Part shown: positions 1 to 64,000 of the stretch, piece after piece
How positions within the stretch are numbered: position 1 is the first letter of the stretch
Layout of the letters: each line of letters opens with the position of its first letter
DNA from: Pelagomonas calceolata
Taxonomy: Eukaryota; Sar; Pelagophyceae; Pelagomonadales; Pelagomonadaceae
Length of the DNA stretch: 64,000 nt
Assembly: GCA_918797485.1 (NCBI GenBank)
Contig: CAKKNE010000005.1
Location: 1,240,001-1,304,000 of the forward strand
Direction of reading: 5' to 3'
Notes under the pieces: model-generated
What the model was told of the DNA's origin: nothing
Databases searched by the model: none
Seen by the model: only the letters and a program-made list of their open reading frames with translations
Position numbers and translations under genes: made by a program

Positions 1-1158
1 ACCATCCAGTTCACGTTCCCGCGGATCGTGTTGATCTCGCCGTTGTGCGCGATCTGCCGGAAGGGCTGCGCGAGCGACCAGCGCGGCATCGTGTTCGTGG
101 AGAAGCGACGGTGGTAGATGGCGAACTGAGACACGTACCTGCGTTGATTGATACCGTCGCGAAACCGCCGCGGCGCCCGCGCGCGACGCGTAGGCTCTCA
201 TGTGATCATGAAGATATCCGCAGGCTCGCCGTCGCGACACGGCCGGGGCTCCCTCACGAGACGTGTAGGCTCTCGTGCGACCGCGTCGACGGCGTCGCGG
301 CGGCGTAGTCTCATGAAGACGCCGTCGACGCGACTTGAAGTTCGGAAACGTTCGGAAACGGACGCTGAGTCAGCACAGTTCGTTCGCGAGATCAAGGTAA
401 AACTTCCTGAGCGCCGACGACTGGACCATGCCCTTGTAGACGACGGTCTTGTGCGAGCACGAGGCGATGTAGAACTCCTCTTCTCGGTCCCACAATCCGC
501 TCAGAGTCCTTCTGTACAAGTAGAGAGCTCTCTCTAACGATCTAGGATCTCTTTCGGGAACATCAGCAGCCGTCGCTAAAATAACGTGAGCGAAGTCCGG
601 CCGTCCCGCAGCGGCCGCCTCGCCGCAGATCGACGGATCAATCGGCAGGTCGCGCCAGGCGACCACTTCGAAGCCAGTCAATGAAGCGGCCTCATAGGCT
701 AATTCCGAAGCTCTGGCCGCCGCTTCAGGATCTCTGGGAACAAATAAGGTAGCCACACCTAATTTCTCGTCCGGGTTCTGTTCCCTCCTCGCCTTCAATG
801 CGGGCGTGTCCGATTCGTAGACGGCCCACGGGATCTGGGTCATGATACCAGCACCATCTCCCGAGACGCAGTCGGACGAGCAGCCGCCGCGGTGCTCGTT
901 TGCGTCGCAGGCCGCCGTGGCGGCGATGATGACCCTACGAGAGGGACCCGCGGCGCTCTCCGCCACAAAACCGACGCCGCACGCGTCGCGCTCGGTCGCT
1001 AGGGTTCTCTCGATCGTAGAGAGGTCATAAGTGTTCTTCGTGCGCTGCGTGGCGCCGGGGACCTTGGCCGCGCTCAGCGACGACGCCGCGCGCGGCGGGC
1101 GAGCTGGTAGCAGTGCGCTTACGCATGAGAGCGCGAGCGCGAGCGCGACAGCCTTCAT
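1..1158 (-). CDS. Glutamate synthase (GOGAT), N-terminal part, plastid-type leader; runs off left edge
   Basis: Glutamine amidotransferase class II end of a large glutamate synthase, which transfers the glutamine amide nitrogen to 2-oxoglutarate. Seen: the [10 protein letters not shown] motif carrying the N-terminal nucleophile cysteine, [18 protein letters not shown], and in the second exon [24 protein letters not shown] and RGNVNWM. The exons are 1158-377 and 138 to beyond base 1, separated by a GT-AG intron at 139-376; the splice restores [15 protein letters not shown] in frame. The start at 1158 is preferred over an in-frame Met at 1269 because [18 protein letters not shown] then looks like a signal peptide followed by a basic transit region, the stramenopile plastid leader pattern. 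Whether the enzyme uses ferredoxin or NADH cannot be told, since the distinguishing C-terminal half lies outside the window. Confidence 0.93.
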
Positions 1159-1627
1159 CGTGCGTGCAAGGCTGGGTTGGCTTCGCAGCGATGCTTGTGA
1201 GCTGTGCTGGTCGCGGAGAGCGCTTATGACTTGTTTACACAGCACTGACGCCGGGCTAAAGTCCTTCACTCGTGATTGCTGTGGGCAGTCGCTAGTACCA
1301 AGCCACTAGCATTCGATTTTTGTGAGCCCTCAGTCGCGGTCATTTGCCTCCGCGGACTCGGTTTGGGGCAGGGCCCGCCATTGGGCGGCTTCTAGGCCGA
1401 TTGCCAAACCCGCGTGGTACCGTGACGGGCCCGACGCACCTCCAAGCCCGCCTCGGAGGGCCGAGACGCCGCCAGGGCGTCGGCGATGGTACCTTGGCCC
1501 CGGCCTCACGCCATCGCCGCGACGCGGCTCTGTGAATTTAAACGCCGCGTCTCTACGTTCAAACGACGCCGGAGTTATCTTTCAGAAAACAGGTTATTAC
1601 AGGAGGGGGGTCTTGGAGAGGTCCTAG
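1159..1627. other. Intergenic region upstream of the glutamate synthase gene
   Basis: It holds the presumed promoter and 5' UTR of the GOGAT gene and the 3' end of the AlgH-family gene. A variant of the window-wide GCTAG/CTAGC palindrome lies at 1291-1310, about 140 bp upstream of the GOGAT start. One copy of the dispersed CACGCCATCG motif lies near 1507. No convincing gene was seen. Confidence 0.5.
1291..1310. promoter_or_regulatory. Palindromic CTAG element, weak copy
   Basis: GCTAG and CTAGC half-sites are 10 bases apart with a diverged centre. It has the same half-sites as the better copies at 21207-21230 and 23039-23062 and the same placement upstream of a start codon. Its role is inferred only from recurrence and position. 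Confidence 0.35.
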
Positions 1628-2912
1628 CTAGGTGTCGCCGAACAGGCACTCGTCGGGCCCGTCGACCGTATCACTGGAACAGACCGGTAATTTGGGCGCG
1701 AGCATTTCAATGTCCGCGCTAGACCCGCCGAGCTTCCGCATCAGCGAGTGCCAGAGCGACGCGTCTCTTTCGTTCCCGAGGACCTGGGCCGACGAGCAGG
1801 CCGCGGGTTGATACAATCCACAGTCGACCGCGGTTCGTAATTCGCCCGGTGCGAACTCGTAGCGCCCCACAAAAAAGGCGAACTCCGCCGCATCGGCCTC
1901 GCCGTTGCATACTAATCTCGCGGCGTGCGCGGCGCCGCCTCGATAGATGCCGCAGCCCGGCGCGAGTTCCGTGCTCCCTTCGAGGTCCCGCGTATGCAGC
2001 ATGAGCGCCTCTCCGGACCAGGCCACGCCCTCCCAGTCCTCCACCTCCCTCGATCCCGTATAGACCGTGACCTCGTCGCCGAACGCGGCCTGGAAGTCGT
2101 GGAAGTCCGGGAAGACGCCGTCGAACCTGTGTGGGTCGATCGTGAGACTCCACGCCATCGACCAGCGTCGCGTCGATGGCGTGAAACCTCCACGCCGTCG
2201 AGCAGCCGAAGGAATGGGATCATCATCGGGTCGATGGCGTGGGGCGCCCGGCATGTGATTTCCGCTCCGCGTCTCACTCCAATGCCGCAAACAAAGCCGC
2301 GCTTCTTCTCCGACTCCCCCAGGGCGCGCCGCGGTCCTGCCTGCCCAGTCGTATACACGCGCCCTCATCATCGAGGACCAATACGACGTCCCTCGCTCTT
2401 CTGATCGCCTCATCTCTCATGTTCAGGAATTTGCGATCTTTTAATGTTCGAGCATGCACCGGCGTCTCGGCCACTCTTCTTAATTCTATCGTAGCAAATT
2501 GCCTTGCGAGAGTCCGGTGCCGGCGGTCGCCGTCCGCGTAGTTTCTTTTTTTCATAGGCACGCCTAATGCGCGCGCCGCGGCGAAGCGTTTCTTGGACGC
2601 GAAGCGTCGCACGTCCCGGAACCACGGCGATTTCGCATGGCAGAGCGTCGCCGAGAAGGGCAGCGCGAGCAGCAAGCCGCCGGCCTCGGGTCTCGGTAAC
2701 GCGTGGGCCCAGGCGTCGTCGGCCCACTGCTCGCGCGCTTTGGAATCGAGGCCCGTGGCTTCCAGCTTGGCGCGGAAGCTGCGCCAGTCGACGTCGATGC
2801 TGGTTTCTTGATCTGTAATCGGGGACGCCGGCCGCGGCACGGGCCGGCTCGTCGGCCGCGGGGCGATGTAGGCTTGCGTTACGGCGAGGAAGGCGACGAG
2901 GAGGGCCCGCAT
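1628..2912 (-). CDS. AlgH/UPF0301 (DUF179) family protein, split by an introner
   Basis: The exons are 2912-2278 and 2126-1628 with a GT-AG intron at 2127-2277, giving 377 residues exactly in frame. Family features seen are WAHALPRPEAGGLLLALP, VVLVLDDEGACI, then after the intron VYTGSREV, ALMLHT, the GS.EL.PG.GIYRGG block, EFAFFVGRYEFAPGEL and a tryptophan-containing SLWHSLMRKLGG end. The family is widespread in bacteria and plastid-bearing eukaryotes and has no firmly assigned biochemical role. The N terminus (MRALLVAFLAVTQAYIAPRP) reads as a signal peptide with a Y at the cleavage site, so plastid import is likely. An insert of about 90 residues rich in Arg/Lys sits between the first two conserved blocks. 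Neighbours on both sides are unrelated. Confidence 0.8.
2127..2269 (-). mobile_element. Introner element (non-autonomous DNA transposon acting as an intron), aged copy
   Basis: In gene sense it begins with a decayed inverted repeat (10 of 14 bases match CTGTGTGGAAATCA) and ends in CCCACACAG. The flanking 8-mers GTGAGACG and GTTCGACG match at 6 of 8 bases, as expected for an old target duplication. The 5' splice site is the GT of the left duplication and the 3' splice site is the element's terminal AG. Internally it carries several copies of the CACGCCATCGAC/GTCGATGGCGTG motif in both orientations. Confidence 0.75.
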
Positions 2913-3330
2913 GGTGCTGCGCTTCTTTGCCGAGCTTGTCGCGCCGCGTTCCAGTGGCTCCTGGTGGGCGCCTTGGCTCCAACTCAGAGAAAACGGCTAA
3001 GAGTTTGCTGAAATTTGCAGAGATGCCAGCTCGTGGAAAACTACAGCAGCGACCGCGTTCGCTCGTAGCAATACCGCGAGCGGGCCAAGATCCTGCGCAC
3101 GCTTCTTGCGCGTGCCAATATAATCAGCTAGCGGCATGTAACACACTAGGTGCAGCTAGTCCAGCCGGACGGGTGGGCCCGGGGGGACATGAAATTTACA
3201 TCACTGTCATGATCATCTGATCATCATCAGGCTGGATAGGAACCCGACACCAGGTCGCCGCGTGCCGCCGGGTCGAGGGATATGTTACACCACAAGGGTC
3301 ACCGTGCTATTATATTACACTGCTATAGAG
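2913..3330. other. Divergent intergenic region
   Basis: It is shared upstream region of the AlgH-family gene (leftward) and the gene at 3331 (rightward). It contains one good copy of the palindromic CTAG element (3127-3150). No gene was seen. Confidence 0.5.
3127..3150. promoter_or_regulatory. Palindromic CTAG element
   Basis: The left arm is GCTAGCGGC, the centre contains TGTAA and the right arm is ACACTAGG. It lies about 215 bp upstream of the leftward start and 180 bp upstream of the rightward start, so it could serve both genes. Confidence 0.5.
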
Positions 3331-3840
3331 ATGGGCGAACGCGTACGCGTACGGGTCAAACGCATCTTGGGGCCACCCGCGCACTGCACCGTGGTTGGAC
3401 ATGTGGTGGGCATTGAAGGTGATGATTATTCTATCGAGATCGATCACGGCGAGGACTTTCACCTCATAACTTGCCGTGTGAAAAAAGGCGGCGTGATCTC
3501 CCGTGTGAACAAAGGCGACGTGATCTCCTTCACCCGCGAGGAGATCACCCTGTGGGAACCGCAGAAAGCGTCCAAGACCGTCGGGCGCAAGCAGGCCAAA
3601 AAGAAGCCCGCGGCGAAGCCCCCGGCGAAAAAGCGGCCCGCGTGCAAGCCGTGGGCGAAGGCGCCGGCGTCCGCGCCGCCGCCGCCGCCGCCGGCCGAAG
3701 ACGACGACTTCGAGCTGGTCGGCGTGCAGACGCCGGCTGAGCGCGCCGCCGAGTCGCGCCGCCGCGCCGAGGCCGAGGGCAACGTGCTCGAGATCGACGA
3801 CGACGACGACGAGTTCGCCGCGGCGCCGGTCGATGCGTGA
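3331..3840 (+). CDS. Hypothetical protein with basic Lys/Ala/Pro segment and acidic C terminus
   Basis: 169 residues. The first 75 form a small beta-rich-looking region (MGERVRVRVKRILGPP, VVGHVVGIEGDDYSIEIDHG). It is followed by a histone-H1-like Lys/Ala/Pro stretch, a polyproline run and an acidic tail (EIDDDDDEFAAAP). The mixture suggests a nuclear, nucleic-acid- or chromatin-associated protein, but no family is recognised. The start at 3331 is preferred over an in-frame Met at 3262 because coding-like composition begins there. A 27-bp unit is tandemly duplicated at 3475-3528, giving the echo VKKGGVIS / VNKGDVIS in the protein. Confidence 0.6.
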   Translation: MGERVRVRVKRILGPPAHCTVVGHVVGIEGDDYSIEIDHGEDFHLITCRVKKGGVISRVNKGDVISFTREEITLWEPQKASKTVGRKQAKKKPAAKPPAKKRPACKPWAKAPASAPPPPPPAEDDDFELVGVQTPAERAAESRRRAEAEGNVLEIDDDDDEFAAAPVDA

Positions 3841-3955
3841 AAGAAGAGAAGGTAGTAACTGAATTAAGCGCCCCAGCAATGGTCAGACGCGTCCGAGGGG
3901 CGACGCCCCCTCGTTGTGTCTGGCCCACGCCATCGCTCAAAAATCATTACCAGAA

Positions 3956-4852
3956 TTACCCGTCCCCCTCCCGCAGGTTCTCCGGCAGCCGCGCCGACAC
4001 CTCCGGCCCGAGCTCGCGCCGCAGCTGCGCCTTCCAGTCCGACCCGCGCAGCAGCATGAACCGCCCGGCCACGCGCCGCGGCAGGATCAAGGTCGCCACG
4101 GCCCAGATGCCGTAGAAGACGTAATTCACGGGACCGACGTAAGCTCTGTGTAAAGACGCGGGATAGTGGCGAATGAGTGGAGGCAACAGGAACCGCAGCA
4201 ACCTAGGGTCCTGGTTCCGCACGCCCGAGCAGGTCCGATCTACAATAATTGCGACGGCCCCGTGGCCCGGTTTATCCGTATCATTATCGGAGGGCCACTC
4301 GGACGTCGCCCTAGCTCCATGCCAGGCAATCAGCCGTAACCAGTCCTCCTTCGCGACCGTCCCGAGCTTGTAGCGCGCCGGCCTCAATAGTAACAGTGAC
4401 GCGCCTTCTTTGGACGTACACGGCGGGTCCGACTCCCCGCCGAGCCACTCCATCATCTCGCCCTCGAGCTCGATGTCCCGGTAGAAGGCGTCTTTTCTGG
4501 AAGTGAAGAAGGTGTCGAAGCTCCAGTCTTCCTCGGTCCGCGCCCACTCTCTCCGCCACGCCGCGGTGTCGCGCAGTCGCGTAGCAAGTTGATCAGCGGT
4601 GCTACAAGCGCGCGCGAAGGGCAATAACTCCCTATCGCTCCTTTGAGCAACCCAGGCGTCGTCGATCCTCGATCGTGCCGTCTGTATTCGTTCCAACTCG
4701 AGTGGAGTGGCGCTTCTACCGTGCGACGCGGCCTCGGAGCCGGCGGCGGCGGGCGCTGGCCTTACGGGCGGGGTCTTGGGCCCCTTCCAGAAGCGGACGC
4801 GCCGCGCGAAGCGCAGGCCCGCGACCGGCGCGAGCAGTATGCAGAGCCGCAT
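3956..4852 (-). CDS. CRAL-TRIO (Sec14-like) domain protein
   Basis: 298 residues. The C-terminal half matches the Sec14 lipid-binding fold: VAIIVDRTCSGVRNQD, then the LPPLIRHYPASLHRAYVGPV region (the family pattern of a polybasic helix followed by the YPERL-like strand), a hydrophobic gate helix, and a final ELGPEVSARLPENLREGDG where Sec14 proteins end in a similar leucine-rich, Gly-terminated segment. It is expected to bind or transfer a lipid or other hydrophobic ligand. Start 4852 is favoured because MRLCILLAPVAGLRFA resembles a signal peptide. The reading frame is open further upstream to 5119, but that part is the translation of a short tandem repeat. Confidence 0.72.
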   Translation of the reverse strand: MRLCILLAPVAGLRFARRVRFWKGPKTPPVRPAPAAAGSEAASHGRSATPLELERIQTARSRIDDAWVAQRSDRELLPFARACSTADQLATRLRDTAAWRREWARTEEDWSFDTFFTSRKDAFYRDIELEGEMMEWLGGESDPPCTSKEGASLLLLRPARYKLGTVAKEDWLRLIAWHGARATSEWPSDNDTDKPGHGAVAIIVDRTCSGVRNQDPRLLRFLLPPLIRHYPASLHRAYVGPVNYVFYGIWAVATLILPRRVAGRFMLLRGSDWKAQLRRELGPEVSARLPENLREGDG

Positions 4853-4854
4853 TT

Positions 4855-4977
4855 GTGCAGGAGCGCGGCGGCGGCGTTGCAGCAACGCAATCAACGCAGG
4901 ACCGCGGCGGCGGGGTTGCAGCAACCAATCAACGAGCGGTGCAGGAGCACGGGCGGCGTACTGCAACGCAACCACAA
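4855..4977. repeat. Minisatellite-like tandem repeat, three diverged units of about 40 bp
   Basis: Units at about 4855-4895, 4896-4934 and 4935-4977 each carry GCAGGA-x-CGCGGCGGCG, TTGCAGCAAC and CAA(T/C)CAAC or similar. It sits directly upstream of the CRAL-TRIO start codon, so it would lie in the 5' UTR or core promoter. Confidence 0.6.
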
Positions 4978-5602
4978 GTTTGCAGCAAAGTGCTATGAGC
5001 GGCTGCTCGCAGCTTTTCAGCAGCAGTTTTGCAAAAATACGACAAGCCGCTAAGCTGAAACGCAGCAGGCAATGCTGCAGGGCCGCAGAGCTAGCAGCTA
5101 GCCTGTGCTGCCGCCGCAAAGGTGGCCGCCTCAGCTTGCTAGTGTGTTACATTCCGCTAGGCCGAAACCCCAATCTTTTACTCGTCATGCTAGGCATTTG
5201 GACGGGTGCGTTGCCTTGCGCGAGGCCTCGATCCACTTCTAGGCTCAGCCCGGCCGGGCTGCCTCAAGGAGTCTTGTGAAACGCGCGGATCACGCTACGT
5301 CAGACGGAAATTGGCCTTGGCAACGGCTGCATGGCTCACTGCTCTTGATTTGGCTGCGCGCCGCTGGAGCTCAAGCGTCCGCATTGCATCTCTCTGACAG
5401 GGTGACCGAGGGCCGACCTGGCTGGTCGCTCGGAGGTCGCGCCGTCAAAGGATCGATCGCGCGTCGCTGGCCCCGCCACGGTCCCTGATTACTGCGGCGG
5501 AGCCCGCCGTCGACACCCCGGTCACAGCAGCGCCAGCTGCGGAGCCGTCACCGGGGGCGACGACGACAGCTCTCGCTTGATTGCCGCTGAGCGACGGCAG
5601 CG
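4978..5602. other. Divergent intergenic region
   Basis: It lies between the CRAL-TRIO gene and the ankyrin-like gene at 5603. It contains a palindromic CTAG element at 5138-5161 and otherwise GC-rich sequence without a supported gene. Confidence 0.5.
5138..5161. promoter_or_regulatory. Palindromic CTAG element
   Basis: GCTAGTGTGTTAC and CCGCTAGG arms form the reverse-complement orientation of the 3127 copy. It lies about 290 bp upstream of the leftward start and 440 bp upstream of the rightward start. Confidence 0.5.
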
Positions 5603-6594
5603 ATGTCGACGAAACCAACCGCGAGATCGCGAGCCCACGCGCAGCGCATGGCCGCCTTGGCAAAGACGGGCAGCGCCGGCAGCTATCAGCCGCAAGCCCC
5701 GATCCCTCTCTACCCGACGCCGGTTTTCCCGCCGCCGGCGCTCTCCGCGCCGCCGCCGTGCGTATTCTTAGGAATGGGACCAAAACCGAAGTCGAAGAAG
5801 GACAAGGCGCGCCGGGAGCCGAACGTCCTCCACAAGTGTGCGCGCAAGCCCTGGGCCCATTGGACCGCACGGGAACAATCCGAGCTGACCCTGGCGTCGA
5901 ACCACCAGTTCTGGCTCGTGACCGAGGCGTGGATGGCCGACTTACGAAAGGACCTGCTGCCCGTTCTCCCCAAGAACGTGGAGAGGATTGGACTCAAACC
6001 GTTCCACGTCGCGGTCCTTGCCGGCCACCTGGAGGTCGTGCGGGCGTTCATCGAGCACAGACCCGCGGCGCGGCGCGACGGGAGCTACCGCGAGTTCCTC
6101 GTGGAGACGACGAAAAATGCGAGCACGCCCTTTACGGCAATCGAGCTCGCTGCGCTCGCGGGCCGCCCGGACGTCTACCGATTCCTCGCGGGGCTCCAGA
6201 ATGGCTTGGGAGGCCACGTGCGCGGAAAGAAGCGCCCCCTCTGGAGCACGAAGTGCGAGCGTGTGGTTCAGCGTCGGCGATGGCGTTCCGGCCGACGCGA
6301 CTCCGTCAGAGACCCGCGCCGTCGACGCGACGTTCTCTACGCACAGGCCACGCGAATGCGGGCTACGAATGTGCAATGGCGCGTCTGGCAGAGGTCGAGC
6401 TCGACCCGCGCATCCCCCTCGACGACGAGGCGGGCCCGCGCTTGAGAGTAGCGCACTACGCCCAGATCCTCGCCTACTTCGGCATGAAGCCTCCCGTGCC
6501 GGAGCCGCCGCCCGTCGATATGAGGAGAAGGAACATGCTGCGGGTCCTCGCGGAGGCGATTCACGACGAAGCCACGACTCCGCCGCCGGCGTAG
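5603..6594 (+). CDS. Ankyrin-like repeat protein with one short intron
   Basis: Joining 5603-6260 to 6347-6594 across an 86-bp GT-AG intron (6261-6346) gives 301 residues in frame, with junction STKCER-HANAGYECAMARL. The middle holds two ankyrin-like helices pairs, LKPFHVAVLAGHLEVVRAFI and TAIELAALAGRPDVYRFLAG. The N terminus is low-complexity Pro-rich, and the C terminus ends in a helical segment with MRRRNMLRVLAEAIHDEA. Function is unknown beyond a protein-binding repeat. The intron starts GTGTGG and contains GCGATGGCGTTCC, so it may be a decayed introner, but no target duplication is visible. Confidence 0.65.
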
Positions 6595-6627
6595 TGTAGA
6601 ATATTTAACGTAACTGTGTGTGTCTAC

Positions 6628-7464
6628 TTATGAGTCGCTCTCGAAGTGGAACGCCGCCGTCGCGCCGCCGCTCCCCTCTAAAGCAGCAGGAGACGTGTCG
6701 TGGAGCCAGTTGATGCCCGCCAATTTCGCGCCCGCTCCCCTAAAAATCGCCGCCTCCCCCACCTCGGCGCGGTCCGCGAACCCGAGCGCCAGCGTCGTCC
6801 AGGCCTCCTTCGCGGCCTCGAAGGTCCCTTTCCCCAGCACGGAGTGGCCGGGCCGCGGCGTGTTCGTGGCGATGGCCTCGACGGCGCTCCGTTCCGGCTC
6901 CTCGAAGCGCTCCCAGGCCTTGGTCTCGCGCACCCAGGCACAGAGGCCGTGCCTGCCGCAGTGGGAACGCGACCCGTCGAGGCGCGCGACGCCGGCGATC
7001 TTGTCGCAGGACGCCAAATTCTCGACCTCGGTCTTGGCCGTCGATACTACTCTAGAAAGGACCTCCTGGGGCACGGCCGTCGACGCGGCCGCCGTCTGGA
7101 AGATCATGGCGTTGCCGTCGTCTCGCCAGACGGCGACGCGCGCCGTCGCGAGCACCGCCGGGTCCTCGTGCGTGAAGAGGTGGGCCGCGTACGTCCAGAT
7201 CTCTGGGTCATTACCTTCGGGCGTGCCGAGCCTCGATATTTCCACGGTTTGCTGGTCCATGCGTCTCACGAACGCTTCTGCCAGTTCGTCTGAATCCTCA
7301 ACCGCTGCGAGGAAGTCGGCGTCGCTCAGTAATTTGCGCCACGCGGCGTCGTCGCCTTGCTCCACTTGCGTGACGGTGTAGGTGCTGAAGCAGCTCCGCG
7401 CCGCGACGGGCGCCTTTGCAATCGCGTGTCGAGCGGCTAGCGCGGCACGACGAACGACGAGCAT
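6628..7464 (-). CDS. Hypothetical protein, probable mitochondrial presequence
   Basis: 278 residues. The first 25 (MLVVRRAALAARHAIAKAPVAARS) are Arg/Ala-rich without acidic residues, typical of a mitochondrial or plastid presequence. The rest is soluble and well ordered in appearance, with a Cys/His cluster SHCGRHGLCAWVRETKAWERF and the C-terminal segment GAKLAGINWLHDTSPAALEGSGG. That last segment is faintly like the end of malonyl-CoA decarboxylase (INWxADxS), but the rest of that family is not visible, so no function is assigned. It converges with the gene at 5603, with only about 30 bp between stop codons. Confidence 0.6.
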   Translation of the reverse strand: MLVVRRAALAARHAIAKAPVAARSCFSTYTVTQVEQGDDAAWRKLLSDADFLAAVEDSDELAEAFVRRMDQQTVEISRLGTPEGNDPEIWTYAAHLFTHEDPAVLATARVAVWRDDGNAMIFQTAAASTAVPQEVLSRVVSTAKTEVENLASCDKIAGVARLDGSRSHCGRHGLCAWVRETKAWERFEEPERSAVEAIATNTPRPGHSVLGKGTFEAAKEAWTTLALGFADRAEVGEAAIFRGAGAKLAGINWLHDTSPAALEGSGGATAAFHFESDS

Positions 7465-7797
7465 GGTGTCCTTACTGATTGCCTGACTTGTGCAAAGCAG
7501 CAGTGATAGTCCTTGTGAGGTCCTCGGCAGTAGCAGTCGGCGCAGCGACGACTATATGCAACAAAACGACCACTTATGCTCTCCTGGCCCACTATAGGCT
7601 TGAGACTGTGCCAAAAAGCGATATGTGCGCGATGCGTGCTAGCGGCATACCGACACTAGCATTCTACAGCTGCAACCAGGCGCGTTTGCGATACCTGCTG
7701 CATAGAAACTTGCCAACGGAGCGCTGCGCAAGCCTTTGCTAGCATACATCGCCGCGCGAGCACAACAGCCACGCAGCGATAGCACCACACAAAAAAA
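7465..7797. other. Divergent intergenic region
   Basis: It is the shared upstream region of the genes at 7464 (leftward) and 7798 (rightward). A palindromic CTAG element lies at 7638-7660, roughly midway. Nothing else was recognised. Confidence 0.5.
7638..7660. promoter_or_regulatory. Palindromic CTAG element
   Basis: GCTAGCGGC and GACACTAGC arms are intact while the TGTAA centre is changed. It lies about 175 bp from the leftward start and 140 bp from the rightward start. Confidence 0.45.
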
Positions 7798-8619
7798 ATG
7801 GCGAGGCGAGCCGCGAGCTGCCTGCTCCTGTTAGCCGCCGCAACCGCGCGACGGCCGACGCCGATCAAATTGAACGCCCTGCGCGGCGGCGCCGACGACT
7901 TCGACGAGAGGGTCGGCGCCGCCTTCGTCGCCGCCGCGCAAGCGTCCGAGGCCGAAACGAGCAAGGCATCCCAACAAATCGACGAGGGCAAGGCCGTCGA
8001 GGGCCTCGGTGATATTCTGGGAAGCGCCTACGACAAGGCCCTGGCGGCCTTTGACGCCCAGGCCCCCGCCAATTCCGGCGAGGACCGCGCGCGGCTCGAG
8101 GAGGCCATTGATTCTTCACTGGAGCTACTGTTCGTGAAGCAGCTCGCTCTCGTAAGGGCGAAGCTCCTGAAGGACGATCTCGGGGATGTCGAAAGAGTCG
8201 TATCGACACTAGATGATGCCGCGGAAGCGGCCAGAAGACCAGGCGCCGACTGGGAGTCGTCGTCAGAAACCGCCGCCGCCGCAGCAATCTCGAGGGAAGT
8301 CCGCAGCAGACAGGCAAAAGTTGCGGACGTCGCCGCCAAGGCCCAGAAGCAGCAGCAGGCCTACCTGCAGGTCTTTCAGCTCTACCAGGCGCAAATCGCG
8401 CAACTTAAGCAGGCCGTCGGCGAGCAGCCCGCGACGCTGCAGATGTCGTATCGCGTCCCGGACACGGACTTGGCTCTTTCCGCGTCTAGGTCGGACGACC
8501 GCACAACTTTATCGCTGACGTGCGTGCCCGACGACTCCGCGCCCTTGCTGGGGCCGCAGGGATTTGTTAGGGGTGTCACGCCCTTGGACCTGGGGCTGAC
8601 GCTGAACCTGAATATCTGA
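7798..8619 (+). CDS. Hypothetical secreted or plastid protein with coiled coil
   Basis: 273 residues. MARRAASCLLLLAAATARRP is a signal peptide, followed by the LNALRGG sequence common in stramenopile organelle precursors. Residues about 35-215 are Ala/Gln/Glu-rich and helical (coiled coil around AKAQKQQQAYLQVFQLYQAQ). The last 60 residues look like a beta-rich module ending GPQGFVRGVTPLDLGLTLNLNI. No family is recognised. ATG 7798 follows an A-rich run (acaaaaaaaatg), a favourable context. Confidence 0.6.
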   Translation: MARRAASCLLLLAAATARRPTPIKLNALRGGADDFDERVGAAFVAAAQASEAETSKASQQIDEGKAVEGLGDILGSAYDKALAAFDAQAPANSGEDRARLEEAIDSSLELLFVKQLALVRAKLLKDDLGDVERVVSTLDDAAEAARRPGADWESSSETAAAAAISREVRSRQAKVADVAAKAQKQQQAYLQVFQLYQAQIAQLKQAVGEQPATLQMSYRVPDTDLALSASRSDDRTTLSLTCVPDDSAPLLGPQGFVRGVTPLDLGLTLNLNI

Positions 8620-8753
8620 GTAAGTATCGACACGCGAGGAAACTAAGCACCACGACGAGTCATTACTGGCTCTAGGGACTGGGTGGTTCCGGAGGGGGTA
8701 TGTATGTTCGGCCTTGTTGCCGCCGCGCCTTGAGCCGGACGCGGCCTTGATGT

Positions 8754-9416
8754 CTACGAGTCGGTGTCCGCGGGCGCGGCGGCGTCGAGGCGGCGCTTGG
8801 GGTAACCACTCGCGAGGTTCGAGCACCCGTTGCCGCTGCAGGTCGCGACGCCGCTCCCTTTGACCTCGACCTTCGCGTTCTCGCAGGTCTTTTTCGACGC
8901 CGGCCCCCCGCATTTCACGTGGAGCGAGTGTCCCGCCTTGACCTCGAACTTCGCGTCCGTGCACGCGTTCTTCTCTTTGCAGTGGGCGTACGCGGCCACG
9001 CCCGTCGCCCAGTCCTTCACCTCGAACTTGTAGTTGCTGCCCTTGCACGCGTCCTCGCCGCAGCAAAGGACGACGACGGGCACCACCTTCCCGGCGTCCA
9101 TTTTGTGCTTCACGTTGCCCGAGCAGGCGGCTTTCCCGTCGCAAATGACCAGCACGCCGATCTTGGAGCTGCTCGTCGCGACGTCGAGGCTTTTGTCCTC
9201 ATCTTTGCAGGCGTCCTCGCCGATGCAGGAGATGACCTTCAGGTTCGGGTCCGTCTCGTACGTAGCGTAATTACTACACGTCACGGCCGCCGGGTCGAAC
9301 GTGGGCGCCTCGGGAGTGGGCTGCGGCGTGACCGTCGGCTCCGGCGTGGCGCCGCACCACTCGTAGTTGTCGCCCTTCTCTTCGCACTTCTCCTGCGTGT
9401 CGTGGCTTTTGCCGGT
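8754..9416 (-). CDS. Cys-rich repeat protein, 5' end unresolved
   Basis: The reading frame holds at least five repeats of the type C-x-G-x-DAC or C-x-x-K-x-ACT (CIGEDACKDED, CDGKAACSGN, CCGEDACKGSN, CKEKNACTDAK, CSGNGCSN), separated by about 25 beta-prone residues such as YKFEVKDWATGV. They are preceded by a Thr/Pro linker (TPEPTVTPQPTPEAPT). This is typical of a secreted or cell-surface protein. There is no ATG in frame: upstream of 9416 the frame meets a stop, so a further 5' exon must be joined, perhaps at an AG around 9394-9417. That exon was not found, and the gene on the other strand starts only about 20 bp away. Confidence 0.6.
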   Translation of the reverse strand, partial: TGKSHDTQEKCEEKGDNYEWCGATPEPTVTPQPTPEAPTFDPAAVTCSNYATYETDPNLKVISCIGEDACKDEDKSLDVATSSSKIGVLVICDGKAACSGNVKHKMDAGKVVPVVVLCCGEDACKGSNYKFEVKDWATGVAAYAHCKEKNACTDAKFEVKAGHSLHVKCGGPASKKTCENAKVEVKGSGVATCSGNGCSNLASGYPKRRLDAAAPADTDS

Positions 9417-9436
9417 CTAACCCTTCCGTGCAGCTG

Positions 9437-9922
9437 ATGATCAATCCAACAAACCAACACGACAAGGACGACGGCCTGGCCACGTGTCTCACGTTGGTGC
9501 CCGACCAACTCAAGGAGATGCGTCTGCAAGACTATAAAGGAAGAATTATACCGGAATTGCATCGCTGCTACGATAAATCCGCGGCCAAGAACGGCCAGAT
9601 TTTTAATATTGGTGGACACCCTGATCGTTTACTTTTCAATCTGGACGCATTCACTACTTTATGTCTTACTGCCGACTCTGATTCTTTATGGTTTGAGAAG
9701 TGTGAGGATGAAGGTTGGGAGAAGGACTTTACGTTTAACAAGGAGCCCACGGCGCCGTCCCATGGAGCCGGCATCTTAGGTCAAGTGAAAAGCAAGGACG
9801 GGAGGTGCTTCGGAGCGGACGGCTGGGTGAAGCCGGTCATGACTTCTTGTGATGACTCTGAAACCACAGGCGAGACTGGGTTACCCGTCGAAAATTCCTG
9901 GTATCTTATTGAGCACGACTAA
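9437..9922 (+). CDS. Lectin-like (beta-trefoil-type) protein or 3' exon
   Basis: 161 residues from ATG 9437. Two segments, LCLTADSDSLWFEKCEDEG and RCFGADGWVKPVMTSCDDS, have the spacing of ricin-B-type beta-trefoil subrepeats (CL...D...W/V..C), each paired with a following aromatic or Trp. The base composition is visibly richer in A/T than its neighbours. The ATG is preceded by CTAACCCTTCCGTGCAG, a good branch-point/acceptor sequence, so this may be the last exon of a longer gene whose upstream part is not recognised. It faces the Cys-rich gene head to head with almost no space. Confidence 0.55.
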   Translation: MINPTNQHDKDDGLATCLTLVPDQLKEMRLQDYKGRIIPELHRCYDKSAAKNGQIFNIGGHPDRLLFNLDAFTTLCLTADSDSLWFEKCEDEGWEKDFTFNKEPTAPSHGAGILGQVKSKDGRCFGADGWVKPVMTSCDDSETTGETGLPVENSWYLIEHD

Positions 9923-10198
9923 GAGCGCCTCACGACGAGGTCCCGGCGCGGCTCGTCCTCTCCCCTTCCCGATCCCTTCCCCCGACACTAAAAAAAGTAC
10001 CGTGACTAAAAGCGTCGTCGCCTCCGAGCCAACACTCGGGGCGACGGCGTACGTGGGCGGGGGCGGGGCGGGCGTTCGGTCACGCAGCCCCGCGGCGGCC
10101 GGGTAGCTAGGCGGCCTAGCTCTAATCAAAGCAAAAGTCTTAACTGGCGGTCGCGCGACGTCGAGGCTGTCCACAGAAAAATCAACAACAACAAGTCC
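9923..10198. other. Convergent intergenic region
   Basis: It lies between the lectin-like gene and the pirin gene 3' end. Nothing was recognised beyond GC-rich sequence and an AACAACAACAA stretch just before the pirin stop. Confidence 0.4.
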
Positions 10199-11080
10199 CT
10201 ACTCGACGGCCGACGAGTCCGAGTCGCTCGCGTAGGCCTCGGGGCGCCCGCCCGTCGCGTTGAAGCGCCCGTGGAGGAAGTCCTCGTAGGCCCGCGCGAT
10301 TTCAGTCGCGGACGTCATGACGAAGGGCCCGCCGACGACGACGGGGTCCGTCGTCGGAAGGGCGAGGGCCACGACGAGCTTTGTGGACGCCGCCAGCGTT
10401 ACTTGCATAGAGGCCTCGCCGGGCGGCGCGTAGAAGGCCCGGTTCGCGCCGAAAACGACGCCATCGACGGTGCACGTCCCCCTTACTATTAACATGAGCG
10501 CCGTCGCCTCGCCATCCAGAGGCAGGTCGACTTGACCACTTCCGTCCACCACGTACAACTGCGTGCCGTCGACCTCGGGCTCGACCGGCCCGACGACGCC
10601 GCAAACGTCGCCGGCGTAGACTCGTAACATGCAATCACCAAGGGCGACAACGGGCGCGTCCCGCGCTTCAAACCGCTGCAATCTAGGCGGGCTCATTTTG
10701 AGGTCCCGCGGCACGTTGACCCGCAACCTATACAACGCCGGATCCATGTGAGCTCGCGCCGGGCTCCCTAATCCTTCAACGAGCGCGCCCTGGCCAGCAG
10801 TCAGCCACCGCACGTCGCCCTCCTTTATCGGCCCGCCGGCGTCGCGCGCCTCGCCTTCCAAGCAGAGCGTCACGACCTCGAAGCCGCGCACGGGGTGCGT
10901 GTCGACGCCGTACGATCGGCGTGGACCTTCTCGTTTGCGCGCGGGCGCGTAGTCGAGCGCGAGGAACGGACTCGCGGCGCCGCCCGTGGCCAGCGCCTCG
11001 GTGACGTGGGGCGTGACCTCGACGGCGCCGCCGAGCCAGTACGGCGCCTCGGGCTCGAGGGCGATGGCTTCTCTGCTCAT
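10199..11080 (-). CDS. Pirin-family bicupin protein
   Basis: 293 residues. The first cupin has the family signature around THPVRGFEVVTLCLEGEARD (pirins: HPHRGFETVTYxLxG) and GDVRWLTAGQGALVEG (GDVQWMTAGxGxxH). The second cupin lies at about residues 180-240 (VVDGSGQVDLPL, ANRAFYAPPGEASM), and the end GGPFVMTSATEIARAYEDFLHGRF matches the conserved pirin C terminus. Pirins are iron-binding nuclear cofactors or quercetinase-like enzymes. Here the first of the usual His ligands is present (H in THPVRGF), but the H after the second P is replaced (HPVRG rather than HPHRG) and the usual GxxH His reads as GALVEG, so metal binding may be lost. Confidence 0.85.
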   Translation of the reverse strand: MSREAIALEPEAPYWLGGAVEVTPHVTEALATGGAASPFLALDYAPARKREGPRRSYGVDTHPVRGFEVVTLCLEGEARDAGGPIKEGDVRWLTAGQGALVEGLGSPARAHMDPALYRLRVNVPRDLKMSPPRLQRFEARDAPVVALGDCMLRVYAGDVCGVVGPVEPEVDGTQLYVVDGSGQVDLPLDGEATALMLIVRGTCTVDGVVFGANRAFYAPPGEASMQVTLAASTKLVVALALPTTDPVVVGGPFVMTSATEIARAYEDFLHGRFNATGGRPEAYASDSDSSAVE

Positions 11081-11446
11081 GAGCTGCGCAACACGATCCA
11101 GGTATACGATTCAGAGAACGCGGCGGCGGCGCGTGGCGGTCGTTTCTCGCGCCGCAGCGTTTTTTTCTGGTGCCTGAGGCGGAGCCCTCGGTTCACAGCG
11201 CGCGCGGCGCAGGCGCAATTGCAATTCTCTGAGGAGGTGTCGCTGTGACGGTGCAGTGCCGCGAGCCGCGTATTTCAATCCGTACGCCGCGTGCGCGCTC
11301 GCAAAATGCGGAGAGCAGATGTGGGCAGCAGAGCAGAGTGCCAAACAGCTGCCTTAGCCCCCGAGGAGCAGCCTCAAAAAGGTTACACCGTTTAGCGCGG
11401 CTCCCACGGACCTGACACGACGAGCGCTAAGAGCAACAATGCCTCG
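11081..11446. other. Divergent intergenic region without the CTAG element
   Basis: It is the shared upstream region of the pirin and the methyltransferase genes. No copy of the palindromic element and no gene were seen. A T-run and CTGAGG-containing stretches are present but not interpretable. Confidence 0.4.
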
Positions 11447-12544
11447 ATGCGGCTGTGCCTGCTCTCCCTGCTCTCTCTCGCGATGAGTGCGCTGCACCGC
11501 GTCGACGACGCCGCGAGCGGTGGCGCAGTAATCGCCCTCAACAGCACCGCGGACGACCGACCCGTCTGGGCCGACGGCCGCCTCGCGGTCGCCGTCGCGG
11601 CTGCCGACGGGAGCTTGATCGAGTTAGCACGACCACCGGACACGACGACGCTCGCGCTCACGACGGCACGTGACGGCCAACCGTTCGTCGACGTTGCCGT
11701 CGTGGCGGCCGCGCGCCCGACGACGCGAGACGCCGCCGTCCTCGCCGTGGTGCGCGTCTCGGTGCCGGCGGCGCCGCGCGGCTCGGTGCTCGTCGTCGCG
11801 TCTGTACGATTTCGCGGCACCAAAGTCATCGTTCGCGCGTACGACGCGGCCGACGGCGGGACCCGCGCTACGGCAATCAGCCGAACGGGCCTCGCGCTGC
11901 CAGATGACTTACCGCGCCCCTGGCGCGCGGACGTCGGCGGCCCGCATGCGCGCGTTCTGGTGGGAGAGACCGTGCTTACGCTCGACCAGCGCGCGCCGGG
12001 GGCCGAGGACGCGCCGACATCTGTGACCGGGGACGTCGTGCCCGCGTACACGGCGTCGCGGGTCTGGCCGGCGTCGGCCGAGCTCGCGCTGCACGTGGCC
12101 GACGTCGTCCGCGGCCGGAGCGTCGTCGAGCTCGGCGCTGGCGCCGGGCTAGCGGGCCTTGCGTGTGCCGTCAATGGCGCGGTGCGCGTCGTGTTGACGG
12201 ATCTGCCGGAAAACCTCCCTCTCCTCCAACGAAACGCGGCGCGCAACGGGCTGGACGTCTCCGTCGCGGCGTTCGACTGGATGGCGCCGAATACGCTCGG
12301 CGAACGGTTCGACGTCGTTCTAGCCGCGGATTGCGTCTTCTGGCCCGAGCTCTTCGAGCCCCTCTTGGACGCCATCGAGGCGGTCGCCCGGCCGGACGGC
12401 ACGGTGCTGGTCGCGGTCACGCACCGGCTCGGGCGCACGGAAGCGTTCTTCGAACAGCTCCGTCAGCGGGGCTGGACGGCGTCGGCGCGCCCTCGCCGGC
12501 GCGACGCGCCGCAGAACACGGACGTGTACGAGGTTAAGTTGTAG
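11447..12544 (+). CDS. METTL21-like (Methyltransferase_16) SAM-dependent methyltransferase
   Basis: 365 residues. The C-terminal half is a seven-beta-strand methyltransferase: SRVWPASAELALHVADVV, motif I VVELGAGAGLAGLACA, motif II VVLTDLPENLPLLQRNAARN, and VVLAADCVFWPELFEPLLDAI in the place of the DxxY-type motif IV of lysine methyltransferases. The family methylates lysines of chaperones and translation factors. The N terminus (MRLCLLSLLSLAMSALHRVDD) looks like a signal peptide, and about 150 residues of beta-rich sequence of unknown fold precede the catalytic domain. If the leader is real, the enzyme acts in the secretory pathway or plastid, unusual for this family. Confidence 0.78.
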   Translation: MRLCLLSLLSLAMSALHRVDDAASGGAVIALNSTADDRPVWADGRLAVAVAAADGSLIELARPPDTTTLALTTARDGQPFVDVAVVAAARPTTRDAAVLAVVRVSVPAAPRGSVLVVASVRFRGTKVIVRAYDAADGGTRATAISRTGLALPDDLPRPWRADVGGPHARVLVGETVLTLDQRAPGAEDAPTSVTGDVVPAYTASRVWPASAELALHVADVVRGRSVVELGAGAGLAGLACAVNGAVRVVLTDLPENLPLLQRNAARNGLDVSVAAFDWMAPNTLGERFDVVLAADCVFWPELFEPLLDAIEAVARPDGTVLVAVTHRLGRTEAFFEQLRQRGWTASARPRRRDAPQNTDVYEVKL

Positions 12545-12720
12545 TGTGTATCATTCCAATTGAGTCCCCCCCGGCTCGGACCGATCTTCCCGCCGCCGCA
12601 GCATACGAGCAAAAAGTTATATCGAAATCGTACGTAACGATCACGGCGCGTCTCTACGGCGCGTCGACGAGGCGTGAGATAGGGATTGGGGCGGCGTTCG
12701 GGAATTCCTTTCGTTCGTGA

Positions 12721-13374
12721 CTAGACGCCCTCCGACGCCATCTGCCGCAACACGACGCCCGGCGGCGCCTCGGGACGCTTCTGCAGCCCCGGCAGCGCGA
12801 CGAGCAGCGCGAACAGGTAGCACCCCATGACGATGAGCTCGGCGATTATCGCCCCCGCCTTGGGCAGCGGCCCCGCGAGGTAGACGACGAACATGATAAG
12901 GTACACCACGACCAACATAGGCGGCCCGCGCCGGCACCGCTGCTTCCAGTCGTCGGGAGCGAGCCACTGCATCTGGAACGGGCCGAAGAGTAGTAATGCA
13001 GCGGAGACGGCGTAATGAAAAAAACGCCAGAAATTGTGCGACGACAGCTTTTCCACATGGGCGTGCTTGTCGACGACGGCGACGACGATCTGGAGCTCCC
13101 ACAAGATCAGCATGACGAGCCAAATTATAGGACCGTGCTTTCGTCGGAACTTGCGCCAGAGGAACAACGGCAACACGAGAAAATACAGCATCCAGACGGC
13201 GATGCCCGGCGCAAATGACTTATAGTTGCCGAACGAGCCACAGATGAAGTCGAACCTATCCGCGGCCCAGGCGATGTACGAGGCGTAGATCAGAACGGGA
13301 ATAATTAGTAGCGCGGCGCGGAGCGCGACGTCGTGGCGGTCGCAGAACTGGTCGAGGCGGTCCCGGCACATCAC
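12721..13374 (-). CDS. Hypothetical multipass membrane protein
   Basis: 217 residues with six hydrophobic stretches (for example ALRAALLIIPVLIYASYIAW, GIAVWMLYFLVLPLFLW, IIWLVMLILWELQIVVAVV, YAVSAALLLFGPF, MLVVVYLIMFVVYLAGPL, IAELIVMGCYLFALLVAL). A conserved-looking N..W in HNFWRFFHYAVS and charged loops with RKFRRKHG suggest an integral membrane protein in the Frag1/DRAM or TMEM size range, but no family is recognised. Confidence 0.6.
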   Translation of the reverse strand: MMCRDRLDQFCDRHDVALRAALLIIPVLIYASYIAWAADRFDFICGSFGNYKSFAPGIAVWMLYFLVLPLFLWRKFRRKHGPIIWLVMLILWELQIVVAVVDKHAHVEKLSSHNFWRFFHYAVSAALLLFGPFQMQWLAPDDWKQRCRRGPPMLVVVYLIMFVVYLAGPLPKAGAIIAELIVMGCYLFALLVALPGLQKRPEAPPGVVLRQMASEGV

Positions 13375-13637
13375 TACGGGTGCGCTTCGGCACGTTTATC
13401 CCCGGTGCTCCACGGTGTGGTAGGAAGCAATACACTGCACAAGACCCCGGAGCGATGCGGCGCAGCTCAAATCCGACGCAGGCGGGTCCGAACGGCTGCA
13501 GGGCACGGCCGGGGCAGCCTTTTACGCAGCTCCCAGCGGCTGGCGTCAAAAATGCGAGCAGCCTGGCATCAAAATCTGATCAAACCCCGCACGCCATCGA
13601 CGCGAAAGATAACATAGACCACCTTACGCGGCCCGCA
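13375..13637. other. Short intergenic region
   Basis: It lies between the start of the membrane-protein gene and the end of the CAP gene. It contains one CACGCCATCGACGCG motif near 13587 and no gene. Confidence 0.4.
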
Positions 13638-15011
13638 CTAGTGCGTATATAAGTCGGACACGTCGGTGGACAGGACGGGCTTCCCGCCCACCAACGCCGC
13701 GGTGTGCCGGAACTGTTCCGGGATGGGAGCTTCCACCATCTCATCCTTCTCATTAGGAAAGCTCACTTGCATGTCGCTAGATTTGGACGTGAGGAAGGAC
13801 GTGACAGGTAACGTCTCCTTCGATAAATAAGTCAAGATGCCGTCGGTCTTGTCTATCGCTATAGAAGGGCAGGTACCTTTGCATTGCACTTTGACGCTCT
13901 TGCAGTTCACGACCTCGAAGGACGCGATACACGTGTCGAAGACGACCTGGCACTTCTGGGACGCGTCCAGGACGACACCGTTGCACTTTCCATTTATCAC
14001 GAGTGTGGCCTCGTAGCAGCACGCGATATAGACAGTGAACTTGGGTTCTACCTCGATCGTAACGACGCCATCCGCCTTCGAGTAGTTCTCGACCATCCAC
14101 TTCTTGCCTAGTAACTTCTTGGAGGGCGGGCCCCTGGTCACCGTTTGTTTTTTTACGGGAGCGGCCTTCTTCGCGACGACGGCCGGCTTGTCACCAGAGA
14201 ACTCCTTGCGCCAGGTCTGCTGGTCCTTCGTGACCTTGCGCAGGCCCTTGGACTGGAGGTCGTTGGCGTTCTGGAGGCCTGCTAAAGCCGACGCGAGGCC
14301 GGCCTTCGCCGTCGGCTGCGCGGGCGGAGGCGTGTTCTCCTTGGCGACGACCGGTGCTGAGCCAATGTCCCCACCTCGCGGATTAAACGTAACCCCGGTC
14401 AAATGGTACTCCTTGACGTAGGCCATGAGGTCCGTCATCAACTTCTTGAACGTGTCGCAAAAAACGATCTGTTTTTGATCGGTTTTCTTGTACTTGACCC
14501 GAATCTTGTTGGCGTGGAAGTCCGTACCGCCAATATAAGATTCGACGACGTCCTTCGGGCCCGGGGACGTGATCAACCATGAGAGGCACTGGACGCCCTC
14601 ACTCACTGTCTTCTGATGTAGTTCCCAATCACCTCTGGAAATAGCTTTGGAGGCGCCCTGCATGGCCTCCTGGCAGGGTTTTATTAACGCCATACAATCT
14701 CCGGGAAAATTGGCCGGCTTCTTGCTTACAGAGGCGGCCACGATAAATCCTCGCATGGCGCTCCAGGCCTGCTTGACGTGGTCCGCACATTGCGTGGCCT
14801 CCGGGGCATTTAAGGCAGCACAAGCTTGGACGAAGGGTTCTAACGATTTAGTGCAGTACCTGTCGAAGGCGGCGACCTGGGCCGCGTCTTGTCCACCGGT
14901 GCTGGCGGGCGGCGGCGGCGGGGGTCCGGCGACGCCTACTTTGGATTCCACGGCGGCGATGCGCTGCTCGAAGAGGTCGAGGACCTTCTGGAGCTCTTGC
15001 GTGCCCGACAT
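13638..15011 (-). CDS. CAP: Adenylyl cyclase-associated protein (CAP), actin monomer recycling
   Basis: 457 residues from the Met at 15011 (MSGTQELQKVLDLFEQRIAAVE, the helical N-terminal motif of CAPs). The helical folded domain spans about residues 50-230 (ADHVKQAWSAMRGFIVAAS, CLSWLITSPGPKDVVESYIG, LMAYVKEYHLTGVTFNPRG). It is followed by a Pro/Ala linker and a WH2-like basic stretch, then the beta-helical CARP domain at about 295-457 (KKWMVENYSKADGVVTIEV, GKCNGVVLDASQKCQVVFD, SFEVVNCKSVKVQCKG). CAPs bind ADP-G-actin and cofilin-actin to recharge monomers. An in-frame Met at 15080 would add 23 Arg/Thr-rich residues and is considered less likely. Confidence 0.92.
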   Translation of the reverse strand: MSGTQELQKVLDLFEQRIAAVESKVGVAGPPPPPPASTGGQDAAQVAAFDRYCTKSLEPFVQACAALNAPEATQCADHVKQAWSAMRGFIVAASVSKKPANFPGDCMALIKPCQEAMQGASKAISRGDWELHQKTVSEGVQCLSWLITSPGPKDVVESYIGGTDFHANKIRVKYKKTDQKQIVFCDTFKKLMTDLMAYVKEYHLTGVTFNPRGGDIGSAPVVAKENTPPPAQPTAKAGLASALAGLQNANDLQSKGLRKVTKDQQTWRKEFSGDKPAVVAKKAAPVKKQTVTRGPPSKKLLGKKWMVENYSKADGVVTIEVEPKFTVYIACCYEATLVINGKCNGVVLDASQKCQVVFDTCIASFEVVNCKSVKVQCKGTCPSIAIDKTDGILTYLSKETLPVTSFLTSKSSDMQVSFPNEKDEMVEAPIPEQFRHTAALVGGKPVLSTDVSDLYTH

Positions 15012-15537
15012 TTTGTATCGGTTGTTTGTGTGGCTTGTGGCTTTGCTCGTTCGCGGTTGCACGCGACGGGTTGACTCCAAGCGTGTCTGCTAGAACAGCG
15101 TTGCAGCGACAACTAGCGCTGCGACGCGAGTGAAATAGGTAAGGATAACCTGGCTTGGCAGGCCGCGCCGCAAAGTTTTTGGGCATCTAGTGTCTTTGGA
15201 CGCTAGCTAGCCCGCGCTAGGCTTCCTCTCAGGGGTCCAACGCAACAATGTATACGACTCTGGCGACGGGTCGGAGCGACAAAAGCACGACGCGTGAGCC
15301 GCATTTGGCAGATTTTTGCGCGGCGCAAAGTCTTTAGTAGCCGCAAAGTCGTCGCACGCTATCATCATTGGTTCAAGCCTTAGCTGCAGCCTCCACGCCA
15401 TCGCTGCGACGGGCTGACGAAAGAGGAGCAACGCGCTCACAGACCAGATCTCCAGAGAGAGCATCTCTGCCTGCCTGAAAAAAAGCACACGCATGCGAGA
15501 ACGCATCAAGAAGCCCTGCGAGGAAATAGCAATCAAT
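15012..15537. other. Divergent intergenic region
   Basis: It is the shared upstream region of CAP and the DUF4349 gene. It contains a palindromic CTAG element at 15185-15207 and a CTCCACGCCATCG motif near 15391. No gene was seen. Confidence 0.45.
15185..15207. promoter_or_regulatory. Palindromic CTAG element
   Basis: CTAGTGTCTT and ACGCTAGC arms are in the same orientation as the 5138 copy. It lies about 175 bp upstream of the CAP start and 330 bp upstream of the DUF4349 start. Confidence 0.5.
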
Positions 15538-16647
15538 ATGGGCGCATCACTCAAACCGAGCAAAGGCCCGCTCTCGCCGAAGCAGAAGCTGGTCGGGCGC
15601 GTGGCGCTCGGTCTCATAGCCTGCTACCTCGTCACCGCGGCGACGGCGGCGTCGAGCCCGCGTGGCAATAGGTTGGTCTACCAAGAAGGCGATATGCGAT
15701 CATTTGCTCGGTCAAGCCGAGGCGCGCCGGCCATGGCCGCCGCGCCAGAAATGATGATGATGGCGGAAGACGCGGCCATGGACGAGCCTCAGATGATGCG
15801 TACTAGTATGAAGTCCGCGCGCTACTCGCGCGGCGCGCCCGGGAGTTCGTTGGGCGGCGAGATACTGGATGTGGAGACAAAGCCCTTCGACGCGTCCTCC
15901 GTGAAGACGATGCTCGTGCGGACCGGGACTTTGAGGATCGAGACGGACGCCGATGTGGATAAGGTCGCCAATGCCGCCACGTCACAAGTAGAAGCTGCTG
16001 GAGGCTTCGTCGAAAGTAGGCAGGACAATGGTGGGTATCTCGACGGAGATATACGGCGGGGCCAGAACGTGCGCTTGACGTTGCGGATACCCGTCGAGAA
16101 GTACGCTTCCTTGCTCCAAGACTTCCGGAAGTCCATAGGAGGCCTCACTTCTGCCAAAGACGTGGAAGAAACCACAGATAGGGTCAGAGACGTCACGGGC
16201 GAGTACGTTGATAATGCGGCGCGCGCCTCGACGTTGGAAGCGACGCGGGCGCAGCTGCAAGCATTGATGTCGAGAGCGGACCTGGTGAAAGACGTCCTGC
16301 AGGTGCAGCGCGAACTGTCGTCTGTCGTGCAACAACTGGAGGCGCGGAAGGCGACGATGCAGCGCTTGTCGGCGCAAGCGTCTCTCTCCACGCTGCAGCT
16401 CACGCTCTCGAAACGCGATTCCTCAAGGCCGCCTCCTCCTTTTGAACGGGTCTGGTCTCCGTCAAAAACGGTGCGACGCGCGTTCAAGAAACTCATCCGG
16501 CGGACGCAGCGCCTCGCGGACGGCGTCATATACCTCTTCGTCTTCGCGGCGCCGCTCGCGCTCGTCGCTCTGCTGGTCGTCGTCTTCTGTGGAGTGCCCC
16601 TGAGGGCGCGGCTCGCGGACCTGGCGGACTTCTCGGCCGGGAAGTAG
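15538..16647 (+). CDS. DUF4349-domain membrane protein
   Basis: 369 residues. A membrane anchor (KLVGRVALGLIACYLVTAATAAS) precedes a Met/Ala-rich low-complexity region. The DUF4349 domain then spans about 120-350: MLVRTGTLRIETDADVD, ATSQVEAAGGFVESRQDN, RLTLRIPVEKYASLLQDF, VEETTDRVRDVTGEYVDNAAR, a coiled coil (QALMSRADLVKDVLQVQREL) and STLQLTLSKRD. It ends in a second transmembrane helix (VIYLFVFAAPLALVALLVVVFCG). This arrangement is well known in bacterial envelope proteins and is rare in eukaryotes, so bacterial ancestry is likely. The function of the family is unknown. ATG 15538 is used; an upstream in-frame ATG at 15493 would put extra basic residues before it. Confidence 0.78.
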   Translation: MGASLKPSKGPLSPKQKLVGRVALGLIACYLVTAATAASSPRGNRLVYQEGDMRSFARSSRGAPAMAAAPEMMMMAEDAAMDEPQMMRTSMKSARYSRGAPGSSLGGEILDVETKPFDASSVKTMLVRTGTLRIETDADVDKVANAATSQVEAAGGFVESRQDNGGYLDGDIRRGQNVRLTLRIPVEKYASLLQDFRKSIGGLTSAKDVEETTDRVRDVTGEYVDNAARASTLEATRAQLQALMSRADLVKDVLQVQRELSSVVQQLEARKATMQRLSAQASLSTLQLTLSKRDSSRPPPPFERVWSPSKTVRRAFKKLIRRTQRLADGVIYLFVFAAPLALVALLVVVFCGVPLRARLADLADFSAGK

Positions 16648-16719
16648 TGTGTGTAATTCCCTTGCTCTCGTCGCGTCGGTGGCGTGTGAATGGACGAGTG
16701 ATCCGCCTGCCCAGAAAAA

Positions 16720-16739
16720 GCTAGTGCCTCTTGGCTAGG
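16720..16739. promoter_or_regulatory. Palindromic CTAG element, weak short copy
   Basis: GCTAGTGCCT and TTGGCTAGG arms with a centre shortened by about four bases. It lies about 300 bp upstream of the rhodanese start at 17038. Confidence 0.3.
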
Positions 16740-16932
16740 TCGGGCAGCTTCAATGCCAGCTTGCCGATTGCCCTTTTGCCTTGGCATTTGCGCTCCGGTA
16801 CGCTCAGTGGACTCGCACCTTCGCATCGCTGCGTTCTCGACCGCAGCGATCCAGCCAGCGCGATCCGTGGGTCCATCATCGCTTGCCTGCACAAGTGCAG
16901 CCTTGCAGGCTCGGCGACGGTCCCAGCGCGCG

Positions 16933-17033
16933 CACCGTGGGTCTCACGAATTGGCGAAAAAGCACCGGCTCGGCGAGGGCAATCACCGTGGGTCTCACGA
17001 ATTGGCAAAAAGCACCGGCTCGGCGAGAGCAAG
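16933..17033. repeat. Tandem duplication of a 51-bp unit
   Basis: Two nearly identical copies (16933-16983 and 16984-17033) share GGGTCTCACGAATTGGC and AAAGCACCGGCTCGGCGAG. The second copy ends only a few bases before the start codon of the rhodanese gene, so it lies in the 5' UTR or core promoter. Confidence 0.75.
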
Positions 17034-17037
17034 CGCG

Positions 17038-18618
17038 ATGCGCCCGAGCGAGGCCCAGTCCACCGCATTCAAGGCGCTGCCGCCCGCGCGCGGAAATCCT
17101 AGACAACCGTCATTAGTGCTCTTCTACGCCTACCGCGAACCGGCGTGGTCGGCGGCGGAGCATTCAAGAGCCCTGAAGACCTTTATTAAGTTGTGCGAAG
17201 CGCACGACCTCAAGGGCCGCGGGCGGTGCGCGCCCGAGGGCGTGAATTGCACACTAACAGGAGGCCAGCAGCAGATCCGCGCCTTCTGCGCGGCCCTGCG
17301 CGAGTGGGACTCGCAACTCTTCGGCCCCGTCGATTTCAAGATCACGGACGGCTTGCAGAAGAAGGAGGCGTTCAAACGACTCACAATACGAAAAACGGAG
17401 GAATTGGTGGGCTATGGGTTGGGGCAGAGTCAGCCGCAGTTGGCCACGTCCAAGGCGACGCATCTCGACGCTGTTGAGTACCATAAAGCCCTCGAGGACC
17501 CCGACGCGATCGTCGTCGACGTGCGCAACCAGTACGAGACTGTGTGGAAATCAACCAGTGCGTCGGGTGCGCTCGACGGCGAGGAACCGGCATCGCCACG
17601 CCATCGAGCAGGCGGCGCGTCGATGAACGCGCCGTAAAATTTTGATTTCCACAGGTACGAGACCGAAATTGGGCGCATGCGGCCGCCCGCCAACGGCGCC
17701 AAATTCCTAGATCCGAAGGTCCGCAACTCGCACGAGATCCCGCGCTGGCTCAACGCCCCGGAGACGCGCGAGCGGCTCGCGGGGAAGCGGGTGCTCATGT
17801 ATTGTACTGGTGGTATCAGGTGTGAAAGGGCCTCGGCGCTGCTCTCTGAGTTATCGTCGTCGTGTGCCGGTGGAGCCTGCCCGGCGCAAGCGACGCAGGA
17901 CGCCGTCGCGTCAGCGGGCCCCAAGGAAATTGTGATGGTCAGAGGAGGCGTCGAGCGCTACCTGCGGACGTTTCCGGACGGCGGCTATTGGGCGGGTGCG
18001 AACTACCTGTTCGATCGGAGGTTCGAGCAGCGGCCGCTCAAGCGCCAGGCGCCGTTAGGGTCCTGCGCTCTATGTGGCGTGCCCTGCGACCTGTATAGGG
18101 GTAGGGTCGTCTGCGCGGTGAGCACCTGTAAAGTGCCCGTGCTCGTCTGTCAGCCCTGCCGCAACCGCGTCTCACCGGAGGAGGTCGCGTCGAAGGCGAA
18201 GTGCCGCCTGTGCCGCGACAACTTCGCCGGTTCCAAGCGCGTCGAGAAACCCGAAATTGCGGTGAAGGCGGCGCCGGTCGCGGAGAAGACGAGGCCGCCG
18301 GCGCCGCGCCTCTTCGTGGGCAACCTGCCGTTCACGGTCGAACGGGAGGAGGTCCTCTCTACGCTAGACATTGATGGGCGGCTGACGTGGCTCGTGGACC
18401 GCGAGACCTCTCTTTTCTACGGGTCGTGTGTGATCGAGTGCGGTGTTGACGCGGCGACGAAGGTCGTATCGCGCGCGAAGCTCTACCCAACCAAGCTGCG
18501 CGGCCGCAAGTTAAGGCTGGGCTTCGGGCCGGCGGCGCCTGTCGACGGCGCCGAGGGAGTGCGGCCGCCGTGTGCGCGACCGGCGTCCGTGTTCACGTAC
18601 CTTCGAATTCCGAGATGA
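17038..18618 (+). CDS. TrhO/TSTD2-type rhodanese fused to an RRM domain; one introner intron
   Basis: Exons 17038-17531 and 17655-18618 give 485 residues. The N-terminal alpha/beta domain (LVLFYAYREPAW, GRCAPEGVNCTLTGG, FGPVDFKITDGLQKKEAF) and the rhodanese domain (AIVVDVRNQYETEIGRM, RVLMYCTGGIRCERAS with active Cys at residue 215, VMVRGGVERYLRTFPDGGYWAG) match TrhO, which hydroxylates uridine 34 of tRNA in bacteria, and its animal relative TSTD2. A zinc-binding Cys cluster follows (CALCGVPC, CKVPVLVCQPC, CRLCRDNF). The extra C-terminal region (PRLFVGNLPFTVEREEV ... RGRKLRLGF) is an RNA recognition motif not usual in the family. The 5' splice GT lies in the left target duplication. Confidence 0.88.
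17540..17654 (+). mobile_element. Introner element inside the rhodanese gene, recent copy
   Basis: 115 bp with near-perfect inverted repeats: it begins CTGTGTGGAAATCAA and ends TTGATTTCCACAG. The flanking 8-bp duplication GTACGAGA is perfect (17532-17539 and 17655-17662). Splicing from the GT of the left copy to the element's terminal AG leaves one copy of the duplication and restores NQYETEIG exactly. Most of its interior matches the longer copy at 26951, of which it looks like an internal deletion. Confidence 0.92.
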
Positions 18619-18895
18619 CGACCCTTGGGCCGGGGCTTAGCCGCCCGCTTACACGCCGACCGCCATTTCCCTGGCCGGAGTCAAATACCAGGGTGATGGG
18701 TGATTCCACCGCGCATGACGCTAGAGGTCCGTATCCGATCGGAAGAAGTCCTCTCGACGCCACTCAGCTTTTGTATATAAGCGCGCTCGACTGGTCACTC
18801 CGCGCAGGTCCTGCCGGGGCGGTGCCGGCGCCGAAGCGGCGGCGGCGGCGCTAGTTTTGTAGTAGTTAATGTGATTCATGTAATAACACAACTTA
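18619..18895. other. Convergent intergenic region
   Basis: It contains a TATATAA-like stretch near 18773 and, on the minus strand, TGTGTGATAAG and TGTGTTATTAC just after the stop at 18896, resembling the 3'-end element seen after other genes. No gene was recognised. Confidence 0.4.
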
Positions 18896-19279
18896 TCACA
18901 CAACAGAGGCGAGCGTCATCTTCACCGAAACGAAGTAGAGCACGGTCACGTCCACGTGGATCGCGTCCGCCGAGGAATTATAAAAGATGGATTCGATGGA
19001 GCCTCCGTGGGCCGTTAGCGCGTCGTGGACGCAATCTCCGGCCGTGCCGGCGGTGGGGAGCGTGACCGCGCCAGTACTTGAGAGCGTGTACGGCTCACCC
19101 GGGCACTTGATATGTGCGGGATGACCGACGTCCAAATTCATGTGCGTCCCGTTAATAATGGAGACCGTTCCCGAGACCGCCTGGCCGAGGACGCTGGCGC
19201 GCCCCGTGTAGTTTCCCGACGGCGACGTACCACCAGAAGCTGCGCGGGCCGCACGCGTCCATATGAGACGATGCGAAGG
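18896..19279 (-). CDS. Orphan secreted-type domain without a visible start
   Basis: An open frame of about 127 codons ends at 18896 and reads NYTGRASVLGQAVSG, INGTHMNLDVGHPAHIKC, EPYTLSSTGAVTLP, GDCVHDALTAHGGSIESI and VDVTVLYFVSVKMTL. This has the regular beta-strand and CVxxAL pattern of a small extracellular domain I associate with algal secreted proteins, though I cannot name it. There is no ATG at the proper place: the only in-frame ATG (19141) would cut the domain. The frame is in phase with the O-fucosyltransferase gene and begins right after its stop, so it may be an alternative last exon, a remnant of a fused domain, or a separate gene whose first exon is hidden. Confidence 0.4.
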   Translation of the reverse strand, partial: PSHRLIWTRAARAASGGTSPSGNYTGRASVLGQAVSGTVSIINGTHMNLDVGHPAHIKCPGEPYTLSSTGAVTLPTAGTAGDCVHDALTAHGGSIESIFYNSSADAIHVDVTVLYFVSVKMTLASVV

Positions 19280-21046
19280 CTACGCACCCCAGCGCGAGAT
19301 GAGCTCTCCATGATCATCATCAGTCCAGCCCGCGCGCCAGTCGCGCGTCCAGCCGGGGCCCGACCGACGTGGTTGTCGCAAATCCATGAGCTTGCCCGGC
19401 GTGTGGTAATAACTTTCTTCGCCTAAGCCGTGGTAGCCCCGCAGTCGATGGATGAAGGCCGAAAACGTGCTCCAAAAGGCCCCGGCCCACTTCTCCGCTC
19501 GCGAACAGACGATCTGGTCGACCATCCCATAATAATTCGGGTTCAGGTCGCCCAACTCTCGCTTGAAATCTTGCAGCATCACTACCTTCCACCCATACTC
19601 CGTAAACGCATTCCACGACGGGTCATCAGGACAACCCATCTTCTTGTCTCGAGGTATCGGGTAGGTGTGGCAGGGCTTTCTCTCGTAGAGGCAGCCTCGG
19701 CACTCGCCTGTTGGATCATCCGTAGCCAGAAACACCAACGACCCTTTCGGGATATCTATCGGCTTCAAATTTTCAATAATATCTTTCGCGGAAATCTTCG
19801 CGAGGCGATACTGGAAGTCGTTTCTCCTGGCGTGTATTGCATAGAAGGTCGAATTCATGGACCGAATCTTCTGCAATACGCGATGCGCGGCACATTGGAT
19901 CGTATCCTGGTAGCGCATGTAGTCTCGGACAAATCTTTTATAGAACTTGTTCTGTTCCTTGTCCTGGAAGTAGAGGAAGGAGTAGAAGTTTTTGAGTAAT
20001 CTATGACTACCGGTTCCTGGCGAATGGAGGTGCCTCGCACTGTACAGTTCATCTAGCTTGATAACTTTCTGGCCGGGCGGAAAGTTCGTGTTCTTCCATG
20101 ACACGGGAGCATCTCTCCCTTGAGCAGAGAAGGTGGCGAAGCGCGGCCCGACGGGTGGCAGCGTGGCGTCCGACGCCTGAGTCACGGCCTTCCAGATCGA
20201 GCGGCCCTTGGCTGTGATAGGTGCGCCCTTGACCTTGGTAGCTAAAAACTGGTCCATCGTCAGCGTGCGCCAGCCACCATGCGATCCGAGCAGCGTCACG
20301 TTCAGAAAGTCGGCGAAGCCAAAATCGCGCCGCGCGTGGTAGTTGTTCGCGATTAAGTAGAGAGGTTGCGGCGGGGGCAATACTACAGTCCTTCGCAAGA
20401 CATGGCCCAGCACCACGAGACACTCCAGGCCCATGCGGATGTTATTCCAGCCGCCCGCGTCATATTCAAAGGTCAGGTACTTGTCTTGCCTCGGCGGTGG
20501 GAGCGTAGCGGGCGTTTCTAGGGTATTGGACCAGTAGACGACCTCCGATGCCGTCGGCACGTTGTCGCACACGAGCTTGGGCTTTTGACTTTGTGTCTTG
20601 GCGGCCGGTTCCCGCTTCTTGACCTCGTGCCAGACGAGCTGCGGCTTGGGGCGCGCCCCGGCGGCCGGTGGCGCCGCGGCGCGCGCCGGCGGTGGCCTCC
20701 GCGTATGTACTTCCCGCGCGACGGCCTCGCGCGCGGCCGCGACCTCGGCCTCGGCGCGGCGCTCGGCCTCGAGGCGCTCGGCCTCGCGGCGCTCTTGCGC
20801 GGACGGCGCGGCGCCCGTCGGCGGCGGCGAGGCGCGCATCGCCGCCGGTAGCTCGGCGCGTAATTTCCCAAGCAGGCCGGCGCGCGGCGCCACCGGCGGC
20901 GGCTGCGGCTTCGCGCGCAGGTGGTGCGGGCTATGCGTCCCGTCTAGATGCAGCGCTCCTAGCGCGGGCACGCGGTGCTGCACGACCACGACTGTGGCGG
21001 CGAAACCGCACAAAAAGGCTAATACGGCTGGCAGCGAGATGCGCAT
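19280..21046 (-). CDS. GDP-fucose protein O-fucosyltransferase-like type II membrane protein
   Basis: 588 residues. A single N-terminal anchor (MRISLPAVLAFLCGFAATVVVV) is followed by an Ala/Pro/Arg/Glu-rich stem with a short coiled coil (AQERREAERLEAERRAEAEV), then a catalytic region. Motifs are LTFEYDAGGWNNIRMGLECLVVLGHVL and RRTVVLPPPQPLYLI (the NQR.....AxxLAxxLxRTLVLP pattern), FYAIHARRNDF (HxRxxD), VFLATDD and WAGAFWSTFSAFIHRLRGYHG (the conserved FxGTxxSTFS.....RG end). It is expected to act in the Golgi on secreted glycoproteins. The reading frame is open upstream to 21328, but the anchor marks 21046 as the start. Confidence 0.8.
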   Translation of the reverse strand: MRISLPAVLAFLCGFAATVVVVQHRVPALGALHLDGTHSPHHLRAKPQPPPVAPRAGLLGKLRAELPAAMRASPPPTGAAPSAQERREAERLEAERRAEAEVAAAREAVAREVHTRRPPPARAAAPPAAGARPKPQLVWHEVKKREPAAKTQSQKPKLVCDNVPTASEVVYWSNTLETPATLPPPRQDKYLTFEYDAGGWNNIRMGLECLVVLGHVLRRTVVLPPPQPLYLIANNYHARRDFGFADFLNVTLLGSHGGWRTLTMDQFLATKVKGAPITAKGRSIWKAVTQASDATLPPVGPRFATFSAQGRDAPVSWKNTNFPPGQKVIKLDELYSARHLHSPGTGSHRLLKNFYSFLYFQDKEQNKFYKRFVRDYMRYQDTIQCAAHRVLQKIRSMNSTFYAIHARRNDFQYRLAKISAKDIIENLKPIDIPKGSLVFLATDDPTGECRGCLYERKPCHTYPIPRDKKMGCPDDPSWNAFTEYGWKVVMLQDFKRELGDLNPNYYGMVDQIVCSRAEKWAGAFWSTFSAFIHRLRGYHGLGEESYYHTPGKLMDLRQPRRSGPGWTRDWRAGWTDDDHGELISRWGA

Positions 21047-21206
21047 TTTTTTTGGTGGCAGTGTGTAGGCGTGCTTAGGTGTGCCAACGCAGCGCGCAGC
21101 CCAAGCTGCTGTCAGCGAGGGACTGTATACCACTGGCGATAACCAGCACTCGCCAGCACTCGCCTGTAGGCACAAATGCCAGCGTTTTTGTCGGCACAAA
21201 TTATTA

Positions 21207-21230
21207 GCTAGCGGCTTGTAAGACACTAGC
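21207..21230. promoter_or_regulatory. Palindromic CTAG element, consensus copy
   Basis: The left arm is GCTAGCGGC, followed by two variable bases and TGTAAGACACTAGC. It lies about 160 bp upstream of the O-fucosyltransferase start and just 3' of the neighbouring gene's stop. Confidence 0.6.
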
Positions 21231-21251
21231 AAATGGATACATATCACAAGC

Positions 21252-22820
21252 TTACTCGAAGACGCGCTCGTACATGACGTCCGTGCGGATGACGTGCTTG
21301 ACGCCCTCGCGCAGCGTCGGCACCGCATGCCTCACGAGGTGGTCGTGGACGAGTGCCATGCCGGTCCGGGGCGCGACGGGGAGCGGGCGGCCCGTCTCGT
21401 CGTAGATGGTCGTGCACGCGCCGCGGTAGCCCTCGTTGAGGTAGAGGAGGACGGTCACGAAGGAGCGCTCGACGCCCACCTCTCGGACGAAGCAACCGTC
21501 CCAGTGGGGGTAGAAGAAGTCGCCCGGTTGCGAGTACTTGAGGAACCGCAGGCGCTCGTTCAGCCCCTTCAGGCGCCAGAGGCCCCCCGACCGCGACCGC
21601 CACGTCGCCGGCAGCCCCGCGCTCAGCCGCGCGAAGATCTGACGCGCTAAATCCGGCGCGTCGACCATGACGCGGTCGCTCTGGCGCTTGTCGCGCTGCA
21701 TGCGCCCGTCCAAATCCGCCCATCGGTATCCGTGTTCCCCCGTTAAGGCGTCCCGGGCCCCCGCAGCGAGCTCGATCAGCCGCGCGGCGTCGGCCGCAGT
21801 GATGACGCTGTCGACGATCTTTGCGTGCAGAGGCTCGTCCACATCGTAGCCGGGGACGTCGCGCGGCAACGGGTCCGCGGGCGCGAGCGCGAAGGCCCGG
21901 ATGGCGGCGGTCGTGTCCGGCAGCGACGGCGCCGCGACGGGCTCGACCATGGGCGCCGGCGTGCGGCCGAGCAGCTCGTCCACAAGGGCCAAATTGGCCG
22001 CGTTGTCGTCCTCGTAGACGTCACAAACGCGGTCGAAGCCTTCTTCCTCGCCAATAGGTTCCGCTTCGCTCCTATGCTTTAGGATGACGCGGGCGAAATC
22101 ACTTTTGAGCGTGCTGTCGTGCTCGCCCTGCGCGGCTCGGGCCTTGGCGCGCTGGATGCACGTAGACGCGTCCGCCGTGAACCGCAACGCGACGACCTCG
22201 ACGTTGCAGCGCTTCGCTATTTCCACCCAGGGCGCGCGCTGCTCCGGATACCCATCACACCGATCGACATACGCACACTTGCCCGCGCGCACGGTCTCCT
22301 CGACGAGCGCGAGACATCTCGATCGTTCTAGGAGGTCCTGGCAGCAGCGGACGACGTCGCGCCCGGCCAGGTACTCCTTGTGGAACCGCGACTTGCCCGC
22401 GCCCGGCAGGCCGACGGCGACGATGACGAGGCCCTTCGTCTCCGGTGCGTTCGACGCGTCGCTCTCGTCGTCCGGCGACGGCGCGGCGTCCTCGAGCGCG
22501 CCGCCCCAGGCGTGGGCCGCGGCGGACTGGCGCTCGTTGCGCGCGATCGAGTCCGTGATCCAGCGCTCGACGACGAGCTGCGCGGTGCCCGCCTTCGCGC
22601 GCACGGTCGCGGGATCCACATTATCCACAACAATCACGACGAAGTCGTTGCCTTCCTTGAGTGATGCTGCTTGAGACGGTTTGAGGAACGAGGTGCCGGC
22701 GCCGATCTTCGCCTCCCAGAGCTTCCGCTGGAACGGATTGGCGCCGATGACGGTGATTTTCGCACCCGCGAAACAGGCCATCGGCGGCGCGGCGGTCTTG
22801 GCTTTCTTCTTGGGGGCCAT
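21252..22820 (-). CDS. BRCT + polynucleotide-kinase-like P-loop + prolyl-4-hydroxylase-type dioxygenase fusion
   Basis: 522 residues with three domains. Residues about 14-100 are BRCT-like (MACFAGAKITVIGANPF, NDFVVIVVDNV, VVERWITDSIARN). Residues 130-285 are a P-loop kinase of the PNKP type, with Walker A GLPGAGKS at 137-144, then YVDRCDGYPEQRAPWVEIAK (family: DNTNPD...R) and IGEEEGFDRV. Residues 330-522 are a double-stranded beta-helix 2-oxoglutarate/Fe(II) oxygenase: FLKYSQPGDFFYPHWDG (H439, D441), FVTVLLYLNEGYRGACT, MALVHDHLVRHAV (H498), and KHVIRTDVMY with Arg512 for 2-oxoglutarate. All metal and cosubstrate ligands are present. BRCT plus end-kinase points to nucleic-acid repair; the substrate of the oxygenase is unknown. 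The gene is intronless. Confidence 0.82.
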   Translation of the reverse strand: MAPKKKAKTAAPPMACFAGAKITVIGANPFQRKLWEAKIGAGTSFLKPSQAASLKEGNDFVVIVVDNVDPATVRAKAGTAQLVVERWITDSIARNERQSAAAHAWGGALEDAAPSPDDESDASNAPETKGLVIVAVGLPGAGKSRFHKEYLAGRDVVRCCQDLLERSRCLALVEETVRAGKCAYVDRCDGYPEQRAPWVEIAKRCNVEVVALRFTADASTCIQRAKARAAQGEHDSTLKSDFARVILKHRSEAEPIGEEEGFDRVCDVYEDDNAANLALVDELLGRTPAPMVEPVAAPSLPDTTAAIRAFALAPADPLPRDVPGYDVDEPLHAKIVDSVITAADAARLIELAAGARDALTGEHGYRWADLDGRMQRDKRQSDRVMVDAPDLARQIFARLSAGLPATWRSRSGGLWRLKGLNERLRFLKYSQPGDFFYPHWDGCFVREVGVERSFVTVLLYLNEGYRGACTTIYDETGRPLPVAPRTGMALVHDHLVRHAVPTLREGVKHVIRTDVMYERVFE

Positions 22821-23149
22821 TCTTGCGAGATCTGGACGCGTCGGCGCCGTGCGCTTGCGGTTTGTACCGTGAGCGCCGGGCGGCAGATCGTCCTATCTGC
22901 TGCGGGTGGGCCGCACAGCTCGAAATTCGTCTCGAATCGCTGTCCCGCAGCCCCAGGTGAGCGCTTGGCGAGCTATGACGTCACAGGAACCCAGTTATGG
23001 CGCCTCCCGAGTCGTTCTCGATTCGACGCCAGACTAATGCTAGCGGTCTGTAAGACACTAGCAAGGCGCGGACGCCATCGCCGCGTTCATGCACTCCGGA
23101 AAGACACGGATATAACAGAGAATAAGCCGTTACTTAACAGAAGAACGAA
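22821..23149. other. Intergenic region upstream of the BRCT fusion gene
   Basis: It holds a consensus CTAG palindrome at 23039-23062 and a GACGCCATCGCCGCG motif near 23071. It also contains the 3' end of RBX1. No gene was seen. Confidence 0.45.
23039..23062. promoter_or_regulatory. Palindromic CTAG element, consensus copy
   Basis: GCTAGCGG, two variable bases, then TGTAAGACACTAGC. It is nearly identical to the copies at 21207 and 61320. It lies about 220 bp upstream of the BRCT fusion start. Confidence 0.6.
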
Positions 23150-23596
23150 CTAGGTCGCCCCGAGCGAGCCATAGCCCGGGATTCTTTCTATCTTCGCGAA
23201 CTCCCACTCCTTGTTGCATAAAGGGCACACAGACCTTGTCTTCAGCCAGCGCTGGATGCAGTCCAAATGGAAGACGTGGCCGCAGCAGCCGAAGGCGATG
23301 CTCAGGCCGTTCTCGTTGTTGGGGCTCGGGTTCGCCTGGTACTCGATGCTCGGCTCGTTGAGCGAGTTCCTACAGATGGCGCAGGTGTCGGCGCAGATGT
23401 CCCAAGACCACATGCAGACCTGTGTGAATAGGCGTCGATGGGGCGGGTCTTCCGTCCGACGGCGTCGCGAGCGCGCGGCTATTGGTGGACGCTGAGACGA
23501 TACCGCGTTCCACTTCTTGATCTCGAAGCGCGGCGGCGGCGGGTCGTCCTTCTTTTCCTCGGCCGCCGGCCCATCAGAGGTGTCCATGGCAGACAT
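23150..23596 (-). CDS. RBX1: RBX1/ROC1 RING-H2 subunit of cullin-RING ubiquitin ligases
   Basis: Exons 23596-23504 and 23419-23150 join across an 84-bp GT-AG intron to give 120 residues. The sequence [27 protein letters not shown] spans the junction, followed by [21 protein letters not shown]. The Cys/His ligands of the three-zinc RING-H2 are present, but the usual CPLDN of RBX1 reads CPLCN (Asp replaced by Cys), and the loop [22 protein letters not shown] carries the remaining ligands. RBX1 recruits the E2 to cullins. An in-frame Met at 23587 is an alternative start. The intron contains CCCCATCGACGCC and ends TTCACACAG, so it is probably a decayed introner. Confidence 0.93.
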   Translation of the reverse strand: [148 protein letters not shown]

Positions 23597-23631
23597 GGGT
23601 CTACCAGAGGTGCGCGCCAAGCTACCAGCGA

Positions 23632-23687
23632 CAGCGCGGTGCGGCGATGCGACGGCCGACAGCGCAGTGCAGCGATGCGACGGCCCA
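23632..23687. repeat. Two tandem copies of a 28-bp unit upstream of RBX1
   Basis: Copies at 23632-23659 and 23660-23687 differ at three positions and share GCGATGCGACGGCC. They lie just upstream of the RBX1 start codon. A weak CTAG half-site pair follows at about 23695-23716. Confidence 0.7.
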
Positions 23688-23946
23688 AGCAAGCTTTAGT
23701 GCCAGCGCGGCCTAGCTAGACGCGCGCGCGGCGACCCGGAGTTGGAGGCCTTAAAGCAGCCTAAAGTCTCGTCCAAAAGCATGCATCGCACACTCGCTTC
23801 CAGGCCTCGCAATTGGAGCCGTAGATGGGCTTGTCATGATGAATATTCGAATTTGAAAAACCAACTGAATATCGGGTTTTGCGTGCGTCAAATTTGCGCT
23901 CCGAAGCGAATTACGCGCTAACCGCGGCCTTTGGCAGCCTCAAATC

Positions 23947-24954
23947 ATGGCTTCGTGGCTCACACGCATGCTGCAAGAGACTGGGTTCGAAAGCGAGAGC
24001 CAGGACGGTACCAGTATCGCACACACAGAGTTGCCGAATGCCACTGCAGCGGTGGCAGAGCCCGCCAGACCCGTAGCGGTGGCTGAATTCACGCCCGCAC
24101 CAGTCCACGACCGCCGCCGCCGCCGACGAAGACGCGATGAGCAGGGAACGAGACGCCGCGACGAGACGGGCCGGCGCCGCGACCGCGACCGCCGCCGCCA
24201 GGAAGAGGACGACGCCGCGCTCGCACGGCGCCTCGCGGCCGAGGACGCGCAAGCACCACTGCCTACTGAGGACGCGCAAACGGAGCCGGTCGTGGACGAC
24301 GCCGACCGCGACACCGTCGCCTGCCGCGCCTGCGGTCAAAGGCTCGCGGCCTCGGTGGACGCGATCGAGGCTCATAGCCTCCACTGTGCGGCGGAGACGT
24401 CGGAGGCCTGGGCCCACGCGGCGAGTCGGTGCAGGGACGACCCGGAAGGCTTGGTCGGTGCTGCGGTCGAGGTGCGCGGTCGAGGTAAAGGCGTCGTCGC
24501 CGCGGTCGTCCGCAAGCCCGGCTCGAAGTTAGCGATAAAGCTGGCCAAGGACGCGCCACCGCCCTGGGCGCTCCCGAAATTCGACGTGCGCTTCGCGACG
24601 GGGACCCAACAGTTGGATCTCGCGCGGACGCCCTTCCGCCTCCTCGACGCTACGGAAGCCGAGGCGCTCTCGTCGGCGCGCGCGGACAGGCTTGAGCGCG
24701 AGCTAGTCGAGGCGCGACGCCAAGCTGAACAGCACGCCCGCCAGGCGGCGCGCGCCGAGGCGGCGCTCGCACGCGCGCGCATTAATGAAGACGACGCGCG
24801 CCTCTGCGCTGTGTGCTTGGACGCGCCCAAGGACGCCGCGTTGGTCCCGTGCGGTCACCGTACTTGTAGGTCCTGCGCAAAAACGCTCCGGCGGCGCAAG
24901 CTCCCGTGCCCGAGCTGCCGCCAGCCCATCGACGGGACCATAAAAGTGTACTAG
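23947..24954 (+). CDS. C-terminal RING-finger protein, probable E3 ubiquitin ligase
   Basis: 335 residues. The C-terminal 50 are a C3HC4 RING of the BIRC/MUL1 kind: LCAVCLDAPKDAALVPCGHRTCRSCAKTL, RRRKLPCPSCRQPIDGTIKVY. Upstream are an Arg/Asp/Glu-rich region (residues about 55-95), a C-x2-C ... H-x4-C zinc-finger-like segment (CRACGQRLAASVDAIEAHSLHC), a small beta domain (GLVGAAVEVRGRGKGVVAAVV) and a coiled coil (ARADRLERELVEARRQAEQH). The substrate is unknown. It converges with the coiled-coil gene, with about 16 bp between stops. Confidence 0.75.
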   Translation: MASWLTRMLQETGFESESQDGTSIAHTELPNATAAVAEPARPVAVAEFTPAPVHDRRRRRRRRDEQGTRRRDETGRRRDRDRRRQEEDDAALARRLAAEDAQAPLPTEDAQTEPVVDDADRDTVACRACGQRLAASVDAIEAHSLHCAAETSEAWAHAASRCRDDPEGLVGAAVEVRGRGKGVVAAVVRKPGSKLAIKLAKDAPPPWALPKFDVRFATGTQQLDLARTPFRLLDATEAEALSSARADRLERELVEARRQAEQHARQAARAEAALARARINEDDARLCAVCLDAPKDAALVPCGHRTCRSCAKTLRRRKLPCPSCRQPIDGTIKVY

Positions 24955-24970
24955 TTTGTGTGGTTTAGTA

Positions 24971-25996
24971 CTACTTACCCGCCGGGAACGCCCGATCATA
25001 TAAAAGCGACACGACGCGCGCCGTCCACTCGAGCTTCGCGACGACTGAATCCTTCTTCTCATCCACATCAGCCAGGTCGCACTCCGCCCTTTCCTCATCC
25101 ACCGCATCTTTCACATCTATCAACCGGTCCCGCACCAAGTTCTGCAATAAAGCCGCCTCGCGCGCGTGGTCGGCCGCCTCGCGCCGTCGATTCATCAACA
25201 GTCGTTGCCTATGATCTAGACCGGCCTCGAGCTTCCGCAGCTCCTTCGTCCGGAGCTCGCGCGCGTCAGTAGCCATCGGGCCGCTCGACTTGATGTCCTC
25301 TTCTTTTTGTGGAAGAGGTGGCCGCGGCTTTGAGAAGTCCCTCAACGCCTGCCTACATTTCGCATTGTCCCGCTGCACGGCGGATAATTGGGAAATGAGG
25401 AACTGCCTATCTGCATCGCCCGCAGACTTCCTCTGTCGAAGATCCTCGTTCTGGGCCTCGAGACCGGCATTCAATTCCTCCAACTCACCACAGACCCCAA
25501 GCGCCCACTGCTTCTCCTTCTGGAAGTGCTCTGCTTTTAATCTCCAAGCTCGATCCCGCTTCTCCCGCGCGTCGCGCATCGTATCTCGCTCAGCACGTGG
25601 TTTGGACAGTCTTTCTCGCTCCGCCGCTTCCACGTCCTTCCGTCGTTCAGCGACGACGCGCCTTCTCCTAGCATCGATCTGGTCCAACGAAGCGAGGAGG
25701 TCGCGATGCTCGTCGGCCACGCTCAACAGAGGGTCCGGATCAACCGGTCGAGCGGGGTCGAGGATGTCGTGCTGGGCCACTACTTCATCTTCCAACCGTC
25801 TGATCTGGGACTGGTAGTCGGCCTCCCGCTCCTCATAGCGCTTTAATCGCCGGTCGTAGTCCGCGCGCAGCCGCTCGAGGTGCTGCCGCGCGGCCTGCTC
25901 CGGCGGGAGCTCGCTCCACTCCTTGCGGAGGGCTTCGGTCTTAGTTCGTAGCCGCGCCCGCTGGGGGTCCTCGGGTCCCCGGCGGGTGGCCAGCAT
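24971..25996 (-). CDS. Coiled-coil protein
   Basis: 341 residues, almost entirely heptad-like: LRTKTEALRKEWSEL, HLERLRADYDRRLKRYEER, QIDARRRRVVAERRKDVEAAE, FQKEKQWALGVCGELEELN. It ends in a short hydrophobic tail VVSLLYDRAFP. Its overall look is that of flagellar or basal-body coiled-coil proteins, which would fit a flagellate, but no family motif is decisive. The start is set at Met 25996 (MLATRRGPEDPQRARL), where coil-forming sequence begins; the frame is open upstream to 26269. Confidence 0.6.
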   Translation of the reverse strand: MLATRRGPEDPQRARLRTKTEALRKEWSELPPEQAARQHLERLRADYDRRLKRYEEREADYQSQIRRLEDEVVAQHDILDPARPVDPDPLLSVADEHRDLLASLDQIDARRRRVVAERRKDVEAAERERLSKPRAERDTMRDAREKRDRAWRLKAEHFQKEKQWALGVCGELEELNAGLEAQNEDLRQRKSAGDADRQFLISQLSAVQRDNAKCRQALRDFSKPRPPLPQKEEDIKSSGPMATDARELRTKELRKLEAGLDHRQRLLMNRRREAADHAREAALLQNLVRDRLIDVKDAVDEERAECDLADVDEKKDSVVAKLEWTARVVSLLYDRAFPAGK

Positions 25997-26391
25997 GGTG
26001 TGCACTCGACGGGAGTGGCGGGGCAGCCCGGCTCGGTCCGCTCGTGTAGCACCGGTGCTGCCTTTGTTTGTTTCACGCGTAATCCAGTCGTGAGAGCGAC
26101 TCCTGGCGCCTCGACGGCGTCCTGCTGCGGCTGCGCGCTGTGCCCAGCCTGGGCTGGCTGCTGGGCTAGTGGGCCCGGGTCCTCGACGCGTACTAAGCTG
26201 CGAGGAGCAGGTCCAGGAGCCCTCGCGGGGCGGCCTGACGCCTTCCCGCGCGAAACACCGGCGCGTCAACCAGTCGAGGCTTACTCTTTTCAGCCTGCTG
26301 GATGTGAGAGAACGACAGCCAATTCAGGCGGCACAGGCCCCCGCGCGCAGGCGCGGCTGCCCCAAAGCGACAACTGACTCAAGGCGCAGCC
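25997..26391. other. Divergent intergenic region
   Basis: It is shared upstream region of the coiled-coil gene and the gene at 26392. It contains a single CTAG half-site near 26167 and no recognised gene. Confidence 0.4.
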
Positions 26392-27480
26392 ATGGCGCCA
26401 ACGCAGGCCACCCCGCGCCCCCTGGTTGAATCAAACACTCGAGAGAGGAACAATGATGCATGTTTCGAATCCGGCCCGGCCCCCGAGCGCCGCCGGCCCG
26501 GCGCCGAGCGCGGGCTCGCCGCCGCCGCCGCGCTGGACCACGGCGACCGCGCGAACTACAACCTATGGTACGAGAGCGCGGTGCGCCGCCACGACGCCCC
26601 CAGGCCGATGAAACAAGCCCCACCACCGCCACCGAGGAAGGCCCACCTCCTCGCGTTACCAGCGGAGCTCCAGCGCGAGATCACGGCCTACTACTGCGGG
26701 TTAGAATGCCCTCTACCAGAAGCTCTGGAAAGACAGGCGGCCTACCAGGCGTGGCTCGCGGAACTGGACGACATAAGGCACAACGTGAAGATCGGCGACC
26801 AGGAAGTCATCGTGCGCACGTTGCGACAGTGGGCCGAGAGCGGCGTCGTGTCGATCCACCCGCGGCCGCCGGTGCGCCGGAGCCCGCACCCGGAATTGTG
26901 GCACCGGTCGGCCGAGGAGATCGCCATGTATAGAAGGCAGGCGTTCGGGTCTGTGTGTAAATCAACCAGTGCGTCGCGTGCACCCGACAATTCTTCACTA
27001 AGTCATTTCTCGGCGATGACGCGGCCGTCCTGGCGCGGTCGAGCGGTGAGGAACCGGCATCGTCACGCCATCGAGCAGGCGTCGCGTCGATGGCGTGGAG
27101 GACGACGCGTTGATTCAGCACGAACGCGCCGTAAATTCTGGTTTCCACACAGGTTCGGGTTGTTTCGCTGGCGGCTGCACTACTATCGAACGTGGGAGAA
27201 GGTCGCGAAGGTGTTTAGGAGGGTGACGGAGCAGCTCCGGCGGCTTCTCCGGCCGGCGGAGGAGCCTGCGGCTTCTCCGGCCGCGGAGCCGGCAGAGGAG
27301 CCGACCGAGGAGCCTCCCCAGGAGCCGACGACCGAACCGACCGCGGAAGAGACGGCGGAGCCGACCGAGGAGCCGGCCGAGGAGCCGCGGGTCCTCGGTC
27401 AGCCGCGGCTCCTCGGCCAGCGCGAGTTCGTCCCCTACGACGGGCCGCGTTATGCCCCCTACGACCCCGAGCTGGAGTAA
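26392..27480 (+). CDS. Hypothetical protein with possible F-box-like start and Glu/Pro repeat tail; one introner intron
   Basis: Exons 26392-26942 and 27153-27480 give 292 residues. The middle has LALPAELQREITAYYCG, reminiscent of an F-box helix, then ELDDIRHNVKIGDQEVIVRTLRQW. After the intron a basic/aromatic helix (LFRWRLHYYRTWEKVAKVF) leads to about 12 Glu-Glu-Pro units (EEPTEEPPQEPTTEPTAEE) and a Pro/Tyr end PYDGPRYAPYDPELE. Function is unknown. The intron is 210 bp, a multiple of three, and has no in-frame stop, so an unspliced message would encode 362 residues. Confidence 0.6.
   Translation: MAPTQATPRPLVESNTRERNNDACFESGPAPERRRPGAERGLAAAAALDHGDRANYNLWYESAVRRHDAPRPMKQAPPPPPRKAHLLALPAELQREITAYYCGLECPLPEALERQAAYQAWLAELDDIRHNVKIGDQEVIVRTLRQWAESGVVSIHPRPPVRRSPHPELWHRSAEEIAMYRRQAFGSVCKSTSASRAPDNSSLSHFSAMTRPSWRGRAVRNRHRHAIEQASRRWRGGRRVDSARTRRKFWFPHRFGLFRWRLHYYRTWEKVAKVFRRVTEQLRRLLRPAEEPAASPAAEPAEEPTEEPPQEPTTEPTAEETAEPTEEPAEEPRVLGQPRLLGQREFVPYDGPRYAPYDPELE
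26951..27152 (+). mobile_element. Introner element, long recent copy
   Basis: 202 bp, beginning CTGTGTGTAAATCAACC and ending GGTTTCCACACAG, with a perfect 8-bp duplication GTTCGGGT on each side (26943-26950 and 27153-27160). The interior shares GAGGAACCGGCATCG, CACGCCATCGAGCAGG and GAACGCGCCGTAAA with the copy at 17540 and has about 85 extra bases. The 5' splice GT is in the left duplication; the 3' AG is the element's last two bases. Confidence 0.92.
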
Positions 27481-27554
27481 GCTTTGTATGATGATCGTAT
27501 GCCTCGAATGCGCTCGTCGACGGCTTCAAAACACAGTACCACTAAGTTATATAG

Positions 27555-28265
27555 CTAGCGCCCCGCGTTCTGGGCGAAGTAGTCGGGGTGCGTCTTCGCC
27601 GTGATCTCGGGCGCGGCCCAGCCCCGCGCGCGCAGGTCCGCCGCCAGTCTATTGAGACGCTTCTGATTGACGTTAAAGTCGAGGAATCCGACCCGTGAAG
27701 AAGACCGCACGCGCAGGACGTAAGGCGCGTTATCAGAGAGCGCGAGCTCGACGTCATCGATGTAGCCGTTCTTCAGCGACTCGTAGCGGACGAGGAAGTA
27801 GCCGTCCTTGGAGGCTTTGTCGACCTCGAAACCGCCTCCATCTATACCGTTCTGCCCCGGCTGGTAGCCTTTTACGACGGCGTCGACGTCGGATACGAGG
27901 GCCGCCCTATCTTTGCCGCTCGGCGCCTTCCACGGAGCAATGGTCCGCTCGGCTGAGAAGGAGTCGGGCGTCGTCGAGAAGCAGTTCGGTGCGGCGCCAC
28001 ACAACCGCAGCTCCGGCGTCTCCACGTCCGCGCCGTCGGCCTCGCGGTTCTTCAGCCCTAAATTCTGCGGTGCCGGGCCCCGTCGCTTTTTTCTGTCTGC
28101 ATACTTCGCCGCCTCGGGCACGGCGTTGGCGAAGGCCGACGCCGGCGCGTGCGGCAGCACCACCGACGCGACCGCGGCTGACGCGGCATTAATGGCGCGT
28201 CGACGCGTCGCCTGCAGTGCTGCAGTGCTTGAGAGTGTTGCGAGGAGCAATAGGTGACTTCGCAT
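27555..28265 (-). CDS. DUF1499 protein with bipartite plastid and twin-arginine lumen leader
   Basis: 236 residues. MRSHLLLLATLSSTAALQA is a signal peptide, and RRRAINAASAAVASVVLPHAPASAFA then resembles a twin-arginine thylakoid-transfer signal with an AxA cleavage site. The mature part is a DUF1499 domain: LRLCGAAPNCFSTTPDS, GQNGIDGGGFEVD, YFLVRYESLKNGYIDDVELAL, LRVRSSSRVGFLDFNVNQKRL. The domain is common in cyanobacteria and algae, and its function is not established. The usual CxxxPNCV..S motif is kept as CGAAPNCFSTTP. The frame is open upstream to 28406 without a better start. Confidence 0.82.
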   Translation of the reverse strand: MRSHLLLLATLSSTAALQATRRRAINAASAAVASVVLPHAPASAFANAVPEAAKYADRKKRRGPAPQNLGLKNREADGADVETPELRLCGAAPNCFSTTPDSFSAERTIAPWKAPSGKDRAALVSDVDAVVKGYQPGQNGIDGGGFEVDKASKDGYFLVRYESLKNGYIDDVELALSDNAPYVLRVRSSSRVGFLDFNVNQKRLNRLAADLRARGWAAPEITAKTHPDYFAQNAGR

Positions 28266-28544
28266 CTTCACAGCTGGTGCTGACTGTGCTTGCTGCCAGC
28301 AGTGTGCGTGCAATTCGCTGATCAACGCAAGAATATGCAAGAGAGTTGCAACACCGGCGTCGCAGCGGTTCAAACGGATGCTACAACGACGCACTGTGCA
28401 AGGCAACGCGTCAGCGGTGTGTAAACCGCTGACACAGACCTCGAAAAACCCGAACCCGAACCCTACACGACTCCCAAAACGCCACCGCCGCGACGCATGT
28501 AAAGAGAGAGGTGCTTACCCACCAGCACCGAAAACGCCAGCAAC

Positions 28545-29162
28545 CTAGCGGTAGCGGCGCAGCGACAGGTTGTTGCGGCGCTTCCAGGCGCCGCGGCGCG
28601 ACGACCCAATCAAATTGTTGGCGCGGTGGCCCTTCTTGCGCAGGCCCCGCGACTTGCGGCCCGCCGACGTGAGGCCGCGGCACTCGCGGTGCTTGTGCGT
28701 CGCGCCGCAGATCCAGTTGATGCGCGGGTCGTTGCGGATCACCTGGTGCGACGGGTCGACGCAGATGACCTCGTAGTACTTGTACGTCGCGTCCTGGTTG
28801 ACCCAGTAGGAGTTGAGGACCCTCAGGTTCGCGGCCTTCTTGCCGACGCGCTCCTCGGCGACGGCCTGCAGGTTCCGCGCGAACTTGATCTGGTTGATGC
28901 CCTGGTGCTTGGGCTTGCCGTAGACGACGCCGCGGTGCGTCGGGCGCTTGCGCGAGCCGCGGCGCACGGCAGATCTAAAAATGGCGTAGCCCTCCTTGGC
29001 CTTGTACCCCAATTTATGGGCTTTGTCGTGGCGCGTCGGCCGCGTCACCCTGCAGACCTTCGTCTGCTGGCGGTACTCCCACGCCCGGATGCGCATGAGG
29101 TAGCGCAGGACGTCGCACTGCTTCTTCTTCCAGAGCTCCTCGAGGTACTTGTAGGCGCCCAT
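28545..29162 (-). CDS. RPL15: Cytosolic 60S ribosomal protein eL15
   Basis: 205 residues, full length and collinear with the family: [137 protein letters not shown]. It is an rRNA-binding protein of the large subunit. It is uninterrupted, which is helpful as a check that intronless genes are normal here. Confidence 0.98.
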
Positions 29163-29703
29163 GGTGGCGACCTACTTTACAGCCGGCGTGAGCGAGCGGC
29201 GCTTGGCTGCTGCTGCGCTGGCGGCGGCGGTCTCTTGGGCGCTCGCTGAGGCCTCGGGACGTGCGTCGACGTCCTACGGTGCCCGGTAGCAGGCAAATAC
29301 CAGCGACAATCGCAACTTTGTCGAATCGCTGAGCCCGGGTTTTACGGCGAGCCCCGGACCCAGCAAAATCGACGCTCGCGGGCTTCCCGAGCCTCCGGGG
29401 CACGCTTGCGACCGATCGACGCGTGCAAAAAATGCAGATTTAGCGGCGCACAATATTTAGCATTTTTAAGCTCCCGTTGTCTCCGCTATTTTGACCACTC
29501 TACCGCGCGCCCACCGTGTCCTGAGGCGAGCGCAACACGCGCAAGGCGCAGCGCTGCGCTGCACCTTCAGCCCCGCGAAAGCTCCGCCGCGCGGAAGAGC
29601 CGCCGCCCACGCTTTAGCGTTTGGAAGATTATGACAGGGCCGCCGGTTTTGGCGCACTAACGCGTCCCTCCCCCGCGCAGCGCTCGAGAAATCAACGACA
29701 GCC
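29163..29703. other. Divergent intergenic region
   Basis: It is shared upstream region of RPL15 and the Yop1/HVA22-like gene. No CTAG palindrome and no gene were seen; a short AT-richer stretch lies near 29450-29500. Confidence 0.4.
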
Positions 29704-30351
29704 ATGGACATTGAAAGTGAGCCCCGGCGTTTTACGAAAGAAGGTCCCTTCCAGCCGATCGGGCGCCGCGCGCGGAATCCGCCGAAAAAAAGCAGGGACC
29801 GAGCCGCCGTCGCGCGAGACCCGCCCGACGGCGAGAGTGCGACCCGCCCGAGAGACCGCACGCACACGCGCGCCAACACACACCCAAACGCAGCCATCAA
29901 GGGCAAGATCGACGAGGTCCTCGTCAAGCTCCCCGAGCCCGCGCGCAAGAAGCTCGAGGAGATCGAGAAGACGACGGGCCAGCCGAAATCGCTGCTCGCC
30001 GGCGGCGGCGCCTTGTTCGGCCTCTTCCTCGTCTTCTTCCTCTGCCCGCCGCAGCTCGTCTTTTCGGCGGTGGGCGTGGGCTACCCGACCTACGCGTCGC
30101 TCAAGATGCTCGCCGAGGACAAGACGGAAGACGCGGCCATGTGGATCACGTACTGGTGCCTCTTCTCGCTGCTGAAGGTCGTGATGAATCCCCTGGACTT
30201 CATCCTCGGCTTCCTGCCCTTCTACTTCTACCTCAAGCTCGTCCTGCTGGTCTGGCTCTTCTCGCCGACGACGAAGGGCGCGGGCGTCGTCTACGAGAAG
30301 GTCGTGAAGCCCTTCGTCTTCCCGCTGTTGGTGGGGTCGAAGTCCGACTAG
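29704..30351 (+). CDS. Yop1/REEP5/HVA22 (TB2/DP1) ER membrane-shaping protein
   Basis: A 13-nt first exon (29704-29716) joins 29894-30351 across a 177-bp GTGAGC...GCAG intron, giving 156 residues: MDIETIKGKIDEVLVKLPEP. The TB2/DP1 core is clear: EKTTGQPKSLLAGGGALFGLF, VGVGYPTYASLKMLAEDKTEDAAMWITYW, VVMNPLDFILGFLPFYFYLKLVLLVWLF, KGAGVVYEKVVKPF. Four hydrophobic segments form two hairpins that bend tubular ER. The intron length is a multiple of three and free of stops in frame, so the unspliced frame (215 codons) is also open, but splicing removes only an Arg-rich filler and gives the usual family length. Confidence 0.88.
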   Translation: MDIESEPRRFTKEGPFQPIGRRARNPPKKSRDRAAVARDPPDGESATRPRDRTHTRANTHPNAAIKGKIDEVLVKLPEPARKKLEEIEKTTGQPKSLLAGGGALFGLFLVFFLCPPQLVFSAVGVGYPTYASLKMLAEDKTEDAAMWITYWCLFSLLKVVMNPLDFILGFLPFYFYLKLVLLVWLFSPTTKGAGVVYEKVVKPFVFPLLVGSKSD

Positions 30352-30392
30352 ATTGATTGCAGCCCTCTTGTGTAACACCTCCGTACAGACAG

Positions 30393-31640
30393 TCACATTA
30401 GATTAGATGCGTCGATGGCGTGGAGGCGGACCACGAACGCGGCCGCGGCGGCGACGCGTGGGTCCTCGTCGTCGAGCGCCCGCCGCAAGTCAAGCAGCGC
30501 GTCTTGCGCGAGGCCGAAGGCCGCCGCCGTATCCCTCTTCGCCAAAGCCTTCGCCGCGAGCAGGCGCAGGTCCGCCCTTAATAAAGGTGTGGCCGCGCCG
30601 AGGCAGTCGTCGGCGAGGACCGCGAGCGCCCTGCCGAGCCGGTCGTCGACCAGACCTTTCGCCAGCGCCTCGGCGGCGGCGTCGACGGCGGGCGCGTCCA
30701 AGACTTTATTAGATGTACAGCGCACACAACCGCAGCGGAAGAGGAAGCCCGTATACAGCGCCGCGCGCCGCGCTTTGGCCGGCGCGAGCAGCGCGCGCGG
30801 TGACAAATAGGAGATGCGCACCTCATCACCCTCCTTCAAATCGCGGCCCAGGACGACGGACAACTGCCCTTGGCAAAACGACAACGACGCGTTCGGCGCG
30901 CAGTCGTGATTTAAGGCAGACGCGTCTTTGAATAGAGCCAAACCACCATCAATAGGAAACGCGTTGAAGCGGAGTCTCAGGTACAAGCGCTGCAGACGTT
31001 CAATATCTGACATACCACAAGCTCGAGAGCATACGGACGCAGCCACGTGGCTCCTGCGCCGTTCGTCCTCGTCGATGTCATGGAGGTGGTCTTCCAGTTG
31101 TCCAAGGTCGAGAGCGAGGCTCCTCACGCAAAGGCGGCAGACGTCCCAGTCCACGTCCTTCGCTATCGCCGCCGCCTCCCGGACGGCCGCGTCTCGCTCA
31201 TTGTCGGCCGGCAGCTCGGCTTGAGAAGCTAAAGCGACCTCGTCGATGGTGCGCCTCGCGTCGCTCTCGTCGCCGAGCGTCGTCGCGGCGGCGCTTTCCC
31301 GCAGCACGACGCAGCCGGCCGCCGCCGCCGCTCTTAGTATTACTTTGCGCTGGCCTTTTGCTCCCGTGATTTTTGCGACGTCGTCATCGGAGAGTTTCCA
31401 GGCCGTGCCTTTCTCGGTTTGCTGCAGCCAGGCGCCCGGGAGAGTCCGAAGGACCACGGGCATCGCTGCGGCGCGGCACGTGCAGCACTTGTAATACCTC
31501 TCGCAAACGTCGCAGCCGTCGTAGCCGTCGCACCGGCAGCAGTTATTTTCGGTGCACGTGCCCTGCGAGCCGTGCGTGTCTCGGACGCTGTATCTTTTGC
31601 CGCAGTACTGATGGCCGCACGCAGCGCACGGTGGCGGCAT
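30393..31640 (-). CDS. SMYD-like SET-domain protein
   Basis: 415 residues. The SET core is seen in the C-terminal half: FKDASALNHDCAPNASLSF (the NHSCxPN motif, here NHDCAPN), VVLGRDLKEGDEVRISYLS (GEEI.xSY) and post-SET FRCGCVRCTS. A helical TPR-like C-terminal region follows. The N terminus has about eleven Cys in 60 residues (CAACGHQYCG, CCRCDGYDGCDVCERYYKCCTC), a different zinc-binding region from the usual MYND inserted in the SET domain. It is expected to methylate lysines on histones or other proteins. The last residues (LHAIDASNLM) are encoded by a copy of the dispersed CACGCCATCGACGC motif. Confidence 0.78.
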   Translation of the reverse strand: MPPPCAACGHQYCGKRYSVRDTHGSQGTCTENNCCRCDGYDGCDVCERYYKCCTCRAAAMPVVLRTLPGAWLQQTEKGTAWKLSDDDVAKITGAKGQRKVILRAAAAAGCVVLRESAAATTLGDESDARRTIDEVALASQAELPADNERDAAVREAAAIAKDVDWDVCRLCVRSLALDLGQLEDHLHDIDEDERRRSHVAASVCSRACGMSDIERLQRLYLRLRFNAFPIDGGLALFKDASALNHDCAPNASLSFCQGQLSVVLGRDLKEGDEVRISYLSPRALLAPAKARRAALYTGFLFRCGCVRCTSNKVLDAPAVDAAAEALAKGLVDDRLGRALAVLADDCLGAATPLLRADLRLLAAKALAKRDTAAAFGLAQDALLDLRRALDDEDPRVAAAAAFVVRLHAIDASNLM

Positions 31641-32163
31641 CCACGGCTGCAGTCCTCCTCTTCAGAGAGCAAGTGTGGGTAGCGCTGGTTTCGTCCGCTT
31701 CCCGCCCTGCAGCGATCAATGGCGCATCGATGGCGTGCGCTGCGGGCACAATACGATGGTCAGCGGCTCAGTGGGCACGCAGACGCTGTCGACGTAGAAA
31801 CCCGCGAGCTCAGAGGCTCGGGGCTTAATCGCTAGTGATTTAGCTTTAGCTTTGTCTTAGACTCTACAGCCTTAGTGGGCACGCAAGCCGCCGCAGGCAG
31901 CTAGCGTTGTAAGACACTAGAAACGAAAAGGCGCTGCCGCGCTGGGTAGAGACCACGCTTAAAATTCCGTTCCGGCAGCCTTTCAGAGCCGTTTCGGACC
32001 GCAGCAACACGTGCGAGCAGTCCCGACCCCTGCGAGCTCCCAGCACACAGTAGCACACTGCTTGGCTCTGCTCAGCGGTGCTGCGGCGCGCCGTACGCCA
32101 TCGACGCGAAGAGTTCAGAGACATCGAGGCTCCGAAAAGGACGCCACCGACGCGCCTGGGCGA
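31641..32163. other. Divergent intergenic region
   Basis: It is shared upstream region of the SMYD-like and hydrolase genes. It contains a CTAG palindrome at 31900-31920 and two copies of the dispersed CATCGA(C/T)G motif near 31725 and 32095. No gene was seen. Confidence 0.45.
31900..31920. promoter_or_regulatory. Palindromic CTAG element, slightly shortened
   Basis: GCTAGCGT then TGTAAGACACTAG, missing two to three bases of the left arm. It lies about 260 bp upstream of each divergent start. Confidence 0.5.
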
Positions 32164-33153
32164 ATGACGCGCCGCCAGAGCCGCCTCCTCGCCACGACGA
32201 CCCTCGCCGCGACGCTCCTCTGGTTGTTGATCGCGCCGGCACAGACATCGATGGAGCTCGCCGGCATTCGGGCTCTGGTCGACAACGAGATCGAGGTCGT
32301 CTACCAGGCACCCGCATCGACGCCGCGCGGCGTCCTGTTGATCCTGCACGGCTGCAGCCACCGCGCGACGGACGCCTGGCCGAAATCAGAAAAATGCCCG
32401 GAATGCACGGGTCTGCCGATCGAAACCAGAGTCGTCGCCGCAGCTCTCACTAGAAACTGGGCCGTCGCCGCCGTCACGTCCCACAACCGCCGGAGCGGCT
32501 GCTGGTCGCAGCGCGACGTCGATAGGATCGCCAAGGCCACGGGTTATGTACGACGAGTCACGAACGCGGGCCCGGCCACCGTCTCGCTCGGCGCGTCGTC
32601 GGGCGGGTCCATCGCCGTGCTCGTTCCTAATGCTGTTGCGTGCGTCGCCCAGATTATGGCAAGTCCATTGGAACTGGACGCGCGGCACCCTCCTGTGAGA
32701 TTCGTGCACATGGCCCGCGATACGCATCGCGCGGCGATGATCCACCATCAAGTCTCAACGCTGCGCGACCGCGGCGTCGACGCGGCCGAGTTGATTGTCG
32801 AGCCGGAGCCCCTGAGCGCCGATGCTTTATTTCGCCGCGGGGCCGGGCCCGGCGGCGCGGTGCTGCCCTCGCGCGAGATGGCGGAGCGGGCGTTCCAGGC
32901 GCTCCGCGACGGCGGCTTCGTCGACGCGGGTGGCATGCTCGTGGACGACCCGCGGCGCACGAACTGGCGCGACGCCGTGCGGCCCGTGGTCCCGGAGGCC
33001 GTCGACTCGCTCGTCGCCGACGCGTCGCCGGTCTCCGAAATTCTGAACGTGGCCTGGGCGCGGCACGAGTTCACGGACGCGCGCCTCGAGGAGAGCCTCG
33101 ATTGGCTCGGTGCGAAGGCTTCGTCGGCGGCGTCGCGGGGGGAGCTGGCGTAG
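32164..33153 (+). CDS. Alpha/beta-hydrolase-fold protein with N-terminal anchor
   Basis: 329 residues. A signal anchor (LLATTTLAATLLWLLIAPAQ) precedes an alpha/beta-hydrolase core: RGVLLILHGCSHRATDAWP (oxyanion HG motif), NWAVAAVTSHNRRSGCWSQRD, and the nucleophile elbow ATVSLGASSGGSIAVL (G-x-S-x-G as GASSGG). The catalytic His may be in the later RFVHMARDTH segment. A C-terminal helical part (REMAERAFQALRDGGFVDAGG) is unassigned. Substrate is unknown. ATG 32164 is used because the anchor begins there; the frame is open from 32011. Confidence 0.65.
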   Translation: MTRRQSRLLATTTLAATLLWLLIAPAQTSMELAGIRALVDNEIEVVYQAPASTPRGVLLILHGCSHRATDAWPKSEKCPECTGLPIETRVVAAALTRNWAVAAVTSHNRRSGCWSQRDVDRIAKATGYVRRVTNAGPATVSLGASSGGSIAVLVPNAVACVAQIMASPLELDARHPPVRFVHMARDTHRAAMIHHQVSTLRDRGVDAAELIVEPEPLSADALFRRGAGPGGAVLPSREMAERAFQALRDGGFVDAGGMLVDDPRRTNWRDAVRPVVPEAVDSLVADASPVSEILNVAWARHEFTDARLEESLDWLGAKASSAASRGELA

Positions 33154-33178
33154 GTGTTTTGTATGAATCCTTATTTTT

Positions 33179-33202
33179 GCTAGTGTGTTACTGGAAGCTA
33201 GC
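33179..33202. promoter_or_regulatory. Palindromic CTAG element
   Basis: GCTAGTGTGTTACTG and AAGCTAGC arms. It sits in the 120-bp gap between two head-to-tail genes, 74 bp before the ATG at 33276, the closest of all copies to a start codon. Confidence 0.55.
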
Positions 33203-33275
33203 CCGCTTTTTTTCGCGTGTTTTTTTGGCAGCTTTTTGGCCAGGATCGAGCATTGATAAGGCTCGATTGATAAGC

Positions 33276-34292
33276 ATGCGTGCGTTACTGCAGCGCACGC
33301 GACGCGCGCAGACAGTCGCGCATCGCTGTCGCAGCGTAACCGGCCCGTCGAGAGCCTTGGCAGCCACACAACGCAGAACAACGCTGCGCAGCGCAATACT
33401 GCGCCGCACAGCAGCGCTCCGCAGAACCAGCACCGATGCCACGCCGAAGAAAGAGAAGCCGCCGTCGTTCCACAGTGAAAAAGGGGGCGTCGTCGAAAAC
33501 ATGAAAACAAGCGCGACGCGCAACGCAGAAACTCTGCCGGCCCTCAACGACCTCGTGGGCCTCGCGGGCTTCGGGCTGATCACGGTGCAATGGTTGATGG
33601 ATGATGTATTGGTACTACGAAGCTTCGGCCTGGCGTCCTGTGCGTCGATGATTATCTTCAATCTCTGCCGCAAGCCGCCGGTGATGCTCCCGGTGTATTT
33701 CAACGTGCTTTTCATTGCGGTCAACGGGTACTTCGTCGCGCGAATCATGGATGAAAGAAGGGACATCGAGTTATGTGGCGACGCCGCCGCCCTGTGGGAT
33801 ACGGCACTCTCGGACTCGGGCTTACCGCGCAAAGGCGTGCAATTGCTGGTGGAGGCGGGTGACCTAGTATTGCTGCAGCCGGGCGAGATCCGCTCGCGGG
33901 AAGGCGCGCCGCGGCGGAATCGAGTCGCGATAATTCTCGAAGGTTCGGTGTCGGTGGATCTCTCCGGAGAGCACCTCGCAGACATACCCGTCGGCGACTG
34001 CGTCGGCGAGTTCGGCTACGTCAATAAGCGGGGCATCGACGACCCCGTCGAGCATGTGAGTACGTCGTGTGGCGGCAGCGCGGCCTGCCGTCTGATCTCG
34101 TGGGACTACGAAGAGCTCGACGCGCACGTCGCATCGCGACCGGATGCTAAACGCGCCCTCGAGCACTTTTTCGCCAAGAAGCTGCTGGAGAAGCTGGAGC
34201 ACATGAATGAGATGCACGTCCACGACCAGCAGCTCCTCCACCCAGGAGGACAAGGTCGCCTCTCCCGCTGGCGGCGATCGCTCCTCGGGTGA
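33276..34292 (+). CDS. Popeye-domain-like membrane protein with probable mitochondrial presequence
   Basis: 338 residues. MRALLQRTRRAQTVAHRCRS is a basic, Ser/Thr-rich presequence. Then come LVGLAGFGLITVQWLMDDVLVLRSFGL, CASMIIFNLCRK, PVMLPVYFNVLFIAVNGYFVARIM (three short hydrophobic segments as in POPDC proteins). A cyclic-nucleotide-binding-type beta roll follows (LLQPGEIRSREG, VAIILEGSVSVDLSGEHLADIP, GDCVGEFGY) and ends with CRLISWDYEELDAHVASR and FFAKKLLEKLEHMNEM, matching the Popeye W....L ending. In animals Popeye proteins bind cAMP. The characteristic DSPE of the animal nucleotide site is here GEFGY. Confidence 0.7.
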   Translation: MRALLQRTRRAQTVAHRCRSVTGPSRALAATQRRTTLRSAILRRTAALRRTSTDATPKKEKPPSFHSEKGGVVENMKTSATRNAETLPALNDLVGLAGFGLITVQWLMDDVLVLRSFGLASCASMIIFNLCRKPPVMLPVYFNVLFIAVNGYFVARIMDERRDIELCGDAAALWDTALSDSGLPRKGVQLLVEAGDLVLLQPGEIRSREGAPRRNRVAIILEGSVSVDLSGEHLADIPVGDCVGEFGYVNKRGIDDPVEHVSTSCGGSAACRLISWDYEELDAHVASRPDAKRALEHFFAKKLLEKLEHMNEMHVHDQQLLHPGGQGRLSRWRRSLLG

Positions 34293-34326
34293 GTGTAAAT
34301 AGTGTGTGATTGTAGGACAACAACAT

Positions 34327-35919
34327 TTACTCGGAAAACTTGACGCGCTTGTTCGACGACGTGCGGCGCTTTTTCGCCGCCGCCGGCCGGAGCTCGAAGG
34401 GCGTCGGAGCCGGCGGCAGGTCCGACGGCCCGGAATCCTCCTCGTTCAATTCGACGCCAAAGGCTGCCGGGCGAACGAACGCGACACCTCCGGGCCGCGG
34501 CGCCGACGCTGTGGGTCCGCGGTCGTAGCGATGCCGCGCGAGCGCCATCTCGGCCGCGCGCCGGCCCGGCATGCGATACGAAGTAGGCCCGGTCGGCACG
34601 GCGACGTGGCCGAGGCCGACCGTGTCGTGTTTGGGCGCCACGAGCTCCCAGACGCGCACGTGGCCGTCGTCTGCCGGGGCGGGCGCGGCCGCCGGCCGTT
34701 CGTGGGCGAGGCGCTGTCGCAGGCGCCAGCGCTCCGCGTCGGAGGCGCCTGGAGGCGCGGTCGCAGCCGGCTCTTCGGGCGCGGCGGCCGCCGCCAGGCG
34801 CTGGCGCAGCCGCTCGCGCTCCGCGTCGATGTCGCGGCCCGCGCGCTCGATTAGCGCCCGCGCGTAGGCATCCGATGTGGTCGGCCGCGCGGAGACGACC
34901 GTGGCAACCGCGGGGGCCGGCGGCGCTGGAGGCGGCGGCGGCGGCGCGGGCGCGGGCGCCGTTCGCGCGCGGAGCTGAAACGTCGTCTTTCCGACGCGGA
35001 GCGTCGTCCCCACCTCAAGACGCGCCCCGCAGCCCCGCGGCACCGCCCGGTCCCCGACGGCGACGGCCTGACGTCTGGACGGTTCGGCCCAGGAGTTCTT
35101 CTGCCGCGTCCCCTCGCGCCGCACGTGCACCGTATGCAAATCCCCCGGCGCTGGCACGACCGCCGGCGCCACGACGCGGACGACGCAGGACGTGTCGCGC
35201 AGCTCGAGGTCGCCGCCGCGGCCGATGGTGCAGGGCAGCGCGACCACGTCGCCTCTTTTGGCGCCAGAAGAAGGCGTCGTCGTCGCCACGACGAGCTCGT
35301 ACGCCTCGGCCGCGTCCACCGCGCCGCCGGCCGCCGGAGTGACGCCTGCCAAGAGCGGCGGCGCCGGCCGACGGTGTGTGATGCGTCGATCAGTCACATT
35401 GCGGTTCCGCGCGGCGGCGCAGTACCCAGCGAGCGCGTAGCCGTCGCCCCGTCTCGAGGCGTAGGCCCGCAAGGTGGCGCCATTCGTGAGTTGGGCGTCG
35501 AGGCCCGCGTCGAGAGCCGTTGCGAGGTGAACGTGGCCGCAGCGCCTTGCTACATGAGCAGCACCGGTCGCGTCGGCCCCGCACACGAGCAGCGTCGCGG
35601 CCGCTTTCCAGGCGTTCGATTCACAGGCTTCGCGCAGCGCCTCCGGTGTTGCACCACCCACCCGGCACAACACGGCCACCGCGTCGCCGTCGTCGGCCCG
35701 CGCGGCATGCGCAACGAGACTTTGCGCAGCGCCGCGCGGCCAGCGCAGCAGCTCGTCCTCAAGCGCCTCGGCACCGCGCGCCAACGCTGCACGGCAGGCC
35801 GAAGCGGCCGCGGCAGCCGTGCTCCCATTCGACAGCGCTCCCATCTGTGCGGCATCCAGCGCTGCGGCGTCTCTCGCGCCACAGAAGGCATTGATGAGGG
35901 TCTCTTCGACCCAGGACAT
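34327..35919 (-). CDS. Ankyrin-like plus FHA-like domain protein, nuclear-type tail
   Basis: 530 residues. The N-terminal 150 are helical, ankyrin-like (SLVAHAARADDGDAVAVLCR, AWKAAATLLVCGADATGAAHVARR). Residues about 205-320 resemble a degenerate FHA domain (LPCTIGRGGDLELRDTSCVVR, LEVGTTLRVGKTTFQLRAR). Then come a Pro/Ala linker, two copies of an Arg/Glu-rich helix (AERERLRQRLAAAAAPEEP and AERWRLRQRLAHERPAAAP), and a C terminus FELRPAAAKKRRTSSNKRVKFSE with a nuclear localisation-like basic run. Function is unknown. A phosphopeptide-binding role is possible but weak, because the usual FHA serine/His pair is not clear. Confidence 0.6.
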   Translation of the reverse strand: MSWVEETLINAFCGARDAAALDAAQMGALSNGSTAAAAASACRAALARGAEALEDELLRWPRGAAQSLVAHAARADDGDAVAVLCRVGGATPEALREACESNAWKAAATLLVCGADATGAAHVARRCGHVHLATALDAGLDAQLTNGATLRAYASRRGDGYALAGYCAAARNRNVTDRRITHRRPAPPLLAGVTPAAGGAVDAAEAYELVVATTTPSSGAKRGDVVALPCTIGRGGDLELRDTSCVVRVVAPAVVPAPGDLHTVHVRREGTRQKNSWAEPSRRQAVAVGDRAVPRGCGARLEVGTTLRVGKTTFQLRARTAPAPAPPPPPPAPPAPAVATVVSARPTTSDAYARALIERAGRDIDAERERLRQRLAAAAAPEEPAATAPPGASDAERWRLRQRLAHERPAAAPAPADDGHVRVWELVAPKHDTVGLGHVAVPTGPTSYRMPGRRAAEMALARHRYDRGPTASAPRPGGVAFVRPAAFGVELNEEDSGPSDLPPAPTPFELRPAAAKKRRTSSNKRVKFSE

Positions 35920-36017
35920 GTTTCAGTTAGTCATCTTTTGCATTCATGCGCATGTGGCTATATCATTTAGCCACTTGTGCGGCCATTTCACGGCCTTTTG
36001 CCTGTGCTGCTTTGTTT

Positions 36018-36041
36018 CTAGTGCCTTTACAGCACGCTAGC
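36018..36041. promoter_or_regulatory. Palindromic CTAG element
   Basis: CTAGTGCC, TTTACAG and ACGCTAGC. It sits in the 280-bp divergent gap between the genes starting at 35919 and 36202, about 100 bp from the first and 160 bp from the second. Confidence 0.5.
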
Positions 36042-36201
36042 TTGTGCGGGCGGCCGCTTTGTTTTGACCACATAGCTGCTCGAAATTGGCTTAGAGCAGT
36101 CAGCCCGAACGCTGCGTGCAAGCGTGCGCCAGTGCTGGCGCGAACGCAAGCCAGCAAACCAAGTTTGGTCACTCCTCTCACTGCCCCCAGCTGGCTCACA
36201 C

Positions 36202-37551
36202 ATGGCAACACGCCCAGCCGCTCTCGCAGCCGCGGCCGGCGTAGCGGTCGGCGTAGTGGTCGGAGCAGCGCTGTCGGCGCTGTGGCGAAGGCGTAAACGC
36301 GCCGCCGAGCAAGTGAACGAGAGCACAATCAGGCTGATGACGCGTGTGGCCATCGAGAGCGGCGCCGTCAATCTCAGCCAGGGGTTTCCGAACGAGCCGC
36401 CACCGCGCGAGATGGCGTGCGCGGCGGCCGGGGCACTCCTGTGCGGAGCGTCGGCTGATAGCGCCGCCGCTGCTGCCGCAACCCTCGAGGCGACGGGCCC
36501 GCGGGCTGAAGAAACCGACGCGCTCAACCAGTACTCGTTCCCTTACGGCGCACCTGAGCTTCGGCGAGCGGTGGCCAAGTACTACGCCCAGCGCTTCCCC
36601 GGGGCGTTCGCTTACGACGCTGACGAGAACATCACGATCGTCGCGGGCGCGACCGAGGGTTTTGCGGCGTGCATTCGCGCGCTGGCGGAGCCCGGCGACG
36701 TCATCGCGTTCTTTGAGCCCTGCCACGAGCTTTATCCCAGCCAGCTCGCGCTCTTCGGCATGCTGCCGCGAGCCGTAACGCTGACGGCTCACGAAACCGA
36801 CTGGTCGTTCGACGCCGCCGAGCTCGAAGCGGCGCTGCGAGGCGCGAGACTGTTCCTCTTCAACGACCCGCACAACCCAACGGGACATCGCTTCTCGTCG
36901 GCTGAGCGCCGCCTCATCGTGAAACTTTGCCGCAAGCACGGCGTCCTTATCGTCACCGATGAGATATACGAATGGATACTCTACGGTAGTGACATCGACG
37001 TCCACGAACCGCTCGCGGTGCTCGACCCCGAGAACGTGGTGATTGTGTCCTCTATCTCGAAGACGGCACGCGCGACGGGCTGGCGAATAGGGTGGGTCGT
37101 TGCGTCGGCGCCGAGAACCCAGCGCATACGAGCCGTACACGACCAGCTCGTCGCGTGTGTGGCCACACCGCTGCAGATAGGCGTCGCGCGCCTCCTGGAG
37201 ATGGACAAGGCACGGTTCGCGGATCTTCGGGGCGAGTACCAAACAAAGCGCGACGTGCTCGGGGCGGCGCTGTCGAAGGCCGGCTTCGACCTCGGCCCTG
37301 AACCAAAAGGGGCCTACTATTGGTTCGTCGGTTACAAAGGAGTGCCTCAGCTGCAGTCGTTGGACCCGCTGGCGGCCGCGATGATCATGACGCGAGAGTA
37401 CGGCGTCGCATGCGTGCCGGGGGACAATTTCTACGTGTCCGCGCGGCGGACTGATGCGGCGCACGGCCAGCGGTACCTGCGCTTCGCGTTCTGCCGGTCG
37501 CTCGGCGTGCTGCAAGCCGCGGGCGAGCGCCTGGCGGCGATGTCTGTTTAA
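36202..37551 (+). CDS. Class I/II PLP aminotransferase, kynurenine aminotransferase-like, N-terminal membrane anchor
   Basis: 449 residues. An N-terminal Ala/Val helix (ALAAAAGVAVGVVVGAALSALWRRRKR) anchors it. The catalytic domain has VNLSQGFPNEPPP, NQYSFPYGAPELRRAVAKYY, ITIVAGATEGFAACIRAL, FNDPHNPTGH (Asn contacting PLP), VLIVTDEIYEWILY (Asp/Tyr), SSISKTARATGWRIGWV (PLP Lys) and the substrate Arg in YLRFAFCR. This is the fold-type I pattern of kynurenine/glutamine transaminases and related beta-lyases; the exact amino-acid substrate cannot be told. It converges with the giant PKS gene, with about 30 bp between. Confidence 0.88.
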   Translation: MATRPAALAAAAGVAVGVVVGAALSALWRRRKRAAEQVNESTIRLMTRVAIESGAVNLSQGFPNEPPPREMACAAAGALLCGASADSAAAAAATLEATGPRAEETDALNQYSFPYGAPELRRAVAKYYAQRFPGAFAYDADENITIVAGATEGFAACIRALAEPGDVIAFFEPCHELYPSQLALFGMLPRAVTLTAHETDWSFDAAELEAALRGARLFLFNDPHNPTGHRFSSAERRLIVKLCRKHGVLIVTDEIYEWILYGSDIDVHEPLAVLDPENVVIVSSISKTARATGWRIGWVVASAPRTQRIRAVHDQLVACVATPLQIGVARLLEMDKARFADLRGEYQTKRDVLGAALSKAGFDLGPEPKGAYYWFVGYKGVPQLQSLDPLAAAMIMTREYGVACVPGDNFYVSARRTDAAHGQRYLRFAFCRSLGVLQAAGERLAAMSV

Positions 37552-37582
37552 GTACTGATGTAAGATACACACTAAAGTTAGA

Positions 37583-40500
37583 TTAACAGGCGTCCGCGTA
37601 CTCCGCTTCAGGAAACGCGCAGCGCACGAGCGGGTTCCCGGCCCAGGCCTGGTGCGCCTCGCCGCAGAGCCCGGCGAGGTGCGTCGCGCGGCCGGGCGCT
37701 TGAATCACAGTCCCGGCCGGTAACTGGGAGCCGGGCAGGACCTGGCCGTGGCGCGAGAGTCCCAAGTCGCAACCTCGACCGATGGACGTCGGCTTCATCG
37801 CCAGGTGCAGCATGGAGAAGTCGTGCGCGTACGTGGCTGCCGACGTCACCGTGCCATCGCCAATTTCGACCAGATCGGCCTCCGCCGCCCCTGCTAATAA
37901 AAGTGAAGGGTAGGGGTAGAACCGCACTCTTGATCCGAGCTTGAACCCTACACACGACGCATAGATCGAAGCGTACTCGTAGACGTGGCGCCACGCCCCG
38001 TCGACGGCCGGGCACCGGGCTAATTTTTGGACGCACGCCCATCTTAAATGCTGTCCGGAGCGTAGCGGCACTTTCGAGGTCTCCGTCGCTTTCCCAACCA
38101 CCAACCACTTGAACACGACATGCGTCAAGGGCTTGAGGGGGTCGGCCATCACTAGACACGCCACAAGTAATAAAACGAGGGCGGCGTTCCGCGACGCGAC
38201 CGTACTCAAAGTGAGCCACACCCGTAACAATGGCGTCGTGTGGGCCTCGTGGATCAAGGAAGCGACGCGCACTTCGTGGAGCGGTGGCGACCACGGGTAC
38301 CGCCCCACAAAACCAAGGGCCACCCATAACAGTATTCTAGGAGCCTGGACGGCGACGACATGACCTAATCTTTCGGTGGCGAACATGGCCAATGATGACG
38401 TGAAAGCCCAGCCCCACTCCGTCGACGCGTCCAATCGTTGGGGGCGCCACGCTAAGGTACACGGCTTTTGGGCGTCGCCGATGGCGACCCTGCCATCGGG
38501 TACTATTTCATGTGAACTGATGATGCTGTTCGCGCCCGTCGCGCCCTTTATCATGGAACCGGGCTGGAGCAAGGTGTTGGGCCCGACGAAGCAGCCGTCT
38601 CCTATCGTAACGCCGACTGCAGTAACGGTGGACCCTTCCACTTTGAGAGGCCGCAACGTCACGTGCGCCCCGAGGTAGCTATCCGAGCCGATCTCAATTA
38701 ACTCCGGCGCGTCGACGGCGCCGTGCAGTTCCGACAGGACGACGCCTTTCTGACCGACGGTCGCGCCGGCCCACCGCCACGCCACATTACATAAAGGCGT
38801 AAAGGAGAACGGCGCTTCGCAGGACGCGATGAACAATTTGCGCCAGAAGACGCGCGTCTCGTGCGTCGAGACGAAGAACCTCGACAGCGTATACGTCTTG
38901 CCCCTCTCCAGTTTTCTTTGTAGCATTCTCACAATCAATCCAAGCGCGCAGGGCTCTAAGATGCCTCTTAACAAAGCTGCCCCTAATACAGATAACCCAA
39001 AGACCACGGGTCGCCGTCGTAAGATAAGAGGCGCCCTCAGTAACAAACTGACGGCCGGCAGCGCACATATAAAGTGGACCAGCGGCATCAGCACCAAGAA
39101 TGTCAATAGAGGTAGGGGATACGCGTCCTTCCCGTCCGTACAACGGACTACCGTGTCCACGGCGACTCGATTCTCAGGAAAAGTAGCCGAGCGGGCCACG
39201 TAAGTCTGGCAGCCCGCACCAGCACAAACTTTTGCATCTTCAGAGATGTGGGCCCCGTGCCTCACCTCGGCACCGTCGCCTATTTTCACGTTGCTTTCAA
39301 TGCGGACGTGGCCCAACGTTATTACAGTAGTCGAGGTCAACGACGTCGTATCTACTGTAGCGTTCGGGGACATGACCACGCCGTCGCCGATCGTTAATAA
39401 GTCTCCGGGTGGGGCGTCCCAGGCGATGGGTCCTCGCAGGCAACATCTCGACCCGACGGAGCAGCCCATCGCGCGTAAAAACCAGATTTGTATGCAAGGC
39501 GGGAGCCACGGCGCATGCCACCAGAAGGCACTGAAGGATAAAGGTACCGCGCTTTGCCACAGGGCGTTCCTATAACCAATCGACGACTCCCAGATCGGGA
39601 ACCGACCCGCCCGTTGCCTTCCTACTACTATCCACTTTCCGACCGCGCACGCGAGGTGACACCCGAGACACCACAATACATAGTAGACCACGCCGGTGAT
39701 GCACAGCTCTATCGTAAACCTTGCGATAAATACATAGGAAGGAGTCCAGGCATGTAAACCTGTCGTAATGAACTCCAACCTTTGATCGCGAAGAAACGCG
39801 TTCCGCGGCAACCCAGGATAAGGTCGCGACGGCCTCGGGAGCTGCGCCTCGACCCATAAAGCGACCCTAGCACCAACTCGAGCCTCCAACACCCACATCT
39901 TCGGCGCGAGGCGCCACCTTGTAGGTAAGTAGTTTTCAAGCACGAACGCCGGCATGGCTCCGCAAACAGCGATCTGGGCTCCGACGATGCGAGCCAATAA
40001 AGTGAACCACAGCCGCCTCAGTAGACAGGGTTCCTCGAGGTCCTTGACGGGGATCTTATCTTCTGCCTTTGGCTCGTTAGCTTTCCCGACAGAAATTGCT
40101 CTTCTAGAAGCCGCCTTGAGCGTGATGTCTCCCAAGGTCTCCGCTCCTAAAACATCGGACACGGACCAGGCCTTGCCCGTCGCGTCCGACAGGTCCTTGA
40201 CGACGGCCATGGCGTCCAGCGAGTCCAAGCCTAGGGACGCTAGTCTTGTCTGGGGTTCGACCGTCGAAGCACAGTGCCGCTGCAACACGTCCAGGACGTC
40301 CGTAGAGCAGTCGGATTCTACGGAGGTGGGCACCAAAGACGCGACCTCGCCCAGCGTTTTGGCCCCGAGGACGTCGATCACAGAAAGACAAGCCCCAGTA
40401 ACGGCGTTGAGCTCCCGCACGCAGGCCATGGCGTCGAGCGAGTCCAAGCCTAACGTTTGTAGCGGTGTCGCTGCGGTCAACGACGAAACAGTAGTGTGCT

Positions 40501-43500
40501 TGGCGACGATGCGGGCGACGGCTTTTAGTGGATCGACGACGACTGTCGAGGGCTCCTCCTTCGTAGAGGACACGCCGAGGAACCGCCCCAAGATTGGCTC
40601 CCTCGACGCCGCCAGGGCCACCGCTTCGCAATCGAAGCGCGCCACGCAAATGTTCCCCGACTTGCTGAGGGCCCCGTCCAGCGCTGACAAAGCGTCCTCC
40701 TCGGCCAAAGCGTCGTAGGGCGCGTTCGGCGTGCCACTACCATGATGCTTCGCCAATGACGCCATGCCGCAGCGCCAGGGCCCCCAGTTTATGGCGAGGC
40801 ACGTGCGCGGCCGCCGGCCTTTCACAGTAGATAAATACCGTGCCCGCGCGTCGAGGCCGCCATTACTGCAGGCGTAGTCCGTCTGGCCCGCGTTGCCCAG
40901 TAACGAAGATATGGATGAGAAGGCCACATCCATCTGAACCGGGGGCTTATGACAGGCTTGGCGCGCGGCGTCGACCGCCGCGCTCAGCAGCAAAGCCCCT
41001 TCCAATTTAGGCTTGAGGGCCTTCCGCAACGACTCCAGGTCGCGCGATGGTAACGCACCGTCGCCACAGAGGCCCGCCGCGTGTATCAAACCGTCTATCG
41101 AAGAACCATGTTCGACAGCGAACCTCGAGACACTTTCAGGAGAGGACACGTCGACTCTGTAGACCTCGCACCCGTCGACAGTTGTCGTGTTTCGAGCCAG
41201 CAAGAGTATGCGGGCGGCGCCCCGTTTTAATAAATGCTTGGCCGTACGCTGGCCGAGCGCTCCCGTGCCTCCGGAAATTGCAATGGTCAGACCGTTCACC
41301 GACACCGGCATGGATTCATCCACTGGTTGTAACCTCCTCACACTTATAGTATTCTTCTCGAGAAGGGCGTCATCTTCTCTATCGCTCAAGAGCTCCTCCG
41401 CGACGTCCTCGTGAGACGCGTCGTCCACGGCGAGCGTCCTTAAGACCAAAGCACTGCCCGCGAGGCCCGCTTCACGTCGAGCTGCTCTCATGAGCCCCTC
41501 GACGCACCCCGCGGCGATGGACGATGCCTCGCTCGCATCCGACGTGCACGCGACTAACCGACGGGGACCCCGCTGGTTGAGCGCGCACTTGAGCGCGGCC
41601 TGCAAGGCACCGGCCGTCGACGAGGCCATGGAGGCGACGCGCGATGCCCTTCTACAAGCGTCGTCGATCATGACCGTAGCATCTTGTGATGAAGGGATGA
41701 GGGGCGTCGCTTCTGAGGCCGGTCGCTCCTCCTCGGGAACGGCGACTTCCTGAACACATGTAGGCGCTAAGAACACGACGCAGTCCCAGGTCTGGGCCGT
41801 GGCCGCCGCCGCGAGGAGCGGCAGTTCGACGCAGCGCCCGCGTCTCTCTCGAACGTTCTCCCGGATGGCGACAGATAGTGGAGACTCTTCGTCTCGGAGG
41901 ACGAGCACCTGCAGCGCCGTCGCTCGTAATAACGAAGCGGGCACCCATTGTGATGAGAAGGTCCGTCCCGTCAAGTTTCTTTGTGGAGTCGTCGCCTCGC
42001 GTCGTTCCTCGAACCAGCATCGTTCGCCGACAAACACTGTGGGAGGCGCTTTCAGAGAGGATTCGGCTTCAGTGAGGTCCACGCCCTTTGTGAATAATTT
42101 TGATACGGCCTCCGCGAGGAGCGTGGGCTCGCTTCCCAAGCGTTTCGGCCCTCGCAGCGTGCAAACGACCTCACCGTCGACGTGGGGACTCAGATGCGGC
42201 GCGCAGCCCACTTCCACTATTATCAGACGCTTGGAAGACGACGCGCGTAAGGCGTTCAGGGCTTCCCTAAACCGCACTTTACTACGCAGCTGCCTTTTCC
42301 AATAGTCGTCGCCTTCGTCACTTAACCGGGCGCCGGTCACCGTCGAGTAGACGGCTACATTACTGGGTTGAAAGGTCACGGTGGGAAGGTCCTGCAAACA
42401 TCCGTCGACGCAGCGCGAGTGGTAGCCCGTGGCCGCTCGCAACCGCTTCGTCTTGAAGCCCTGCTCCGTTAACGCCTCAATAGCGACATCGACGGCCTCG
42501 ACCTCCCCAGCGATGGCGCAGCCATGCATCGAGTTGTCCGCCGCGACCTCGACATTAACAAGCGCTTCCACAGCTTCGGCCGAGGCGTTCACCGCGACCG
42601 TCGCACCTTCACTTGCTCTCGTAGCTACAGCTCGGCCCCTCAACACCACTAAGCGAGCCGCGTCATGCAAGGACAACACCCCAGCGACGCAGCAGGCCGC
42701 AATTTCACCTAGCGAGTGGCCTATGACAGCCTCAAGTTTTGTGGTTGTTTTCGCGAGGATTGATTTTGATAAAGCATAAGCAATACAGAAGCCGTAGGGC
42801 TGCGCTAGACTCGCGTCGTCCAATAATTCGTCGGCTGCGGCGTCTTTCCCCAATCTGTTCAAGTTTGAGACGTCCATATGTGTACTACAAGCGTGGACCG
42901 CGTCCTCGTACGCCGCGCGGAAGGCCTCGTCTCCCAACAACGACGTGACAGCCCCGGCGTAGGCCGCGCCCTGGCCCGTGAACACAAAAGCTAATGCGAC
43001 GTCTCCCTCATGCTCATTGATAGCGACTGTCTCGAGCGCCGCCGCGAGCGCCGCGCGACCACCCTTTGCAGGTACGACGGCCGCAGTTCTGTATCTACGT
43101 TTATTCAAAGAAGAGCGCTTCACTAAACACTTCGCCACGTCATCGACATTCTCCTTTTGAGACCATACTTTGATGCGCTTGCAGGTCGCTCGCAACGAAG
43201 CTGAGGAATGGGCCTCGAGCGGCACTACCAATGCTTCACTGTTGACGACCTCCTCCCGTCTCGTTACTTTACGGCCCGTGACCACGACATGCCCGAGAGC
43301 CCCGCCAAAGCCGAACGACGACACCCCGACCGCGCCTCCGCCGAGGTCCTCGTTTTTAGTAACAATAGTAATAGAAGACCAGTCGACGGCCGTGTTCGGC
43401 GTCTTGAAGTGTAAGGACCGCGGCACGACACCTTCACGAAGAGCGTGGCAGGCCTTGGCCAGACCGACTAATCCAGAACACCCCTCGAGGTGACCGATAT

Positions 43501-46500
43501 TCGTCTTGACCGAACCAGTTCGTACCATACCAGGGAAGTGCTTCCCCAGGGCGCCTAGTTCTATCGGATCACCGAGTTTCGTGCCCGTGCCGTGGGCTTC
43601 GATCAGTGCTACGGCTCCGTCATACGTAGAATAGGCCGCCCTTAATACGGCCTGTTGCGCTTTTGGATTGGGCGCCGTCAGGCCGTTGCTTCTACCGTCC
43701 TGGCCGATCCCGATGCCTACTATACCTTCAGTACCCCTTTCTAGTAAAAAAGCACCAACACCCTCGCCTCGGACGTAGCCGTCCGCGGCGTTATCACCAA
43801 ATTTGCATCGGTAGGACGGGCTTAGCATGCCCGCGGCCGCAAAACAGTCGGACCACTGCGGTCTCAGCTGTAGGTTCGCACCGCCGACTAGTACTGCAGA
43901 ACATTCGTTCCCATCCAATGAACGTTTCGCTACTGACAAACAAGTCAGGGACGAGGAGCAGGCCGTGTTTAGCGCTACGGACGGGCCCCTTAAATCAAAA
44001 GTGTAACTCACGCGATTCGGCGCCACGGCCGTGTGAGAGCCCGTCCCCGTGTAAGGTGATGGTTTATGCTGTTGCAGGTACGCGTAGTCCGACGTCTCGA
44101 TGGCGCAGAAGACGCCTATTTGGAGACCGTTGTCACTGTTCAAAGCCGGCGTGGCCCGGTAGCCCGCCGTTTCCAGGCTTTCCGCGCAGCACGCTAAGAA
44201 GAGTCTTTGCTGCGGGTCCGTGGCCGCCGCTTCCGCTCTCGACATCCCAAAAGCTTGAGCATCGAACATTGATACTGTAGAAGCCTTCAGGTAGGCTCCT
44301 GGCCTCCCCGTGTGCGGGCGGTCCGCCGGGACGCCTGTCACGCAATCTCTGCCGTCAAGTAAAGCCTTCCACAACTCTTGGGCGTCGCCGGCCGCCGTTC
44401 TTAGGGACATGGATGTGATCCGTAGAGCTTCACTAAGCGTTTGTTTTTTAAGTGGTAACGCCCGCTCGATTGCCACCACAGGAAATAATTTGGACAGGAC
44501 GTGGTCCCGGATGCCTCGCAGCGACACGCACTCGTAGGCCAGTGTGGGAGGTAACTTGAGAGAGAGGGCCTCGCTCAGCGACGCCGCCAAGGCGGTCGCT
44601 CCCAGCGACGTCACGCCTAGGGACGTCACGGCCGCGTCTAGCTCGAAGCGCGGCACGAGCGTCTTCATAAAGTCGTCCAATTGACGGATGCGGTTGCCCT
44701 CGTCCAAGGACTCGAGCGTCGCCCGCAGTGAGGATGCCGTTTCCGTGGGTGTACACATCGTAGCGGCGAGCGGGTGCGGTTCTGATCGACAAGCGGCGTA
44801 GCGCGCCCAGTTCATCGGCAGGACCGCCGCGGAGGATAATGAGGAGGTAGCTAACGCTGTAAGTGCCGAAAATCCCTCATCGAGCGAGAGCATGCCCAGG
44901 CCCGAGGCCTCTTGCATTTGAGCGAACTCCGAACCCAGGCGATGCGCCATGCCCGCTCCCGCCCACGTGCCCCAGGCGATGCTCAACGCCGGCAGTCCTT
45001 CACTACGTCGTTGGGCACACAAGGCGTCCTGGAAGGCGTTTGCGGCCGCGTACGCGCCGAGGCGCTCGTGGCCGAGCAAGCCATAGACCGACGTGAAGAC
45101 CACGAAGCGGTCCACTTCGTACTGTCGCGTCGCTGCATCCAAATTGCGGGAGCCTTGTACCTTCGGCGCCAGTACTTTAGCTAAATGTGTTTGATCAATC
45201 TCGGCGATAGATGCACTATCGAGCACGCCGGCGAGGTGCCACACGCTTATTGGTTTCTGGTAGGCCTTGGCCCTCTTTATTAATGAAAGAACGTCTTGTT
45301 CGTCGGTGATGTCGCATTGCACGTAGTGATCGCATTTTAACGTCTCGGGCTTCGTCGCCCGCCGGCCGGCGACGAGGACCGTGCCCGTGAGGCGCGCCGC
45401 CCAGGCCGCGCCGAGGCCGCCGGCGCCTCCCACAATCACGTGGACGCCTCCACCAACGTCGTCGCTGGCGTCGACCTCTACTTTTTGTAAACTGGGCACG
45501 AGGCGACTTCCTCTTCGCCACGCGGCCTCCGGCGTATTACATGAGAGCTCCTTCGGGATACTGTCTTCGTCATCAACGTCGACGACGCGCACGTCGACGC
45601 CTTCGGCTCTTGCTGCGCGACAGAGCCCCCACACCGCGCCCGCAGCTGGCCTTACGACGTCGTCATCATTGATGAAGAGACCGCGCGTCACGATAAGTAC
45701 GGAGTGGCCGCTGGTCGCTTGGAGCGCCGCGAGCACTTGCTTTATACAATATTCGGCTTCGCCGTCGACGACGACCACGAGCGCGCTCTCTGGTCTTAAC
45801 GCTTCGGCGATGCGTGTTCGCTCCTCGGTTAAAGTCCCGGTCATGGCCTCTAAACGCGTGTCGCCGAAGCTCGCCTCACCAATAACGACGACGTGGTTCG
45901 GCCTATTCAACGATTGCGCTGCAGCAGCGACCCACGATACATCATAGACGTGCTCGACGGGCTTTGACAAGTCCCGCTTCCGAAGTAAGGCCTTTGCGAC
46001 CTTGCCCGAGCCCGTGAGAGGGAGCGATTCCACTAGATCTATATGTGAAGGCACTTTGTAGTCCGCCAGGAATTTCGAGCAGTGACGACGCAGCGCCTCC
46101 GCTGTACAAGAACCGACAACCTTGGCGACCACGCGCTCGCCCATGGACTCGCAGGGCAACCCATAGACGCACGCCGTCTTCACGTGAGGATGGTCGTGCA
46201 GCACCCGTTCCACCTCACAGCAATAGACGTTCTCGGAACCGACCAGTATCATATCTTTCGCTCGGTCCACGATCGTGATGTAACCGTAACTATTGATAGT
46301 AGCTAAGTCGCCGGTCCGGAACCACTCTTTGTTGTAAAAGGCTTTTGAGGTGGCTTCGTCATTATTATCGTACCCTTGGAACACCGTAGGACCCCGGATC
46401 CAGACCTCCCCAACTTCTGATGCAGTGACGTCCACCGGTTGTTCAGTAGAGTCCCAGTTCCGCACCACCCTTAAATCAATCAACCCAAAGGCCTTGCCTG

Positions 46501-47665
46501 AGGTAGTGATGAGCTCGACGGGGTCGCCCTCGTTTATTATCGATGTTGAAATCTTCCCGCAACATTCGGTCATGCCGTAGGACAGGAAGAACTCGCACCC
46601 AAAAATGCGTTGGGCTTGCCGCACCGTTTCCGTTGATAGAGGAGCGCCGCCGCAGGACAGGAGTTCCAGGGACGTTGTGAGTGGTCGGGCGCAGCGCGGA
46701 TCTTTCAACAGTAGCGACACCATCGTCGACGCCATGTTCGTCACCGTGACGCCATGGTGACAGAGGGCGTCCAATGTCTTCGTCGCATCGAAGCTCGGTA
46801 ATATGAGATGCCTTCCTTGTACAAATGTGAGCGCGAAAATAGCATAAGCATCCACTAGATGGAACATCGGCGCCACGTGGAGCCAGACGTCTTTTGATGA
46901 GATGCGGTGCTCCACGATACATTGCAGAGCGTGGAGGAGCACGTTTCTTCTCGTGAGTACGACTCCTTTCGGTCGTCCTGACGTTCCAGACGTGTAGTAC
47001 ATCTCGGCGCTGGCTACGCTTAAAGCGTCGTCCGGTCGCTCGGGGACGGGTCCTTTCGACGCTACGTCTTCATACGTCGAAGCGTCCAGCGTTATTTGAT
47101 CACTCCGCGCTGCCGCCACGAGATCGCGATACATCCCATCCACAATTAACACCTTGCAGCCGGCGTGTTCTAAACACCATTTCAGTTCCGAAGGGGCCAA
47201 TCTTGGATTGCAGTTCAGCAGCGTGAGGCCGCCGAAGGCGCAGGCGTAGTGGGCCTCGAACGCGAGTAGCGAATTGGGCGCGACGAGACCGACGCGGTCG
47301 CCGGCTTTTAAGTGAAGCCGGAGCCAGCCGCCAATACGCGCGCATCTAGATCGTGTCTCGGCGTAGGACCGTCGCACGCCCGTGGCCAAATCGCGCAGCG
47401 CGTCGGCCCGGTCCGCGTCCGCGAGAAGCTGCCAGAGGTCGCAGGCCGCGCCGCGCAGGTGCGCCGCGAGCGCCGCTTGCGCTGCCGACGTGTCGGCCGT
47501 GCGCCGCTCGTCTTTGATCTCGAGGACGATGTTGCGCGGCGAGGCCGGTTTAGGTGGTGGTGGCGGGGGCTGCCCAATATTATTTTGCAGCGCATCGGCC
47601 GGCGGGTTCGCGCGGCTGCGCGCCTGCCGCGCCCAGCGGGCGGCCTGGCGCTCGGCCCGCGACAT
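37583..47665 (-). CDS. Giant acyl-AMP ligase / type I polyketide synthase with membrane hexapeptide-repeat terminal region
   Basis: About 3,360 residues in one exon. Residue numbers count from the upstream Met at 47740; 47665 is the likelier start. Order: adenylation/acyl-AMP ligase (about 60-600; YYTSGTSGRPKGVVLTRRN, LSYGMTECCG, GEVWIRGPTVFQGY, WFRTGDLATI, ILVGSENVYC); ketoreductase 1 (about 620-960; VIVGGAGGLGAAWAARL, Tyr897 in AYAAAN); carrier 1 (GVTSLGA, Ser1045); ketosynthase (about 1090-1510; NTACSSS, Cys1261; EAHGTGTKLGDP; KTNIGHLEG); acyltransferase (about 1600-1900; FVFTGQGAAYAG, GHSLGE with Ser1676); ketoreductase 2 (about 1930-2390; AISGGTGALGQRTAKHLL, Tyr2289); carriers 2 and 3 (both GLDSLDAM, Ser2434 and Ser2507); then about 800 residues with several membrane helices alternating with left-handed beta-helix (hexapeptide) blocks, as at the end of Pls-type peptide synthetases. 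No thioesterase was seen. The product is unknown. Confidence 0.93.
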   Translation of the reverse strand: MSRAERQAARWARQARSRANPPADALQNNIGQPPPPPPKPASPRNIVLEIKDERRTADTSAAQAALAAHLRGAACDLWQLLADADRADALRDLATGVRRSYAETRSRCARIGGWLRLHLKAGDRVGLVAPNSLLAFEAHYACAFGGLTLLNCNPRLAPSELKWCLEHAGCKVLIVDGMYRDLVAAARSDQITLDASTYEDVASKGPVPERPDDALSVASAEMYYTSGTSGRPKGVVLTRRNVLLHALQCIVEHRISSKDVWLHVAPMFHLVDAYAIFALTFVQGRHLILPSFDATKTLDALCHHGVTVTNMASTMVSLLLKDPRCARPLTTSLELLSCGGAPLSTETVRQAQRIFGCEFFLSYGMTECCGKISTSIINEGDPVELITTSGKAFGLIDLRVVRNWDSTEQPVDVTASEVGEVWIRGPTVFQGYDNNDEATSKAFYNKEWFRTGDLATINSYGYITIVDRAKDMILVGSENVYCCEVERVLHDHPHVKTACVYGLPCESMGERVVAKVVGSCTAEALRRHCSKFLADYKVPSHIDLVESLPLTGSGKVAKALLRKRDLSKPVEHVYDVSWVAAAAQSLNRPNHVVVIGEASFGDTRLEAMTGTLTEERTRIAEALRPESALVVVVDGEAEYCIKQVLAALQATSGHSVLIVTRGLFINDDDVVRPAAGAVWGLCRAARAEGVDVRVVDVDDEDSIPKELSCNTPEAAWRRGSRLVPSLQKVEVDASDDVGGGVHVIVGGAGGLGAAWAARLTGTVLVAGRRATKPETLKCDHYVQCDITDEQDVLSLIKRAKAYQKPISVWHLAGVLDSASIAEIDQTHLAKVLAPKVQGSRNLDAATRQYEVDRFVVFTSVYGLLGHERLGAYAAANAFQDALCAQRRSEGLPALSIAWGTWAGAGMAHRLGSEFAQMQEASGLGMLSLDEGFSALTALATSSLSSAAVLPMNWARYAACRSEPHPLAATMCTPTETASSLRATLESLDEGNRIRQLDDFMKTLVPRFELDAAVTSLGVTSLGATALAASLSEALSLKLPPTLAYECVSLRGIRDHVLSKLFPVVAIERALPLKKQTLSEALRITSMSLRTAAGDAQELWKALLDGRDCVTGVPADRPHTGRPGAYLKASTVSMFDAQAFGMSRAEAAATDPQQRLFLACCAESLETAGYRATPALNSDNGLQIGVFCAIETSDYAYLQQHKPSPYTGTGSHTAVAPNRVSYTFDLRGPSVALNTACSSSLTCLSVAKRSLDGNECSAVLVGGANLQLRPQWSDCFAAAGMLSPSYRCKFGDNAADGYVRGEGVGAFLLERGTEGIVGIGIGQDGRSNGLTAPNPKAQQAVLRAAYSTYDGAVALIEAHGTGTKLGDPIELGALGKHFPGMVRTGSVKTNIGHLEGCSGLVGLAKACHALREGVVPRSLHFKTPNTAVDWSSITIVTKNEDLGGGAVGVSSFGFGGALGHVVVTGRKVTRREEVVNSEALVVPLEAHSSASLRATCKRIKVWSQKENVDDVAKCLVKRSSLNKRRYRTAAVVPAKGGRAALAAALETVAINEHEGDVALAFVFTGQGAAYAGAVTSLLGDEAFRAAYEDAVHACSTHMDVSNLNRLGKDAAADELLDDASLAQPYGFCIAYALSKSILAKTTTKLEAVIGHSLGEIAACCVAGVLSLHDAARLVVLRGRAVATRASEGATVAVNASAEAVEALVNVEVAADNSMHGCAIAGEVEAVDVAIEALTEQGFKTKRLRAATGYHSRCVDGCLQDLPTVTFQPSNVAVYSTVTGARLSDEGDDYWKRQLRSKVRFREALNALRASSSKRLIIVEVGCAPHLSPHVDGEVVCTLRGPKRLGSEPTLLAEAVSKLFTKGVDLTEAESSLKAPPTVFVGERCWFEERREATTPQRNLTGRTFSSQWVPASLLRATALQVLVLRDEESPLSVAIRENVRERRGRCVELPLLAAAATAQTWDCVVFLAPTCVQEVAVPEEERPASEATPLIPSSQDATVMIDDACRRASRVASMASSTAGALQAALKCALNQRGPRRLVACTSDASEASSIAAGCVEGLMRAARREAGLAGSALVLRTLAVDDASHEDVAEELLSDREDDALLEKNTISVRRLQPVDESMPVSVNGLTIAISGGTGALGQRTAKHLLKRGAARILLLARNTTTVDGCEVYRVDVSSPESVSRFAVEHGSSIDGLIHAAGLCGDGALPSRDLESLRKALKPKLEGALLLSAAVDAARQACHKPPVQMDVAFSSISSLLGNAGQTDYACSNGGLDARARYLSTVKGRRPRTCLAINWGPWRCGMASLAKHHGSGTPNAPYDALAEEDALSALDGALSKSGNICVARFDCEAVALAASREPILGRFLGVSSTKEEPSTVVVDPLKAVARIVAKHTTVSSLTAATPLQTLGLDSLDAMACVRELNAVTGACLSVIDVLGAKTLGEVASLVPTSVESDCSTDVLDVLQRHCASTVEPQTRLASLGLDSLDAMAVVKDLSDATGKAWSVSDVLGAETLGDITLKAASRRAISVGKANEPKAEDKIPVKDLEEPCLLRRLWFTLLARIVGAQIAVCGAMPAFVLENYLPTRWRLAPKMWVLEARVGARVALWVEAQLPRPSRPYPGLPRNAFLRDQRLEFITTGLHAWTPSYVFIARFTIELCITGVVYYVLWCLGCHLACAVGKWIVVGRQRAGRFPIWESSIGYRNALWQSAVPLSFSAFWWHAPWLPPCIQIWFLRAMGCSVGSRCCLRGPIAWDAPPGDLLTIGDGVVMSPNATVDTTSLTSTTVITLGHVRIESNVKIGDGAEVRHGAHISEDAKVCAGAGCQTYVARSATFPENRVAVDTVVRCTDGKDAYPLPLLTFLVLMPLVHFICALPAVSLLLRAPLILRRRPVVFGLSVLGAALLRGILEPCALGLIVRMLQRKLERGKTYTLSRFFVSTHETRVFWRKLFIASCEAPFSFTPLCNVAWRWAGATVGQKGVVLSELHGAVDAPELIEIGSDSYLGAHVTLRPLKVEGSTVTAVGVTIGDGCFVGPNTLLQPGSMIKGATGANSIISSHEIVPDGRVAIGDAQKPCTLAWRPQRLDASTEWGWAFTSSLAMFATERLGHVVAVQAPRILLWVALGFVGRYPWSPPLHEVRVASLIHEAHTTPLLRVWLTLSTVASRNAALVLLLVACLVMADPLKPLTHVVFKWLVVGKATETSKVPLRSGQHLRWACVQKLARCPAVDGAWRHVYEYASIYASCVGFKLGSRVRFYPYPSLLLAGAAEADLVEIGDGTVTSAATYAHDFSMLHLAMKPTSIGRGCDLGLSRHGQVLPGSQLPAGTVIQAPGRATHLAGLCGEAHQAWAGNPLVRCAFPEAEYADAC

Positions 47666-48020
47666 GGCCCTTTGGCAGTGCTGTCGGCACAGCCTTATTT
47701 TGCTCGCACAAACTTGTTTCCTCTGAGCTAGGGTCCTCACCTAAGTGGTGATGCGAGGTCGACGCGCCGCTTGGGTCGCGGCACGGCTACTCGGCCGTCG
47801 AGCGATTTTTGCGGGCGAGGAGTGCTTAGGAGGAGTGTTCAGGAGCCTAGTGGCGTGGCTGCCAGGCTGAGCCCGCAGAGCCGCGCGGGGAGACAACATT
47901 TAGCTTGCCCGGCAAGCGCCACATAACTCCTCCCCGTGGAGCCGGGCAGCCTTCCCGAGTGCGCGGCAAGCAGCACCGGCAGCCACACGAAGGCAGCCAG
48001 CGCGGAAAAATCTGGGGAGC
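47666..48020. other. Divergent intergenic region
   Basis: It is shared upstream region of the giant PKS gene and the ankyrin gene. It contains only CTAG half-sites near 47730 and 47846, no full palindrome, and no gene. Confidence 0.4.
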
Positions 48021-50132
48021 ATGGCGGCAGCGGCCGGCAACATCGAGGCGGTCGACGAGGTCAATCGGGCGGATGAGCACGGCCGGACGCAGCTATGGAT
48101 CGCCTGCTGCGACGGCCACGTCGATGCGACACGGTCGTTGCTGGAGAAAGGCGCGGCGATCGACCGGGCAACCGAGTGGGGCGCGACGCCGCTGCACATC
48201 GCCTGCCGGAACGGGCACGTCGACGCTGTGCGGCTATTACTGGACAAAGGCGCGGAGGTCGACCGGGCGACAGAGGAAGGTCAGACGCCGCTATGGATAG
48301 CCTGCCAGAAGGGCCACGTCGCCGTGGCGCGGCTGTTGCTGGCACAAGGCGCGGACGTCAATCGGGCGAATAAGTACGATGAGACGCCGCTATTCATCGC
48401 CTGCGAGAACGGCCACGTCGACATGGAGCGTCTGTTGCTGGACAACGGCGCGGAGGTCGACCGGGCGGTTGGGGACGTGACGCCGCTGCTCGTCGCCTGT
48501 TCTGAGGGCCACGTCGACGTGGCACGGCTGTTGCTAGATAAAGGCGCGGAGGTCGATCGGGCGGACACGGAGGGCTGGACGCCGTTGCTCACCGCCTGCT
48601 CGCAAGGCCACGTCGCCGTGGTGCGGCTGCTGCTGGACCACGGCGCAGACGTCAATAGGGCGGACGAGGACGGTTCGACGCCGCTGTCAATCGCAAAAGA
48701 AGAGCGCCACTCGTCCATCGTCGAGCTGCTCGAGGAACACTTGGATTCGAAGTTCCCACTTCACGCTGCGGCAAGGACCGGCGACGTCGAGGCGATGAGT
48801 CAACTCCTGGACGACGGCGCAGAGGTAGACGCGAAGAAGGACGGCGCGACTCCACTATTCGTAGCTTGCGAGAAGGGCCACGTCGACTTGGCGCGGCTGC
48901 TGTTAGATAAAGGCGCGGACGTTAATCAGGCGAATAAGAAGGGTAGGACGCCGCTATTCATCGCCTGCCAGAAGGGCCACGTCGACGCGGCGAGGCTGCT
49001 GCTGGACAACGGCGCGGAGGTCGATCGGGCGAATAAGTTAGGCGGAACGCCGCTGTTCGTCGCCTGCCAGTACGACCGTGTCGACGCGGCGCGGCTGTTG
49101 CTGGAAAAAGGCGCGGCGGTCGATCGGGCGATGGAGGACGGTGCGACGCCGCTGTACATCGCCTGCGCGGCAGGCCACGTCGAAACGGCGCGGCTGGTGC
49201 TGGAGAAAGGCGCGGAGGTCGACCTGGCGGCGAATAACGGTGCGACGCCGCTGTACGTCGCCTGCCAGTTTGGCCACGTCGACGCGGCGCGGCTGCTGCT
49301 GGAGAAAGGCGCAGCGGTCGATCGGGCGACGGAGAGCGGTGCGACGCCGCTGTATATAGCCTGCAAGAACGGCCACGTCGACGTGGTGCGGCTGGTGCTG
49401 GACAAAGGCGCGGACGTTAATCGGGCGGACAAGTACGACCAGACGCCGCTGCACGTCGCCTGTCAGAAGGGTCACGTCGATGCGGCGCGGCTGTTGCTGG
49501 AGAACGGCGCGGAGGTCGACCGGGCGGACAAGGACGGCCGGACGCCGCTGTGGATCGCCTGCCAGCAGGGCCACGTCGACGCGGTGCGGCTGCTGCTGGA
49601 GAAAGGCGCGGCGGTCGATCGGGCGGATACACAGGGCAGGACGCCGCTGGACGCAGCAAAGCATCGCCGTCGTGACGCAGTCGTCGCGCTCATCGAGGAC
49701 CACCGTTACAAGGCAGACATCGACGCGACTGCGCCGGTGGCGACCCAGTGGCACGGCAAAAATCTGGCGAACATGTATGCCAGCAAAAAGAGGGCGCTCC
49801 AGGAACGCGACGAGGCGCTCGAGCAGGCCAATAAGCGCGCCGCCAGGGTTGAGCAAGAGCGAGATGACCACGAGAGCCGCGAGAAGCTCCTAGACTCGAT
49901 GGTCCTTCCTCTCGAAGAACAGCGCCGGCAGCTCCAGGAGATCGTGGGCGACGCGGCGAAAGCGCTGATTAATCGAGGCGTGCCGACGCGCGTGCTGCCC
50001 GATGCCGATACACCGTTCTACTACGCCCGAAACTCCTGGGACACGGAGCAAAGGGTCCCGTGGAACGCCGAGGCGGATCGCCCGATGAGCCTCGCCGAGG
50101 GCATCGCGTGGCTCCACGACCACGGATCGTAA
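48021..50132 (+). CDS. Ankyrin-repeat protein (17 repeats) with C-terminal coiled coil
   Basis: 703 residues. About 17 ankyrin repeats of 33 residues, of the form GATPLYIACKNGHVDVVRLV, fill residues 20-570. They occur in two blocks, each ending in a diverged capping repeat (TPLSIAKEERHSSIVELLEE and TPLDAAKHRRRDAVVALIED). A coiled coil follows (YASKKRALQERDEALEQANK), then a C-terminal region ending SLAEGIAWLHDHGS that shows no known domain. It is a protein-protein scaffold of unknown partner. Repeats are highly similar at DNA level, implying recent expansion or gene conversion. Confidence 0.9.
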   Translation: MAAAAGNIEAVDEVNRADEHGRTQLWIACCDGHVDATRSLLEKGAAIDRATEWGATPLHIACRNGHVDAVRLLLDKGAEVDRATEEGQTPLWIACQKGHVAVARLLLAQGADVNRANKYDETPLFIACENGHVDMERLLLDNGAEVDRAVGDVTPLLVACSEGHVDVARLLLDKGAEVDRADTEGWTPLLTACSQGHVAVVRLLLDHGADVNRADEDGSTPLSIAKEERHSSIVELLEEHLDSKFPLHAAARTGDVEAMSQLLDDGAEVDAKKDGATPLFVACEKGHVDLARLLLDKGADVNQANKKGRTPLFIACQKGHVDAARLLLDNGAEVDRANKLGGTPLFVACQYDRVDAARLLLEKGAAVDRAMEDGATPLYIACAAGHVETARLVLEKGAEVDLAANNGATPLYVACQFGHVDAARLLLEKGAAVDRATESGATPLYIACKNGHVDVVRLVLDKGADVNRADKYDQTPLHVACQKGHVDAARLLLENGAEVDRADKDGRTPLWIACQQGHVDAVRLLLEKGAAVDRADTQGRTPLDAAKHRRRDAVVALIEDHRYKADIDATAPVATQWHGKNLANMYASKKRALQERDEALEQANKRAARVEQERDDHESREKLLDSMVLPLEEQRRQLQEIVGDAAKALINRGVPTRVLPDADTPFYYARNSWDTEQRVPWNAEADRPMSLAEGIAWLHDHGS
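48075..49710 (+). repeat. 99-bp tandem coding repeats of the ankyrin gene
   Basis: In-frame 99-bp units (33 codons) share near-constant blocks such as GCCTGCCAGAAGGGCCACGT and GGACGCCGCTG. The array is interrupted by one non-canonical unit near 48690-48830. The repetition is explained by protein structure; it is not a CRISPR array or satellite. Confidence 0.85.
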
Positions 50133-50484
50133 TGTGCGTAAAGATGGTAGTTTCCTTAGGGCAGCGGGGGAGATGCACGAAAAGCGCCTCAGGCGAGCTC
50201 GATGTACGCCGACGCGACCTTGGGCCCGCCCTTGCCGTCGTGCGGGTAGCACACGATCTTGATCCGCTCCCGGCCGAGCTCCACGCGATTGGCGCTCCGC
50301 GCCCGCGAATACGGGGGGCCCTTGGTTGTTGCCGCCATCGCGATCATCGCCTGGCTTTGGCGGTACTTCACTAACGATTAAGAACTAATATGTACACACG
50401 TCACAATTACTACTCGGGCACGCCACCCACTAGCAGCAAGATCCACTAGCAGAGCAATAGTAACTAAATTCACAAAGATAAGTC
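50133..50484. other. Convergent intergenic region with a possible small gene
   Basis: Apart from the short minus-strand frame listed next, it has an AT-richer stretch (50380-50480) with CCACTAGC half-sites near 50431 and 50445. Nothing else was recognised. Confidence 0.35.
50189..50338 (-). CDS. Possible small protein (49 residues)
   Basis: The frame MAATTKGPPYSRARSANRVE, then RIKIVCYPHDGKGGPKVASA, ends IELA. It is balanced in composition and includes a conserved-looking KxxCYPHDGKGGPK segment, unlike the Arg-rich shadow frames around it. It may be a complete small protein or the last exon of a gene with an unseen start. No family is recognised. Confidence 0.3.
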   Translation of the reverse strand: MAATTKGPPYSRARSANRVELGRERIKIVCYPHDGKGGPKVASAYIELA

Positions 50485-52392
50485 TTAGGGCACGATGCCG
50501 TTCGTCCGCCACTGGTACCAGTCGTACTGCTTCGCGCGTTCCGAGTTGTGCGACTGGCGGATCATCTCCGTTGCGACCGCGACCGTCCGCCGCGGGTCGC
50601 CATCCAAATCCGCAAACCGGTCCCCGAGCTTCCGCGCGGCGTCGGCGCCGAAGGGCGCGTCGCCGAAGAATAAAGCTAGCGTCGTCTGCAATTCGTGTAA
50701 ATCCGCGGCTAAGGCGTGCAGGCCACCCGCCAACGCTGTACTAAAAGCCACCCAAGCATCACTCCCGACACCCCCCAACACGCGCACGTACTCGTCCGGC
50801 AGCTTGAAGGGCGCGTCCTCGAAATTCAGGCCGCCGGGGGTCCTCCCTAACATGTAGCCGAAGTCAATGTGCACCAACCGGCCCGCCCTATCCAACATGA
50901 TGTTGCCGTTGTGCCGGTCTTTCACATCCAACGCGTAGCACAACAACGAAGCACCGGCTAAAGAACGAGCGAAGTTCAAGGACGCCTCCTTCCGCGACGT
51001 ACCACCAACTGGTTGCCGATCGTCGTAAGGACCATACACAATATCAAAATACGTCGCGAGGTCCGGCTCGAGATCCAGGCCCGTCATGGCCTGCTTTATA
51101 TGATCGATCGAATGGCAGTCGGACATGGTTTCTACTAGTCCAGCACGAGCGCCACAGCACGTGATACCGTACGGCCGCAGCCACGCGTCGACCCCATGCT
51201 TGTCGAAAGTCCTTCGTAAGTTATCCACGATTTGCATCGCGAGGCCTTCCCTCCTCAGTTCGTCGTCCGCTTTCACCAGAAACGAGGCTAATCTCCACCC
51301 AGGAGTCCTTCCATAGGGAGATTGAGCTTTGCACCGTTCCTCGAACGTTTCCCAGGCGCCGTCGGGGAAGACTCGCCGCAAAAGTTCTGCTCGACGCGCC
51401 GCTTCGAAGGCTGAACGAGAGGGCGTGTTGCCGAAGCTCTCGACGACGTCGAACGGAGGCGTGGACGGTGGCGCTACGACGTTAGCCCAGCGCCGCGCTT
51501 CCGCGTCGAGGTTGAGCGACGCCTCGTCGTCGTCACATAGAGCCTCGCAGTATAGCAGTGTCGGTGCTCTCGCGCGTGACGGCATGACGCGACACCGCTC
51601 GACGTCGAGCCGTAAAACTCGCAGTGAGGCTTTCGACGACGCCGGTAGCAATGGGACGGCGACGCCGCCTTGCAACGCTCGCGGCGCCAGCCAGTCGTTC
51701 AGCGCGTGTAATAACGGCCACAGCCGCTCCGGCTGCCGCCGTTTTGTACGTTCTACCTTTGCTAAGCGTTCCGATAACCTAACTAAAGCGCCAACGAACG
51801 CCGCCGTCTCGCCGCACGACTCGCTTTGTTGCGACGCGGCCCAGGCTGCTCTAAATAAACCGTCGCCAAACGCACTCGTTTGTGCTTTTTCGTCCAAGAG
51901 GGCATCTTGCAAGAGCCAGCAGCATCTCAAACCAAGCTCCGGGTTCCGCGCGATGCGTTTCAGTAGAGCATCCCGCAAGGCATAAGTTAATAACTGCTGG
52001 TGTGCTGAACTAATTTTAGGCGCATGATCTAACAAAGCAGTCGTGATCTGGGGCAGCGCGCGCTCCCACTCGTCGGCTTCCGTTAATTCGTCGCTGTGCA
52101 AGGCGTCCGCCAGCAATCGAGCTTCTCGTCTGGCGTGCTCCGCGAGGTGCTGGCTTTCAGGCGTGTGGTAGCGGTAGACGCGTCTGCCAAACAAGCCGCT
52201 CCCGCCGACGATTTGTAAAGCGCCGCCCTCGCCTCCTCTCAATTGGCGCTGGCAGGCGAACCACCTCGCCAAGACTTGCAGGAGGTTCGCGGTGGCGCCG
52301 CCTCTCTTCGGTCGCTTCCAAGTTGTTGTGCGTATTGCGGGCGGCCTCCGCCGCGCGGCGACTAGCGCGGCGAGCAGGAGGATGCGCCGCAT
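50485..52392 (-). CDS. PI4K/PI3K-family lipid kinase with N-terminal leader
   Basis: 635 residues. The catalytic core occupies about residues 375-635: SFLVKADDELRREGLAMQIV (ATP-binding Lys in KADD), GARAGLVETMSDCHSIDHIK, the catalytic loop YALDVKDRHNGNIMLD, the activation start LVHIDFGYMLGRTPGGLNFE and APFKLPDEYVRVLGG. This matches phosphatidylinositol 4-kinase beta-type enzymes best. Residues about 90-330 are helical and may be the remains of a lipid-kinase unique (accessory) domain. The first 15 residues (MRRILLLAALVAARRR) look like a signal or transit peptide, unexpected for a cytosolic lipid kinase. Confidence 0.88.
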   Translation of the reverse strand: MRRILLLAALVAARRRPPAIRTTTWKRPKRGGATANLLQVLARWFACQRQLRGGEGGALQIVGGSGLFGRRVYRYHTPESQHLAEHARREARLLADALHSDELTEADEWERALPQITTALLDHAPKISSAHQQLLTYALRDALLKRIARNPELGLRCCWLLQDALLDEKAQTSAFGDGLFRAAWAASQQSESCGETAAFVGALVRLSERLAKVERTKRRQPERLWPLLHALNDWLAPRALQGGVAVPLLPASSKASLRVLRLDVERCRVMPSRARAPTLLYCEALCDDDEASLNLDAEARRWANVVAPPSTPPFDVVESFGNTPSRSAFEAARRAELLRRVFPDGAWETFEERCKAQSPYGRTPGWRLASFLVKADDELRREGLAMQIVDNLRRTFDKHGVDAWLRPYGITCCGARAGLVETMSDCHSIDHIKQAMTGLDLEPDLATYFDIVYGPYDDRQPVGGTSRKEASLNFARSLAGASLLCYALDVKDRHNGNIMLDRAGRLVHIDFGYMLGRTPGGLNFEDAPFKLPDEYVRVLGGVGSDAWVAFSTALAGGLHALAADLHELQTTLALFFGDAPFGADAARKLGDRFADLDGDPRRTVAVATEMIRQSHNSERAKQYDWYQWRTNGIVP

Positions 52393-52829
52393 GGGTATGC
52401 ACTATCGCCGCGGCGGCGTCTCGTCGATAGCGTCAGTTCTCTCGCTCCCGCGGACGCCTACGGGCGGCTGCAACGCCTGCAGGGCTGTGGCCTCCCACTT
52501 GCTGAGGGGCCACTGGGCGCAGCGTTGCAGTCGTCCTCGCTACGAAGCGAGGCCGCGCTAGCGCTTGCAACAATGACGCTCGCTGTCGATTGCAGCGGTC
52601 GGAGCACAGCGATGCTACGCGTAGCCGATTGGCAAAACATGCAAGTGCGATGCGAGATGGCAAAATGGTCTTGACCGCGTTGCACGACTCCTTCGTTCGC
52701 TTTTAGGACTTGCCGAAGAGCGATCCAAGCGAAACGGGCCGGCTGGCTGCGTGCGGGTTTCGCGCCCATTTTAGCAAAAGCATAAAAAAGGAAGTATTAC
52801 ACACAAAAAAGAAACAAGGCGTCGTCAGC
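52393..52829. other. Intergenic region between PI4K-like and PIG-X genes
   Basis: It includes the upstream region of the lipid kinase and the 3' end of the PIG-X gene, with TTTTTTGTGTGTAATAC just after the latter's stop (minus strand). CTAG half-sites near 52361 and 52556 are unpaired. No gene was seen. Confidence 0.4.
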
Positions 52830-53468
52830 TCAGCTCCGCTTGCGCTTCGTCAGGCACCGCGCCACGCGCAGCGCCTCCCGGAACAGCACGGCGAGCGTCA
52901 CGACCGCCACGCCCCAGGCCGGCGCGGCCCCGCCCGGCGGCAGCACCACAAACGCCGCGAGCGGCGCCGCGTCCGCCGGCCGCCCGTACGCGCGGCCGTC
53001 GACCCGCAGCACGAAATCATCCAACGGAATGCGGCGCCGCCCGCCCAACAAAAGCGAGGCGTCGGGCGTCGGCGCCCGTAGGTGCACCGGGATGCTTAAT
53101 GACAGCGCGTCGCACGCGTCGAGCGTCCAGCGGAGGCCCACGCTGTGCGCAGCGGCGTCGTACTCCGGCGCCTCGACGTCGCTGGCACCCGTGAACTGGG
53201 CGGCGCGGACGCAGGCGGGCCAGCCCGCGCGCGTCTCGACCTCGTCGCGGTCCACGTAGGCGGCGGCCGGCAGCGCCCAGCTTAGAGTTATGTCCTTCGC
53301 ATCCGTGCCTATCGGAATCTCCAGCTCCATGGCGTAATGTTGACCGCTGCCGCTCAAGGACGCGGTGGCTGGCTGAGTAGGCATGCTGTCAGCTGGAGCT
53401 GGAGCGCGTCGGCGTGCCGAAATGGTCAGCACAAGCGTTGCAGCCGTGCACAGGCTGCTCTTCGACAT
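52830..53468 (-). CDS. PIG-X/PBN1-like subunit of GPI mannosyltransferase I
   Basis: 212 residues. After a short hydrophobic leader the lumenal domain has HYAMELEIPIG, LSWALPAAAYVDRDEVETRA (family: LPxGxYVDPYEL), SDVEAPEYDAAAHSVGLRW and LSIPVHLRAPTPDAS (PVHxRY). It ends in one transmembrane helix (APAWGVAVVTLAVLFREAL) and a basic cytosolic tail. PIG-X stabilises the PIG-M mannosyltransferase that adds the first mannose of GPI anchors in the ER. The family is poorly conserved, so the DVEAPEY and PVH blocks carry the call. Confidence 0.78.
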   Translation of the reverse strand: MSKSSLCTAATLVLTISARRRAPAPADSMPTQPATASLSGSGQHYAMELEIPIGTDAKDITLSWALPAAAYVDRDEVETRAGWPACVRAAQFTGASDVEAPEYDAAAHSVGLRWTLDACDALSLSIPVHLRAPTPDASLLLGGRRRIPLDDFVLRVDGRAYGRPADAAPLAAFVVLPPGGAAPAWGVAVVTLAVLFREALRVARCLTKRKRS

Positions 53469-53503
53469 GCTGTAGCGCCCATTTCCTCTCCTGGAGGCTA
53501 AAT

Positions 53504-53526
53504 GCTAGTGCCTTACGGCCGCTAGC
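53504..53526. promoter_or_regulatory. Palindromic CTAG element
   Basis: GCTAGTGCCTTACGG and CCGCTAGC arms. It sits in the 180-bp divergent gap between PIG-X (start 53468) and the carboxypeptidase (start 53649), only 36 bp from the former start. Confidence 0.55.
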
Positions 53527-53648
53527 TCGACTTCACGCGCAGACCTCAGCGGTGCTGTTTCGTCATCGCATAAGTTGTTCTGCACATCGTAGCGACAGCG
53601 TGCACAAGCCGAGCATCGATTCTCGCGCAACAGTTCGCCAGCACTCAA

Positions 53649-55028
53649 ATGCAGACTCTCCTCCTCGCGCTGTGTGCGGTCGCACACGCCGCGCCCACTG
53701 CAGACCTAGTCACCTCACTGCCTGGCTGGGCCGGCGCGCTCAAGTCCCCGATGTACAGCGGCTACGTGGACGTCGAAGGAATGAAGGTCCACTACCTCTT
53801 CGTCGAGTGCGAGAGCAAGGCGCCGCAGGACGCGCCGGTTCTCGTCTGGTCCAACGGCGGCCCTGGAGCGTCATCTATGTTTGGGTTGTTTGTCGAGCTC
53901 GGCCCGTACATCATGAACCAAAACTCTCTAGAAGCCCAAGGCCCGCCGACGCTCTTCGACAACCCTTATGCATGGACGAAGTCCGGCTCCGTGCTGATGT
54001 TCGACTGGCCGCCTCCAGTTGGTTTCTCGTACTGCGACGACGACCCGACGGGCAAGGGCACGTCCTGCGGCGACTGGGACGACGACCGCTTCTCTACCGT
54101 AGCATATGGCGCCCTGGCGGCATGGTACGGGAAGTTTCCCGAGTTCGGCACTAATGACCTCTACCTGACGGGCGAGAGCTACGCGGGCATCTACATCCCG
54201 CGCCTCGCGAAGTCGATCCTGGAAGGCGGCGACGCCTCATTAAAGGCGCGTTTGCGAGGTTTTGCCGTCGGTGATGCGTGCGCCGGGAACAAAGTGAATT
54301 GTGGTGGTGAGTCGCCATGGTTCAATTTGTTATTCCTCTATGGTCACGGGCAGCTCTCGACGAAGCTCTTCGACAAGGTCACTTCTACTTGTGGCCAGAA
54401 GTACCTCAAGCAGGGCGGCACGGCACCGCCGGGCTGTCGCGCGGTGCTGGAGCGCATGAACACCGCCGCGGCGGGTTACTTCGAGTACAACCTCTACGAC
54501 GAGTGCACGTACGACGACCTACTAAGCAATGGCGCCGTCAACGACTATGTCTGTGGCGGCGGCTCCGCGCTCAACAAGTGGATTCTGCGGGACGATGTGA
54601 GAGAAGCGTTACACGTCCCGACCGACAGTTTATTTTTTGATGGAGATAACGGCGAAGGCATGACGTATAAGCAGACGGAACCGGACCTCATGCCCTTCTA
54701 CCGCAAGGTGGCCCAGAAGACGGACCTGAGGGTACTCGTGTACAACGGCGACGCCGATCCCTCCATCAATTCATTTGTGGCCGAGAACTGGACCGTGGCT
54801 CTAGGGTATGATGAAGTGGAACCGTGGCGCGCCTGGACCCTGGACGGGTGCCGGAAGGTCGGAGGGTATGTGACGCGCTACAGGCAGAACTTCGACTACC
54901 TCACGATCCGGGGGTCGGGCCACATGGTCCCGCAGTTCAAGCCGGCCGCGGCGGCGGCGTTCCTGGAGAACTGGTTGACTGGAGAGGACTATCCGGTTTA
55001 TGTGGCGAACTGCTCTTCGCCTGTGTAA
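53649..55028 (+). CDS. Serine carboxypeptidase (peptidase S10)
   Basis: 459 residues. Signal peptide MQTLLLALCAVAHAAPTADL. The family blocks are complete: VHYLFVECES, PVLVWSNGGPGASSMFGLFVELGP (oxyanion Gly-Gly), SVLMFDWPPPVGFSYCDDDP, LYLTGESYAGIYIPRLAKSI with nucleophile Ser in GESYAG, VLVYNGDADPSINSF with catalytic Asp, and IRGSGHMVPQFKPAAAAAFL with catalytic His. The usual W after S10 DQPxGxGFS is a PPPVGFSYC variant. It is expected to be a vacuolar or secreted acid carboxypeptidase. Confidence 0.95.
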   Translation: MQTLLLALCAVAHAAPTADLVTSLPGWAGALKSPMYSGYVDVEGMKVHYLFVECESKAPQDAPVLVWSNGGPGASSMFGLFVELGPYIMNQNSLEAQGPPTLFDNPYAWTKSGSVLMFDWPPPVGFSYCDDDPTGKGTSCGDWDDDRFSTVAYGALAAWYGKFPEFGTNDLYLTGESYAGIYIPRLAKSILEGGDASLKARLRGFAVGDACAGNKVNCGGESPWFNLLFLYGHGQLSTKLFDKVTSTCGQKYLKQGGTAPPGCRAVLERMNTAAAGYFEYNLYDECTYDDLLSNGAVNDYVCGGGSALNKWILRDDVREALHVPTDSLFFDGDNGEGMTYKQTEPDLMPFYRKVAQKTDLRVLVYNGDADPSINSFVAENWTVALGYDEVEPWRAWTLDGCRKVGGYVTRYRQNFDYLTIRGSGHMVPQFKPAAAAAFLENWLTGEDYPVYVANCSSPV

Positions 55029-55205
55029 GTGTGTACATACGTACTTCCTTGCGAGAGAAAACCCGTGCCCTGCGCAGGATTTTGGACAATCGGGCTGCCC
55101 CAGCGCGCATGCATCGCTGTCCGACGTAGGCAAGGCCCCAGTCGCACTGCCCCGCGCGCACGAATCGCAGCCGCAACGTTTGCACGCATTCCTTCGGCCG
55201 GACAC

Positions 55206-55841
55206 ATGCGAGAAGCGTCACCCCAGTCACCTCAACAGGAGCAGCGCTACCTGCGCGACGTCTTCCGGGAGCGCGGCGACTTATTAGGAGACGGCTGGGC
55301 CGCGGCCCCGCTGCCCGCGCGCGCCGTGCCGCCGTCACCAATGGACGGGAGTCCGGACTCGCCGGCGCGCGTGCCGCCGCCGCTGGAGGCAGAGGAGGAG
55401 CGGGACACGCGCCAGCCCGAGGACACGACGGCGCCGCGCAAATCAGCGGCCGCTTTGCGCGCGACGCTGGCCGACGGCTGGGCCGTGCCGGCGCTGAGTT
55501 CGAAGCGCCGCGACGCGCCCCATAGGGCCGCTTCTACTCCTCAACCATCAGAGCCGAGCGCCCTGGACACCATTGCAGCAAGTGTAGCCTCTATGTTCAC
55601 GTCGCCAGCGTCGGACTCGAGCCGTGGCCAGTCGTACGACCAGTATATGCAAAGCCACGAGAGTCCAAAGCGCGCGCCCCTGATGGACTACGAGACGACG
55701 GCCTCGACGGAGGAGCGGGGGCCCGTGCTCGGCCGCGACGGCTACGACCCGGGGCAGCGGGTCGTGCCCGCGCTCGACGCGTGCGGCTGCGCGTTCGAGA
55801 TGTTCTCGCCGGCGAAGCCGCGGTCGCCGCGGCTTTCATAA
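55206..55841 (+). CDS. Hypothetical disordered protein
   Basis: 211 residues, rich in Pro, Ala, Ser, Asp and Arg, with two related segments RGDLLGDGWAAAPLPARA and ATLADGWAVPALSSKRRD about 65 residues apart and a C terminus DACGCAFEMFSPAKPRSPRL. No folded domain is recognised. Start 55206 (MREASPQSPQQEQRYLRDVF) is taken as the first ATG beyond the neighbouring gene; the frame is open from 55029. Confidence 0.5.
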   Translation: MREASPQSPQQEQRYLRDVFRERGDLLGDGWAAAPLPARAVPPSPMDGSPDSPARVPPPLEAEEERDTRQPEDTTAPRKSAAALRATLADGWAVPALSSKRRDAPHRAASTPQPSEPSALDTIAASVASMFTSPASDSSRGQSYDQYMQSHESPKRAPLMDYETTASTEERGPVLGRDGYDPGQRVVPALDACGCAFEMFSPAKPRSPRLS

Positions 55842-55995
55842 CTGGCATACTAGAAATCCATACTTCCGTTTTTTGTCAGCACCCGCACCATGCTAAAAAA
55901 CTATTCTCCGAGGGGTCAATGCTGAGAGGCCGCTTCCGAACTGCGCGCGCAGCCCCAAGCTTCAAAAACCGCTGTAAGCGCAGCCCATAGCAACC

Positions 55996-56418
55996 ATGAG
56001 CATCATGTCCTGCATCAGCGGTCTGGAATCCATGACCCTCAGCGGCGCGTCGCAGATGGAGGGTAGGGTCACATCTCTGGACGACGGCTACTGCATCACC
56101 GAACGCTACGCGGCCGCCGGTGCGATCCAGCAGGTCGGCGGGCTCGACGGGCTACGCGTGACGATGAACTTTTTATTCATGAACCTGGACATATATCTAC
56201 CTCCCGTCCCGCTCGACCTCCTCGAGATAATGACGCGCGGCCTCGTGGAGATGGTGTGCGACGGCCGCCTCGACGAGGGCAAGGCCGCTGATCTCGCGGT
56301 CGGCCGCGCCGCGATTCTGCTGAATCATGGCGTCTATCTCCCGCTGACGCCCGCCGCCGCGGACTGCCTCTACGCGCTGATCCACGAGCAGGAGAAGTGC
56401 GTCTACTACGGCGAATGA
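55996..56418 (+). CDS. Hypothetical small protein
   Basis: 140 residues: MSIMSCISGLESMTLSGAS, VTSLDDGYCITERYAAAGAI, MNFLFMNLDIYLPPVPLDLL, IMTRGLVEMVCDGRLDEGKA, LTPAAADCLYALIHEQEKCV. It has a hydrophobic helix in the middle and otherwise looks globular and helical. No family is recognised. It converges with UTP18, with about 40 bp between. Confidence 0.6.
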   Translation: MSIMSCISGLESMTLSGASQMEGRVTSLDDGYCITERYAAAGAIQQVGGLDGLRVTMNFLFMNLDIYLPPVPLDLLEIMTRGLVEMVCDGRLDEGKAADLAVGRAAILLNHGVYLPLTPAAADCLYALIHEQEKCVYYGE

Positions 56419-56460
56419 ACCCCCCACCCTGTGTCAAGAAGTAAGAACAAGTTTTGTTAG

Positions 56461-57807
56461 TCAGGGATTCTTCAACCGGTACAGCAGCACGCGCCCGCGG
56501 TCGTTGCCCACGGCTAATAAATCGCCGCCGGAGTTGAAGCCCGCCGCCGTCACGTAGCGCAGCGGCGTCCGCGCCGTCGGCCAGTTCGGCACGACCCTAA
56601 GGTCGCTCCCGAGGCGCACGACCCGCATCGCGTCGCGGGCCCACTTCGACGCCAGCAGACATAGCGTCTCGGAGCACGCCAATGTGGACACGGGCGTCGT
56701 CAGCGACGAGACGGCTTTCTCTGGTGAAGGCGCTTGTTCAGTGGAGAAGGAGGCCGTTCGCGGTACTGTTGTACTGTAAGCGTTGACGACGCCGCTCTCA
56801 CTACCAACGAATAGCCTCGAGCCGCAACACAACAATGCAGAAGTGGGAGACGACCCCTCGTCGGCCCACGTCGCCAGGCAGCGAGAACTCCTCAAATCCC
56901 AGACGTGGACGCGCGCGTCGCCTCCTGAGGCGTAGAGCTTCGTACTATCGTGAGAAAAACACACGGCTCGCGTCGTACCACTCGCCTTCAATTCCGAAGA
57001 ACGCCACTGGCCTCGCGACGCGTCGGCCAACAAGATGCGGCCGTCGTGGGCCGTGAAGGCTAGGGATGCACCGTCACCCGACAGCGCGAAGCGCTCGAGG
57101 GACTTGTCCTTCGACTTTGGAGGCAGCCGCACCTTCGTCGCTTTTTCAGACGCGACGTCATACGCGTAGTAGAAGGGCCGCCTTCCACTCACAATACATA
57201 TATCGGTTTGCGCCCGCCAGGCTAGAGACCTTATAGGTAGGTCGGCCAAGTGACAAGCACCGGCCGTGCCATTCACCTCACCATCAATACGGAAGAACCG
57301 CAAAGTTTTGTCTAAGCCACCGGTAACCAAAAGATCCGTCGACGCATGAAACGCAACACCACTAATCGCCGACTTCGACGGCGCTCGCACGTTCGCGTCC
57401 GTCTCTCTTGCTACTCTGAGATCGCCGTCGTCGTCATCCGACTCGTCGTCCTGGGCCGCCTGGGCCAGGGCGTTCGGCTTTTTCGATGAAGTGGCCCAGT
57501 CTTGTGGGCCCTTCGTTGCTTTGAATCTCGCTCGTAAGCGCTCCTCGAGAGCCGCACCTTTGAGCACGCGGTCCGTCGGCGCCTGGCGTAATTTCTTCAG
57601 TCTCGATGCGCTGCGCAGGTCGACCCTTATATCTTCATCGTCGTCGTCTTGCCAGGCAGGCGCGTCTTCATTTGAGATGTTGTTGCTCTCGGCGTCGCTC
57701 TCGTCCGCGCCGAAGACCTCCCTTTCTAAAACAGCTTCGTCGACGTGGGGCTTCTTCCTGCGAGGTTCGTCGTCGTCGGAGTCGTTCCAGGCTGCTAGGT
57801 CGGCCAT
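56461..57807 (-). CDS. UTP18: UTP18-like WD40 protein of the small-subunit processome
   Basis: 448 residues. The acidic N terminus has the UTP18 pattern: LAAWNDSDDDEPRRKK, APAWQDDDDEDIRVDL, SRLKKLRQAPTDRVLKGAAL, EERLRARFKATKGPQDWA. A seven-bladed WD40 domain follows (ISGVAFHASTDLLVTGGLDK, LADLPIRSLAWRAQTDICIV, GRRPFYYAYDVAS, CFSHDSTKLYASGGDARVHV, WDLRSSRCLATW, FNSGGDLLAVGNDRGRVLLY). UTP18 is needed for 18S rRNA maturation in the nucleolus and recruits the exosome. Confidence 0.9.
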   Translation of the reverse strand: MADLAAWNDSDDDEPRRKKPHVDEAVLEREVFGADESDAESNNISNEDAPAWQDDDDEDIRVDLRSASRLKKLRQAPTDRVLKGAALEERLRARFKATKGPQDWATSSKKPNALAQAAQDDESDDDDGDLRVARETDANVRAPSKSAISGVAFHASTDLLVTGGLDKTLRFFRIDGEVNGTAGACHLADLPIRSLAWRAQTDICIVSGRRPFYYAYDVASEKATKVRLPPKSKDKSLERFALSGDGASLAFTAHDGRILLADASRGQWRSSELKASGTTRAVCFSHDSTKLYASGGDARVHVWDLRSSRCLATWADEGSSPTSALLCCGSRLFVGSESGVVNAYSTTVPRTASFSTEQAPSPEKAVSSLTTPVSTLACSETLCLLASKWARDAMRVVRLGSDLRVVPNWPTARTPLRYVTAAGFNSGGDLLAVGNDRGRVLLYRLKNP

Positions 57808-58478
57808 CGTCCCGTGCTCGGCTGAAACTGCTTGTGCGTCGCTGGACTGCGACAGCGACTCGAGCGATGATCAATGCGTGTCAGCTACGACTGCTGAGGG
57901 ATCTCCCGCGCGCACCGTCGAGCGTCGGGCTCAGCTGCACTCCGCAGCACTTTTGGAGATGGCTTTGTTATATGCTGCTCGTGCGTCGCTGGCCCCGCAG
58001 CGTCGGCAGCGATCAATTTATGATCAATGCGTGTATCAAACGCTGCGAATGCTAGCGGTAGGTGCTCGCGCGTCCCGCTGTCGAGCGCTCGCCTCTCACA
58101 CTGCGCACTCACTTTGGCCTTCGAGGAGTCGAGTGCAGGCCCGAGCCGTGGACCCGTCCGAGTCATCCTTCCTGAATGCACACAGGTCGAAGCCGGCCCT
58201 CCTGTGGTACTAGACTGGTACTAGCTTCGATCATTTCCACGAGCGCCCGGGCCTCGCGTTGTCTCGCGCTCGTCACACAGACCTGCGCGAACGGCCACAC
58301 GCTCGTCGGAGGCAGCCCTCACGCTCAGAGCTCAGAGGCTGCCGACTGCACGCTCCGCGGTGGAGTCAGAGGCAGCCCTCCCACACACCAGCTGCCCTCT
58401 CAGCCGCTGCTGGCACCGCGGCTGGCACGCACGCCCGTCGCTGCGTAGCCGCTCGCACGTCAGCCCTCAGCCGCAACC
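57808..58478. other. Long divergent intergenic region
   Basis: 671 bp between UTP18 and the four-TM gene. It contains repeated TGATCAATGCGTGT near 57868 and 58021, a GCTAGCGG half-palindrome near 58051, and two copies of GGCAGCCCTC near 58313 and 58371. No convincing coding region was seen; the frames here look like composition artefacts. Confidence 0.45.
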
Positions 58479-59222
58479 ATGGGCAAGGGCGGCATGCTCA
58501 GCGCCCAGAAAAAGCTCCTCGAGGCGACGGTCGCCGAGACCGGCGCCCAATTACAACAACAAGAACTGACGTACTACACAGCCAACTTCGGCAACATGAT
58601 GACGATGGCGTCCGTGATTGGTGGGTTCGCCTTCTCGGGCATCCTGATCTCGACGACGTACACGGGCGCCGGCGACGACGACGCGGGCTCCGGTTATATT
58701 GACGGTTCCGACCTGTGGATCTCGTGCACTTTTTATGGGCTGGCATCCGTGTCTGTGGGCGCCTGCATGAGCTGCGCTTTGATCTGCCTCGCGGTCAATG
58801 TAAGGGGGCCCGGCCTGGCGTTGCGGGGGAAGGATGGCTCTCTAAAAAAATCGGTGGATAGCATGCGGCGGTGGCAGAAGATTGCGTTCTACTTCTTGGG
58901 TGCTGGGGTCATTAGTTTCCATTTGGAAGGGCTGGCCTACGCGTGGCTCATGCTGCACCAGGACGGGGCGCAGCTCACAGTTACCATAGCGCTCGGAGCC
59001 TTCCTCGTCTCGATGATCACGGTGCTGGTGGTCATTTGGCGGGCCTTGAGGATAGAGGGCGCCATGGTGCAGGGCATGCTTTCCGAGAACCAGTTCTCCG
59101 AGGCCTATCGACGGCTCGCCGGTCAACAGGACTACGGCGCGACCGAGGCGGCCGAGGAGAAGGAGGAGCCGTCGATGACGGACTCGCTGCTCGCGAGCGT
59201 CGGCCTCGCTGGGGCTGTGTAA
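58479..59222 (+). CDS. Four-transmembrane protein, possibly Orai-like
   Basis: 247 residues with four hydrophobic segments: NMMTMASVIGGFAFSGILIS, ISCTFYGLASVSVGACMSCA, WQKIAFYFLGAGVISFHLEG and VTIALGAFLVSMITVLVVIW. A coiled N terminus (AQKKLLEATVAETGAQLQQQ) and a charged C terminus flank them. The number and spacing of helices and the GGFAFSG first helix recall Orai-type calcium channels, but the selectivity-filter Glu is not evident, so this is only a suggestion. Confidence 0.65.
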   Translation: MGKGGMLSAQKKLLEATVAETGAQLQQQELTYYTANFGNMMTMASVIGGFAFSGILISTTYTGAGDDDAGSGYIDGSDLWISCTFYGLASVSVGACMSCALICLAVNVRGPGLALRGKDGSLKKSVDSMRRWQKIAFYFLGAGVISFHLEGLAYAWLMLHQDGAQLTVTIALGAFLVSMITVLVVIWRALRIEGAMVQGMLSENQFSEAYRRLAGQQDYGATEAAEEKEEPSMTDSLLASVGLAGAV

Positions 59223-59241
59223 TTTTTTGTGTTACTACTTA

Positions 59242-60083
59242 TTAGTAGGGCTCCGCGCCGCGCGCCATCTCTGGCGACGCCGGCGCCGCGGCGTCCGGCG
59301 ACGCGAGCTCTGGCTTCTCTGGTGATGCGGGCGGGGTGTGGTCGTTATTCATCATCTTCCGGATGTCCGCGTCCGTTAAAATCTTGCCTTCGAAGGCGTC
59401 GCTGACTTTGATACAACAACCCTTCTTTGGCATGCACATGAATCCTAAGAAAGTGCACGCCATCGGCACGTACTCGCCTGTGTGGAGTTAGGGTCGCGCT
59501 GACGGCGTGGGGCGCCGGAAATCTGATTTCCACACGAATACTCGCTGCAGTTGGGCAATACGCAGCCGTCGCCGTCCCCCGCGATGTTCAGTCCTAAATC
59601 GTGCGCGAGGCAGCAGCACCGCAGCTCGACGAATAAAAATGTTGCCGGCGGCCGGCAGTAGATCGCTTGACTCCACAGCGTCTTTTCGCCCACGCCGACG
59701 CAGCCCGCGCATAACACAGTATTGTTCTGCTTCAGGACGATCTCGGGCCTTTCGGGGTAGAGCGCCTTCAACGTTATGCAGCAGCCCTTCGCCGGATACA
59801 GGGTATAGCCCAGCACGCCGCAGACCCGCGGCGCGTCGGCCGGCGCGGCCAGGCAGGCGAAGTCCTCCTGGAAGCAACACACCTCGACGTCGCCTGTGTG
59901 AAAGTCAAATGTGACGCGCCCACGCCATCGAGCAGGTCTCGCACTGGTTGCCTTCCACACAGGATCGGGGCCGTCTAAGCAGCCGTCGGGGACCGGGTCG
60001 AAGTAACAGTTCGAACAGCAACACGACTGCAGAATGTAAAATTCGCGCTTGGCCGGCATGAGCAGAGTCTGGGGCAGACACAT
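59242..60083 (-). CDS. Cys-rich protein with two introner elements
   Basis: Repeated Cys-rich units: YILQSCCCSNCYFDPVPDGC, VCCFQEDFACLA, RVCGVLGYTLYPAKGCCITL, VELRCCCLAHDLGL, GCVLPNCSEY, and in the last exon CTFLGFMCMPKKGCCIKVSD, then a Pro/Ala/Ser-rich tail with PASPEKPELASPDAAAPASP. An in-frame structure joins 60083-59534 to 59477-59242. The element at 59894-59962 can be spliced out as a 78-bp GT-AG intron (59883-59960) or read through in frame. That gives about 235 or 261 residues. The start may be 60083 or the Met at 60059. Family and function are unknown. Confidence 0.65.
59478..59537 (-). mobile_element. Introner element, very short copy (60 bp)
   Basis: In gene sense it begins TCGTGTGGAAATCAGATT and ends AACTCCACACAG. 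The flanking 8-mers GCGAGTAT and GCGAGTAC match at 7 of 8 bases. Exact restoration of the pre-insertion frame is not possible with a GT in the duplication; splicing from a GT inside the element (intron 59478-59533) keeps frame and leaves both duplication copies in the protein (SEYSCEYV). Confidence 0.8.
59894..59962 (-). mobile_element. Introner element, short copy (69 bp) with unclear splicing
   Basis: In gene sense it begins CTGTGTGGAAGGCAACCAG and ends TGACTTTCACACAG, matching the start of the 17540 and 26951 copies and their CACGCCATCGAGCAGG block (in the inverse sense). No 8-bp duplication is evident. The element is a multiple of three long and lacks in-frame stops, so the host frame stays open across it. 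Confidence 0.75.
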
Positions 60084-60441
60084 GGCTGTGTGGGGGGCTC
60101 TGTGCGCGGGCTGCCTACGCAATGCTGCTCTCTCCGAGGCAGGGGCAACCCGAGGCTGCCCGGAGACGCCCAGATCTATCTATGAGTCTGCCCGTCTGTT
60201 TAGCAAAGCGCTCTGCCAGATTTGCAATGTCATGCTCAGATCATGAGTGATCGGCGCGGTCGAGCCCGCGAGTCCTCGTCGACTCCTCGGCGGCAAGCAT
60301 ACGAGAGCTACATGGAGCAAGGCACCTTTGCGGTTTTCCCTAGAGCCCGTGTTGCGCTAGATTTTGGGCACCAAGCAGCGTCGCGGTGTAGCCAGCACAA
60401 GCCGCTCAGCACTGCAAAATCTCTCCAAAAAGCTGCCAGCC
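60084..60441. other. Divergent intergenic region
   Basis: It is shared upstream region of the Cys-rich gene and the cyclophilin-like gene. No CTAG palindrome and no gene were seen. Confidence 0.4.
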
Positions 60442-61242
60442 ATGCAGCGCGCCGCCGCCGCGGCGCTCCTCATAGCGATAACGCAGGCCGCCTGGGGCCC
60501 GAGGGAGGCCCTGAAACGCCACGAGGCGGAGCACGACGCGGCGCACGCCAAGGAAGCAGCCGGTGACGTCGCTCATCTAGCGGAAGCTGTGGAAACGAGA
60601 CGAGGCACCGTCGCGGCCATCAAGAAGACCGGTGTGGACATGTACGGGGATAAAAAAGCCATCGACGCCGTCAAGGACCTCCAGGCGGCCACTCGAAGGT
60701 ATCTTGCGGCGAAGTACGGGCAGGCGGATTCCTACACTCTAGATCTTCAAATAAAATTCCCGGAGAGCATGGGCGGAGATAGGGACGTTGTGACCATAGA
60801 AACGGCACCTATCTCATTGATGCCGCACGCCGTGCACGTCTTTCTGGACGCTGCTATTTCGAGGAAAGGCGAGACGTGGCGGTGTGCGTTCCACCGGAAC
60901 GCGGGACATGTTTTACAAGCTTTTCTGAGGGCTCCCGGTGCGAGAGGCCTCGCGTTCCAGGAATATGATGCACAATTCCCTCATGAACGACTGACGCTGG
61001 GTTTCGCGGGGCGACCCGGCGGCCCCGAGTTTTATATTAGCACGGTCGACAACGTGCGCAACCACGGACCGGGCTCTCAGGGCTCGAAGACTGAGGCCGA
61101 CTCGTGCTTCGCGAAAGTTGTCAGTGGCGCGGACGTCGTAGAAAGGATGCGCAAACAACCAGCACCAAAAGGCTTAGGTTTCGTGAACAACAAGGCCGAT
61201 TATATAGTTGTGGAGGACGTTCAGTTGAGGCCGCCCGCGTAA
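60442..61242 (+). CDS. Cyclophilin-like protein with signal peptide
   Basis: 266 residues. Leader MQRAAAAALLIAITQAAWG, then a helical region (AKEAAGDVAHLAEAVETRRG, AVKDLQAATRRYLAAKYG). Residues about 110-266 resemble a cyclophilin barrel seen in algal divergent members: TIETAPISLMPHAVHVFLDA, LTLGFAGRPGGPEFYISTVD, DSCFAKVVSGADVVERM, VVEDVQL. The canonical FHRVI and QGGD catalytic motifs are replaced (FHRNAGHVLQAF), so isomerase activity is doubtful. It is secretory or plastid-directed. Confidence 0.68.
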   Translation: MQRAAAAALLIAITQAAWGPREALKRHEAEHDAAHAKEAAGDVAHLAEAVETRRGTVAAIKKTGVDMYGDKKAIDAVKDLQAATRRYLAAKYGQADSYTLDLQIKFPESMGGDRDVVTIETAPISLMPHAVHVFLDAAISRKGETWRCAFHRNAGHVLQAFLRAPGARGLAFQEYDAQFPHERLTLGFAGRPGGPEFYISTVDNVRNHGPGSQGSKTEADSCFAKVVSGADVVERMRKQPAPKGLGFVNNKADYIVVEDVQLRPPA

Positions 61243-61319
61243 TGATGCTATTAATGTATGCTCCGAATACTCGATAGAGGCCCACGCGCACGCCAATACC
61301 GTACGTAAACCCGCGCGCG

Positions 61320-61343
61320 GCTAGCGGCCTGTAAGACACTAGG
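61320..61343. promoter_or_regulatory. Palindromic CTAG element, consensus copy
   Basis: GCTAGCGGCC then TGTAAGACACTAGG. It is in the 286-bp gap between two head-to-tail rightward genes, about 190 bp upstream of the start at 61529. Confidence 0.55.
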
Positions 61344-61528
61344 CTGAGGCTAGGCATAGGAAGCTAGCTAGCCGGGGCGCGGTGCCGGTGCAGCGCACAC
61401 AACTGGGTGCCTGGGTCGCTTAGCTGCTTCGCATCCGTCATTATTCGTCGCATCCCACGCGCAAAAAGGCTGCCTCCGACCAAGTTAGCACACGCCATTC
61501 CAAGGCAGGGCAGAGGCAGCGGGCAGCC

Positions 61529-62911
61529 ATGCGCGCGCGGCTGCCCTTGCTCGTCGCCGCCGCCGCGGCAGCCTGTGACTACTATCTGGACGACGGCACG
61601 TGCTGCAACGCCGGCAACTCCGAGGGTCCGCAGACGCTCCTCAAAGCGCCGGCGACGTTAATTGCCAGTGATGGCCTGAAGGCCGATCTACGGCTCGATC
61701 TCCAGTATCGACGGCATCCGAACGAGGCCTGGCAGCCCATCGGCAAGGATGCTGTAGTACCAACCCATAGCCGCGACGCGCACGTTTTTGTCGTGCGCGA
61801 CGACTTTGGCTCCGTAGCACACGTGCACGGGGCTTGGGAGGGCTCGGACTTTATACTGCGGGACGTGCCCTTCGTGAGCGGAGGAAATCACCGCATCCTG
61901 GCGTCCTTCGCCGTCGACGCGAACGTTCTCAACATCTGCGTCGACGAGTCGAGCGTGCACGCGCATCCGACGGCCGGCGTCCCGGGCCACATCTGGGTCC
62001 ACGCCGCGACGGAGTCCTCTGTTTCATTACCCGGTACGGAGACGACCACGCAAGACCCCTGGGACCTTTCAAAGACGCAGAACGCCACCTTGACGACTTT
62101 GGTGGACGGCGAGCTCCCGACGGCCTTCTCCACCCCACGCTTGCAATGCCCCGGCGGTCCCGAAGCGATCACACTGGACCTGGAGACGCCTTCCCTAGAG
62201 CTGGCGCATGCCCAATGCTCGCGACTTACTTGGCAAGCGTCGGCGCCCCTCACACCGTACTTGGGCGCCGCGGCCCATATACTGATAGCCCGGTTCAATG
62301 GTGATCTAATGCACACGCACGCGACAATACCAGAACGAGTGCTAGGCGACCCCTGCGCGGCGAGTTTCGTGGGTCATTTCGACGACCTGACGCCGTTGCC
62401 TACAAAACTGAATCACACGGTCGTCGGCGCCGTCGACTTTGATGAGCCTGGCATCTATCTGGTCGCGGCCTTCGTCGCGACCGGTGATGATGCTCTTGCG
62501 GCGTTCCACACCGTTCTGGTCGGCGAGGCTTGTGTCGCTGCGGAGGTGGTCCCTCACTGTGCGGGCGAATGGCGGCTTCCATCAACGGCCTGCGAGGCGG
62601 GCTTCCCGCGCGAGCCGTCGCCACGACCGACGCTTGCGCCGACGACGACGCCCGCGCCGATGTCCGGGTCGCGGGGAGCCCGAACGTCTAGTGGAGGCGA
62701 CGGAGGCGGACCCAAGGGGAACTTCAAGGTCGTCTTCGGCATGATCGTCTTCTTCGTGCCGCTCGGCCTGGCGCTGCTCTACTGCCTCCGGGGGCGCATC
62801 GTCATGTTTGCGCGGAAGGCGCGGCGCCGCGTTACGGCCGCGGTCTGTGCCACTAGTGGTACCACAGACTGTACGTGCGTCGAGATGCCTCCCCAGCGGG
62901 AATTCGCTTGA
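61529..62911 (+). CDS. Secreted/type I membrane protein of unknown function
   Basis: 460 residues. Signal peptide MRARLPLLVAAAAAACDYYL, then a beta-rich ectodomain with an early immunoglobulin- or FixH-like segment (LKADLRLDLQYRRHPNEAW, AHVFVVRDDFGSVAHVHGAW, ILRDVPFVSGGNHRILASF). A second similar segment occurs further on (AAHILIARFNGDLMHTHATI, GAVDFDEPGIYLVAAFVA). The two have the same order of strands and HxH residues, suggesting an internal duplication. A Thr/Pro stalk, one transmembrane helix (VVFGMIVFFVPLGLALLYCL) and a basic/Cys-containing tail close it. The HVH/HTH histidines could bind metal; this is an inference. Confidence 0.62.
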   Translation: MRARLPLLVAAAAAACDYYLDDGTCCNAGNSEGPQTLLKAPATLIASDGLKADLRLDLQYRRHPNEAWQPIGKDAVVPTHSRDAHVFVVRDDFGSVAHVHGAWEGSDFILRDVPFVSGGNHRILASFAVDANVLNICVDESSVHAHPTAGVPGHIWVHAATESSVSLPGTETTTQDPWDLSKTQNATLTTLVDGELPTAFSTPRLQCPGGPEAITLDLETPSLELAHAQCSRLTWQASAPLTPYLGAAAHILIARFNGDLMHTHATIPERVLGDPCAASFVGHFDDLTPLPTKLNHTVVGAVDFDEPGIYLVAAFVATGDDALAAFHTVLVGEACVAAEVVPHCAGEWRLPSTACEAGFPREPSPRPTLAPTTTPAPMSGSRGARTSSGGDGGGPKGNFKVVFGMIVFFVPLGLALLYCLRGRIVMFARKARRRVTAAVCATSGTTDCTCVEMPPQREFA

Positions 62912-63317
62912 CGTGCTCTTTTTCGCGCGTTCTCTCTTCTAATTTTCTGTTTCGTTATACTATTTTTCGGTGCTATGACTAGTGGGCGGAGCCCCTGGGG
63001 GGAGACACCGCGCGTCGCCGATTCATCGGCGGCGGGCGCGAGCCGCTGCAGGCAGTCCAATTTCTAGTGTCTTACAAAAACGCTAGCTCGCGCATACGAC
63101 ACCTCATCGGCCGAAAGCTCTCCGTCAACGCGATTCGATCGGTGGGCGAGCGAGCTGCAATACCTGCGACACCTACGCTCGCGGCTACGGATACTTTTGG
63201 CTGCTGCGAGAGCAGTATCACTACAAACCTCCCAAGGCCTCTCAAGGCGCAGCAGCGTTGCCAGGCGCGCACGCGGCCAGCGCGAGCCCCCAGAGCGAAA
63301 TATAGTCAGCAGCAGCA
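62912..63317. other. Intergenic region upstream of the NADH dehydrogenase gene
   Basis: 406 bp. It holds a CTAG palindrome at 63063-63087. The first part is T-rich after the preceding stop. No gene was seen. Confidence 0.45.
63063..63087. promoter_or_regulatory. Palindromic CTAG element
   Basis: CTAGTGTCTTACA, an A-run and ACGCTAGC. It lies about 230 bp upstream of the ATG at 63318, in the same sense orientation as the copy before the Popeye-like gene. Confidence 0.55.
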
Positions 63318-64000
63318 ATGCAGGCCCTGCGCCGCACGCTGGGCTTCGCCTCGCAAGCCACGGCGCGCAAACCGCGCGTCGTCGTGCTCGGCAGCGGCTG
63401 GGGCGGCAATAAAGTGGCGCGCTACCTCGACAAGACCAAGTTTGATGTGAGGGTCGTGTCGCCGGCGAACCATTTTCTGTTTACTCCTCTGTTACCCTCG
63501 ACGGCGGTGGGAACCTTAGAATTCCGAGCCGTCCAAGAACCAGTTCGAACGATCAAGGGCCTGGGCAAGTACCACCAAGCGAAAGCACAAAAACTAGACG
63601 TCGAGAACCGCATCGTGAATTGCAGAGATATATTTAGCGGAGATACCTTTGACATAAACTACGACTTCCTCGTCATAAGTGCGGGCTGCAAGACGAACAC
63701 GTTCGCTGTTCCTGGTGTGACGCAAGAACAGCAATCGACCGTATTCTTCCTGAAGCACCTCTATCATGCAAGACGCATCCGGGACCGCATCCTCGAGTGT
63801 TTTGAGAGGGCCGCGTCGCCCGTCGCGTCCGAGGAGGAGCGGCGGGACTTATTGCATTTCGTCGTCGTGGGCGGCGGCGCGACGTCGTGCGAGTTTGCCA
63901 CTGAATTGTCGGAGTTCCTCGAGAAGGATGTGAGGAAGTGGTATCCTGACCTTGCTGATTTAGTTTCTTTGTCCATAGTGGAGGCCGGTCCAAATTTGTT
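63318..64000 (+). CDS. Type II NADH dehydrogenase (alternative NDH-2), 5' part; runs off right edge
   Basis: 227 codons of a continuing frame. A short presequence ([20 protein letters not shown]) suggests mitochondrial targeting. The first FAD-binding Rossmann motif is [17 protein letters not shown] (GxGxxG as GSGWGG, typical of NDH-2), followed by [20 protein letters not shown] (a hallmark NDH-2 block), [19 protein letters not shown] and a second nucleotide-binding motif start [20 protein letters not shown] for NADH. NDH-2 transfers electrons from NADH to quinone without proton pumping. The C-terminal membrane-binding part and any EF hands lie beyond the window. Confidence 0.93.

Follow-up and report, generated by a model that had tools for sequence, protein, structure and literature searches.

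A bipartite, near-invariant motif ahead of divergent and tandem genes in Pelagomonas calceolata, probably a general promoter-proximal site

The window analyzed here, a 64,000-nucleotide stretch of contig CAKKNE010000005.1 from the pelagophyte alga Pelagomonas calceolata, carries 12 copies of an intergenic motif of about 24 bases. Seven lie in divergent gaps, a placement proposed by the initial annotation and reproduced in the gene models made for this analysis: GCTAGCGGCATGTAACACACTAGG at 3127..3150 (+ strand; about 215 and 181 bp to the two predicted starts), 5138..5161 (- strand), the fair copy GCTAGCGGCATACCGACACTAGC at 7638..7660 (+ strand, also read on the - strand; matrix score, 12.2), 15186..15207 (- strand; spacer 2; matrix score, 18.5), 31900..31921 (+ strand; spacer 2), 36017..36041 (- strand; spacer 5), and 53504..53526 (- strand; spacer 3). 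The others occupy tandem gaps: an exact copy at 21207..21230 (+ strand), upstream of the gene at 19280-21046 (-) and about 161 bp from its predicted start; another exact copy at 23039..23062 (+ strand), upstream of 21252-22820 (-; about 219 bp); 33179..33202 (- strand), upstream of 33501-34292 (+); 61320..61343 (+ strand), upstream of the start at 61529 (+; about 186 bp); and 63063..63087 (- strand; spacer 5), upstream of 63318 (+; about 231 bp). A longer open frame, 19280-21328, would include the copy at 21207; its first part is noncoding in our model. A search with the right half of the motif alone, allowing up to three mismatches, returned 10 matches versus 2.2 expected by shuffling (maximum of 100 shuffles, 6), and 9 of the 10 were copies already in the earlier list.

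The initial annotation had listed 14 copies, of which these 12 hold. Its 11 main copies are all present, on the strands given and at most 1 base off; among its three weak copies, the one at 7638 stands, while those at 1291 and 16720 score below 5 and belong to the motif-negative set. The gaps at 11081 and 29163 that it had described as motif free do lack the motif, and neither contains a CTAG. The 19 window genes beside the motif have no evident common function, with CAP, O-fucosyltransferase, aminotransferase, carboxypeptidase, SET, and PIG-X proteins among the motif's neighbors, a variety that supports the annotation's suggestion of a general element.

The motif consists of two blocks, A-GCTAGCG-K-(gap)-TGTAAGACACTAGC-AA, separated by a variable gap of 0 to 5 bases. 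For the consensus, the information content, and the pair tests, we used a matrix rebuilt without 20 loci that had been picked by one variant; an earlier matrix that included them was biased at the variant places (A/C and G/C). The information content, about 35 to 37 bits, is more than twice the 13 bits that marking 6,000 sites would require, a surplus suggesting that more than one protein may bind; how such sites stay uniform is a puzzle. Any subclass link is at most weak: in 37 unbiased spacer-4 copies, A/C at one place was not strongly associated with G/C at another, and GGCAT was followed by GTAAC in 27 of 166 cases genome-wide and GGCCT by GTAAC in 9 among the first 100 listed of 262. The symmetry of the arms had initially been taken to indicate a dimeric protein, but we reject the symmetric dimer reading: arms of mixed type (GCTAGCG..CACTAGC) are found at 1,261 sites genome-wide versus 8 and 5 for the two symmetric types counted at equal spacing, the strongly conserved TGTAA in the middle of the motif is itself asymmetric, and the spacer is variable. 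Across the 32.4-Mb genome, the pattern GCTAGCG-N0-6-GTAAGACACTAG occurs 1,794 times and TGTAAGACACTAGC occurs 1,177 times, with 0 occurrences of the mirror control in either case. We estimate that all versions of the motif together amount to 5,000 to 7,000 copies, for 16,667 genes, and it probably precedes thousands of P. calceolata genes.

We then scored gaps between genes in a 264-kb sample (matrix threshold, 8), using homemade gene models in which starts were set by our coding model and a nearby ATG rather than by cDNA. The motif is present in 38/53 divergent and 23/67 tandem gaps and in 0/30 convergent gaps, the count leaving out gaps of <80 bp (19 convergent and 3 tandem); the divergent and convergent classes differ at a P value of 1e-11 by Fisher's test and 4e-6 by a per-base Poisson test. 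This distribution supports the promoter association proposed by the initial annotation, and the absence from the 30 convergent gaps leads us to reject a role as a terminator. Coding sequence is far from equally dense in copies, since all 421 coding segments scored, each 400 bp long, stayed below the threshold (best score, 5.1). Thus, the annotation's remark that no copy lies inside coding sequence stands for good copies but not for two weak matches with 3 to 4 mismatches found in the 264 kb. A looser scan gave 61 matches, 3 of them in coding sequence and 1 between convergent genes; in all four, one half of the motif was poor or mismatched. One copy at a stretch edge and one weak coding match, both in chosen loci, were set aside. 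With 15 of the 53 divergent gaps lacking it, the motif is not universal.

Where it occurs, the motif lies about 190 bp ahead of the ATG. The share of motif-to-ATG distances falling within 124 to 250 bp is 66%, versus a mean of 33% when copies were placed at random in these 56 gaps and a largest share of 54% in 5,000 simulations, so its position is central in the gap and nonrandom relative to gene starts. None of the sampled gaps contains two copies, whereas about 6 of the 53 divergent gaps would be expected to do so if there were one copy per gene at the tandem rate (P of about 0.001). Runs of at least four A's or T's are found within 4 to 32 bp of at least one motif edge in 36/56 sample copies, compared with 13/56 in a control ring at 64 to 92 bp; with the chosen loci added, the figures are 57/84 and 23/84. 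Between the motif and the start, sense ATG is rarer than CAT (111 versus 303 in 134 segments, all shorter than 450 bp and from gene models with an ATG), and the upstream side in tandem gaps shows a similar but weak bias (14 ATG versus 28 CAT). The depletion is not clearly stronger in motif gaps than in motif-free ones: divergent gaps compared on an equal basis have 91 ATG and 193 CAT with the motif versus 40 and 60 without it (P = 0.18).

We interpret the motif as probably being a general promoter-proximal site for a putative sequence-specific DNA-binding protein, shared by the two genes of a divergent pair. Such a protein would bind a single site in each promoter region, whichever way the site points, about 190 bp ahead of the start codon, and together with the flanking short A/T tracts it might keep the region free of nucleosomes. 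Transcription would then start outward, close to the motif, and in a divergent pair one site could serve both genes. By analogy, the motif most likely works like the sites of yeast Reb1 or human ZNF143, with a sequence unlike either. Like the yeast Reb1, Abf1, and Rap1 sites, it occurs in both orientations in promoters of many unrelated genes, bidirectional ones included, and has poly(dA:dT) adjacent to it, in the alga as the short runs described above. Unlike them, it is far longer, more uniform, and split into two blocks by its variable spacer; the Reb1 motif, TTACCCG, which was the only word of the three compared, is absent from the algal consensus. Reb1 has been described as guiding nucleosome positioning symmetrically on both sides, independently of motif orientation (PMC8163841). 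PMC11118474 describes, for ZNF143/THAP11, a degenerate 29-base motif, seven zinc fingers, a TGGGA core read by fingers 5 and 6, and stimulation of initiation, and it states enrichment in bidirectional promoters for the motifs of a set of initiation-type factors. The algal motif is similarly long but looks much less degenerate and is missing the TGGGA core. An exon-by-exon search of the P. calceolata genome, which gives a lower bound, recovered two single zf-C2H2 matches, so a long C2H2 finger array is not evident as the reader of the motif.

A bolder proposal, which we hold only tentatively and consider somewhat doubtful, is that a whole algal class relies on this near-invariant bipartite site as its chief nuclear promoter signal. 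A lineage-specific reader, possibly a domesticated transposase or a protein whose two domains are joined by a flexible linker, would open at least a third of all promoters and drive transcription from them both ways, largely replacing TATA-type elements. Among stramenopiles, promoter elements are known from oomycetes and diatoms, and the oomycete initiator-type elements, located at the start site, are not known to resemble the algal motif in sequence. In the literature searched, we found no published description of the motif and nothing about the marking of promoters in pelagophytes, a group that counts one of the most abundant algae in the ocean among its members. A site this dense, precise, and findable by pattern alone would provide thousands of promoter calls and a handle on bidirectional gene pairs; it would also supply elements for building expression tools and serve as bait for its factor.

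A strict core promoter element, contacting the initiation machinery and fixing two divergent starts at set distances, is an unlikely alternative that would account for the generality of the motif and for where the ATG depletion begins. This is at the motif edge itself (11 ATG and 31 CAT within 30 bp of the motif in 107 divergent segments), so transcription may begin no more than some tens of bases away. However, in divergent sample gaps the motif-to-ATG distance spreads broadly (10th to 90th percentile, 100 to 295 bp), and in 21 tandem gaps 7 copies have the same orientation as the gene and 14 the opposite (P = 0.19), which is no clear preference in placement, as distinct from activity. Moreover, our search for a start-site word at a fixed offset from the motif found none, and mainly A/T runs at 12 to 24 bp. 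On these sequence features, we would favor a proximal over a core role.

That the motif is the operator of one regulon, responding for example to light or iron, is improbable: its presence at only part of the promoters would fit, as would the greater frequency of another promoter word, GGCTGCC/GGCAGCC, in motif-free than in motif-bearing divergent gaps (10/15 versus 16/38), a difference not seen in tandem gaps (9/43 without versus 9/24 with the motif), but the estimated copy number and the functional diversity of the neighbors argue against it. Even less probable is a mark of, for example, replication origins or chromatin boundaries that is dispensable for transcription. Such sites are often located in open promoter DNA, and sequence alone does not discriminate here, but copies in 38 of 53 divergent gaps appear far denser than origins would need, and convergent gaps have none.

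The reading of the motif as a dispersed mobile repeat preferring promoters can practically be dismissed, for despite the great uniformity of the copies, their excess information, and a slight surplus of 5-mers common to both flanks (13.5% versus 8.9% shuffled; P = 0.10), there are no strongly linked subfamilies among 78 position pairs (lowest permutation P, 0.005), no copies in convergent gaps, no flank similarity beyond a few bases outside the motif, and none of the target-site duplications that the initial annotation had suggested looking for (adjacent duplications of at least 3 bases, 1.4% versus 1.3% shuffled in 74 copies).

Beyond this genome, virus mimicry was considered and rejected: the 20-base pattern had 0 matches in a set of viral contigs that may omit records near the window's genome, and a 14-mer matched 48 viral stretches once each, which we read as chance. 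Two diverged Pelagomonas-like fragments (89 to 96% match) carry the motif unchanged, a conservation test biased by their retrieval with the exact motif; both come from chimeric bacterial bins. A different sequence, TGTGTGGAAATCAACCAGT, has 16 matches, 9 in coding sequence, 5 in tandem gaps, and 2 in divergent gaps, and, unlike the promoter motif, it behaves like a mobile, introner-like end.

The motif, a two-block element of about 24 bases with a GCTAGCG arm and a GTAA..CACTAGC arm, is real. All 11 main copies that the initial annotation had placed in the window were found, and fragments of the motif top the ranking of over-represented 10- and 12-mers in a 264-kb sample comprising the window and 100 kb from each of two further contigs of the same genome. 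Across the whole genome, TGTAAGACACTAGC has 596 forward and 581 reverse matches and GCTAGCG-N0-6-GTAAGACACTAG has 899 and 895; the mirror control gave 0 in both cases. From the 56 promoter-gap copies per 264 kb, or from the proportion of exact copies (20 of 56 in total), we estimate approximately 5,000 to 7,000 copies in the genome.

Among 56 copies that were not picked by variant, the blocks read A-GCTAGCG-G/T and T-GTAA-G/C-ACACTAG-C-A-A, and the GCTAGCG-to-GTAA spacer is four bases in 37, three in 7, two in 5, five in 4, zero in 2, and one in a single copy. Conservation outside GCTAGCG..CACTAGC is limited to a single base on the left and two on the right (weakly up to five). The information content is 34.7 bits (37.5 when measured against base composition), figures that the search's mismatch limit raises somewhat; for 6,000 sites in a genome of this size, about 13.4 bits would suffice. 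The arms resemble an inverted repeat of GCTAGYG, but the symmetry originally attributed to the element does not hold up: the mixed form GCTAGCG-N10-CACTAGC occurs 1,261 times genome-wide (mirror control, 1) versus 8 sites for GCTAGTG-N10-CACTAGC (control, 0) and 5 for GCTAGCG-N10-CGCTAGC (control, 2). Because the two arms are not interchangeable, the site has a direction. Four variant sites, at approximately 1,043,927, 1,050,243, and 1,092,621 on contig 2 and 1,012,487 on contig 1, pair (G/A)CTAGCG with TACTAG as arms around a different middle (ACATACTAG in three of the four); they may form a second class of this element.

Genes were called with a seven-state coding model trained on the 264-kb sample, which returned 181 coding segments, 8 of them without an ATG and 31 without reaching a stop, the latter probably reflecting introns. 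At a limit of 4 mismatches, the 53 divergent gaps carry 35 copies, the 70 tandem gaps 21, and the 49 convergent gaps none. Introns are counted among the tandem gaps, which makes the tandem rate a minimum. Among gaps of at least 80 bp, a two-block matrix at score 8, partly trained on the same copies, marks 38 of 53 divergent, 23 of 67 tandem, and 0 of 30 convergent ones. From gap length, 12.4 convergent copies were expected (P = 4 × 10−6), and the convergent zero is therefore not explained by short gaps. The initial annotation's report of no copy within coding sequence stood for the matrix (0 of 421 coding segments) but not at the looser limit of ≤4 mismatches, where two weak matches appear. 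In the sample, the motif and the ATG are separated by a median of 190 bp in divergent gaps and 185 bp in tandem gaps. Once 28 loci chosen for having the motif are added, the distances peak at 175 to 225 bp. None of 5,000 random placements in the 56 sample gaps reproduced the sample distances, in keeping with the nonrandom position relative to gene starts proposed earlier. In tandem gaps, 7 copies have the same orientation and 14 the opposite (P = 0.19).

The 35 copies in divergent gaps sit close to the gap center, with a mean offset from it of 0.126 of the gap length; uniform placement would give 0.25. No gap in the sample carries two copies (≤4 mismatches). As separate copies for each gene, at the tandem rate, predict two copies in about 6 of the 53 divergent gaps (P about 0.001 for the observed 0), the two genes most likely share a single copy. 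Elsewhere in the genome, motif copies do occur in close pairs, near 575,900 on contig 1 and near 5,955,000 on contig 2.

Of the 56 sample copies, 36 have a run of at least four A or T 4 to 32 bp from at least one edge of the motif, compared with 13 for a ring at 64 to 92 bp (57 versus 23 of 84 with the chosen loci). TTTT, read toward the gene, peaks 12 to 24 bp from the edge (43 versus 7.8 expected). Read from the motif toward the gene, the intervening sequence is poor in ATG relative to the complement, CAT (111 versus 303 in 134 segments), as early as the first 30 bp in divergent gaps (11 versus 31); this bias is absent from convergent gaps (85 versus 96). The depletion fits leaders that begin near the motif. 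It is not clearly specific to motif promoters, because divergent gaps on the same basis give 91 ATG to 193 CAT with the motif and 40 to 60 without it (P = 0.18). Tandem gaps show a similar weak bias on their upstream side (14 versus 28), which may reflect divergent noncoding transcription or something else.

All 19 window genes with an upstream motif were scanned, and 11 matched a Pfam family above the cutoff; these families are of unrelated kinds, in line with the earlier remark that the genes share no function. Among the 25 other window genes, 10 were scanned and 7 have a Pfam family, including ribosomal protein L15e. A 20-base pattern was also found in two contigs of a collection of bacteria and archaea, the bacterial metagenome-bin contigs CAJWEZ010000013.1 and CAJWOS010000634.1. 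Both are chimeric assemblies in which bacterial genes (MgtE and MurB in one, MgsA in the other) are joined to short Pelagomonas-like stretches, 96% and 90% identical to our genome in one contig and 89% in the other. In both, 24 of 24 motif bases are identical to the copy in our genome, with substitutions and indels lying within some bases of the motif. As both were found through the motif itself, they lend modest support to its conservation.

Beyond the observed position, number, uniformity, and flanking tracts of the motif, we infer that a protein would bind it, that chromatin would open there, and that both neighboring genes would use it in common. The motif would act most like the sites of yeast general regulatory factors (PMC8163841) or human ZNF143 sites (PMC11118474). 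Its sequence differs from both Reb1 and ZNF143 sites, and no long C2H2 array was evident. We found no description of it in the pelagophyte promoter literature, within a scope that left out most subscription papers, preprints, and supplements; a 13-mer of the motif and its complement had no mention in the literature searched, and the word "motif" is absent from the P. calceolata papers searched, as is "promoter" where looked for.

Other words recur in the sample. A second promoter word, GGCTGCC/GGCAGCC, has 45 matches in divergent, 26 in tandem, and 0 in convergent gaps, and 56 in 205 kb of coding sequence; among divergent gaps it is present in 10 of the 15 that lack the main motif versus 16 of the 38 that have it, but among tandem gaps in 9 of 43 versus 9 of 24. 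AAAACCCG favors motif-free gaps (divergent, 4 of 15 versus 1 of 38; tandem, 7 of 43 versus 0 of 24) and occurs in 2 of 30 convergent gaps. A ACGCCATCGACGCG-like word (CGATGGCGT) is over-represented in all three kinds of gap (12, 30, and 8 in the whole sample) and sparser in coding sequence (23 in 205 kb). Inverted GTGGAAATCA end pairs about 50 to 190 bp apart, one end running on into ACCAGTG and the other into AAATTTT, lie at 17541 to 17559 (+) and 17643 to 17652 (−) in the window, at 1,035,926 to 1,036,125 on contig 1, and at 1,051,755 to 1,051,867 on contig 2; they look like introner-type mobile introns. According to PMC9481584, P. calceolata introns show a length peak near 210 bp, a feature of introner elements too; the same paper gives the RCC100 genome as 32.4 Mb in 6 chromosomes with 63.6% GC and 16,667 genes.

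The assembly used here has 32,445,274 bases in 8 contigs, with the window on contig 5. Two small contigs (90,574 and 39,373 bases) are probably organelles, given GC contents of 36% and 35% in the readable part of the first 10 kb of each. Contig 1 has no match to two full-length motif patterns between about 2.52 and 2.93 Mb and one 14-mer match there, at 2,695,655. Two 5-kb samples of this stretch, probably a low-GC centromere region, have 48% and 52% GC and few coding calls from a model that, trained on high GC, may overlook genes there. In the window, a single open reading frame of roughly 3,360 codons with no predicted intron covers positions 37583 to 47665 (−).
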